Origin: Tridacna crocea
Lineage: Eukaryota; Mollusca; Bivalvia; Cardiida; Cardiidae
NCBI GenBank assembly: GCA_943736015.1
Contig: OX031063.1
Span: forward strand, 21,311,501 to 21,375,500
DNA length: 64,000 bases
Direction: 5' to 3'
The notes under the pieces were generated by a model, which was not told the origin of the DNA, did no database searches, and saw only the letters and a program-made list of their open reading frames with translations. Within the stretch, counting starts at the first letter, position 1; every line of letters starts with the position of its first letter. Positions 1 through 64,000 of the stretch are shown in pieces. The translations under genes were made by a program, and so were the position numbers.

Positions 1-13
1 GTGTTATATGTTT

Positions 14-640
14 TACCACAACATCCTGAGTTTAATGACCCTCCAAGGAGAAAAAAAAATTCCATGAATACAATATGGTAAAAGGAGCAAATGCTGGTAA
101 CCAGCATTTTCACCCTTTTCCAGATTGTTTAAAGGGGGTATGATTATACATGTACATTTATTTTGTTTTATGTAACACAAATATTATTTATTCAACCCTC
201 TACCATACGACAAAATTTTAGACCTACCTGAATTGAAAGCATTTGCAAACAATAATTCCAAGGTGGCTCACATGATGCAAATTTTGTTTAACCCTTTCCC
301 ACACTATCCTGACTTTGAACACCTCTGCGAAAGAAGCCTTTTGAAAACATCGTAGGAAAAAAGGAAAATGCTGGTAACCAGCATTTTCTCCTTTTCCCAC
401 AATGTTTTTTTTTCCTTCCTAGAACAATTGTCAATTCTTTAGTCACATTTATTTTGTCATCTGCAAATGCTTTCAGTTTGGACCAATCTAAAATTTCATC
501 GTTTGGTAAACAGTTAATAGGGTAGAAAACATTGTGGGAAAAGGAAAAAATGCTGATTATCAGCATTTTCTCCTTTTCCCACAATGTTTTCAAAAGGCTT
601 CTTTTTCAGGGTCGTAAATGTCATTATTGTTTGTTAAAGG
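14..640 (+). mobile_element. Family A cluster: four adjacent copies, one complete (288-517)
   Basis: A degenerate forward copy (about 14-137), a reversed fragment (197-291), a complete forward copy with TTAA at both ends (288-517, palindrome about 345-410) and a partial reversed copy (514-640). Family A here means: one end begins ACCACACAATCCCTACTTT and runs to GAAGCCTTTTG; then the central palindrome; then a longer end closing with TCTAAAATTTTGTCGTTTGG and TAAAGGGTTAA. Confidence 0.85.
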
Positions 641-1498
641 TGGGAATTTTCACACACCACCAAATTAAAAAATATATAATCAAAGAAATTTATATGAAAA
701 AAACAATACAAATCATCAATAATTAAGAATCATAAAATTGACAAAAAAAATTTTTTTTTGATGGTTTTCCCTTAAAAGGCTACATAGTCTGTTAAGCTAA
801 TTTTAGATTTCCCACCAAAATAAAAAGGATTTGTGAAATGTTAAGTAACTGGCATGTGACTAATGACGCTGAAATTCCATAACATAACAAACACATAGTT
901 ATTTTCCATAATGTCTTCTTCGGACGCTATGTTTAAAGTTTCGTATGATATTTCCGGTGTGTTGATGAGCGAGATGCTCATGTAAAAATAGACCATGTTT
1001 CTCGGCGGTGTCGACCTGGGCTGTAGTAAATCTCAAATTTCTCTTTTTGTTGGATAGTTTTCGACTACTGGGGTTTTATGAATGAAAATTATAAGGCTTT
1101 TGGAGTAAAAGGAATTTTCTGTATTCTTGTAAAATTTTCGACCCAAAATCTGAAGGGCTACCTTTAAAGGGTTAAGGCTGTATCAATTTTTTGAGGTTTC
1201 TTGGGTTTTAGGGTTTAGCAATGTGTTTATTTTGCTAAAGGACACTTCAACACCACTGCTGCCTCATGTAGGATGTTGTCCAGAATCCTTTTACTGCACT
1301 GAGCCGCTGCAAACCAGTATGTCACTGTCATGGTAATTTTATTGCCATTTTTACCATGACTGACAGACAGGAAAGGATAAAAAAAAAATCTATGTTTATC
1401 GTACTCAATGGAATGTTTTGACTTCATCATGATGGATGGTCATGAAATATACATTTGATGAATAGATGTATGTAACTGCTATACTTAATTGACAATAA
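641..1498. other. Intron without recognisable features
   Basis: AT-rich unique-looking sequence. No supported exon or named repeat was seen. Confidence 0.5.
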
Positions 1499-1726
1499 TT
1501 AACCCATTACCACACAATCCCTACTTTTGACGCCCCTGTGAAAGACACCTTTTGAAAACACTGTGGGAAAAGGAGAAAATGCTGGTAACCAGCATTTTCT
1601 CCTTTTCCCACAGTGTTTTCTACCTTCCCAGAACAAATTTCTATTTTTCAGTCACCTTTATTTTGTCGTCTGCAAATGCTTTCAATTTGGACCAGTCCAA
1701 AATTTTCTCGTGTGGTAATGAGTTAA
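1499..1726 (+). mobile_element. Family A, complete, perfect 32-bp palindrome arms
   Basis: TTAA at both ends. The palindrome at 1555-1619 has 32-base arms that match without error around one central base. It carries the CACTGTGGG / CCCACAGTG arm variant. Confidence 0.9.
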
Positions 1727-1815
1727 GAACATTAACAATTTCATGTAGAAGGTCTTGACATCCAAAGTGTGTAGCAGCCCCATTCTGACAGGAAGTGGCA
1801 CACCTGGCCTTTTCT

Positions 1816-2215
1816 TTAACTCTTTACCAAACGACAAAGTTTTAGACTTGTCCAAATTGAAAGCATTGGCAGACAACAAAATTAGTGACGTCACTCAAAA
1901 ATTGAAGTTTGTTTTGGGAAGGATAGGTAACATTGTGGGACGATGTGATAGGAAAAGAAGAAAATTCTGGTTACCAACAGTTTTTCCATTTTCCACAATG
2001 TTTTTGAAAGGCTTCTTTCTCAGGGGTGTGAAAACCAGGGATTGTTTGGTAAAGGGTTAACTCTTTACAAAAAGACAGAATTTTTGACAGGTCAAAACAA
2101 AAAGCATTGACAATGGTGATTTGAAAACTGAACTTTACTCTTCTTAGGGCAGAAAACATGATGGGTAAAGGTGAAAATGCTAGTTCCCATTATTTTCTTC
2201 TTTCATGGGTTTCCA
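1816..2215 (-). mobile_element. Family A tandem pair (complete 1816-2060, partial 2057-2215)
   Basis: Both copies are reversed and share one TTAA at 2057-2060. The first is full length but its palindrome has decayed, with an extra block in one arm. Confidence 0.8.
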
Positions 2216-2369
2216 TAATTATAATCATAGTCCCTTCAGTTTTAACATTAATCAAGGGAAGTAATTGTAAAGTTTGTTACTATTTACCTCCCTTGATTAT
2301 CAAGCTGCAGTGATACATGATTGGTGCCTGATAAATTTTAAGATTTTTGATAGAAAATATTCTGTTTTT

Positions 2370-3514
2370 AGCTCCACTGGCCGAAGGCCAGCGGGCTTAT
2401 GTCATGGCCCGTTGTCCGTCGTGCGTGCGTCCGTCCGTCCGTCCGTCCGTCTGTGCGTGCGTGCGTCCGTGCGTGCGTTAACTTTTATTTCAAACATCTT
2501 CTTCTCTGAAACTACCCATCCAATTTTGATGAAACTTCACAGAAATGATCCTGCCATGGTCCTCTTCAGAATTCCTTGAAAGAATTTTATTCCTTCAAAA
2601 ACTCTGGTTGCCATGGCAACAAAACTGAAAAATATTGAAATTTTTAAAAAATCTTCTTCTCTGAAACCATAAGGCCTAGGGCTACCAAATTTGACATGTA
2701 GCTTTATCTAGTGGACCTCTACCAAGTTCCTTCAAATAATAGCCCTGGGGTCAAAATTGGCCCCACCCCGGGGGTCACAAGTTTTATATGGGCTTATATA
2801 GGGAAAACTTTAAAATCCTTCTGGTACCTAGCCATAGGGCCTAGGGCTACCAAATTTGGCATGTAGCTTTATCTAGTAGACCTCTACCCAGAGTGCCCAA
2901 ATGATAGCCCAGAGGTCAAATTTGGCCCGGCCCTGGGGGTCACAAGTTTTATATGGGCTTATATAGTGAAAACTTTAAAAATATTTTCGTACCAAGCCAT
3001 AAGGCCTAGGGCTACCAAATTTTGCATGTAGCTTTATCTAGTGGGCCTCTACCAGGAGGGTCCAAATTATAGCCTTAGGGTCAAGTTTGTCCCCACACCA
3101 GGGGTCACAAGTTTTACATGGGCTTTTGTGGTGAAAACTTTCTAAGTCATCTTGTTACTAACCATAATAAAGACTAGGACCACTAAATTTAGCCTTGTCT
3201 CATGGATTTTATGTTTTACAGGGCCTTTTATTGAGAAAACTTTGAAAATCTTATTGTTTATAACCACACATTCTAGACCTGTATTATTTAGTATGGGGCT
3301 TTATCTTGTAGACCTCCACCAGGATTCAAGTAATTATAGCTTTGTGGTCAAATTGGATTTGCCCAGGGGTCACAACTTTTTTGTAGGTTTTTATGGAAAA
3401 AAATTGTACGCCCTCAAGTTTGAAACCAGTTGACCAAATAATGTACTGTTTGGCTTGTAGTGTTTTACGAATTAGCCAGTGGAGCGATACAGGGCCATGA
3501 TGGCCCTCTTGTTT
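2370..3514 (+). mobile_element. Helentron-like element (HINE/pearl-like), copy 1
   Basis: Starts AGCTCCACTGGCC with a hairpin CTGGCC-GAA-GGCCAG, then GTCCGTCGTGCGTGCG repeats, then about four tandem units of about 165 bp (anchors near 2708, 2873, 3038). Ends GCCAGTGGAGC, then a GGGCCATGATGGCCC hairpin and CTCTTGTTT. The two termini are complementary to each other. Confidence 0.75.
2410..2479 (+). repeat. CGTC/CGTG-rich simple repeat
   Basis: Short GTCCGTCCGTCC / GTGCGTGCGTCC runs just inside the left end of the Helentron-like element. The same feature recurs at 9317 and 18793 in the other copies. Confidence 0.8.
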
Positions 3515-3629
3515 AGGGAGAGTGATTTATTTTGATGCTAATTGTTATTCTCACATGAGTGGAATATTATGATTCAACTTTAATTTTCATGCCAATGAAT
3601 AAACCTGCTCATATTGCCTGACAATAATT

Positions 3630-3975
3630 ATTGTTTTTAAAAGCCCTCTTTTTCAAAGTCATGAACACTTCAAATTGTGTGCCTGCCCGGATGGCTCAGT
3701 GTTGAGAGTGTCGGACTCATGACCTGGTGGTTGCGAGTTCGATACCTGGTTGAGGTGAACTTTCTTCCCGGGGTATTTTCGCCTCTCACCTCTGCTGAAG
3801 CATGTGAGAAAAGTAGTCGGTGGCTTTGGAAAGAAAGTTGTGTTAGTACTGGTGTTAAGAAAGCCAGGAAACACATGTGCGTCACCGACTGCCATGATAT
3901 GACCTTAGCTGTTAAAGTGGCGTTAAACCCCAATACTATCAATCAGTCAATCAAATTGTGTGGTAAAGAGTCAAA
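3630..3975 (-). mobile_element. Family A fragment split by SINE1
   Basis: The end of a reversed family A copy (TTTTAAAAGCCCTC ... AATTGTGTGGTAAAGAGTCAA) is interrupted by the SINE at 3682-3950. Confidence 0.7.
3682..3950 (+). mobile_element. tRNA-derived SINE, family 1, full length
   Basis: Head with tRNA-like A box (TGGCTCAGTGTTGAGAG) and B box (GCGAGTTCGATACC), a conserved body and tail GTGGCGTTAAACCCCAATAC. Flanked by a 12-bp target-site duplication, TCAAATTGTGTG at 3670-3681 and 3951-3962. Confidence 0.85.
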
Positions 3976-4098
3976 AAGCCAGTTAAGCCATACAGGATGG
4001 CCCTCTTGTTCTAGTATTTGTTGTGCCCTTGAATAGGCAAAATGCCATCATTTTACCTACATTTGATCTGAAAATTCTTTAAATTCATTCAAGTCTAA

Positions 4099-4176
4099 AT
4101 ATGCTGGTTACAAGCATTTTCTCCTTTCCCCAGAATGTTGTCAGACGCCTTCTTTGTCAGGGTTGGGATTGTGGGT
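4099..4176. mobile_element. Family A fragment
   Basis: Right half of the palindrome (TACAAGCATTTTCTCC) and the adjoining end to GGGTTAA. Confidence 0.7.
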
Positions 4177-4436
4177 TAAAAGCTGTAGACATTGACAAGG
4201 AAATAAAAAAAATAACAAAGAATGAAGTATGTGACAAGCAAAGGGACTGTTTGGGAAGTTTTGAAGAATTGTTTGTAGTACTTTGGCAATACATATCAGA
4301 TGAGAGATTGAGTAAATAGCTTAGTTTGTCATTCAAAGATTGTTACCAATAAAAGGCTGATTTACCTGTAAGTAATACCTAATGTTTCATCCAAGATTTG
4401 AGGTAAATGGGGGATTGGCCCCAATACTTTGTTTGT

Positions 4437-4665
4437 TTGAAAGGTGTTTTACGCCACTTTCTACATTATTTTAGTCATATCACAGCAACAGCTCACATAC
4501 TCATGTATTTCCTGGCTATGACAAGTAGTGGGCTATTAGGCTCTGAATTGTCTTGCCAAAGGACACTCCTGTGAAAAACCTTGTGGAGCCAGTGAGGCTT
4601 GAACCAGGGGCCTCCAGATCAGGAGTCCTACACTTTACTACTGAGCCACACGCGACCCCCATATA
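4437..4665 (-). mobile_element. tRNA-derived SINE, family 2, reversed
   Basis: On the minus strand: GTGTGGCTCAGTAGTAAAG, B box GGTTCAAGCC, then the family body (GAGTGTCCTTTGGCAAGAC) and a tail near AAGTGGCGTAAAAC. Confidence 0.75.
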
Positions 4666-4838
4666 CTTATCAAGGAATGTGCTTAGGTTTCAGTCTACCC
4701 AACTCCTTTGCTGTCACAATGTAAAGAAAATGAAGGATTTTGTCATTCCAACAGCTAAGATGGAACGACGCTACCTTCAATTTTTTAGAAAGGTTTAATA
4801 ATTATAATCTTGTGGGCTTGTGTCGCAAAAGGTTATAA

Positions 4839-4839
4839 A

Positions 4840-4880
<41 letters not shown>

Positions 4881-5035
4881 CATGACATTTAACACTGTTT
4901 TCAACATTATTTCAGTTATATCGTAGTAGCCAGTGCACCAATCTATGCTTTCCTGGAACTTTTTTCACAAGCACACAGCACCAAAGAAATTAGTCCAGCT
5001 GGGGATCAAACCATTCAAACAAGTCTCAAAGTAAA
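4839..5035 (-). mobile_element. SINE family 3 with (GATT)n tail, reversed
   Basis: The GATT microsatellite at 4839-4879 is the 3' tail read on the minus strand, followed by the body shared with 13256-13545, 47735-47880 and 62584-62815. Confidence 0.7.
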
Positions 5036-5071
5036 GCTGAAAAAGTCTAATCTAGAGCAGAAAAAATGAGT

Positions 5072-5636
5072 TTAATCCTTTACCACACAACCCTGACTTT
5101 TAACACCCTTTGAAAGAGAGGAGTTTTGAAAACACTGTTGAAAAAGGAGAAAATGTGTTGACCAGAATTTTCACCTTTTTCCCGTAATGTAAATCCTATT
5201 AAAGACAGATCTAATCATTCTAGCAACATTTTATTTGTTGTCTACAAATGCTTGAATTTGGTACAGTGCATAAATTTGATAAAGAATTAAGTCTTTACCA
5301 AACGATGATTGATATGATGATTTCTGACTTCGATAGGGTAGAAAATATTGTGGAAAAGGGAGAAAATGCTGGTTACCAGCATTTTCTTCTTTTCCCACAA
5401 TGTTTCTCTCTTCGCTTCTTTCGCAGGGTTGATAAAAATCATGATTGTGTGGTAATGAGTTAACCCATTACCACACAATCCCTACTTTTGACGACCCCGG
5501 CCTGAGAAAGAAGCCTTTAGAATGTTTTCTACCCTTCCCAAAACAAATTTTAATTTTTGAGCCACATTCATTTTGTCATCTGTAAAGGCTTTCAGTTAGA
5601 TCAAGCCTAAAAAATTGTCATTTGGTAATGAGTTAA
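5072..5636. mobile_element. Family A triplet sharing TTAA sites; third copy lacks the hairpin
   Basis: Copies at 5072-5290 (forward), 5287-5463 (reversed, good palindrome) and 5460-5636 (forward). The third goes straight from GAAGCCTTTAG to AATGTTTTCTACCC, so one palindrome arm and the tip are gone. Confidence 0.85.
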
Positions 5637-5873
5637 AAGGGCTTCTATAACACCAGGAAAATGTTTTGTGCAGACATGACGAATGCAATAGAGGTGTAAC
5701 TATGTACGATGTTCAACCTGTCGCTATTGTTACAAAAACGATGCAGACATGGGGAAATATATTACAATGATTGGACAATAAAATTTTTGATGCATCAGTG
5801 AAATGGAATGTGCAGTGTCCTCATAATTGACCCTTTACTTTTAAACAAAAAAAAAAATATGAATTGTCCAGAT

Positions 5874-6265
5874 TTAAGTCTTTATCAAACAACAAAATTT
5901 TAGACTGGTCCAAATTGAAAGCACTTGCAGACAACAAAATAAACATAATTAAAAAATTGAAATTTGTTTCCAGCAAGGTAGAAATTTGTTTCCAGCAATG
6001 TTTTCAAAAGGCTTTCAAAAGAGTCGTAAGGGATTGTTTGGTAAAGGGTTTAATTAAAAATTTACAGACAAGAATTTATTTTCAATCAGATGATGTGAGT
6101 TGTCCATGGAAGGTAGAAAAAAATGTGAAAAAGAAAAAATATTGGTTACCAGCATTTTCTTCTTTTCTCACAAAGTTTTCTACCCTATCAAAGCAAGATT
6201 TCATCATTTCAGCCACTTTGAAATTTCATCTGCAAGTGTTTTCAATTTACTTAGGTCTGAAATTC
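5874..6265. mobile_element. Family A, reversed hairpin-poor copy plus forward partial copy
   Basis: 5874-6053 is bounded by TTAA but has lost the palindrome centre. About 6110-6265 retains a degenerate palindrome and the longer end. Confidence 0.7.
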
Positions 6266-6320
6266 TGCTATATTAATGGTACTAAAAACCAGAAACCTGT
6301 CTATGTTGTCTTTGAATTTC

Positions 6321-6549
6321 TAAACTTCTTACCAAACAACAATATTTTAGGCTTCTCCAAATCAAATGCATATGCAGATGACAAAATAAAAGTGACTGAA
6401 AATATGAAGTTTGTTTTGTGAAGGGTTGAAAACATTTCGGGAAAAGGAGAAAATGCTGGTTACCAGCATTTTCTCCTTTTCCCACAATGTTATCTAAAGC
6501 CTTCTTTATCAGGGTCATCAAAAGTAGGGATTTTGTGGTAATGGGTGAA
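6321..6549 (-). mobile_element. Family A, near complete, reversed
   Basis: Strong palindrome (GGTTACC centre) at about 6430-6490. The outer TTAA ends have decayed. Confidence 0.8.
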
Positions 6550-6689
6550 TTACACAAGTGCTTGGCGCAACAATTGCTTCCAAAAGCAATGGTTTCGTTC
6601 CAATATAAACATGGTCAAAGTAATGAATGGCAGTGAGAGAGGAACCAATCCTTGGAAACCTTTTGCCTTTGAGGGAAAATTAACCAAAA

Positions 6690-6896
6690 AAACTTTTAGA
6701 CCTCCATATTGAAGGAATTTAAGATGACAAAGGCTTTTCAAATTGTAGTGTTTTTCCTTCAATAGGAAGAAAATATTTTGGAAAAAGGAGAACATGCTGG
6801 CTGCCAGCATGTTTTTTTTTCCCTACAATAATTTAAAACAGGGTTCCTTCATAATTATGGATTCTTAAATCTTTGAATTATATGGTAAAGGATTAA
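6690..6896 (-). mobile_element. Family A, degenerate, reversed
   Basis: Palindrome tip changed to ATGCTGGCTGCCAGCAT. Ends GGTAAAGGATTAA. Confidence 0.65.
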
Positions 6897-7595
6897 AGGC
6901 TGGTCAGACTGGCTAACAGATGTGATAAAAACATGCAGAATTTGGTTATCTGGTGGCAAAATTTATCTCCTCTGCTGCATGTCAGGCTCACATGATTGGT
7001 GTGTAATGCAAAGAAGCCACACAATGACCTCACAAGTACCGCACATGTACCGAATAAAAATGCATAGTTATCGGATATGTGCCAGTTAAGAAATGGATAA
7101 TTGAATGATATCACCATACAAGTAACAGACTTGTACTGGATAAAATGGAAGAGCAACACATGAGAATTGGACAAGACATTCCTCCAACCTATGATGAACT
7201 GAAATGTACCGATCACCAATGTACAAGGAATGTACTGGACATGTGATGTGCAGAGGGTATTAATTGTATAAATAGTCGGATGCTTCCAAAGTCTGTCATT
7301 TGCATGTCTCTGTCTGTTTTGTTAGATGGAAATTTTTGAAAATTCTCAAAATTTTTCACAGTACAGAACGGACAAGTAGTGGTTTCACCAGATTAGAAAT
7401 GAACATGAAACAGATACAAATGGACACAAATGGATACAATTGTTTTTTATCTGTTACCCATCTGTTAACTTAGTGTGTGACCAAACCTTAAAGTTCTTTC
7501 TTTCTCAATCCTGATGTTAAAGCAATGTTCAAGTTTGTCAAACGATGATCCTAACAGTTGATCTTTGATCTACTTTCAAATTGTTGACTGTGTTA
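6897..7595. other. Intron, no recognised element
   Basis: No supported exon, repeat or regulatory signal was seen. Confidence 0.4.
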
Positions 7596-7843
7596 TGGGG
7601 TGCAACACGCCAAAAGGGGCATTCAGACATTTGCGTAAAGTGTTGTCTCGGATCAGCCTGCGCAGTCCGCGCAGGCTAATCCGAGACGGCACTTTATGAC
7701 TACATTAGACTTTTTTCCTACAGTAGACTTGCACATAACAGAAAATTATATAAAAAAGGAAAGTTTGGTTTCGGATCAGCCTGTGGAAAGTGCTCACGCT
7801 GATTTGAGACGACACTTTTTGCGTGTTTGCAGGCCATATAGTG
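7596..7843. mobile_element. GC-hairpin repeat (palindromic MITE-like), copy 1
   Basis: Contains GTTGTCTCGGATCAGCC, a GC-rich stem (CTGCGCAGTCCGCGCAG) and a reversed counterpart ending TTTGCGTGTTTGCAGG. I associate this repeat with bivalve genomes. A second, shorter copy is at about 56115-56260. Confidence 0.6.
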
Positions 7844-7949
7844 TTGACTAGAAGAAAGTTTATTTCAGGTGATTAAAAAAGCATTTTTTTTACTGATATA
7901 TTTTGAGCTGGTGATTTTTTGAAGAAAATGTCAAGGTATTGTCACAACC

Positions 7950-8160
7950 CTTGCATTGTCTGTGTCGTGGTTGCCTGCATTGTGGTGTGAAAACTTATAT
8001 TTTATAATATCTCTTTAATTACTGAAAATATTTACTTCAAATTTGGATATGATGTTCACTTATCAAAAGGGGAACCTATACAGCAGAAGCGGATAACCAT
8101 CAAAATATTGTGACACAGTTATGCACCTTTTTGGACTTCCTGACTAAACTGTTGGACTAA
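7950..8160. repeat. Dispersed repeat of unknown class, copy 1 of 3
   Basis: Shares blocks such as TTACTTCAAATTTGGA, AACCATCAAAA and ACAGTTATGC with about 40185-40400 and 42400-42640. Confidence 0.6.
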
Positions 8161-8800
8161 AAGATTTGATAATTTGATGTATAGCGTGACACACTCGACC
8201 TATAAAAAGTGTTTTGAAATTTGAATCCTTGAATGAAAAAACAGCATGCAACAGGATCCAAATGTTTTATTTTGAAGTAATTATGAAAAACATAAATATT
8301 CTTGTTTCTTATCATATTGCTGGCAAAATTAATTATGTTACAGTAGAGTAATAAGCTACTTTCAGATTATTCAAATAGTAGGTCTGAGATGAAAAACTGT
8401 TTTAACCCAGGGACCATACAATGCTGAAATTTTACTTAACAGATTTTAGCGCCATTCTGGTCATATTGTTAATTTACTATGCTTTTCAAAAGCTTTAAAT
8501 TATATATATCCTGTCATTATTTCTTTTTTAAGAACTGGTGAAGAGGGCAAAAATAACAAAAATCAATTATCTGTTGAATAATTAGTTTGACTGATTCTCA
8601 TATGTGACATCAAATTGAGGATGGTAATTGTGAACCGGTCGAGTGAGACTGTTGATCGCGTGTCATACTATTCGGTCTTGATTGTTATCAGATTTTGTTT
8701 CTACATACCGAAGTAAAAAACAAGCAATAGAAAAAACTTGCGAAAAAAAATTTTATTAAAGTGTCTGCCTTATTTTGCATCAGCTGTTTACCAAACAGTG

Positions 8801-9015
8801 GTCTAGCATGGCTCCGTGAAGTGTAGCACTCATTACCTGGAGGCTCCCGGTTTGAGCTTCACTGGAAGCACTTAGTTGTCTGTTTGAGTGTCCTTGGGCA
8901 AGGTACTTCAAAGCCTTAGCCTTGTACAGGTGCAACCCAGGATATACATGAATATGTGAGCTGTGAAAAGTAACGTGGGATGTGGCAGAAAACATTCAAT
9001 CAATGAAGCAATCAT
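8801..9015 (+). mobile_element. tRNA-derived SINE, family 2
   Basis: ATGGCTCCGTGAAGTG head, CCCGGTTTGAGC B box, GAGTGTCCTTGGGCAAGG body and a CAATCAATG tail. Confidence 0.75.
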
Positions 9016-9267
9016 GTCATTGGAGGTCTTTACCAACATTGTGACAGAAAGAGATTGCATGAAATGGGCCTTATGCTGTTTTGCCTATTTATACAACCAA
9101 AATTAGTCCACCCAACTATATTTTTTGTTTTACAACTTCTATGGACCTTTCTTTAGTGTAGGAATTAGAGATTGAAAAAAGATGAATTTGGTATTATAGG
9201 CAAAATTGATCTTGATATATAGAGCCAACGTAACAAGCCTAACAGTTGCCTTGTCCAAATTTGTTTT

Positions 9268-11052
9268 AGCTCACCTGAGCACGAAGTGCTCATGGTGAGC
9301 TTTTGTGATCGCCCAATGTCCGTCGTGCGTCGTCCGTCGTCCACAATTTCTTTAAACATCTTCTCCTCCTAAACCACTGGGCCAATCTTGATGAAACTTG
9401 GCAGGGATGTTCCTTTGGTGAAGCTCTACCAAAGTTGTTCAAGAGATTGAATTCCACCCATAATTCTGGTTGCCATGGCAACCGAAAGGAAAAAAATAGC
9501 AAAATCTTTGAAAATCTTCTTCTCTGAAACTAGAAGGCGTAGAGCTTTGATATTTGGTATGTAGCATCTCCTAGTGGACCTCTACCAAGAATGTTCATAT
9601 GATGTCCCTGGGGTCAAAACTGGCCCAGCCCCGGGGGTCACAAGTTTGAAACATAGGAACAAAGAAGGAAAACTTTGAAAGTCTTCTTCTCTGAAACTAG
9701 AAGGTGCAGGGCTTTGATATTTGGTATGTAGCATCTTCTAGTTTACCTCTACCAAGATTGTTCATATGATGGCCCTTGGGTCAAAACTGGCCCCGCCCCG
9801 GGGGTCACAAGTTTGAAAAATAGGAACAAAGAAGGAAAACTTTAAAATTCTTCTTCTCTGAAACTAGAAGGTGCAGGGCTTTGATATTTGGTATGTAGCA
9901 TGTCCTAGTGGACCTCTACCAAGATTGTTCATATGATGTCCCTGGGGTCAAAACTGGCCCCGCCCCGGGGTCACAATTTTGAAATAGGAAAACAGAAGGA
10001 AAACTTTGAAATTCTTCTTCTCTGAAACCAGAATATGTAGAGCTTTGATACTTGGTATGTATCTCCTAGTGGGTATGTAGCATGTCCTAGTGGACCTCTA
10101 CCAAGATTGTTCATATGATGTACCTGGGGTCAAAACTGGCCCCGCCCCGGGGGTCACAATTTTGAAACATAGGAACAAAGAAGGAAAACTTTAAAATTCT
10201 TCTCCTCTGAAACTAGTTGGTGCAGAGCTGTGATATTTAGTATGTAGCATCTCCTAGTTGACTTGTACCAAGATTGTTCATATGATGTCCCTGGGGTCAA
10301 AACTGGCCCTGCCCCGGGGGTCACAATTTTGAAATATAGGAACAAAGAAGGAAAACTTTAAAATTATACTTCTCTGAAACTAGAAGGTGCAGGACTTTGA
10401 TATTTGGTATGTAGCATCTCCTAGTGGACCTCTACCAAGATTGTTCATATGATGTCCCAGGGGTCAAAACTGGCCCCACCCTGGGGGTCACAAGTTTAAT
10501 ACATAGAAATAAAAAAGGAAAAATTGAAAATTTTTCTTCTCTGAAACTTGAATATGTAGAGCTTTTATATTTGGTTAGTAGGATCTCCTAGTGGACTTCT
10601 ACAATGTTTGTTCATATGATGCCCCTGGGTCAAAACTTGCCCTGCCGCATGGGTCACAAGTTCGAAACATAGGAACAAAGAAGGAAAATGTCAATATTAT
10701 TCTTTGCTGAAACTAGAAGGCGTAGAGCTTTGATATTTGGTATGTAGCATCTTTTAGTGGACTTCTACAAAGTTTCTTCATACGCTGCCGCTGGGGTCTT
10801 AACTTGCCCTGACCAGGGGTCACAAGTTTGAAACATATGAACAAAGAAGGAAAACTTTAAAATTCTACTTTTCTGAAACTAGAAGGTATAGAGCTTTGAT
10901 ATTTTGTAAGTAGCATCTCCTAGTGTACCTCTAGCAAGTTTTTTCTTAGGATGCCCCTGGGGTCAAAATTGGCCCTGCCCAGGGGTCACAAGTTTGATTT
11001 TACAGCTTAGTACTCAGGTGAGCGATATAGGACCATCATGGTCCTCTTGTTT
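9268..11052 (+). mobile_element. Helentron-like element, copy 2 (largest)
   Basis: Starts AGCTCACCTGAGCAC with hairpin GAGCAC-GAA-GTGCTC. Ends ACTCAGGTGAGCG, then hairpin GGACCATCATGGTCC and TCTTGTTT. The interior is nearly all a tandem array. No coding capacity was seen. Confidence 0.78.
9500..10990 (+). repeat. Tandem array, 9 units of about 167 bp
   Basis: The anchor CTAGTGGACCTCTACCAAG recurs at 9571, 9738, 9905, 10087, 10254, 10421, 10588, 10754 and 10920. Spacing is 166-167 except one unit lengthened by 15 bases (duplicated GGTATGTA block near 10060-10080). Confidence 0.85.
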
Positions 11053-11288
11053 CAAAAGTATTCTTATGAGGGGTTTTAGATTTTAGGCAGTTAAAATAAA
11101 GAGTTGAATGTCTGAGAGTTGAATGTCTCACAGTATACAGGAAGTCTGTTGTACAAAAAAGACTGTATGTTGAACAAAGGAACTGTTATCAGTGAATATG
11201 TTCGGAAAGGTTTTTTATTCCCATTTATACACATTTTTTGGGGGAGAGAGAGAGCTGTCAGAGTGCAGTTTGTCTTTTCTGACTGTCA

Positions 11289-11860
11289 TTAACCCATTTA
11301 TACCACACAATCCCTACTTTCGATGCCCCTGAGAAAGAAGCCTTTAGAAAACATTGTGGGAAAAGGAGAAAATGCTGGTTACCAGCATTTTCTCCTTTTC
11401 CCACAATGTTTTCTACCCTTCACTAAACAAATTTCAAATTTTCAGTCACTTTTATGTTGTCGTCTGCAAATGTTTTCAATTCGGACAAGTATAAAAATAC
11501 TGTCGTCTGGTAATGAGTTAAGCCCTTGACAAAATGAAAATTGTCTCACTTTTACAAACTGAGAGCATCTCTACAGAACAGATTTTTAAAAAGGTACAAA
11601 TTGAACAAAATTGTCTTATATGGCAGAAAACTTTTTAATAAAGGAGAAAATGTATAATAATAATTTAGCATTTTCTCCTTTTCCAACAATGTTTGGAAAG
11701 CAGCTTTTCTCAGAGTTGTTTTAACACAGGATTGTTTTGTTTTAATGACCCATCAAAAGAAGCCTATTAAAAATTGTCTGAGAAAAGATGAAATGTTGCT
11801 AACCAGTGTGTTCTTCTTTTTTCCACCTTATTTTGTACCTATTCAAAGGCAAATAAGATA
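11289..11860. mobile_element. Family A trio (11289-11521 complete; 11518-11744; 11741-11860)
   Basis: The first copy has perfect arms of about 34 bases and TTAA at both ends. The second is reversed and degenerate and shares TTAA 11518-11521. The third is a fragment. Confidence 0.82.
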
Positions 11861-11939
11861 ATTGGAAAAAAAAATTTAATACTCAACTGTAAAACCCCTC
11901 AAGATGGATGGGGCTATAACTTAGGTGTGGTTATGGGCT

Positions 11940-12025
11940 TTAACCCTTTACCACACAATGACGACTTTTGACGACCCTGAGATAGAAGCCTTTTGAAAAC
12001 AGCCTTTTGTGTGGTAATGGGTTAA
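11940..12025 (+). mobile_element. Family A, 86-bp internally deleted derivative
   Basis: TTAA ends intact (11940-11943, 12022-12025), but the palindrome and nearly the whole long end are deleted: GAAAACAGCC joins directly to TTTTGTGTGGTAATGG. Confidence 0.85.
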
Positions 12026-12158
12026 TTGTGAGTCTAGATACAGTGTTGATGGTCTGAATAAGATAGGTGTAAAGGGAGAAAACCAGCCCTTGAATAAAAG
12101 AATAGAAATGATATTGGTTATGTCCCCTAATAAAGTTGGTTTTTGTATCTCTTTTCAG

Positions 12159-12884
12159 GTGGCAATCACAATATTCTGGCTGGGAAAATCTGTAGCAGGA
12201 AAATTTAGTGGACCATCATTAGACACTTCTGCTTTCTCATCCTTGGTACATAGCCATGGGAATAAAAACATAATTGCTGATGACTGTTTTAAGAATGAAT
12301 CTTGGCAGCAGACGGAAAATATCATAAATCAGCAGAAGTCCTATAAAGTGCAATCCCCAACCTACCAACACATTCGGGATAGTTCATATGACTCTCTTGG
12401 ATCTTATGGACCTGAATCGGACCAAAGTTTTGATGATTTAGATGGGAATATGCCAGTTCGTTCAGATATGAGAGGCGAAATGAAACGAGCAGGAAGCACA
12501 GGCTCCCTTACAAGGGATCAGCCATTGCGTCTTCCTTCAGGAAGTGACTCTGTTTTTGATAGATATGATCCCAGATATGGAAGCTCTCCAGATATCTCTC
12601 ATGCTCATACAAGATCATCCTCCAATGACAGCACTGACGGTGTTTTCAATCATTCGAGACAATCATCTGGAAGCACTGATAATTATCCCACCAGAAGACT
12701 ATCAACAAATGCAAGAAAACCAAGTGCTGCTAATGATCCGCTACAGTTTGTGAAAGCCAATAAAGCAGATGACCTTGCAAGGTCAGCCATACAGCAGATG
12801 GAAGCCTATAAAGAAGTGAATAGGATGAGACCTACAGTTGCACAACCTAACACAAAAGTTGAAGAAGAACAAGACTGGCAGTCT
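12159..12884 (+). CDS. LMO7: Exon: CH-domain C-terminus plus Ser-rich linker
   Basis: Acceptor cttttcag at 12151-12158, donor gtaagt at 12885, 242 codons, phase 0 at both ends. It opens with VAITIFWLGKSVAG, matching the last helix of the LMO7/LIMCH1-type calponin-homology domain (the VLxTxYWLGR region). A low-complexity Ser/Asp/Arg-rich linker follows, with many likely phosphorylation sites (for example RRLSTNARKPS), and the exon ends in an acidic EEEQDWQS. The preceding CH exons were not found in 1-12158, so they probably lie upstream of the window. A family A hairpin element starts just after the donor. Confidence 0.85.
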
Positions 12885-15800
12885 GTAAGTATAATATTGT
12901 ATTTGTTTACCAAATAACAAAAATTCCATAGATAATCATTTTGAAGTACCAACAACAGACAGCTTTTGAAAACATTGCGGGAAAAGGAGAAATTGCTCGT
13001 AACGAGCAATTTCTCCTTTTCCCACAATGTTTTCCACTCAATCAGATATTTGTTTCCTCATTTGTCCATATTTTTGACATCATATCTTTATTTGCTGCTG
13101 AAATGCAAGGGGGCCAAATTGGCATATCTGGTAAAAGGTTATGTAGATCTATTTTACAGTCATTAAACTCGGTATGGCATTAAAAGCATTTGCAGATGGG
13201 GAATTAAATGTGGTTCAATTAATTGGAGTTGTTCATGAAGGTTAAAGAACATTGTGGGAAAATGCCATTTTCAAAATTACTTCAGTTACGTCATGGTGGC
13301 CAGTGCACCTATCCATGCTTTCATGGAGTTTCCTTTTACTAGCACTTTATGCACAATATTTTTTTCCATGCCATTGGCGGCTCTGCCACATAACCATCAT
13401 CAAAACAATATTAAGGGGTGAGAGACAAATAAATCCTTTCAGCATCAATCCTTAGAAAGAGGGCTGAGTCAGGAATCCAACCTGTTACTTGTTCTCAAGT
13501 CTGGTATGCTACTGACTGAGCTACCAGCCTCAGTGTAACTCAGGAAATACATAATTATGTTACTGTTAGGTATACTGTCACTGTAATATACTGTTAGAGC
13601 GGCATAGAAAACTTAATAACAGTCAAGTAAACTAGTTGGCATTTTAACTGGCTCATTATTTGGCAGATTCAGTTATACTTTATACATTTTTGTTCTCAGT
13701 CCTTTTGAAAATCTATTTAACCTTTTACCAAGCAATCCCTGGTTTTTACAACGCTGAGATAGAAACCTTTTGAAAACATTGTGGGAAAAGTAGAAAAAAC
13801 TGGTAACTGGCATTTTCTCTTTTTTCCCACAATATTTTCTACACTGCTGGAAACAAATTTCAATTTTTGAGTTATTCTATCACCTGCAAATGCTTTCAAT
13901 TTGAACAAGTCTAGTATTTTGTCATTTGGTAACCAGCATTGTCTCCTTTACCCACAATGTTTTTTGCCCAGCTGGAAACAAATTCTAATTTTTAGTTTCC
14001 ATTTATTTTTTCATCTGCAAGTGCTTTCAATTTGGACCAGTCTAAATTTTTGTCGTTTGGGAAAGGGTTAAATTACCACAATAAGTAGCGACAGCAACTT
14101 GGAACATTGTGTTTTAAACTCCTCATTTTTCAACTGTATTGTTATGTCAAGATGAATAGACGGATTAAACCCCTAACTGTACAAACAAAACTTTGATCAA
14201 CTAAACGCTGATAGATGTTATGATAAATGGTACAAGGGCAAAATATTTCATGTAAAGAAAAATTTCTGTATTCAATGATGGACCAACACATAAACTAATG
14301 GGAATGGGAGATATCACTATTTAAGGGCAATTACTACTTTTTCCTTCGGTATTCTTAAAAGCTGTTCATTGTGGGGTCGCAGAAGCTGTGCACATAGAGT
14401 TTTGGGTCAATCCTTTTCTATGTCACAAACATATTTTACACTCCTGAAGAAAACTTGACTTGTTACATATACAAATAAAAAAAAGAAACTAAAAACAAAA
14501 ATCAATGCTGAAAAGACAATGGTTCCTTTTAATGTTGATATTCAAGTGTTGCAGTTCTTATTATTCAAGGATTTTATTCTCAGTTTATTGTTACCTATAT
14601 GAAAAGACAAAATGTTTACAACCATGCATAACTTGGGTGTAAATGTTATAGGAAAAAAAGGTCATTATGACAGCTTTGTATACTTGTAAATTTACTGCCT
14701 TATTTTTTTTGGATTGTCCGTCCAGCTGCTCATTTGTTTGAGATATATTCACAGTATATTGCATTTGGAACTTGTTTGTGCCTCCGAAAGATTTTGAGGG
14801 TTTAGAAATTCAATTATGGATGTGATTTTGTGCCTATTCAGATGTATTAGAACTTTGCATTTTGAGATTTGTTAACATCTTTTGTATTGCTATATGGGAC
14901 AAGAATACTTTGGTATTTTCTCATGTATTTGAACCTCATAACCAGTTATTATAAGTAAAAAGAGAACTTATGCAAGAAAAGGCAAATGTCTATTTTGAAG
15001 ATATGACCAGGATTATGGAAAAAGGAACAACTACTATTTCATGAAACAGTAATAATAATCCTCATCAGAGAATGTTCCTAAAAGCTATGAACTGTAAAGT
15101 TATATTAACGGTAGTATGATGGCCATGCTAATTATCACCTGGCCAGAGTTCTAGCATTCAGAGTTTGAACAGCTAATATTCAAGAAGGTACATAATGGTT
15201 AAACTGAAATTTATATTATTCACGGTTTTTTTTTTCTGTGTTTTACTGGTATGTCCCAGACAAGTGACACACTATTGCCATTTGAAGTTTGGAATTACTA
15301 TACTTTAATGTTGATATCATCATTTGCGCATGTACAAAAACATCTACAACAGAAAGAAACACTGTACAGATACTATGAATTTGAGAACTCTTTTAAATGT
15401 TCATAGAGGAACATAGTTTATCATTCTTAAGATTCATCTGTTTTTAATATCTTTTTGCCTAAAAACCGATTTGGTTAAGCTTGGCACCAGGGTAGCTCGG
15501 TGCTTAGTGTATCAGGCTCGTTACCTTATGGTTGCAATTTTAATACCCAGTTGAGGCAAAAGTTTCTTTGCAGCAACCTTTCATTTTGCACCTCTGATGC
15601 TTGTGAAAAAGAAAGTTGTGTTGGTACTAGTGTTTGAGAAAGCCAGAAAACATGTGCACAGGAGCAATGACTTCCATGATTTGACATGAGCTATTAAATC
15701 AGCGCTTAACCCATTACCAAAGGACAATATTTTAGACTGGCCCAAATTGAAAGCATTTGCAGACGACAAAATAAAAGTGACTGAAAATTTGAAATTTGTT

Positions 15801-18800
15801 TTGTGAAGGGTAGAAAACGTTGTGGGAAAAGGAGAAAATGCTGGTTACCAGCATTTTCTCCTTTTCCCACAATGTTTTCTAAAGGCTTCTTTCTCAGGGG
15901 CGTCAAAAGTAGGGATTTTGTGGTAATGGGTTAACTCCAATTCTATCAATCATTTGGTTTAGCCCTTATTAGTGACAGACAATTACTGTAATACTGCATT
16001 GATATAATCTGTAGGTCATGCATAAAGTATTTTACAGAAACCATCAGCTAGTCTTCTGACAACAATTCCTTTTCATTCGTTCCTCATTTGTACAAGATAT
16101 GTTGAAATGTGATCAAAATTTTCATCAGATATTTTCTACTTGCCTGATTTCTCTTGTGTAAAGCCCACTCTATCAGTCCTCTAGAAGCCAGAAGCTTGAC
16201 ATGTGACATTAATTCTTATTTATCCCTGTACCTTACAATCCTGAGTTTTAAAAACCCTAAGTAAGACAGCTTTCAGAAAAATTATGGGAAAAGGAGACAT
16301 TGCTGGTATGAGCTTTTATTTCTTTTCCCATAATCCATTCTGCCATTCCAGGGACAAATTCTGTCATTAAGCCACATTTATTTTGTAGTCTGCAAATGCT
16401 TTCAGTTCAGCCAAGTCCAAGATTTTATTTTGTGGTAAAGAGTTAAATTCCATACTTCATGAAGGAAAACCCTTGTAGCAGGCAACTTTTAGCAATATAT
16501 ATTTGATGCACAAGTAAGTCTAAAAACATTGTTCCAAAGGAAGGAATTAAACAAACTGAACTTTATTATTACAATCATGGTTGAAACTTCCTAAATATAA
16601 TTTACCAACAGAAATTTAGAAAAGATCAGAATCAGTCAGCAGTTACCGTTATCATTCACTCAATTGTAAATTCTTTTGTAGCTCACCTGAGCACTCATTG
16701 CTGAAGGTGAGTCTATGAGATTGTGCTAGATCTGTTGGCTGTCATGTGTCATGTGATTGTCAACAGTATATTATAAACTTGTGCACTGTGAAGACTACCT
16801 CTTCAGTCTGATTGTCATGAAAGCATCATGTCCAATACTCTTGAAAGTTACATATTTGACAAAAGTGAAAATAAGTCTCACAGAGTCAAAAAGAAGATTA
16901 CTGGAACAAATCCTATGAATAAAAGCTTTGTGTGTATTCCAGAGGCTACATTTTAGGCCAGATTCTTATGAAATTTGGTCCAATGTTTGTCTGGATGACA
17001 TCATCATCAAGTTTGATATTGGATCAAGATAGGTGAAATATTAGGTCACTAGGACAAATCCTAGAAAAAATGTACAAGTGTCTTCTACAGTCAGCATTTA
17101 ATTTAGTCATAATAATTGGTCAAACATTCATTAATTTTGTTTTGTGTCATCACAACCTGAAGCTCTTCACTATGACTTTACTCAGATGAGCACTTTAGGG
17201 CCAACTGCTCTCTTGTTTACTCTTAACCCTTTTCCTGCTAAATAAATGAAATGAAACTTTCAAGCTGATAGTAAAAACCCCAGTTTTGCTATTTCAAAGG
17301 TATTTTGCAGAGAAAGATATTCCTTATTGGACAGTGTAGATTTAAGTTCAGACTGCATACTCTGTGCAAAAGGTCATTTAGGATTCTGTGATCTTGTGTC
17401 AGGGTTTCTTGGACATGTACCTTTCGCTCCAACTTTCCTAAAAAAAAGTGATCTGGAATTTGAAAAAAAAAAAAACAGGAATTGTGCCATTTTATTTAGA
17501 ACATGAACATTATTAAGATCCAAGACAAGATTGTACATAAGGCATATTTTTGATCAACGCCTTTGTTTCCTTTAGTATTTCAAGGATTTTATCTGAAATT
17601 AACCATTTACCAAACAATCCTGTGTTATGACCCTGACAGAGAAGGCTTTTGAAAATCTATTTTGGAAAAAGAGAAAATGCTAGTAACCAGCATTTTCTCC
17701 TTTTGCCAAGTTATTTTCTGCTCTTTCATGAACAAGTCCCTATAGCCTCTTTTGTCACCTACATTTTTTATGCTTTAGACTTTGGAAAGTCCAAAATTTT
17801 TTTGGTGTTAAAGAGTGAAAAGGAAATGGGTATCTTGCGAGTTACTTAGGCTAAGGACCTGATAGAAATTATTGATACCTGTTCAGTGATGAACTGACTT
17901 TTGTTGCAGACTGCTTGTCCTTTGTGAATGTTCTTGTCTATCAGTTTATTAGATAGAGGATTGAGGATGGGCTAGTGACTGATCAAGCTTTTTAAGGAAG
18001 TTTTCTGAATTGTTGTAAGGCATGTTAAAGGCTTAAATTTTAACAATGCAGGAGCTATAGTGCATTTAAATCATACCATTTGAAAGTATTGAAATTATTG
18101 TGAAGATGACAATTTTTTATTGTGCAGTTGGTCCAAGTGTTAGTCCCTGGCAGAAAATGAAGTAAAAAAAACAGGTAATACTAAACAAAAGACAGAACAA
18201 CTGAGTTGTTTTTTACCTAGTTTTGAAATTCATTTTTCTGTCAGCATCTAATACTTGGACCTAGCGCACAATAACAGATTGACATTTTCAAAATATTATT
18301 CACAGGTTTACAAGCTATGATTGAAATTTGATTGCATTAGCATTGTTTACTTTTGGCTTCTATTTGGCATTTAAGATAATAAATATAGTTCTTCTAGATA
18401 TCATGATATAGAAATGTTAAACTCGTGTTGAAGCATGATTGTTTTTTATAGTGATTTGTTTCACTTAATGAACCATAAAGCAGTATTTTCATTTGGCATA
18501 ACAGAAGGAATTTGCCAATGAGGAGTTCCAAGAAACAGTATTTGGATTTAACAAACCCAGTTTTTTGTCCTTTCAGAATTTCGACAGTTGGAAAAGCAAG
18601 CGTCGCAAGTCAACTCCATCATATCATAAAATTGGCGAGGCTGAAGGACTTTTCAAGGAGGAAGAAGAGCCTCAAGAAAGGAAAACAAAAACATTTAGTC
18701 AAATAATGGCAGATAAGTAAGAGCAGTCTTAGTCATATTTTTTTAGCTCACCTGAGCACAACGTGCTCAGGGGGAGCTATTGTGACCGGTCATCGTCCGG

Positions 18801-21800
18801 CGTCCGTCCGTCCGTCCATCTGTCCGTCCGTCCGTTAACAATTTCTTTAAAAATCTTCTCCTCCAAAACCAGAAGGCCAATCTTGATAAAACTTGGCAGG
18901 AATGTTCCTTGGGTGAAGCTCTACAAAAATTGTTAAAAAAATTTAATTTCAACGAAAACTCTGGTTGCCATGGCAACAAAATGGCTGAAAACGGAAAAAA
19001 TCTTTAAAAATCTTCTTGTGACAAACCATAAGGCCGGGAGCATTCATATTTTGTATGAAGCATTATTGGGTGACCCTTTACCAAAATTGTTAAAATTATT
19101 CCCCTGGGGTCATATTTAGGCTTTGCCCGGGCGCACCCTATTTTACATAGAAACAAAGAAGGAAAGCTTTAAAAAATCTTCTGATGACAAACCATAATGG
19201 CCAGAGCATTCATATTTGGTATGTAGCATTATCTGATGATCCTCTACCAAAATTGTTAAAATTATTCCTCTGCTGTCATATTTGGGCTCTGCTCGGGCGC
19301 ACCCTATTTCAAAATCTTTAAAAATCTTCTTGTGACAAAACATAAGGTTGGGAGCATTCATATTTTGTTTGAAACATCATTGGGTGACCTCTTACCAAAA
19401 TTGTTAAAATCATTCCCATGGGGTCATATTTGGGCTTTGCCCGGGCGCACTCTATTTTACATAGAAATTTAGAAGGAAATCTTTAAAACTTCTTCTGGTG
19501 ACAAATCATAATGGCTAGAACATTCCTATTTAGTGTGTAGCATTAACTGATGATCTTCTACCAAAATTGTTGAAATTATTCTTCTGCGGTCATATTTGGG
19601 CTCTGCCCGGGCGCACCCTAATTTACAATCTTTAAAAATCTTCTTGTGACAAACCATAAGGCGGAGGGCATTCATATTTTGTTTGAAGCATCATTGGGTG
19701 ACCCCTTACCAAAATTGTTAAAATTATTCCCCTTGGGTCATATTTGGGCTTTGCCCAGGCACACCCTATTTTACATAGAAACAAAGAAGGAAACCTTTAA
19801 TAAATCTTTTTCTGACAAACCATAATGGCTAGAGCATTCATATTCTCTATGTAGCAAAATCTGATAATCTTCTACCAAAATTGCTAGAATTATCCCTCTG
19901 CGGTCATATTTGGGCTCTGCCCAGGCGCACCCTATTTTATATAGAAACAAAGAAGGAAATCTTTAAAAATCTACTTATGACAAACCATAAAGGCTAGAGC
20001 ATTCATATTTTGCATGTAGCATCATCTCTTGACCCATTATAAAAATAATTGAAATTATCCCCTTGGGGTCATATTTTGGCTCTGTGCCCTGGTGCACACT
20101 ATTTCACATAGAATCATAGAAGGAAATCTTTTAAAATCAATTCCATCTAAAAAGGAGAAATTGTTTGTAACAAGCAATTTCTCCTTTCTCACAATCTTTT
20201 CTACCATATAGATCACTTATTTTTCATTTTAGATACATTTTAAAATATCGTCTGCAATTTTGTTTCAATTTGGAACGGTCTAAAATTTTGTCGTCTGGTA
20301 ATGGCTAAACTACAAGTCAAAAAGGGAACAAGACACTGTGATGAGAAAAATGATGATAAGCAGCAGCTTTTAGCTCCACTGGCCAAAGACAAAGAAGAAA
20401 ATCTGTTAACATATTTTTGTGACAAACCACAGGGTATGCCTTATTTGAAAAGAATTAATAGCCTGCCCTTGATAAACCATATAAGTTACAAATATACTCA
20501 GGTGAGCGATATAGGACCATGATGGTCCTCTTGTTTTGTATAAATTATCTGTGTATATCAACTTTGGACTTCATTTGAATAAATTTTAACCCATTACCAA
20601 ACATTCCCTGGTTTTTATGACCCTAAGATAGAAGCCTTTGAAAACATTGTGGGAAAAGTAGACAATGCTGGTTACCAGTGTTTTCTCCTTTTCCCACAAT
20701 GTTTTCTACCCTACTAGAAACATATTTGAATTTGAGTCACTATTCTTTTGTCCTCTGCAAGTGCTTACCACTTGGACCAGCCTGAAATTGTATCGTTTGG
20801 TAAAGGGTTAATGAAGCCTGAGTGTTGAACAAAATGAAATGGGCTCATTCACTGATAAACATTTAGGACAGTGATATTGTAGTACGAAGACATTTTACTG
20901 AGGCAGAATGTCCTTGAAAACATCGAATTGTATATTCAAAACCACACTACACTAAGACAGTTCTGGTTGAATGACAATTATCTTCCAAAATTCCAAAATG
21001 AACTAGCCACAAATAAATTGCTACAGGAGACATAATTATGAATTTCTATGCTAAAACTAAATGTAGCAATATGATTCTATTAACTCATTACCAAACAATC
21101 CCTTCTGAAAACTTTGTGGGAAAAGGAGAAAATGCTGGTAACCAGCATTTTCTCCTTTTCTCACAATCTTCTCTACTGTGCGCTATTCATGTTCATTTTT
21201 GAATTTCTGAGTCATATTTATACTGTTGTCTCCAAATGCTTTGAATTTGGACAAGTCTAAAATGTTGTCGTTTGGTAAAGAATCAAGTGAATTTAATGCT
21301 ATTCTTGTCTTTGTATTTTTAAGGACCAAAAGACAGAGTTTGGGAAATTTAAACAGCTATCCATATGATGATGACGACAGTGGTTTTGGTGGCAAGTCTG
21401 AACCACCAATAACCAAGACTACTAGTAATATGTCTGAAAGTCAGCCAAAGGTCAGTCAAGTCTATATATTTCAGTGCTCTGTATTAACCCATTACCACAC
21501 AATCGCTACTTTCGATGCCCTGAGAAAGAAGCTTTTTGAAAACACTGTAGGAAAAGGAGAAAATGCTGGTAACCAGCATTTTCTCCTCTTCCCACAGTGT
21601 TTTCTACCCTTCCCAGAACAAATTTCAATTGTTCAGTCACATTTATTTTGTCGTCTGCAAATGCTTTCAATTTGAACCAATCTAAAATTTGTTGTGTGGT
21701 AAAGAGTTAAATGCAACTGTATCTATATTCAGATATTATAGTGTCTGTATCCAGTGTCTGTATACAGTTATCTCTATCCATAAATTGTTGCTTCTTTACT

Positions 21801-24800
21801 CAAGTATATATATATAATTATAGTGATATACAAGCAATGCACCAATGTGCTACAAGTGTTTTAGAACAAGTTTTGTGTTCCGTGATAGACCAGTAGAGTC
21901 TCAAAGGCCCGTGTTGAAACTAAGCTTTGGAAAAGTCCACATGGAATGGTATATATTACTATGGTCTTTCTACAAAATTTAAACAATTTCAGTTAAATAG
22001 GGGAGTCATTCAGAGAAAAATTCTATGATCATCTAAGTGGCATGGACATAAAACAAGAAAGATTGCAAGAGAGAGAAAAAAAGCTAGAAATGATATACTA
22101 TGTATTAATCGTATTACTTAATTTTACAGAAAAAAGTGTCAAAGAAAGAAGATATAGCTCCATGGGCACGTCACTCTAGTGATGAAGGAGAGAGCCCATC
22201 AGATTCAGAAACCAACAATAGTCACCAGTCAGGTGATACAGACAGTGTGTTTTCTGATAAATCTATACCCAAAGTGCTAAGTGATGATGATTCATGGGTA
22301 AAAAACAAAACCAGTTTACAAACACCTTCCAAAAATAAAGTCACACCACCCAAAATAGATAAACCTCTTAGTGAAAGTAGGAAATTGTGGGAAAATAATT
22401 CACAGAAAACTCCCACATTAGATGAAAAGAAAAAGATCGATTTACCAAGTAGAAGTGGTGATAAAAATATCAGAAACATTAAAGATGCATTTGAACAAAA
22501 AGAGAAGGAAGCTCATGCTGTACCAGAGATCAGAAGGAGACCTAATAGACTAGGAAGTGATCGACCCTGGAAATCAATGGATTTAACAACAGGATACAAC
22601 TCCCTCAGTGAGAAACCTCCCTCACCTTTGTCCCCCAAATCCCCACCAGCCCTGGTTCCCAAGGATTCACGGTACACATCACCTTCCCACCAGAGATATG
22701 GTTCCCTGCCAAGGGATACAATACTTAGATCACAAGAATCTGCTAAAGATAAGGTAAGGAAATACCAGTGTCATTATAACCTTTAATAAAACAATCCAGC
22801 ATTTTGATATTCATGCATTAACCTTAACCCTTTACCACACACGCAAAATAAAGACCTGTACAGATTCAAAGCAGTTGCAGAGGACAGTTTAAACATTGTT
22901 CAAAGGATAGAGGTTGTCTTTCATAATGTGGAAAACATTGTGAGAAAAGGAGAAAATGCTGGTTACCAGCATTTTCTCCTTTTCCCACAATAATTTCAAA
23001 AGGCTCTTTTCTCAGGGTTGTTAATCGTAGGGATTGTGTGAGAAAGGGTTAAAGTGCTGGATAATCCAAACAGATGTTAATTTTACAGGTTAGAAAATAG
23101 AACCATAATAATTGAAGTATTATGATGACTAAAGTTGACTACAATGTTGCAGCAAAGCAAACGGTGTAGATCATAGATAATTCCGCACACTTTTTGCAGT
23201 CTGATCTTGATCTACATTGGTCGCAAAAGCAGTGGTAGTTGTGGAAGGCACTCTAAGAGTTAAAGAAATTTGTAAAACATTGGGAAAAAGGAGAAAATGT
23301 TAGTAACCAGCATTTTCTCATTTTTTTTCCAACAAGGTTCTCTACCCATTAACTCTACCAAACGAAAATTTCTTTGACCAGACCAACTTGAAAGCTTTTG
23401 CAGACGACAAAATAAATGTGACTGAAAAATGGAGATTTGTTTTGGTAAGGGTAGAAAACATTGTGGAAAAGAAGAAAATGCTGGTTACCAGCATTTTCTC
23501 CTTTTTCCACATTATTAGCTCACCTTAGCACAAAGTGCTAAACATGAGCTATTGTGATCGCCCTATGTCCAGTGTCCGTCGTCGGTCAACAATTTCTTTG
23601 AAAGTTTTCTTTTCCTAAACCACCGGGCCAATCTTGATGAAACTTTGCAGGGATGTTTCTTGGGTGAAGCTCTACTAAAATCATTCAAGGAATTGAATTC
23701 CACACATAACTCTGGTTGCCATAGCAACAAAAAGGAAGAAAATACAAAACCTTTGAAAATCTTCTTCTCTGAATCTAGAAGGCGTAGAACTTTGGTATTT
23801 GGTAAGTGGCATCTTCTAATGGACCTCTACCAAGTTTGTTCAAATTATGCCCTTTGGTGGAAACTGACTCCACCCAGGGGGTCACAAGTTTGAGCATAGG
23901 AACAAAGAAGGAAAACTTGCGTCAAAACTGGCCCTGCCCTGGAGGTCACGGTTGGAACATAGGATCAAAGAAGGAAAACTTTAAATTTCTTTTTTTCAAC
24001 AATGAATGATAGGGATTACTTGAGAACTATCAAAAAGAGCTCATTACACACTTGAATAAAAATAGCAGCTTAGTTATACTTGGAGACTTCAGCATTCATG
24101 TATCTGATCAAGAAAAAGACTTTACACAAACTTTAAGCAACAAATTTGGTTGTATGTTACTTTTGGATGAACCAACGACTGACAACCAATCAGCTTTAGA
24201 TCTTGTTTTTGCTAATGCCAAAGGCTAAACAGGTACCATAGAAACATACTGGTCAGATCATAAAATTGTTTACTTCCATACATAAATATTGAACAAAGCA
24301 GACCATTATAGAAATGTACTTTATTAATCAAAATATTTATACCGTTTCAATATTTCCCTTGTAAAAAATCTCCCTATTTTGATATTGTATTCTGTTACAT
24401 TTTCCCTTAAATAAAGGATTAAAGAAAGGCTAGAGAGAACATCAATGCACATTTTAAAAGTAACATTTATCAGTAGCAAAAGAATAGGTGAACCCCACCA
24501 CCCCCACCCTTCTGTCAAAGTCAAGACATTAGATTAAGGTTAGGTTAAGTAGACAGTTTAAACTTCATCACATTAACATAACGGACATAAAGCTATAGTC
24601 TCAGGTGAGCGCTCCAGCGCCAATGGCCCTCATGTTTTCAGAAGGCTTCTCTCTCAGGGTTATCATTAGTCAGGATTGTGTGGTAAAGGGTAAAAAAACT
24701 TAATCAGAAGTTTCTTTCTACAATTAATATTTTTTTAAAAAAATTGTCATTACTTTTCAGACCAGTGTACAATTTTGTTCCTTCTTTTCCACATGTTGCC

Positions 24801-27800
24801 AAAAATTGTACAATAAGATTACCGTTTACCACACAGTCACACTACAGTTTTATCAACCTTAACCCTTTACCCCATAAGACATTTCTATGGTATCTCTAAT
24901 TGACCCTAAATAACAGCAAGGATGAACCGTTTCTTATGTGTATATGACACCTTTTTTCACAATGTTTTCAAAAGGCTCCTACAAGCAGTGCATAGAAACG
25001 AGTATCTATGGAGTAAAGGGTTAAGAAAGAGGCTTTTCAAATCATTGTGGGAAAAGGAAAAAATTCTGTAAACCAGCATTCTTTCCTTTTCCAACCATTT
25101 TTTTGACAAACGCTATCATTAGATGCTCATATAATATTTTGTCCTTTACAAAAGTTTTCAAAAAGTAGGCCTGAAATTTATTGAACAAAGCATTTGGATA
25201 TTTTAAAGCTATAAGTAAGACCCAAATGATTGCAATTAAACTCTTTATTGATTGACAATTTTTTTTAGACAGGACCAAATTCAAAGTACCTTAAGTCAAC
25301 AAAGTAAATCTTGTTAATATGATGATTTCTGACTTTGATATGGTAGAAAATATTGTGTGAAATTTTGTTCCACATAATGTTTCCCATAGGTTTCTTTATC
25401 AGGGTTGTTAACTTTTTAGTTTGGATTGTGTGGTAAAGAGTTAAGGATGCATTTGTCCAGATCGTCTAACTGAAGCAGATAGATTTTGTGCAGTCCAGTA
25501 CTGACCTTCATTGGCTACAGATGCAGTAGAGTTGTGAAAGGCACTTTAGGGGCTTAGATTACCCTATGACATTTTATATGTTCATAAATTTCAATTCATG
25601 CCCATTTATTGTCAGATTGAACTGCCAGCATTACATCAGCAATTTAGAAAATAAATAAGTTTTAGAATACATTTTCTAATAGTCACAATGCTTTCAGCAA
25701 TATGGAATGGTTCAAGTATGGACAAGAAAATGAGTCATTGATTTTGATTAGTAAATTGTATTGTTAGTGAATCAGGAAGCTTAAAATTTCTATAAATAAT
25801 TGCTTACCCATTTTTAAAATAAAAACAAAAGTTGTGTCCTTTGGTAGAAAACTTTTTAAAGCAACTTGATACATCAATTGCTCTTTTTTCCTGCATTCTT
25901 TCCATGTCATTCTGAAAAGTGTTTTCCTCTGCAACATATATTTTGCCTTTGTGTCACTTAATTGATAGTAGTATGTCAAAAGCAGTCTTCATAGCATTGG
26001 GTCAATCCCTTACCCAAAAATCCTTTGTGTTAAAGGCTTTAACTCTTTACCAAACAACAAAATTTTAGACTGGTCCAAATTCAAAGTATTTGCAGACAAC
26101 AGAATAGATGTGATTTAATAATTGAAATTTGTTTTAAGAAGGGAAAAAACATTGTGGGAAAAGGAGAAAATGCTGATTGTTTTTAAAAGGCTTCTTTGTC
26201 AGGGGTATTAAAAGTCGGAATTTTGTGGTAAAGGGTTAAGTAAACAGGCCTTTGAAAATTGTGGCTGAAAAGAAGAAAATGCTGGTAACTAGCTGGTAAC
26301 TAGCATTATGCTCTCTTAAACACTAATCTCATCATTGGAGAAAGGTTAAAATTGCCATTTGCAAATGCTATCAATGTGGAAAAGTCTCCAAATTTCCTTT
26401 TTTATAAAGAGTTGATTTTAGAACATGTGAAATAAGGCTAGAATTAGACAGGTGTACCTGAAAATCTCTAAGAAGGTTGCGTATTTCTAGTGTACTTTTG
26501 TTTTTGTGTGAGTGTTAGTTATTCTTGTAGGCCTCACTGTAGTGCAGTATCATAATTATGGAATAATTTTTGTGCTTATTCTATTTCCTGAAGCTGTCAG
26601 TCACAAAAAGTCCAGGAAGTAGGTATTCAGATTCTATAACCACCCCTTACACTTCTAATACATCTTCTGTAACATCAAAGCCGCCATTTGGGTTTAAAAG
26701 CCGGACATCTCATGTTGAGCACCAATCAAAGGGTAAATTTGCTGCTGCCAAATCCATGTTTGAAGGACTTAACAAGCCTGACGATCCAAAACCAATTATC
26801 AGGAAAAGGAGTTTTAAAAGTAACCAGCAAAATGAATCAATTGATTCCAAGGAAAGTTTGGAAACAACAGTTACTGTTCCTAGCAAATATAGTGGCAGAG
26901 GTACATCTGTTGCAGACCATAATCAGGTTGATGTAGCTCCTGTAGATGACCATAAAGCTGTTGGAAGTATGGCTGAACCAAACTCTCCAGCCACAATTAA
27001 TAATCAGCCAACTGAGAAGAATACTGATTGTCAAGATGATCTGAAAGAAAATTTACATGTTTCAAAAGAAATGGAAACACTTGAACAAAATGAAAATGTA
27101 AAGGAAAACTTTGACAACTTGCATGCCTTTCATGAATTAAACCCTGTAATAAAAGGTCATGATCGAATAACTCCTGAGGAATACATGGTAGATTTATCAG
27201 AGGGAAGTGATACTTTAACTGTGGACAGTGGGGTTCACCTGGACAAAAATTTGGAACCTCTGGATGATGTTGAACCAAAGGTTGCCACTGACAATGGTAT
27301 TTCATACCAGTTGGAGGGAGACAAAAGTAATAAAAATGAAAATCGGATTTTAAATTTAGAAAAAATTGAAGAAGACAAAGCATTCGCAGTTATTGATAAA
27401 CAGTGTGAGGACAGTTTTACACAGCAAGTCATTGAAAACTTAAGTGATTCAAAACCTGACAGAGATACAAATGAAAGTGCAGGTCAAGAGCAAATCAACT
27501 TGCCAAATATTGCAGATCCTATGGCAATGGTACCAAATATTTTCACTTTTGATCAAGAAATGTTTGCAAATACTGAATATGGTCTAAAAGAAACAATAGA
27601 TGACAGAATGGATGCATTAGACAAGGAAATATCCGCCTTTGAGAATGAAAGGAAACCAGCTGAAGCAAGTTATTTTTAATCAATGGCACCACTCTTATAA
27701 CATTTATTTTAACATTGGGTACTCCTTCTCCCTTGGATGTTTAGTCGTGTTTTTAGCCTCTTTCCTCATATAGATGACTTTTTGCAGTAGTGGACAACTG

Positions 27801-30800
27801 GGAGAAAAATACGGAAATAGAATGTTATTAGAAATTTTCTATATTTTTCACCAAGTTTTGTTGACTGATAACAAGAAAAAACAATTTTTGTCCTCATTTT
27901 GTGATTTAATCCTGCAAACAGAATTTGAAGAGTTTGAAGTTTGCATCCTGAGGAAATTGGTTAATTACATATGTAGATATTGACATAAGGATTCATCAGT
28001 TTAAGCATGAACATGCATTATGTAGCATGAGCACTGAACTATTCTGGACAAGCTTATTGTTTGGCTTGCATATTGTAACTTTCAGAGAGTGAAATAGTAA
28101 GCCTAAGTATACATGTATTTGTATTGAATTGTACAAGATTGAAAGAAATACATCTTTCAGGTCCGAACAATTTTTCTTGCAAAGTAAGGCCATGCCATAT
28201 ATTGTCTTGCTGCTGTTCTAAAACATTTTTGATCAGTAGACCATCAGCTGTATGATTATTTTCCATATCTTTTGTCTCTTGTACATTTGATTATTCAGTT
28301 ATATTTTAGTGTTGTTCTGAAATATCAATACTAATTTTTGCCTCCCATCTGTATGACACTGCCATGGTTGTTTTAAGTCTGGCTTTGCATGAAAGATACT
28401 TGCTCATCAAAAGCATGTTGATTTGTTTGAGACTACTTGAGAACAAATATACAATAGCCTAATAAGGAAATTTATATGTCCTTTAACCTTACCACACAAA
28501 CCCTGGTTTTTACGAAGCTGGAAAAGAAGGCCTTTGAAAACATTGTGGGAAAAGGAGAAAATGCTGGTAACCAGCATTTTCTCCTTTTCCCACAATGTTT
28601 TCTACCCTATTAGCAACCTGCAGCTAATTTGTACCAATTCTAAATTAGTCGTCTGCAGATGCTGTCAATTTGGAAGAGTCTAAAGCGTTTGGGAAAGAGT
28701 TAAGCTCAAAATGTGGGGTTCTTAAAACCTTGAAGTATGTTTAGGTGCCAAAAAAAGTATGATGTCTGTCTGTACTGCCTAAGTTCAGTGTGCTAGAGAG
28801 TTTATTTGTGAATGTCTGATGAATCTGCTAGGGGTATGGGGTATGTTTTAGATATTTCTTGATTTTGACAAAGATAGAGGAAATTCAGATTTGAGTTTAT
28901 TCGTGAATGTCTGATGAATCTGCTAGGGGTCTGGGGTATGTTATAGATATTTCTTGATTTTGACAAAGATGGAGTAAATTCAGTTTAAGTTTTTAACTTG
29001 CTGCAAGTGAAACAAGTTTTTCCCAAAGGTGAAGCACAATGAACAGATTCAAAAAGGGTTGATAAAGATCCATTTAATCTCAACAGTGTTGATTTAGTAA
29101 ACCTGGGCCCGGTTTCTGCTGACGGACTCCATTTCTGACTTGAGTTTGTGATCTAAACCTTATTTTACTCATATCAATAAACTTAAAAAAAAATTATAGG
29201 TCTTGCTAAGTCATTTTAACAGACTAAAGTCCATTATTTGGCTGAAGTGAGTGTGGAATGTAGTGTTAAGCTAGGATTTGAAAATGTTTGTTAAGTCTTT
29301 TGATATTAGTAAAATAAGATTCAAGTCACAGACTCAACTTAGTTAAGTCAGAAATGGGGTCTGTCTGCAGACTTGAGCAAAATAACAGACTTAAGTTTTT
29401 TTTATGAAATTGGGCCTGGATACTTACATTGTGTGAAATTTTCAAGTCTTGGCAATTTGAAAGCCAGAGGATAAGAAAATGTTATATATTGTACTTTGTA
29501 GATCTAAAATCTGCATCTTCTGTGTAGTTTGATCTTGATCTGGGTGTTAGGTGAAATCGGAAGTTCTTGATTTTTCTTGGAAAATCTCTGAAAGTTGAAT
29601 ATTTAGTAATAAAACCCTTAATTTTAACTCATCAACAGACTGATGACAATATTTTAGCCTTGTCCAAATTGAAAACATTTACAGATGACAACTCTAATAT
29701 GGCTCAAATAGTGTAATTTTTCTTTGTTGGGGTAGAAAACATTGCTGGAATAGGAGAAAATGCTAGTTACCAGCATTTTCTCTATTTCCAAAATGCTTTC
29801 ATAGGGCTTCTTTTCCAGGGTTGTTAGAAGTTGGCATTGTGAGGTATTGAATGGACAAATAAATGGACAATGCTCCATGCAATTTATGTGACCCATCCAT
29901 TATCACAAAGTATTTGGCAATACAGATCCATGATCAGACCACTAACTGATACAGGTCTGTGCTGTCTGCAAAAAGAGCTTTGATTTGTATGCTGCATTCA
30001 AAGAGTTGAAGTACAATCTCCTAACTTCAAAAAGTATCATAGTATATAAAGTCATGGAATACCTATGGTTACACTCATTATCATAGTATATAAAATCATG
30101 GAATACCTATGGTTACACTCATTTAGTAGATTAACATTATAGTGAGATCATGATTTTTTTTTTAATTATCAGTCCTCCAACTCCTATATAACCCTTTACC
30201 AGACAACAAAATTCTGGATTTGTTCTGTTATATAGCAATATCTGCATACAATAAGTATGGCTCAAATGACGGGAAAATGTTTCTAAAAGGGTGAAAAAGT
30301 GTGTGGGAAAAGAAGATAATGCTTGTTGGACTGATTTTGCCAGAATGATGGTATTTTTCTTTAAAGGGATAGAAAATATTAGAAAGTTAAGAATATTATG
30401 GTTTTAAACCATTTTCTTCTTAAATGCAATCTTGTAAACGAATATGAAAGAGGAGAAAACTGTAGTTTGGTAAAGCATTATCCTATTTATAACATAAGAT
30501 TATTTCACAAGTGGTATTTAACATGTGATACTTATATTACTTATTTCCTTTTATAAGCATTCACCAAGCTCACTTAACAAATTTCAGGAATTACAAACAA
30601 GCACTGTATCTATGACAGTGTAATACAATATTATTCATTGGGGTCAATTATTAGAGGATAGGCTGAGCCAAAACTTTCTGAGTATCGATCATAGTCATTA
30701 ATTATGGCTAAATTTACTCTTCTATCACCGCTTAGCACAGATGCTTACAAAGGAAAGCTGAGCTAGCAGCTCAGAAAGAGTCCAGAGCTTGTTAATAGTA

Positions 30801-33800
30801 AAAAAAAACTATAACCAGGAATACATGGATATGTGAATTGACCACAGCAATATGATTGAACTAATGCTGAAAAAGTCATTAATATGAAATAACTTTTTTG
30901 ATATTCAGGAAGTAGTCAGACATGGTTGCCACAGTTGAGGGAAAGTTTTGCAAGAATGTTACACAAATACCAGATTGTTTAAGTTAGAAATTATGTTTCA
31001 TGTTGTGCAATCAGATCTAGATCGTCCATTTTCTACTGACTACATTAATTGTGCCAGGCGTTCTGATGGTCAAAGTTGATAGCCCTTTGACTCTTTACTT
31101 TAAGTCTTTACCACACGATCCCAACTTTTAACACCCCTGGGAAATAAGCCTTTTGAAAACATAGTGGGAAAAGGAGAAATTGCTGGTAACCAGCATTTTC
31201 TTCTTTTCCCACTATGTTTACACCCTTCCCAGAACAAATTTTAATTTTTTAAGTCACATTAATTTTGTTGTCTTCAAATGCTTGCTATTTGGACAGGTCT
31301 AAAATTTTACCATGTGGTAAAGAGTTAAGATGGAACCAAATCATATAAAATGAAATATCTGCTCCTTATACTACTGTTGTAAGACTAAAACATTCATTGA
31401 AACTATCTGCAACCACACTTGTAGTACTAAAGTCTTTTTTAAAGTCATTTTAGGTTTTTGTCTTGTTTGCTGTATTAACTTCTAAAGTCAAACTGATAGC
31501 TCCAATTGGTTGGTCCTAGATGCTGTTGCTGACCTTCACAAATACATAACAACTGCTAACTGCTACCTCTACATAATTATTTGCTTGTCGTTTTCATTTT
31601 GCTCTTTCAATTTCAAAATGAGCATATTCAAAATTTTTTAGAGTACCATTGTAAAAGAATTTTCAGTTTGAGTTGTAGTTCTAAGTTGGTCCTTTTTGGC
31701 CAGAATACTGGGCAATAGAGATACATGATCCTTAATGATTTCTTCAGTCTTACCTTGATTTTTAGCCTACTTATTTAACTCATTACCAAACAACAAATTT
31801 TTTGGCTTCTCCAAATCGAATGCATTTGCAGACAACAAAATAAATGTGACTCAAAAATTGAAACTTGATTTTAGCAGTGTAGAAAACATTGTGGTTACCA
31901 GCATTTTCTCCTTTTCCTACAATGTTTTCCAAAGGCTTCTTTTTAAGGGTCGTTAAAAGTCGGGATTGTGTGGTAAAGAGTTAAAAGTATCCAAAATTCA
32001 TTGGTTTGAGTTGTAGTTCTAAGTTAGTCCTTTTTGACCAGAATACACAATATATGAAAAACTGGACAGTAGAGATAGTTACATGATCCTGAATTATTTC
32101 TTCAGTCTTGCGTTGATTTTTAGCCTACCTATTTAAAAGTATGCAAAATTCATTGCTGTTGACAATTTTTTATCTTGTGGTTAGGCCATTATGTTTGATG
32201 CTGACAGACAAAAAGAATTTTAAAATCAGGCAAAAAATAGACTAAAGACAGCTACCTGACAGGTTTTAACCTAGTTTTGAAATTAATTTATGTCAGTTAG
32301 TAACAATTGGACCGACTGTACAGTGACAGATTGACATCTTCACAATAATTTCTTTACTTTTAAATGGTATGATATAGATTTAATAGAGGATAATCAACTG
32401 GTTTTTTTGATATGAGAAATATCTCACGAGGATGCGTTGTTAAGCGTTGAAAAAACGAGTGCGCAGCATGAGTTTTTTTAACGCCTTACGACGCGTCTGA
32501 GTGAGATATTTTTCATATCCAAAATAACCAGTTGATTATTCTATTTATTATATACCTTATTAACATCATAATTTGTAATTTTACGTTTGAAAGTCTAAAA
32601 AAATGTAGTCAAAAAAAAAAGTTCCCAAATTACGGCAGGAAGTGAAAGTTGATAACGTCACTAGTGATGATATCAAAATTTATTACACTGGGAAATTCCA
32701 GGATTTCACTGCTAGGTATATAATAAAATGCATTTACACACCTGCTTTGTTTACTTCGGACCTTTACTGTTACTTAAAAGTGTTGTGAGTATATTACAAG
32801 CATAAGTATCTGATTTGCTGAAAATCTGTCTCTCAGCCAATCATATGGCTAGTTTAGACCATATTATCTGAATCTACTCAGTCCAATTGTTTGTATGATA
32901 TGAGCACTTACTTATTTATAAGCATACTTTTATTGTGTTTCAGCCTTTTACAGAAAAAACAATAAAAATCAACCAGAAGCCAAACAACAACAAAGGATTT
33001 GGTTTCACATTGATTGGCGGAATAGAAAAAAGGCAACCAGTCACTGTCCAGAGGGTAAACCTTGGTAAGTTTTTAGCCACCCAGAGCATGAATTGTTTGT
33101 AGCGAAAATTTTAGGAAGGGACTTGTTCAAATGATTATGTAACCTAATTGCTTTAAACTTCAAGAAGGGTCTTTGATGGTACTCAATGAAAAAAATAAAA
33201 AATTGAATGGTTCTATGTTTTTTGTAAGAATCACTAGTACTGAAAGATACTTAAAAGTCAGAAATGCCTAGATCAGTTCAATCATTTTATCTTCATGTAG
33301 CCATGATCATATGGAAAAAACCTTTCTTCATTTAGATCATTGAGGCAAAGATTTCCACCATTTTGAAGAATAAAAAAACTTAAAAGTCTGATGGCATTGA
33401 AACTTGGTTTGGATATTCAGTATCAGGAGCAGTAGAAAGAGTGTCTAATTATATCAGTCTGTTGACATTAATGACTCATTTTTCGATAGGTCAGAGTCCA
33501 TAGATTTTCATAGAAAAGAACTTTAAAGGAAAACTCTTTTTCATGAAGGAGGAGAAAGACTAAGAGCTTTGTTATTTTGATATGTTTTGTCATCAAATAA
33601 ACTGTCAAGTTCGATTAAAAAAATGGACTGCGAAAGGATAAGATAATGAAATATTTGATGCTTAGTATGAGATGCTGAAGTTTCAGGTTTGTGATTTTAG
33701 GGCTAAAATACTCCTCTTTAACCCTTTCCCAAACGACAAACTTTTGGACTAGACCAAATTGAAAGCATTTGCAGATGACAATTCAACTCTTGCTGAAAAG

Positions 33801-36800
33801 ATGGTTTATGTCTATAATAGGGTAGAAAACATTGTGGGAAAAGGAGAAAATGCTGGTTACCAGCATTTTCTCCTTTTCCCACAATATTTTCTAAAGGCTA
33901 CAATTCCAGACCCATAAAAACCAGGGATTGTTTGGGAAAGGGTTAATCAATATCAAGATAGCTTCAAAAATCTGTCAGTTTTTCTTGTTCTATTCTGTTA
34001 AGCAATGTATACCATAACCAAGTAAATTTTCATGAGTCCATACTACCTCTTTACTAAACAACAAAAAGTTTAGACAACTAACTGAATTGTTAGGTCCCAG
34101 GATATGCAGAAATTTCAATCCAGGATACCATACGAAGATTGTTTGTGCTGAAATGGGTCAATATATTTTAAAGATGCAACAAACCCAGTTTTGACATGGC
34201 ATGATTGAGTTACTAGTACACATGTTATTGATATTAAAGCAATATTCTTTGGACAGATTTTTTGATTTTTGTAAAATAAATATTTTGAATTTTGTTGGAA
34301 TCAAACAGGAAGTGATGCTAGTGACATTGATGATGTGTTTATTGATGATAGTAAGTGTAACAAGGACTTAGTGGATTATCATTATCCCATTTAACCCTTT
34401 ACCGAATGACCCTAATTTTTGACAACCCATAGGAAGACAGGTTTTGAAAATGTTGCTAAAAAAAGGAGAAAATGCTGATGATCAGCTTTTCTCATTTATC
34501 CACCGTGGTCTCTACCCTTGGAAAGAGAACTCCCATTGAATTTGTTGTCTTCAAGTACACCAAAACTGGAAAAGTCCAAACTTTTGTCATTTATTGTTTA
34601 ACACATTTTCCTCCTACAGACAACTTTCTTTCTCCTTGCGGATGAATTTGTGTCTTATGGAAAGAGGAATTGCTAGATATGGGCAATTTCCCTTTACATT
34701 TGTCCAGGTGTCTTTTTTTAATTGTTTGTAACATGATGAATATTTGCTCTTTACAAGAACATTTTCAAAAGCATCTGCTGCAGTTTGTTTTTTAGGAGAT
34801 AAACAAAAGAAAGTAGTGATAGTATGGTTCCAACATCCTCATTCCATGTTTATCAGAAGTGGATAACTGTCCTAACTCTTTAACAAACAACAAACTTTTG
34901 TAAAAAAGCCAAAACATTTGTATTTGCAGACAGTAACTGTGGCTCACATTATTGACTTTATCATTGAAAGAGAAAGTATTTCAGGAAAGGAGAAAATGCA
35001 AGAATGCAGCATTTCTTTTTTTTTCTGCAATGTTTTAAACTCTTTTTTGCCCGCCCGGGTGGCTCAGTGGTGAGCGTGTTGGACTCGTGACCTGGTGGTT
35101 GTGAGTTTGATACCTGGTTGAGGAAAACTTTCTTTCTGGCGTATTTTCGCCTCTCACCTCTGCTGAAGCATGTGAAAAGTAGTCGGTGGCTTTGGAAAGA
35201 AAGTAGTGTTAGTACTGGTCTGAGAAAGCCAGGAAACACATGTGTGTCACCGACCGCCATGATATGACCTTAGCTGTCAAAGTGGCGTTAAACTCCAACT
35301 ACAAACCTTAAACTCTTTTTCGTAGTGATTTGAAAAAAAAATGTTTTTCACAGGTTTTATTCCACATTCAGTTAACTAAGAACATTTAACTTTGCTTTAA
35401 TTCCACTGATGAAATCCATTTTTTCACTCAGATTAGTCTATATTATGGCAAATCCAGCCAACTACATTCACATACCATTTTATAATTCTTATTCCCTCTA
35501 ATACTTTGCCCTTTTAGATTTTGTTTGGTTTTTGCACACTTCTTTTGGCTGTTTCCTATCTATTTTTGTGGTATATGTTGAAGACAATACTACTATGAAT
35601 TCAAGATTAAATTTTGATAACCATGTATCTTATTTGTGCAAAACCGAAGGAAATAAACCCAGTTAAACTCATTTTTCTCAGGCAAATAAGTTTTCCGGTA
35701 GCACTCAGATATGCAATTTAAAATGGCATATTAAAATACATTGGGCGAGGCCATCGATCGTTGAGATACTTGCTTTTTATTGAAAATGGCATCTATCGCT
35801 CAAGCCTTTTATTGGCGCAATGATACAAATTTGCCTGCTTTTTCGTTCCAAACCAATTCATTCCATGGCTTGTTCGTCCTATGATTGCACACTTCTCTAT
35901 GTGATTGCTCATGAATATTTATAGATCGAAGTAATTGATTGTAATATTGGAAATTAAAGGCTAAAGATATTTCAAAATTAGTTTTAAGGTACATGAGCAT
36001 TCTCCCTTCAAACGAAAAGGTATTCATTTGCTTAGTGGGTTGACTTTTAAGCCAATTTTTGAACAATGTGTCTCTTTTTCTTTCAAAATGTTAATTCCAC
36101 ACAATGGGTTTCCTTGACAAATACCACTTCAGCGTTCTCAACCCTTTGATTTTACTAATCATTATATAGTAAAGAGGAAGGGCAGCCATAATTGATTTAT
36201 ACCAGGACTGGTGACAAATTGATTAGCAGTAGACCACTTGTAAAAATATTGCAGCTGTTGGAAAACTATTTATACAAATATTTTTTCCTTTTTTAGCAGT
36301 GTCTTTAGATTTGTTTGTGATTTACTTTCACTGTATATTTACACTGTCTAGCTTTGCTGGGACATTCAAAACATAAGGAGTTTTTTATCTGTGCTCAGTT
36401 TTCTAGGTATGTCTGCTCTTTACCAAATGACAAAACTGTAGATATATCGAATTGAAAGCTTTGCTGTGGAAAAGTTTGATGCAACTCATAAATTGGGACA
36501 TTTCTATGAAAGGGTAAAAGACATTACAGGAAAAGGAGAATAATTTGGCCACCAAGAGTTTCAGAAGAATGCCGTCTTAGGGCTGTTAGAGCATGGGATT
36601 TTTTGATATAGAAATATTACATGTGTTTTCTTAATACAGGCACATTTCAAAATATTTGTCTTCTTTTGAAACTCAAGATATGACTTTTTCTCTTCGAAAC
36701 ACTATATTATAGGTACTCATTAGAATTTTCTTATTGAGACAATTCTAATGAGTACCCACATCATAGGGTTTAGTGGATAATAATTAATTCTTTCAATTTT

Positions 36801-39800
36801 GAAATCAATATCACTCCCTCCATCTGGAGCTCTGAACCCTATTTTCTCTACTTTCTACCCATTTGCCTCATTATACACCCCACAAACTTTGCTCCGTGGT
36901 AAAGAGATAAAGAGATTGTTTGCTCAGTAGAGGTGGTCACTAAGCCAGGTTTTACTGTTTATTAAATAGGTAGCGCTGCTGATGTATGTGAAGTGGAAGC
37001 CAATGATGAGCTTTTATCCATTAACGGCCGGGATGTGTCCTCTTTAACCTTGGCCCAAGTGCAGGGGATAGTCGACCACAGTGTGAAGAGAGGACAGATT
37101 GAACTCAAAATTAAAAGATATATGGAAGAAGGTAGATAATTACTTTCCGTAACTCTTTACTCCATAGATTCTCATTTCTACACACTGCTTGTTGGAGCCT
37201 TTGGAAAACGTTGTGGCAAAAGGTGAAATTGCTCGTCACGAGCAATTTCGCCTTTTGCCATAATGTTTTCTATGCTATCAAAAGGTGTCATATACACATA
37301 AGGAACTGCTTCATCCTTGCTGTTATTTAGGGTCAATTAGAGATACCATAGAAATGCCTTATGGAGTAAAGGGTTAACTCTTTACGAAACTCCAAAATTT
37401 AAGCTTTGTCGAAATTCAAAGCATTTGCAGATGATAAATTAGATACAATGTATAGTGGGATTTGACTGTAAAGGATAGAAAACAAAAGTTAGAAATGCCA
37501 AAAATGCTGGTTACTTTCCCCACTTTGTTTTCCAAGTTTTATCTCGGGATTTTTTGGGGTGAAGGGTTAAGTCATTACCATTTATTATGCGTGGTTTTAG
37601 GGGTTGGGTTTAGAAAATAACATGGAAAGAAGAGTAGCTCTTTGTTAAAAGTCATTGCTTCTTTTCTCACATTGTTTTACAAACTGTTCTTCCACTAGTA
37701 GAATAAGGGGTCCGATATGGTTTAGGTGTATGATTTCAATTTAGAAAGGTGTATTAAAATTTGTTTGGTATAGGGTTAAAATTTGGCTTTCTGGGTTGAA
37801 ACAATAATTCGGATTATTTGGGATCTCTATTCCACGGAAGCCACTTAACATATTTCATCTTTGCAGCACTGTAAGGGTTATTAATTACCTTAACCCATTA
37901 CCACACAATCCAAGTTTTAATGACCCCTATGGGGAGAGCTTTTGAAAACATTGTGGGAAAAGGACAAAAATTCTGGTAGCCATTTTATCCTTTTCCCACA
38001 ATGTTTTCTACCCATCCTGTAACAAATTTCAATATTTGAGTCACATTTGTTTTTCTGTATGCAAATTCATTCAATTTGAGCAAGGCTGTAGTGTTCTCAG
38101 CTGGTTAACCCTTTACCACACAATAACAACTTTTAACGACCCTGATGAAGAAGCCTTTTGAAAACATTTTGGAAAAAGGAGAAAATGCTGGTAATCAATG
38201 TTTTCTTCCCAATTAAAGGAAAATTGTCATCTGAAAATTGTTTCAGTTTGGATAGGTCCAAAATTTTGGCATGTGGTAAGGGGTTTAGAGTTAACAATCT
38301 ATCTAAGAACATCTTTTGTCATAACTATCTGTGACTGATAAGCAAAGTGGCTGATATCATAGACACAAGTGCTTTCTTCTCATTTCTTAGATGATAACAA
38401 AGTTTTTTTGCTTTCTTTTTTGTTCTTTTAATAAGAAATTAATGAAGGTGGTGCCTGTCATGATTCTGACCTTCATGAATCCTTTAACCCTTTACCAGAC
38501 AAAAACAATTTAACCTTGTCTAAATTGAAAGCATTAATTTTGTAGACAACAATTTCAAGGTGGCTCATATGGTGTAATTTTCCTTTATAGGGTCAAAAAC
38601 ATTGTGGAAAAAGGAGAAAATGCTGGTTACCAGCATTTTCTCCTTTTCCCACAAGATTTTTCAAAGGATTCCCTCTTCTAGGGGCGTTAAAAGTCATCAT
38701 TGTGCAGTAAGGTGTTAAACCATATACTTCACAATCTGGAGTTTTAACAACCCTGAACAAATTTTTTGAAGACATCGTGGGAAAAGTGGATAATGTTGGT
38801 AACCAGCATTTTCTCCTTTTCCCTCAATATTTTCTAAACTTCTTTTCTTCTGTGGGTTTGATAAAATACTGGTAAACACTGTGGCAAAGGGGTAACAATT
38901 ACTGCCTGCAGATGATTGTTTTAATCTTGCATAGGGCATTTTAACCCATTACCACACAATCCCTACTTTTGACGCCCCTGAGAAAGAAGCCTTTAGAAAA
39001 CATTGTGGGAAAAAAAGAAAATGCTGGTATCCAGCATTTTCTCCTTTTCCCACAAAGTTTTCTACTCTGCTGGAAACAAATTTCAATTTTTGAGTTACAT
39101 TTATTTTGTCGTCTGCAAGTGCTTTCAATTTGGACCAGTCTAAAATTTTATTGTTTGGTAAAGGGTTAACAAAATATTGTGGTCAAAGGAGATACTGCTC
39201 ATATGAATTCCCTCCCACCACTGACTATTATTTCAAAGATGGTTATGTGGGAAAGCAGCCGTGGCTTGGAAAGAATATTGTGAGGAGTGCTGGTAAAAGA
39301 GACTCCAGGAAAGCATAGATAGGTGCACTGGCCTACATGGTATAATTGAAACAAATTTGAAAATGGTATTTATTTAAATGACAATATTTTAGGCTTGTCC
39401 AAATTGGGAGCATTTGCAGACAACAAAATAAAAGTGACTTAACATTTGAAATTTGTGTTGTGAAGAGTATAAAACATTGTGAGAGAAGGAGAAAATGCTG
39501 GTTGCCAGCATTTTCTCCTTTTCCCACAATGTTTTCTAAAGGCTTCTTTCTCAGGTTTGTCAAAAGTAGGGATTGTGTGGTAAAGAGTTAAATACAATAC
39601 AATCAATCAGCAGTTTGTAAGGTTTTTGTTCTTGACATTGACCCCCATGATCCCCACCCTTGGTGTAAAGCTAACCAACTGAGCTACTGGGCTCAGCTGT
39701 CAGGTTAATTCTAGTGTTTAACCCATTACCACACAATCCCTACCTTTGACGCCCCTGAGAAAGAAGCCTTTTGAAAACACTGTGGGAAAAGGAGAAAATG

Positions 39801-42800
39801 CTGGTAACCAGCATTTTCTCCTTTTCCCACAGTGTTTTCTACCCTTCCCAGAACAAATTTCAAATTTTCAGTCACCTTTATTTTCTCGTCTGCATATGCT
39901 TTCAATTTGGACCAGTTTAAAATTTTCTCGTGTGGTAAAGAGTTAACTCATTATCACACAATCCGGACTTTTAACGACCCTGAGATAGAAGCCTTTTGAA
40001 AACATTGTGGGAAAGAAGAAAATGCTGGTAACCAGCATTTTTTTCCTTTTCCCACTATGTTTACTACCCTGCTGGAAAAAGTGTCAGTTTTTGAATTACA
40101 TATAATTTGTCATCTGAAAGTGCTTTCAATTTGGACCAGTTTACAATGTTGTTGTTTGGTAAAGAGTTAACTAAGTTTGCAAAACTTAAACATTCTGTCA
40201 TAACTGAGGATGTATTTATACTTCAAACTCAGTCATGTTATTAACTGTCAACAGGAAAACCCATACAACAATGACAGGTAACCGTTAAAACTGTTGACAC
40301 AGTTATGTCCCTGTATTGGCCCAAAATTTTCACTGAAAATCAATCTGCTCTTTATAACCACTGCTGCTGAGCGTTGGATCCCAAATGGGACGCTGTGGTT
40401 GTGGCAGAATTTTTTTCAACAAATATTATAGGACTTGTTTACAATGAGAATCATGGTTGTATACATTAATCTTTTCACTCAATACAAACATGATCAGAGA
40501 TAAATTCCATGCTTTCACCGTTGCTTGACTGATGTCTTACAAACCCATGAATAGTAACCTAGTGTTAGGTGATAGTGTATGGGTATAGATAGCTCTTTGC
40601 AGGGGTATTTTTTAGGCCTAATCCTGAACCATGCAATCCTAACTGTTAAAGGCCTTATAATAAAAACTTTTGAAAACATTGTGGGAAAAGAAGAAAAGGA
40701 TGGTAACCAGCATTTTCTCCTTTTTCCACAATGTTTTCTACTCTTTCAAAGATTAATTCTGTCATGGGTAGCTTTGGGGTTAGCCCTTTACAGACTTTAA
40801 ACAACCAAATAATTTGGTTTAAATTTAACACTGGAAAAATGTATTTCAAGCATTATGCCAGTCTAAGGTTCTGGCATTTCCCCTTCCAAGAACAGAGTCT
40901 CAGAATAACAGTAAAGCAGTAAGGATTGTCCAGTACAAAAAATCCTGTTTTTTACTAGCCTGGTTATAATTTTACTGACAGTTGGGTATGAACCAGAAAA
41001 AAGGGCGTGGGATGTAGATAGTGGGTGAAAGGTGTACATAGGAATAATTGTTAAGTCCAGGTGGATCATGTTGAATACAGGATTAATGTGAGGAAGTGCT
41101 TGATTGATTCTGGCTAAGCTGCTAAGGTATTTGGAATTTTGTTCCGTCTTGTTTGACATGACAGTTAAAGATCTAAATGGTTTCAATATATTAATTTTAA
41201 ACGTCAGTGTGATTTTAATAATGTTTATCTTTTGATTTGAAAAAGTAATAAAATGGGGTGAAACTTTGGTGTAAAAATGTATGGTTAAATTTTTGTAACA
41301 TATATTTCACCAGTGTTTTGCATTAATTCTATAATTACCAGTTCTAAATTAAAGAATTTCAGAAGTTCCTAGCATTTTCAGACAAAAAATTAGTTGTTTC
41401 TGAGATAGTTATATATTTCTTTTAAAGGGTAGAAAACATTACCATGTAAAAAGATAAAAAGCTGGTAACCAACATTTTTCCCTGATTTCTCAACTGTGCT
41501 GGTGACAAGCATTTTGTCCATTTTTTCGAAGTTTCCACATCAGGGTTGTAAAAACAATGAATCCTATGGAATATGTATAAAACATTCTCAGACACTATTT
41601 CACAGATTAGACCTGAAAACATCCACCTAACCAAAAGAATGCTTTTATGAACAAAATAATATAATTGGTAGGTTAGATGAATGCATGTGGGATGGGGAGA
41701 AATTGGGCAAAATCAATTCCTAATAAACCAAGCATTAGTTTTTCCATGTATTTTCCTTTCTTTTAGGCCATGGTCATTCAGTCGCTATTAAAGAGACTTT
41801 ATTAGTTGAGAATTATGTATTTGATGTAGGTCCAAGATCATTCAGCACCTTCTGGACAATCTGATCTTGATCTATGCTGTACACAACAGCTATTAAATGT
41901 GATCCATAAAAAGTTAAAAATAGTGGATGTATGTCACATAGACATTGCAATCCTCCTTCAAGCCAATGTAATGACTCTTTGGTTCATTGATTTTATAATC
42001 CCACATTCCAAAGAATGATAATGATTGATAGAGTGGGTATTAGAACTGACCTTTTGATGGGAGAGAGACTTGGCCATGTATTCCCTCCCCCCCCATTTCT
42101 TTACAAAGGTGTGACTGATATCTAGATTCAGTGTGGTAATAAAACAGATTCCTGAGCTGCTGATACAACTTTGTTCATGAAAAACATTATTTACAGACTG
42201 TCTTGATGCCAGGATCATGTGGCTTTCAGAATGTCAAAATTTCTTTGCAGTCTGATCTTGTAATTTGCCCTGTATCATATATTTCAAGTGACTATGACAA
42301 AAACAGCCCCATCATGAAGTATGGGTATTTGAGTCTGTTATACTGATTTTTAGCTTGGCTGTTTTCTTAGAAGGCATCAATTAAGGTATTGCAGTAGCCC
42401 TGGTATTATTGTCTTCTGCATAGTTGTCTGTGTTATTTGTGTTGCGCAAAAACTTTGACATCTTATAATGTCTTGATGATAACTGAAAACAATTACTTCA
42501 AATTTGGACTGGGAAACTCATACAACAAGGGCAAGTAACCATCAAAACACTTTTGACAGTTATGCCCCTGTTTTGACCTAAAATTTTCACTGAAAATCAA
42601 TCTATTACTAAAAGAAACTGGAGCCAAGCACTGGCACCTTTGTCCTGTGATGCTCCTTTCTCCTTTCATCTCCATACAAAGTATTATCTGAAAGGTTGAG
42701 AGAAGGTAATAAAAAGAAACTTGATTGGTAAAAGTGAAAGGTGTGAATGCATATTAGATTACATTCTTGAAGATTTTAGTATCTATGTAAATCAAAACAG

Positions 42801-45800
42801 GGCAGTTTAATCCTATTGATTTATTTTATAACATCCTGATTCATGTATAGATCTGTTAAAAAACCAGGGTATGTAAACTCATTTCAAAGCTTATCTGAAA
42901 ATAAGAAATCACTGAGAAAAAGACTTAACTCTTTACCAAACGACAACACTTTAGGTTGGTCCACATTGAAAGCATTTGCAGACGACAAAATAGATGTGAC
43001 TAAAGAATCTAAATTTGCTTTAGGAAGGGAAAAAAACATTTTGGGGAAAAGGAGAAAATGCTGGTTACCAGCATTTTCTCTGTTTCTCACAATGTTTTCA
43101 AAAGGCTTCTTTCTCAGGGGCGTCAAAAGTAGGGATTTATGTAGTAGAGTAATGGGTTAAATCTTTACCAAACAACAACACTTTAGGTTGGTGCAAATTG
43201 AAAGCATTAATTTGCAGACGGACGACAAAATAAATGTGACTAAAGAATTAAGTATTGGTTACAAGCATTTTCTCCTTTTTCCACAATGTTTTTAAAATGC
43301 TTCTTTCACACAGTTGTTAATAGTTGGGATTGTGTGGTAAAGGATTAACCCTTTAGCACACAGTCTGGACATTAAATGACACTGAGAAAGAAAGCTTTGT
43401 AAACATTGTTGGAAAAGGAGAAAATGCTGGCAACCAGCCTTATCTCCTTTTTCCATGTTTGGTAGAGTGTTTTCGAAGGGGAAATATCATTATGCTGGAA
43501 TATTTCAAAAGGTTAAAGATCCTATAGCCTCCAAAATTAAATAATTGTGATTTCTCATTGGCCCACATTTGTGGCGCGAGTAGTGGGGTAGCTCCCAGGA
43601 AGCTGTATCTAGAGATTAGTGTAAGCTGTGAGAATTTTTGTCCCAATCGATGAAAAATGAATGTGTTTACACTATAATTACTAATAGTCTTTCGGATGAG
43701 ACATTGAACCAAGGTCCAGGACGACGTTGCGATGCACCAAGCATGTTAACTCTTTACCAAGCGATGAAATTTCTGGCTGATCCAAATAGAAAGCACTTGC
43801 AGACGACAAAATAAATGTACCTCAAAAACTGAAATTTGTTTAAAACAGGGTAGAAAGCATATTGGGAAAAGGAGAAATTGCTGGTTTTCTCCTTTTCCCA
43901 CAATGTTTTCAAAAGGCTTCTATCTCGGGGTTGTAAAAACCAGGGATTGTTGGGGAAAGGGTTAAAGAACCAGGCAGAACTTAGAATGTGTTTTGGCCTG
44001 TATGTCACACTAGTATCCATAACAAAAATAAGATTTCAGATGGTGTTCCCCTGTAATGGGCAACTGGTGGCGACAATTAATAAACACAAATTTAGTCAGT
44101 CAGTCAAACCAACTTTTGCCAGAGCTTGGCTCATATATTTTTCAATATTTCAGGATCCTATGATTCTGTTGAAGAAGAAGAGACAGCCAATCAAAACAAG
44201 ATGGACACCCAATCTTCTGATGCCAGCAGTTTGTCCACTGATTTTACCTCAGAGGAAACCTACAAACCACCCCCAAGGGTATAAACTCTTTTTGTAACCT
44301 AGTAAATAATCCCTAGTTTTAGCTGCCTGAAAAAGAAAGCTTGTGAAAACATTGTGGGAAAAGAAGAAAAATGCTGATAACCAGCATTTTCTTCTTTTTG
44401 CGCAATGTATCCTACCCTGTCACAGGCAAATTTCATGATTTTACCCTCACCTCTGCTTTCTCTTTTCAAGGATTAATGATTTTTTTTCTAAGAGTGAATT
44501 CCTCTCTCATTTTCGAACATTGGTTTTTCGTGGTATTTGTGGAAAATGTGACTAGAATTGTCAAATTTATGTTTTAAAGAATAGAAAACAGTAAGGGGAA
44601 AGGAGAAAATGCTGGCTACCAGCACTTCTTTTCCATAGTGTTTTCACAACCCTTCTTGCTCAGTGTGTTGTAACTCTTTCTCAACAAAATTTTAGGCATG
44701 TCCAACTTGAAAGCAGTAGCAGACCACAATTCAGATGTGATCCAAATGATTGTACATGTATTTCTTATTGAAAGGCCAGAAATCATTGTGTTAACCCTTT
44801 ACTCCATACTCATTTCTACGCATTGCTTGTAGGAGCCTTTGGAAAACATTGTGGGAAAAGGTGAAATTGCTCGTGACGAGCAATTTCACCTTTCGCCACA
44901 ATGTTTTCTATGCTATCAAAAGGTGTCGTATTCACATAAGAAATGGTTTCATCCTTGCTGTTATTAAGGGTCAATTAGAGATACCATAAAAATGCCTTAT
45001 GGGGTAAAGAGGTATAATGAGAAAATTCTGGTTAAAAGTATTTCCTAGTTTTCCCAAAATACTTTCCAAAGCACTCTTCAGGATCTTTAAAACCTGGGAA
45101 TGTATAGTAAAGGGTAAAACTTTGAACTGTTTGGTAAAGGGTTTACTTACTCACTTTCAAAATAATTATGTGTATGATTAATATCAGTTAATAAGATATT
45201 ACATGAATAAATATCTGAAGGTAAAAGAAACCATTGTCAGGGATCAAGATGTATGCTTGACCTGAAAAAAATCTAAGGTTCTGGCATTCCCATAAAAAGG
45301 GAAATTGCTATAATGATTCAAACTAAAGTACCATTACTTACGATTGTTCTGGGTCCATATTCACCAAACATTCTTAATTAAGAACATTCTTATATAAGTC
45401 TTATTATTCAGAATTTTTTCAGCATGAAAGTAACAGAGCTTCTGATTGGCTAAACCATTTTGTTTAGCCAATGAGAAGTTCTGTTACTTTCACAGTCAGG
45501 AAATCTTGAAGAATAAGACCAAGGACGTTCTTAAGAACGGTTAGGGAATACAGACCCTGTACTCAGTATTGTTTTAACAAATTTTAATGCACAAAGAGCA
45601 GAATGATATGGAAAATAATAGGTACCATGGAAAAATGGCTTGTTGTTGGTATAAATGTAATTCAGTTGGTGTCGAGTCAAAAAACTATTCCCTGTTTTGA
45701 ATTTTTATTTTGAGTGAAATTAAATTTTTGGATGAAAAAAGTTCATAAAAAGTTTGACAATTTAACTGTCATGAATCATAGAGACAGTGTGTCATTGTGT

Positions 45801-48800
45801 CTCATGATCTCGTTAATATGCTAATTAGCTCTGAATGATGAATTCACCCTTTTCCAAATAATTATGTGTTATAAACCAAAGGAAGAAAACTTTTTGAAAA
45901 CATATTGGAAGCTGGTTACCAGCATCTTCTCCTTCACCATTAAAGTTTGCCATTTCTTAAAAGACATCCCAATACTTGAAGCACATTTAGTTTACCGTCT
46001 GAAAGTACTTAACATGTAAGATTGTGTTGTTTGGTAAAGATTTAACAGTGAATAATGAATTGATTTCAAAAAATGTTAGATTTTATACAGGTGCTTGTGT
46101 AGATTTTGTAAATGGAACACTAACAAAATTGCTTTTTAAGGTCCAGGAAATTTTACTTGTCTTGATTATGTCTTTTGTGAGATGTTTATCTGTACATAGC
46201 AGGAATTCACATGAATCACATTACTGAGCAGCTTTTGACTCTTGGGTTCAAGCATATTTGAAGACTTCGACATTTAAAATTTTGGACAGAGGGATAATCT
46301 ATTTAGCACGTATAACATAAGTGTTTTATCATTTATGGATAGTTTAGATGCAGATCATACTACAGAAAACATTAAGTAAGATCATAAATTGTCATGGCCC
46401 ATTGTTTTACATGATAAATATTACATAAAAAGCTATAACTTTTACTTTACAACAAAATTTTCTATATCCTAAGCATTTGAAGACGACAAATTGTGTGTTG
46501 CTCAGAAGGAGGGTGTATTTTGTCTTTGAGAGTTCAGAAAACATTGCAAGATAAGTAGAAAATGCTGGAAACCTGTTCTCGCAATAGCCATGGGATTGTG
46601 TGTTATAGGGTCAAGAGTTGTATCTGTAAATATCCACTGTCAGTTACTTAAAGCTCTAAGGGTGAAACTTTAGACGTGATCCATCATCATTCATTCATAA
46701 ACAAAAGTGTTTCGTAATACAGTTTATGCAGAATGGTTTTAGGAATATGATGTTGTGGAGATGTGGTACATGATAATTATGTTGCCCTTCAAATATTTAA
46801 TAAAGTTCTGGTGCCTTTGAAAACAGTGTAAATCGAGATCAGACTGACTGAAATTTGCAGTCTGAACTCTGATCTATGTTGATTAATATCTTGTGAAATA
46901 TAATAATATGATCGTAAACTGACATGAAATTGCTGCATTTCTAATGTGGATGTATTAAGGCACAAATTTGCTCTGCATACAGGAAACAGTAAGAAGATAC
47001 ATGTACATGATATATTTTACATGGACATTTTCCTAGTCATCTGCTTCATGGGTACAGGAGTTAACTCTTTAGCACACAAACCCGAGTTTCAACGATCCTG
47101 AAGAAGCCTTTTGAAAACATCGTGGGAAAAGGAGAAAATGCTGGTAACCAGCATTTTCTCCTTTTCTCACCATGTTTTCTACCCTTCTTAAAACAGGTTT
47201 CAATTTTTGAGTCACCTTAATTTTGTTGTCTGCAAATGCTTCCAATTTGGACTTGTGTAAAACTGTGTCATTTGCTGAAGAGTTAAAAAGATGTAAGAAT
47301 TGGACGGTTGATAATTTTTCAGAAAACATGATTTGGTTTGTTTGTTCTAGGTGTCACCAAGCCAGGATGACTATCATCCCAGACCCATGTCACCAAGCCA
47401 TGACAACAGCTTTCATCTGAGACCAGTGGATCAGCTGATTGGAGAGCCAGAGAAGGAGGCCAATAATAACATCCACAAGTATAACAACCAGGTAGGCCCA
47501 GCCAGACTTTGTTCTTACACAGTTGTATGTATTGAAATCAATTTAAGCAAAAAGTGCTTGTCCAGGGCCAGGTTTTGTTGAATGAATGAAAGGAATGTTT
47601 CCATTTGATTAAAGATGTTGGTAAAAAAAAACCATTTAAAAAGCTTTTTTATTGCCATAATTACCCCAAAAATATCAGATGCTTTGGCTGTAAAGCATGT
47701 TGCAAGTTAGAAGTTTTCTTTGGTTTTACTTTGATCTGGGGAAAGCAGCCAGTGGATTGGGAAGAATATTGTATCAAGTACTGGTAAAATAAACTCTAAG
47801 AAAGCGCGGGTAAATATACTGGCCATTGCAATCACTGGAATAATATTAATACAATACAATACAATACAATAAATTTATTCAGTAATAAGGCCTCCGGCCT
47901 ATAATACATGCATACATATACAAACGTTTTACAAACTACGTTAATGCCCCACATTTACTAGATCTAACAATTTTTTGACATATATCCCTACATGTTTTAA
48001 TACATTAGAATTATCGCTAGCCAAAAGTAAGTATAAATTTCCAATTGTTGAGCGGCCATTATACCAAGAGAATAAATAATCAGTCCTGATCTCAGCATAT
48101 TTTTCACATATGAAAAATACATGGAATTCATCTAAAATGGCTTTAAACACCTTATAAAAACATAGATCTTTGGTAAGACAAATCAGTGATATGGACAAAC
48201 ATGAATTAGTGAGATGTTGCCATGAAAATTTTTACATAATGTTAACTCCTTACTAAACAACAAAATTTTGGACTTGTCCAAATTGAAAGCATTGAAAGGT
48301 GACTCAAAAATTAAACTTGACTTTAAAAGAGTAGAAAACATTGTGGGGAAATGTGGGACAATGTTTTCAGAAGGCTTCATCCTCTAGGTGGTAAAAACCA
48401 TGGATTGTTTGGTAAAGGGTTAAAAACAGTTCAGAACACAATTTATTTTATTAATTCAATCTGTCCTTGATCTGTATTTCAACTAGTGCTGATGTTTAAT
48501 ATAGCATGCTCCATGTTAACTCTTTACAAAAGCAGAAGGCTAGTCCAAAATGAAAGGGTTGGCAAACAACAAATTAACTGTAGCACAAACAATGGAATTT
48601 GTCTTTAAATAATTAGAAAACATTGTGGGAAAAGGAGAAAATGCTGGTAACCAGCATTTTCTTCTTTTCTCACATTGTTTTCAAAAGCCCTCTATCTCAG
48701 GACAGTTATAACATAGTGTGACGAAATGTTAATGTCTGCAACTTATTCTATGTACATTCTGAAAAAAGGTTTTAATTCCTTGGTTGTTTTAGATGGTGTT

Positions 48801-51800
48801 TTTCTTTGTTTTAGCTTAATGAAGATAAACCACCTAGTCCAGTTATAGTTGAACAAATCAGTCCAGAAGTCAGTTTCAGCAGTCAGAGTGTGCCACAAAC
48901 AGAAGTCCATATAGATGTAATGAAGGATGAAACGGATGGTTCGCGTCCTGAACTTCGTAGAGACATGAGTTATCCTGCTGAAGAGATGATCATTGAAGAG
49001 AGAAAAACTATCTCTTTCCCCAGTAAAACTCCTGAAAAAGGTATAGTAATTTTTTTTTTGACAAACTAGTTGAGTACTACAAATTTGAAATAACAGTGTT
49101 GTGTGCTTGAGTTTTTTTTTCATGTATAAAATTGTCCTCAAAGGAAACTCACTAAATAAAGATACATGGATTCTTTATATAATAGGTTTGTTCCCTTTGG
49201 TTTATAAGGTCAATTCACTACTGTATTTTGTTGAACAATCTTTCATGAATTTATATATGAAACATTTCACACTAGAATGCAATCTTTATAGAATTAGTAC
49301 ACCACTCAGATTAGTGTATCTGATCGTAAACTTCTTATGATTATCAAAATGTGTGAAATTGTAGATGATTAGCATTAACTACTGGTTTGAAGAGACTTCA
49401 TCAAATTACATTTTTAGACTTATTAATTCATTACCATTTATTGAATGAACTGATAACTTGCTATAATGTTGTCCAGAGTGTCAAACAAAAGTCTATGCAT
49501 GAATAGGAGTAATTGCTTAATACAGGCAAAGCTGTCTCCCACAAAATGGTTTCTGAACACTAAAGCCTACTAAAATATGAATACCATTTGAGATGGTTTG
49601 TAGTGAAGATGGTAGAGAGATAATAGGGAGTTTTTTGTGTTTTATAGATCATTCACCGAATGTAATCAGAAGAACCATGACCCCATCTAAACAGTTTGCT
49701 GAGATAAAGAATGTCGAATCACCTGTTCCACCCACTCCACCAAAAGTGGAACCTCCACCACTTGTAAGGTCCTCAGAGAACCTGAACACCAGTACTACCA
49801 GTGATGACAGTAGCAGTAGTAGCGTAGGACCCCCTGCTGCACTGTTACGCTGGCAGAGACCCAAAAGTAATTCAGGGTATAAAAATCCATTCCAAAAATC
49901 AGAAGAGCAAATACAAGCTGCTAAAAGACTGAGTTCTACATTGCCATGGCGACCAGACAACATATTATCATTGGATGACTATAGTAAAGATGACAGCATG
50001 ATAGACAAGGTAACAAAGTCCTTTGAAGAGACTGTATCCGTCAGTAAACCAGTAGAAAGTAAATTTGAGTCATACAAATTTGATGATGAAGGGCGCCAGC
50101 AAGCTTGGAACCAAAAACAAGAACAACAACGAAAGGTGAGTGCAGTACATTGTATAGGAAAGGCTTTTGGCTTTTTTCAAAAAAATTTGCATATGTACTT
50201 GTGCAAAGTGACTTGAGTTACTTCTTGTTTTTCAACTCTTTACCAAACACTGAAAAATACAGACTGGACCAAATTGAAAGCATCTGTCTTTTAAACCCCA
50301 TTTGACTTGTCATCTACAGATGCCTTCAGTTTGGACATGTCTTAGGAAAAAGCATTTTTAAATTGCTGGTGATATGGTGAAATAATGGCCATTGAAGGTT
50401 AGTTGGATGAATTTGGGAAAAGTACTTCGTAGCTCGGACTTAGTACAACTTAAGTTCAAGAGAATCATGAATAATGAGGAGCTTTATTGATATGACTGAA
50501 ATAGAAGATCTTACATGAGTCTTTGTATAGTTCCATTTTTAACAAATGAGTTAACTAAAATTGTATAACGCAAGCCTTGGCAAGTGTCAAATACATTTTA
50601 GTGAATGAGTTTGACAAAAAGGATAAAACATAAACATGAATGTGAGATTCTATTTATCACATAAGACAAATGACAGACAGAAAATATCCTGCATCATCAC
50701 TTTTAGCCTCTGTAACGTTCACAAGTACATACACAACTAGATGGTTCTGTTACATTTACACTGAAAGAACGGTGAAATACTTTATACAGTGGTTAAGTCC
50801 ACCCATTTCCACAACAGTATTGATTTTAAGAGACTTTCGCAGCATTTCTTGGTTTTTATTAAACTTGAAAATCAAAAGCTTTCCACACTTATACATCATA
50901 GCAACAGTGACATCATTTTTCACTGAAATGGTATAACAGCACAAATTACCACACAAACTGTGGTTGGTTTCTCTTGCATCACATACTCGTGACTGAAAAC
51001 TGAGAAGAACCGGGACACAAAAAACGGTGATACACTAGTGTATTATCAAAAATAAGTCATGGGTTTAATACACTGCCGGGTGAGGTTTTATGTGATAAAT
51101 AATGTTCAACTAGACATCATAGATTTTTCATAGATGCAGCCATGTTGTACTATGTTACTGTAACATAATATCTGGTGCAAAATTTTTTCCTTCTTGCAAC
51201 AGACCTTTTTCAAAAATACTATGTCAACAAGACAAATTGTTTACAACAGGACAAAAAAATGAATTCACCTTTTACCAAAATATTTTTATTTATATTCATG
51301 TAACTGTTAAACCTCATTTTATGTAGATAAAGCATTGACAGACAACAAATTGATGTGGCTTGAAGGAAGATTTTTGTCTATTAGAAGCTATAAAACTTTG
51401 TTGACAACAGAAAAAAAATTATGGTTACCAGCATTTTTAGCTCAGCTGTTTTCAGAGAAAAAAACATGAAGGTGTTTTCCTCACCCAGGCTTAAAATATC
51501 ATACGCTGAAAACCAGGATTTTCTTCTTTCCCAACCACATTTTTCTAGCCTATTATAGAGAAAAACCATTATATGATACATATTCAATGTAATTATTATG
51601 CAAATGCTTACAGTTTGGAGAAGTCTAAAATTCTGTCATGTCCTAATGTGTTAATTCATTACCGAACAACAAAATTTTAGGCTTGTCCAAATTGAAAACA
51701 CTTGCAGATGACATACTAAAAGTGACAGAAAGTTTGAAAATTGTTTTGTGAAGGGTAGAAAACATTGCGGTAAAAGAAAATGCTGGTTACCAGCATTTTC

Positions 51801-54800
51801 TTTTCACTCAATGTTTTCTACAGGCTTCTTTCTCGTCAAAAGTTTTGGTCGTCAAAAGTAGGGTTTGTGTAGTAATGGGTTAACTCTTTACCAAACAACA
51901 AAGTTTTAAATTGAAATCAGTTGCAGATGATAAAGATAGCTCAAATGGCAGAATTTGTCTTTAATAGAGTAGAAAACCTTGTCGAAAAAGGAGAAAATGC
52001 TGGTGTTTCTCCTTTTCCCACACTGTTTTCAAAAGGCATGTCTCTAAGGGTAGTGAAAGCCAAGGATTGTATGGTATAGAGTGAAGGATACAAAATACTT
52101 GAACAGGAATAAGATTTTTTTTCATGCATTGTGGAATAATATCTACTGCATATTACTTTTTTTTTTTCATTATTTTTCTGAAATGCTGTGTGCATTATGA
52201 TGCATGTTTTAACACAAGTAACTGGTAATTTGAAGCATGGATTTGCATTAGTTTTGTTCAAACTTACAGCAGTTATGCAAAGGGCCTTTTCTTGACGGTA
52301 CCTTTAGAACATGAAAAACAATTGTACCAGCATTTTCTGTCTTAAAAAGGCTTCTTAAAAGTGGTTAAAATATCAGAAATACAGCTATAAAGAGGCAGGC
52401 TGTTTAAAACATTGTGAGAAAAGGAGAAAATGCTGGTAACCATCATTTTCTCCTAATCTTTTCTATTCAATCAAGGACCTAATTTTCTCTTTGAGTCGCC
52501 TAATGTGTTGTCTTCAGATGCTTTCAATTTAGACCAGGCTAAAATTTTGTCGCTTGTAAAAGAGTTAAAGACCTATCCTGTCACATGGCATTTGATTTGT
52601 GATCTGACACTTTTTTTTAAAATGGACAAGTCTAAAATAAGAGTTAACCCTGTACCAAATGAAAACATTTTAGACTTCTCCAAATTGAAAGCACTTGCAG
52701 ACTACAAAATAAATGTGGCTCAAAAATTGAATTTTGTTTTTCAGAAGGGTAGAAAACATTGTGGGAAAAGAAGAAAATGCTGGTTAGCAGCATTTTCTCT
52801 TTTTCCCATGATGTTTTCAAAAGGCTTCTATCTCAGGGTCATAAAATCCAGGGACTGTTTGGTAAAGGGTTAAAGACCTATCCTACCATATGACATTTGA
52901 TTTCTGATCTGACACTGCTTTTAACCCTTTAATCCATAGATACTCATTTCTAAGCATTGCTTGTAGGAGCCTTTGGAAAACATTGTGCCAAAAGGTGAAA
53001 TTGCTCGTGACGAGCAATTTCACCTTTCGTCACAATCTTTTCTATGCTATCAAAAGATGTCATATACATATAAGAAACTGCTTCATCCTTGCTGTTATTT
53101 AGGGTCAATCAGAGATACCACAGAAATGCCTTATGGGGTAAAGGGTTAAAAAGGACAAGTCTAAAATACTCATGAGGTAAAGAGTTAAGGGATTGTTGAT
53201 TGCTTATTTTGCATGTAGCCTGATGAAACGCCTAACAGTACCATACATGTCAACTTTACAAGGGAGGAAACTTTAACTGCACAGGTAAGCATGTACATTA
53301 GTTTGGTTTGGCTTTGTGTGCATTTTGCTTGCATTGTGTGATTGCCATTTCTAGCATGTTCTTCTTCTAAACATGTGCCTTATTTCTGTTACTGTTTATA
53401 TTGGTCTATATGAACTGTCAGTCCAAAAACATTTTTAAGAAGGAACACACAGAATGATCAGTCAGAATTATTAGTATTAGTCAGTTCTTGTTGTAACAAT
53501 ATTTGGTATGACTGAATGCAACGTGTTATATCACAACATCATTTCCATGGCTTGAGATACCTAAACTTTTCACATATACCCAAATCACTATTTCTTAAAA
53601 CTTTTTTATCTGTGGTTAACCCAAGTAAAACAAAGGGACATTTGCATTGGAGGAAAAAAAACCTAAACAAGTGCAATTCAATGTGCTTTTTGTCAGTAAT
53701 ATCCCTCCACAGTGAGCAGTATAGATCCAAGAAGAGCCTTCCTGTTTTATGCAGTCTGATCTTCATCTCCACTGGCCGCAAAGACATTATTTTGTAAATG
53801 GTACTGTACATAAAATGTAGGAAATTTTGTGTGTGAATGGCAGAGTACATTGTATCCTTATTGATCAAAATAATTTTGAATGATAAAAGCAAGTGGTTGA
53901 CATGTTCATATATTCTTGTATGCGTAGCAGGATGGTGTGGTGCCTTGATCCATCAGTCATTGGAATTTCCTTTTATCAATACTTCTATCAATGAATATAT
54001 ATTTTTTCAATCTATTGGAAAAGAAAATAAATGTGCTGATAAATTACAATAAAATCCTGATATGAAGTTTCCTGTATTTACTATTCATTTTTAAAATGTG
54101 CTTCTGAATTAGATTCTTTGGTCTTACAAAAATAAATTGCTTAGTTTTGTATCCATAAATTTAAAATGATTTGAAATAGAAACACAGTTAAAAGAATTTG
54201 AAGTAGAAGCATAGATACATCAGGTACTTTTTATGTTGTTTGAATGTCCTTGTTCATAAAACAAAGCAAACTGAAAGTGACTTCAAAAGTCATATTCAAA
54301 TGAAGATGAGTATGATAATTCAAAACTTCAGACTTTAAAATATTTATGTGGATTGATTTGAAGTTTTATGTGAATCAATGATTTGTTTACAATTATTTGG
54401 AATTGAAATCATTAATAATTATTTGGAATTACTTTTTTTCAATCTTAACAGTCAAGTTTAAGATCAGTCATTTAATTTTCTGAAACATGAATTTAATTCT
54501 TTGATGCTTTCTATGATTGTTTCTATGGTTGTTTGATTGGAACTAGAATGGTGGTGAATATGGGTATTACTGTAGCAAAAGATTTCTCAGGGTGTTCTAG
54601 GAAGATTTTGTGTGGTTTGACCATAGAATATAATTGCATTACTGTAGTCAGTATGGTATGTTATCTCTTTACCAAACAACAAAAGTTTAGACTGGTTCCA
54701 ATTGAAAGCATTTGCAGATGACAAATTGAATGTAGTTGAAATGATAATTTCTTCCTTTGATAAGGTAGAAAACACGTGGGAAAAGGAGAAAATGCTGGTT

Positions 54801-57800
54801 ACCAGCATTTTCTCCTTTCCCCTTAGTGTTTCAAAATCCTTCTTTGTGTAAGTCGTTGTAGCTCAGGATCGTTTAGTAAAGAGTTAAAATTTGAAACTGC
54901 TTGCTTTTTCTGTGTGTATTGTTCACTGTTTGTGTTCTTTTAGAGTGCTGTACCTACAAGAAAATTGGGTCAAGTTGACTCGCCCGATTTAATGAACTTA
55001 AATATCACTGTTCCACAGGAAGAGATCCCTTTGTCGCCACAGGTAAATTCTATCTCCTTCCCATGTACTAAACTGGAGGGAAAACTTTTATGCACAGAAT
55101 TGGTTATTTAATTTATATGCACATCTACTAATTTTCTAGTTTTAGACCAACAGAAAGCAGCAGAGGTCCTATGTGGCTCAGTGGTGAAGTGCAGGGATCA
55201 TAAGCTGGAGGCCACTGCTTCAAGCTTCAATGGAATTACTGGGTCTTTCATGGGAGTGTTTTTGGGCAAGACACTGTGAAGCCTCAGCCAAGTACTAGTG
55301 AAACCCAGGAGATATTACTTCAAAATAATGTTGAAAGTGGCTTAAAACATTATTCAATCAATCAATAGCTAGCAAGAAAAGAGGATGCATTACTAAATAA
55401 CAAAATTTTAGGTTTGTCCAAATCGAAAGCATTTGCAGACGACAAAATAAAAGTGACTAAGAATTTGAAATTTGTTTTGTGAAGGGTAGAAAACATTGTG
55501 AGAAAAGCTAAAAATGCTGGTTTGATTGAGTGCATTGATACATATGAAGACTAAAAATAAATCTGGCAAAAGGAATTGCTCAGTGACGGCTATATGTTCA
55601 TTGGCATTACTGCTTTTTATTCCTGTACCAGATGACAAAACTTTGGTCTCCACAGTATTGAAAGCATTTGGAAACCAGAAATGGGATTTAAAATTGATCT
55701 GCTGAAAGATAAAAACATTCATTTGTAGTTGGTATTGTGTTATTGCAGTCTGATTATGGATCTACTCTGTTTAGTTTTTTTATGCAATAATTATGCAAAA
55801 AAAAGTGGCATGTGCATAGTGATAACTGGCTATGTCATGTTTCAAGTCATTATGAGGGGATACTCCAAAGGGCATTATGTTGTATAATGCAGAATTCAAA
55901 ACCAAGCTTTCATTTGCCATACCCCACTTCTGCTTTAGAAACTCAACTGTAATCCTCTCCCAGACAAATCGTGATTTAGCTACCCTGATGATAAAGCCCT
56001 TTGAAACCACTGTGGGAAAAGGAGGAATTGCCTGTAACTGCTATTTTTTCATTTACCTACAATGCTTTCTCACCTTTTAAATACAACTCTTCACCTTGAA
56101 AGATAAATCTTGATATGGTTTGCAACACGTGAAAAGGCACATTCGGGCGTTTGCATACAGTGTCGCCTCGGATTAGCCAGCGCAGTCTGCTCAGGCTGAT
56201 CACACACAACACTTTCTGATAGTGTGTGACTTCCTATTTCATGCAAGTCTACTGTACAAAATAGAATTGGAACTGTCCAAATTGAAAGCATTTTCAGATC
56301 ACAAGGTAAAGGTGACTCAAACGATTTAAGTAGTCCTTCATGGGATAGAAAATATCGTGGGAAAAAAGGAGATAATGCTTGTTACTAACATTTTCTTCTT
56401 TTCCAACTATGTTCTCAAAAGCCTTCCTCCTCTATTATAAGTAAAAAAAAATATTTAGTAAGGGTTAAAACCTGACAGTATTCTATAAGGTAGTCAATTT
56501 GAATTGGTTATTGTAAACTTCATTAGAATGGATTTATATTTCCAATCAGTTCATGATAGCTTCCTGGTGGTGGAACATTTAACCATTAGCTTGCTATGCA
56601 CTGTAAAAGGTCCCTTGTCAATGATGTAAATCTGATAGTCCCATAATGAAACTGCGAGGAACTGGCAATTTAGAATATGTCGACATTTTCTGTATAACAT
56701 ACCATGATAATCTAGCCCTCAAATCCTTTAAATTACTGTTCTAGAGAACAATTATCCAAAGGTTAATGAATGGTAAAATTGTTCAGGCATTGTATCAGAA
56801 CCTTAGTCTTGAATTTTGTCTTTTAGCACATAGTTAACCATTCCAATACAACAGATTCTAGACTCTTCCAAAGGATGTGGGTAAACTTATGAAGAAAAAA
56901 GACCCCTCGAGAACACACATGAAATTTATATGAAAGAATGCTACACATGTCTACTTTATCCATCCGAAATATTTAAGAAATTAACGCAGTACAAAGTGGC
57001 CTTTCAGAGCTCTAAAGTATGGAGGGCTCGATGGGTCATAATTGCATAAATGATTTTGCTCTCTCAGTCGGATCCGATTTCTTTGTGAATTCTACGAGAA
57101 AATGTTTGAATATCCCAGAAACAACTACAATGAATCATTTTGAAGTGAAAAAATATTAACATATTGCGACAAACATTGTTAAAATCTCTTCTGTTTGAGC
57201 TGTAAAAAGACCCAAGTCATTCTAACATTCATTTACGATTTTGAGACAAAGAATTCCAACAAAATGAACAAATTAATATTTTCTTTTGAAAATTAGGTCT
57301 GCTACATCGTTTTGATATCATATAAAATGTTAAAAGGGTGGATGGTGTATTGTATAGAGAATAATTCCATTTTTGATTGACTGTGATTCATGATTATGAA
57401 TATTTTTAAAAGGACTATCTTTATTCATTTTCATCGTCATTTTCAAGTTCAGAATCAGTCCAACGGTCTTTCTGCACTGCGTCATCAACATGATTGAAAA
57501 ATTCCTTTGATATTATGGGCTTTTGAGATTGATGTCGGTAATATGATAGGTACCATATCACAGATGCAATATGAGCACAACATCCGACAACTCTTAAATA
57601 AAGATAGTCCTTTTAAAAATATTCATAATCATGAATCACAGTCAATCAAAAATTGAATTATTCTCTAAACAATACACTATACATCCTTTTAACATTTTAT
57701 ATGATATCAAAATGATGTAGCAGACCTAATTTTCAAAAGAAAATATTAATTTGTTCATTTTGTTGGAATTCTTTGTCGCAAAATTGTAAATGAATGTTAG

Positions 57801-60800
57801 AAAGACTTGGGTCTTTTTACAGCTCAAACAGAGAAGATTTTAACAATGTTTGTCGCAATATGTTAATATTTTTTCACTTCGAAATGATTCATTTAATTTT
57901 TTCTGGGATATTCAAACATTTTCTCGTAGAATTCACAAAGAAATCGGATCCAATTGATAGAGCGAAATCATTTATGCAATTATGACCCATCGAGCCCTCC
58001 ATACTTTAGAGCTCTGAAAGGCCACTTTGTACTGTGTTAATTTCTTAAATATTTCAGATGGATAAAGTAGATATGTGTAGCATTCTTTCATATAAATTTC
58101 ATGTGTGTTCTCGAGGGGTCTTTTTTCTTCATAAGTTTACCCACATCCTTTGAAAACTTTTAAAGATGACAAATCTAAAAAATGGTACAAATGAGCTTAA
58201 GCAATATTTGAAGGATTTGTATGTACAGTGCTTCAATTTGTATAAGTGAATTTTTTTTATATCATAGATAGGCTGACAGTCTTACTGGCATAGACTTTTA
58301 AAGCCAATCATAGCAAAATATTGGTGAATCTTTGGTCATTTGTAACTCCTTGCATATGAAGAAACTTGTGTATTTTATGTGATCTGTCAAAGGAAGACTG
58401 CGTTGTTTATTTATCTTCACTCTTTATCAAAAGAGAAAATTTTAGACTCATCCAAATTGAAAGGTTTTGCACAGAACAAATACCTGCACCTCAAAAAACA
58501 ATATTTCTCTCTGGAGGTGTAGAAAGCATCATGGAAAAGGAGAAAATAATTGTTATCAGCATTTTCTTCTTTTTCCCAATTTTTAGAAAACCATCACCTT
58601 CAGCATCATTAAGATTTGGGACTGTTCATAAAAAATGTTAAATCTTTTTTGGTTCCATTCATTATGCTGCTTCATTTGGTAAAATAAAGAAAATAACTAC
58701 ATGTATTGGATCCAAAACACAACTTACTTTCGCAGATGGCTTAACCCTTTACCCCCATAAGGGATTTATATGGCATCTCTAATTGACCCTAAATGACAGC
58801 AAGGATGAAGCCAATTCTAATGTGTAAATGATACCTTTTGACAGCATAGAAAACATTGTGACAAAAGGTGAAATTGCTCGTCATGAGCAATTTCACCTTT
58901 TGCCAGGATGTTTTCCGAAGTCTCCTACAAGCAATGTGTAGAAATGAGTACCTGTGGAGTAAAGGGTTAAAACAGTCTTTAGTCTGATTAGAGCTTCAGA
59001 TAAGAGGGAGTGACAGTATTCTATATCCTTTAATTCTCCATCGAACGCTTTATTGAGACGATTCCAATGAGTACTATAATTTAGGGTTTAGAGGAGAATA
59101 CGGTAATGAATATTTTTAATCTGAAATTTAAATCACTCCCTCTATTTAGAGTTCTGGTCTGATATTGATCACCCCTGTCTTGAATTATATTTTATTTAAA
59201 AATGTTAAAAAAAATAAAAGATGATTTTTTGATACTGCTAGATATTACATGTATATATTGAATATTGTTTACATCGCAGGAGAAGTTTGAACGTGATCAG
59301 CAGAGAATCCGAATGCAATATGAGGAGGAGAAAAGGAAAAGCCAGAAATTGCATGAGGTTTGCTGTTTAACATTTCACCACAAATTCCCCAAAGCTTTTG
59401 AAAAAATACTGAGAAAAAGGAGAAAATGTTGATAGCAAACATTTTATCCATTTCCAACAGTGATTTCTGTCTTATAGGAGAACTAAAGCTCATTTGTATC
59501 AATTTCAAAGTTATCATCTGCAAAATACTTCCAATTTGGAAGAGTCTAAAATCTGCCATTTGGTAAAGGGTTTTCTCTTTACCAAAAAAGTATGGTTCAA
59601 GTGACGGGTTTTGTCTTTTTGATAGGGAAGAGAACATTGTAGGAAAATGATGACTTCCATTCTTTAAAAGCTTATTGTTTGAATCACTTATACTAGTAAT
59701 ATTGGTCATTAACAAATGTTTATTATTTGGACAAATCTAGAATTACACCATTTGATGAGAAGTAACTTAGGTCTGTGACAGTTATTGATGAAGTTATCAA
59801 ATTAATAAATGGTCATAGCTTTATTATTGGCTGAACTTGTATATTGATGATTTTATGCAATTTGAATAGATATCTCGTACTATGTGTTAAACATTAACTT
59901 CGTTCTCCAACAAATTTACTAAATTTTTGTTTTAATTCTAATGTACTATATGGTGCAAATAAATTCATGTGGTCTGATTGTTGTATCAGACCAAGATAAG
60001 ATGGCACAAAACTTCATTCTGTTCATGGATTTATATTTTCTGTTAGCAATATATTTTTACCTTTCCAGGGCCAAAATAGCTTTGATACGACACAGTTCAT
60101 ACATTTGATTGACCAAAAGTATTATTAAATTTTATAGGTCTTATCCGCAATATTTTTTGCATTACTGAAAGGATACCATTCATGTTTCCTTCCTTAAACC
60201 AAATATTGTTTCTTACATGGCTCAGTGATAGAGTGTAGGGGTTATAGACCCATGTTCAAAATTAATCTCACAGGATTTGTGTTGGAGTGTCCTTGGGTTA
60301 GACACATAACTCTTTACCAAACGACAAAATTTTAGACCTGTCCAAATTGAAAGGATTTGCAGATGACAAAATGAGCGTAACTCAAAAATTGAAATTCGTT
60401 TCCGACAGGGTTGAAAACATTGTGGGAAAAGGAGAAAATGCTGGTAAGCAGCATTTTCTCCTTTTCCCACAATGTTTTCTAAAGGCTTCTATCTCAGGGT
60501 CGTAAAAACCAGGGATTGTTTGATAAAGGGTTAAGAACTCCAGTATTGTGCTGGTGATACCTGGAACATGAATATATTTGTTATTGCCATAATAGGACTG
60601 CAATGATATTGTGCAGTATAAAACACCTTTCAATAAAACCTGCCAAAGTCACAAGTTGATACACAATATGATGTTTATGTGCTTTCAGGAACAAGAAAAA
60701 AGAAAAAAGGATGCAGACAAGTTTCTCAGAGAAATGGATTCCAATATCCAGACAACCAAACAAGAGCTTTCATCCAATCACAGCACAAGCTTGACCTTGG

Positions 60801-63604: not shown

Positions 63605-63915
63605 GTAAGTTTTTGGCAGTGCTGTTTTATTAACTCTTTTGGAAAAGCTTTGATAAATATAGATTTGATTGGTAAACATAATCACATGCACATAGTAATA
63701 ATATTACCTAGGAAGGAAGATATTTTTTTTAGCAATTTTTTTATTTTGATTTGTCTATTTTGATCAAGAAAGTTCGCTACTTGCATAGAGGTCTGAACTT
63801 TGTTTCTCATGTGACAAATAAATTTAGGATCCATTTGCAAGTAGCAACAACTACTTGACAAAAAAGAAAACCACAGTGGAAGATTTGCTCAAAATGATTT
63901 GTTTTTCATGTTAAA

Positions 63916-64000
63916 TATGGTTCCTGTGTGGCTCAGTGGTAAGTTGTGAAACTCATAACTTGGAGGTCCCAGATTAGAGCCACACTGTTTTTTTTTTTTT
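63916..64000 (+). mobile_element. SINE family 2, cut by window end
   Basis: TGTGTGGCTCAGTGGTAAG head and B-box-like AGATTAGAGCC. Confidence 0.7.

Follow-up and report, generated by a model that had tools for sequence, protein, structure and literature searches.

A short TTAA-ended MITE with a long central palindrome fills more than a quarter of the 64,000-nucleotide stretch of Tridacna crocea DNA analysed here (the window, C8:21311501-21375500), and the same family amounts to about a million copies, or between about a sixth and a fifth of the genome, by extrapolation from samples. We think it probable, and hold this with some confidence, that the family is a non-autonomous piggyBac-type MITE at about that copy number, in which the ends and the palindrome are two conserved modules. 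The evidence comes from a census of copies in the window and in 20 genome samples, from empty insertion sites, from the divergence of the different parts of the element within and between families, and from a comparison with the piggyBac transposase loci of the same genome.

Anatomy of the element and census in the window

An HMM seeded with a single copy gave 178 matches in the window with the palindrome counted on both strands. After removal of overlaps, iterative nhmmer left 98 non-redundant copies or fragments covering 17,308 bp (27%), and a rebuilt 229-column model again found 98 copies (26.9%). An earlier note on this DNA, made from the sequence alone, had counted about 80 copies; it was right about the kind of element and low in the count. 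No nhmmer matches appear in reversed sequences or in one dinucleotide shuffle of the window and the 20 samples. When the 25-bp core of the palindrome is used instead, 57 palindromic cores are found in the window at up to 5 mismatches.

The alignment of 140 near full-length copies (window and 20 samples) gives a consensus of 229 bp from TTAA to TTAA. At its centre lies a 67-bp palindrome, 33 pairs flanking one base, which bears out the earlier description of a TTAA-ended element with a central palindrome of 60-70 bp. The consensus left end is TTAACCCTTTACCACACAATCC and the right end, read inward, is TTAACTCTTTACCAAACGAC. Outside the TTAA, agreement drops to about 30-40% per column, so the element has sharp boundaries. 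In the window, 40 of the 98 copies span 205 or more of the 229 columns and count as near full length; TTAA stands at either end of 35, and 27 combine the two properties. At least 30 of the 33 palindrome pairs are kept in 20 of the 98. Over all sequence analysed, the palindrome could be measured in 226 copies, of which 89 keep 30 pairs or more and 19 keep all 33. The nhmmer search for full copies may be biased towards those with good arms. Representative copies in the window, some with the core of the family c1 described below, are as follows.

669..870: paralogous empty site with a single TTAA, in another repeat; the L018 counterpart carries the element at 2427-2652
1499..1726, plus strand: full-length copy, 33/33 pairs, TTAA at both ends
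1816..2203, minus strand: two abutting copies, joined at a TTAA (2057)
11290..11521, plus strand: full-length copy, 33/33 pairs; first in a mixed-orientation run of four adjoining copies that extends to 12001
11521..12001, minus, plus and plus strands: three more adjoining copies or fragments
12937..13141, plus strand: copy with the core GAGAAATTGCTCGTAACGAGCAATTTCTC, changed in both arms, 32/33 pairs
15706..15934, minus strand: full-length copy, 32/33 pairs, TTAA at both ends; top score in the window
28487..28703, plus strand: copy, 33/33 pairs, TTAA at both ends
33718..33946, minus strand: full-length copy, 32/33 pairs, TTAA at both ends
37150..37377, plus strand: copy with a family-c1 type core, AATTGCTCG...CGAGCAATT, 30/33 pairs
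38941..39169, plus strand: full-length copy, 29/33 pairs, TTAA at both ends
39718..39946, plus strand: full-length copy, 229/229 columns, 33/33 pairs; adjoins the next copy through a common TTAA
39943..40170, plus strand: second member of this abutting pair, 28/33 pairs
42925..43459, minus, minus and plus strands: three abutting copies
44791..45013, plus strand: copy with a family-c1 type core, 31/33 pairs
51652..52084, minus strand: two abutting copies
52644..52873, minus strand: full-length copy, 28/33 pairs, TTAA at both ends
52921..53149, plus strand: copy with a family-c1 type core, 30/33 pairs, TTAA at both ends

Insertion at TTAA and the origin of clusters

Among the 140 full-length copies, TTAA is found near the left end in 111, near the right end in 104 and at both ends in 85, where chance predicts 8.9% per 14-bp stretch. 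We then looked for empty sites by joining the flanks of 83 copies and seeking uninterrupted paralogs. Spanning matches were returned by 28 of the 83 queries before filtering; after dropping self-overlaps and matches covered by mapped copies, 15 queries with 72 matches were left. For the insertion at L018:2427-2652, all five paralogs of the host repeat (in L013, L014, L015, L020 and at window 669-870) are uninterrupted and have a single TTAA, and L016:1850-2075 adds one further empty-site paralog with a single TTAA. Since these clean empty sites carry one TTAA, the TTAA is a target duplication. Most of the other matches are uninformative: the copy at window 289-515 is nested in a second copy of the same family (194-640), and L014_1733 is poorly aligned at the site. 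Several diverged paralogs have no TTAA at the site, and show TGCA, TCAA, GTAA, TTAC or TCTC there.

Copies frequently adjoin each other. Of 282 consecutive pairs, 46 (16%) are separated by a gap of -8 to 2, in the orientations ++ (12), -- (10), +- (11) and -+ (13). We reject tandem duplication as the main origin of the clusters because the four orientations are about equally frequent. Element ends occupy 276 of 2,166 TTAA sites (12.7%), so that a random choice of TTAA nearly accounts for the 16% of adjoining pairs. Across the genome, there are 8,905 exact end-to-end junctions. The MITE inserts at TTAA and duplicates it, and copies meet at a common TTAA in all orientations, building clusters.

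Copy number in the genome

The assembly has 1,048,827,098 bases in 31 contigs, of which C1-C18 (40-77 Mb each) make up nearly the whole genome. Contig C31, which has a COX1 match at C31:26516-27850, is probably the mitochondrial genome. We took 20 samples of 10 kb at arbitrary round coordinates, picked before looking at the sequence and not as a random draw. They contain 203 copies, which cover 17.4% of the bases on average; single samples range from 0 to 52%, and two contain no copy. The high density, which had been thought peculiar to one gene, is thus a property of a family dispersed over the genome, and the window is above the genome average and inside the genome range.

Scaling the sample density gives 1.06 million copies (bootstrap 0.73-1.42 million), or 11.9-23.4% of the genome, a wide 95% interval. 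The exact 25-bp core GAAAATGCTGGTWACCAGCATTTTC occurs at 231,766 genome sites, the same pattern read backwards at none, and the collection of viral contigs has no match to the exact core. With 34 exact cores in the samples, scaling by the core count gives 1.38 million copies (1.06-2.15 million), or 22.6% of the genome (17-35%), an estimate that presumes that the samples mirror the genome's mix of exact and mutated cores. The core of family c1 occurs at 15,582 sites (7,810 + 7,772). The element thus has the short length, the non-coding sequence and the high copy number of a MITE.

The palindrome and the ends are two slowly changing modules

Identity to the consensus is 0.90 in the arms of the palindrome, 0.86 in the terminal 14 bases and 0.75-0.76 in the spacers. 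In pairwise comparisons at all distances, differences in the arms are about half as frequent as those in held-out spacer columns (ratio 0.49-0.57). Counting private substitutions, those that distinguish a copy from its five nearest neighbours, the arms change at 0.42-0.66 and the termini at 0.49-0.63 of the spacer rate over five classes of distance. The 28 copies of the closest class have 27 private substitutions in 1,715 arm positions, 11 in 686 terminal positions and 80 in 3,117 spacer positions. The palindrome diverges as slowly as the terminal repeats.

We clustered 163 full copies using the non-arm columns only. The main family, c24, has 92 copies, c1 has 14, and c10, c11 and c23 have four each; smaller clusters and singletons were excluded from the comparison of consensus sequences. 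The consensus of each of c24, c1, c10 and c11 pairs at 33 of 33 positions and that of c23 at 32, with a one-sided change at pair 20 (four copies). Between c1 and c24, pairs 3, 8, 13 and 20 differ, each time on both sides, and none differs on one side. The same is found for c10 (four copies), which differs from c24 at pairs 2, 3, 8 and 26. In c11 (four copies) the arms are identical to those of c24 and the spacers are 71-79% identical. Ignoring mutation bias, the chance that eight random changes on 66 arm positions form four complementary pairs is about 9e-8.

For c24 and c1, which have the same total length, the terminal repeats with TTAA agree at 22 of 24 positions (92%) and the arms at 58 of 66 (88%), whereas the left spacer agrees at 20 of 43 (47%) and the right at 37 of 95 (39%). 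A gapped comparison of these spacers shows weak similarity on the left (z 3.4) and no signal on the right (z 0.7). The terminal repeats and the 67-bp palindrome are thus two slowly changing modules of the MITE. From one family to another, substitutions in the palindrome come as compensated changes on both sides, and the spacers are much more divergent.

Compensation in lineages and in single copies

Within individual copies, arm-to-arm correction is weak or absent in both the single-copy and the genome-wide tests. Leaving out six family-diagnostic pairs, 72 of 151 double changes in single copies are complementary, and 70.4 are expected. A test with copy-specific rates, from which family-diagnostic copies were removed, finds a small excess at partner positions, 169 observed against 143 expected (1.18), with a ratio of 0.92 at non-partner positions. 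Genome-wide, where expected doubles were calculated by hand from the singles, the change of pair 6 from G-C to A-T has 8,867 singles, which predict 85 doubles, and 247 are observed (2.9 times). In a non-partner control, pair 6 with pair 3, 165 doubles are predicted and 392 observed (2.4 times); most of the pair-6 excess is mirrored there, so it reflects age differences among copies. For the family-diagnostic change of pair 3 from G-C to C-G, 847 singles predict 0.8 doubles and 23 are observed. Compensation is mainly an event of lineages and not a property of single copies.

These results bear on how the palindrome is kept. A replication hairpin or a template switch could copy one arm onto the other, and new families would then start from re-perfected palindromes without selection. 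Such copying would yield exactly the two-sided changes seen between families, and it would agree with the small excess at partner positions that persists after the family-diagnostic copies are removed and with pair-6 doubles slightly above their control. It leaves unexplained, however, the arm rate of half that of the spacers and the inter-family identity of 88% against 39-47%, and it sits poorly with complementary doubles in single copies that are only as frequent as predicted and with an excess at pair 6 that is mostly common to non-partner positions. Copying would not slow the arms and constraint would, which favours selection on the palindrome in source elements; we regard arm copying as the unlikely explanation. 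The constraint could also act on RNA, if intronic copies are transcribed and their RNA forms 32-bp hairpins, of the size of a pre-microRNA, that enter small-RNA pathways. Folded as RNA, the palindromes from four copies in the window have energies between -45.8 and -55.5 kcal/mol (z between -12 and -15), with none of 200 shuffles as low. On the other hand, no Rfam family reaches the gathering score in the window, and selection would need to work on the source elements of a parasite, so that we find an RNA role improbable.

The palindrome probably serves transposition, perhaps as a transposase-binding dyad. At 229 bp the MITE is too short to encode a transposase, and a piggyBac transposase acting in trans would cut and paste it. 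Source copies that lose the palindrome would transpose less, and the palindrome would be kept in this way. The simplest reading may be that of a dyad for transposase dimers, by analogy with the palindromes that the cysteine-rich domains of piggyBac and piggyBat bind near the ends of those elements. A central dyad that recruits the transposase would explain a constraint equal to that on the termini, and it would fit so small an element, with its two ends close to each other. Alternatively, the palindrome could be used as a single-strand hairpin during replication. Taken further, the palindrome would be a transposition module selected in source elements, under a constraint equal to that on the ends, that enabled a million copies, and the family would represent a two-module class of MITEs to which the coral CMITEs are perhaps distant parallels; this larger proposal we put forward tentatively, at somewhat below an even chance.

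Superfamily and the search for an autonomous partner

The ends of the MITE are CYCWTTACC-type inverted repeats. The consensus sequences of c1, c10 and c11 have CCCTTT at both ends. In the main family c24 the left end is CCC, and the right end is mostly CTC with a minority of CCC; both forms are among the junctions listed. Counted by eye on the consensus sequences, the inverted terminal repeats are 13 bp and perfect in c10 and c11, match at 12 of 13 positions in c1, and are imperfect in the main family, where 10 of the first 13 bases match. Two superfamilies are known to be specific for TTAA, piggyBac, with CCY termini, and Kolobok. With a right terminus that is mostly CTC, the main family deviates from the CCY motif; c24 is placed among the piggyBac-type MITEs because it shares its left end, target site and palindrome with the other families. 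For MITEs of this type, inverted terminal repeats of 12-19 bp are stated in the accessible text of the Acropora study (PMC2872659). The sharp TTAA boundaries, the empty sites with a single TTAA and the CYC termini support the proposal of a MITE that targets TTAA and has piggyBac-like ends.

Membership in Kolobok would share the TTAA duplication, and according to the accessible text of a study of that superfamily KolobokP is especially rich in bivalves (PMC9587614). The same text gives Kolobok termini as 5'-RR...YY-3', whereas the MITE consensus begins with 5'-CC or CT, so that piggyBac fits better and Kolobok seems very improbable. SINE and rolling-circle sequences make up a large part of the repeats published for giant clams (16.01% and 22.48% in T. 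crocea; PMC11700175, Table 2, as accessible), and the MITE may be filed there, which could suggest that it belongs to one of these classes. Terminal inverted repeats and a 4-bp TTAA duplication suit neither, and no tRNA-, 7SL- or 5S-related head was found in the window or its 98 copies (no Rfam matches at gathering score, no genes by ARAGORN with the bacterial code); we give an element of either class hardly any credence.

The genome has 118 listed matches to the piggyBac transposase domain PF13843, and none of them is inside the window, which agrees with the earlier note that no transposase is present there. We examined the flanks of 24 of the 118 matches, 1.1-1.6 kb on each side, for TTAA-flanked inverted ends. 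At nine of the 24 there are TTAA-flanked inverted CCC-type ends of at least 9 bp, in the classes CCCATTTATGCCT, CCCTTTATATAC, CCCTTTCAGYGC, CCCTAGTCATGC and CCCTCTAGA; the CCCTCTAGA-type locus has an additional AT-rich end pair that scores higher. Transposase families of piggyBac with TTAA-CCC ends therefore reside in the same genome as the MITE, sharing with it only the first 4-7 end bases. The earlier note proposed to look for an autonomous piggyBac with matching terminal bases; none of the 24 matches examined has CYCWTTACC ends within the flanks searched. The autonomous partner may be extinct. MITE copies beside piggyBac loci resemble ordinary insertions.

At L061:979-1056, between the coding part and the putative end of the piggyBac at C8:24821097, there is a diverged palindrome that shares the outer GAAAACATTGTG part and has a different inner sequence. 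It could be a palindrome within an autonomous element, or an old MITE. We rejected it as a link to the partner, as a single copy cannot show that it belongs to that piggyBac. Fragments of piggyBac transposases, mostly with stops, are clustered at C13:4.48-4.61 Mb, C8:56.71-56.76 Mb and C8:50.41-50.44 Mb, and these clusters are possibly local duplications or co-opted genes. The piggyBac loci L051/L052 (C15:28.7 Mb) and L057/L058 (C18:17.6 Mb) have apparently matching flanks and the same MITE arrangement, and may be duplications of a larger unit.

Other repeats and open stretches around the copies

Arrays of 165-167-bp tandem units are found at window 2414-3141, 9502-10997 and 18801-20138, the first and third with GTCC/CGTC-repeat leaders. 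Presumably they resemble the Pearl/helentron-type elements of bivalves. A model of the tandem unit accounts for about 6% of the window and for at most 7.6% of the 200-kb sample, which places it second to the MITE among the repeats measured. Palindromes are not confined to the MITE: 41 of 181 in the window and samples are outside it. Unrelated palindromic repeat families are present at window 7615-7710 and 45458, at L027:1844 and at L016:2718. The GCGCAGGCT-type palindromic repeat has 85 matches in the window and samples and makes up 1.3% of the sample; further non-MITE types are CTCGTAACTACAGCTTG and TTGGCTAAACC. Long open stretches on the plus strand, at window 12018-12917, 22109-22786, 26567-27679 and 49581-50216, have no Pfam match above the cut-off. 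They look like exons of one Ser-rich gene, in which case the MITE copies of the window would be largely intronic.

Relation to known elements and significance

Searches of the open-licence literature on MITEs, TTAA, palindromes, bivalves and Tridacna, and for the sequence strings, found no description of this MITE. Within that literature, the suggestion of an undescribed family stands for the TTAA-targeted MITE itself, without the one-gene density that went with it. In piggyBac and piggyBat, dimers of the cysteine-rich C-terminal domain (CRD) bind palindromes (PMC11707139, accessible text). The ends of those elements, like the MITE, combine a TTAA target with a palindrome, but the CRD palindromes are short and subterminal, near the ends, whereas that of the MITE is 67 bp long and central in a 229-bp element.

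Among the closest elements in the literature is CMITE of Acropora (Wang et al. 2010), an element of about 100 bp with about 1,600 copies in A. millepora by the authors' estimate (PMC2872659). As far as the accessible text goes, it has in common with the Tridacna MITE a duplicated TTAA, ends of CCCTTT type, clustering, a suspected piggyBac-like partner and conservation of an internal region among families, which in CMITE is a shared sequence of 75 bases. The terminal inverted repeats of CMITE vary among families and those of the Tridacna MITE are conserved; CMITE arrays are interpreted there as slippage, whereas the Tridacna clusters show all orientations. Neither "palindrome" nor "hairpin" is used in that accessible text, and the comparison is one of text, not of sequence. 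In Daphnia, the MITE groups mPok1 and mPok2 stand beside Pokey, an element of the piggyBac superfamily (PMC4912750, accessible text). T2-MITE/Xmix of Xenopus is TTAA-targeted and long-lived like the MITE described here, and unlike it has AGGRR termini and belongs to Kolobok (PMC6004289, accessible text).

The copy number is far above that of CMITE and of the ATon MITE families, which have some hundreds of copies each. For one cut-and-paste MITE of 229 bp in an animal genome of 1.05 Gb, it is Alu-like. Published repeats of T. crocea comprise 14.19% DNA transposons and 9.87% unclassified sequence besides the SINE and rolling-circle shares given above (PMC11700175, Table 2). The DNA-transposon total is below both of our point estimates for this one MITE, yet inside the interval of the density-based estimate, and some of its copies may therefore be listed under SINE, rolling-circle or unclassified sequence. 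The published repeat classes of T. crocea may need revision, which bears on the dates and causes published for repeat growth in giant clams. Compensated and uncompensated natural palindromes lie side by side in this genome, and they offer a direct way to ask what makes MITEs more numerous than their parent elements, and if an internal palindrome is responsible.
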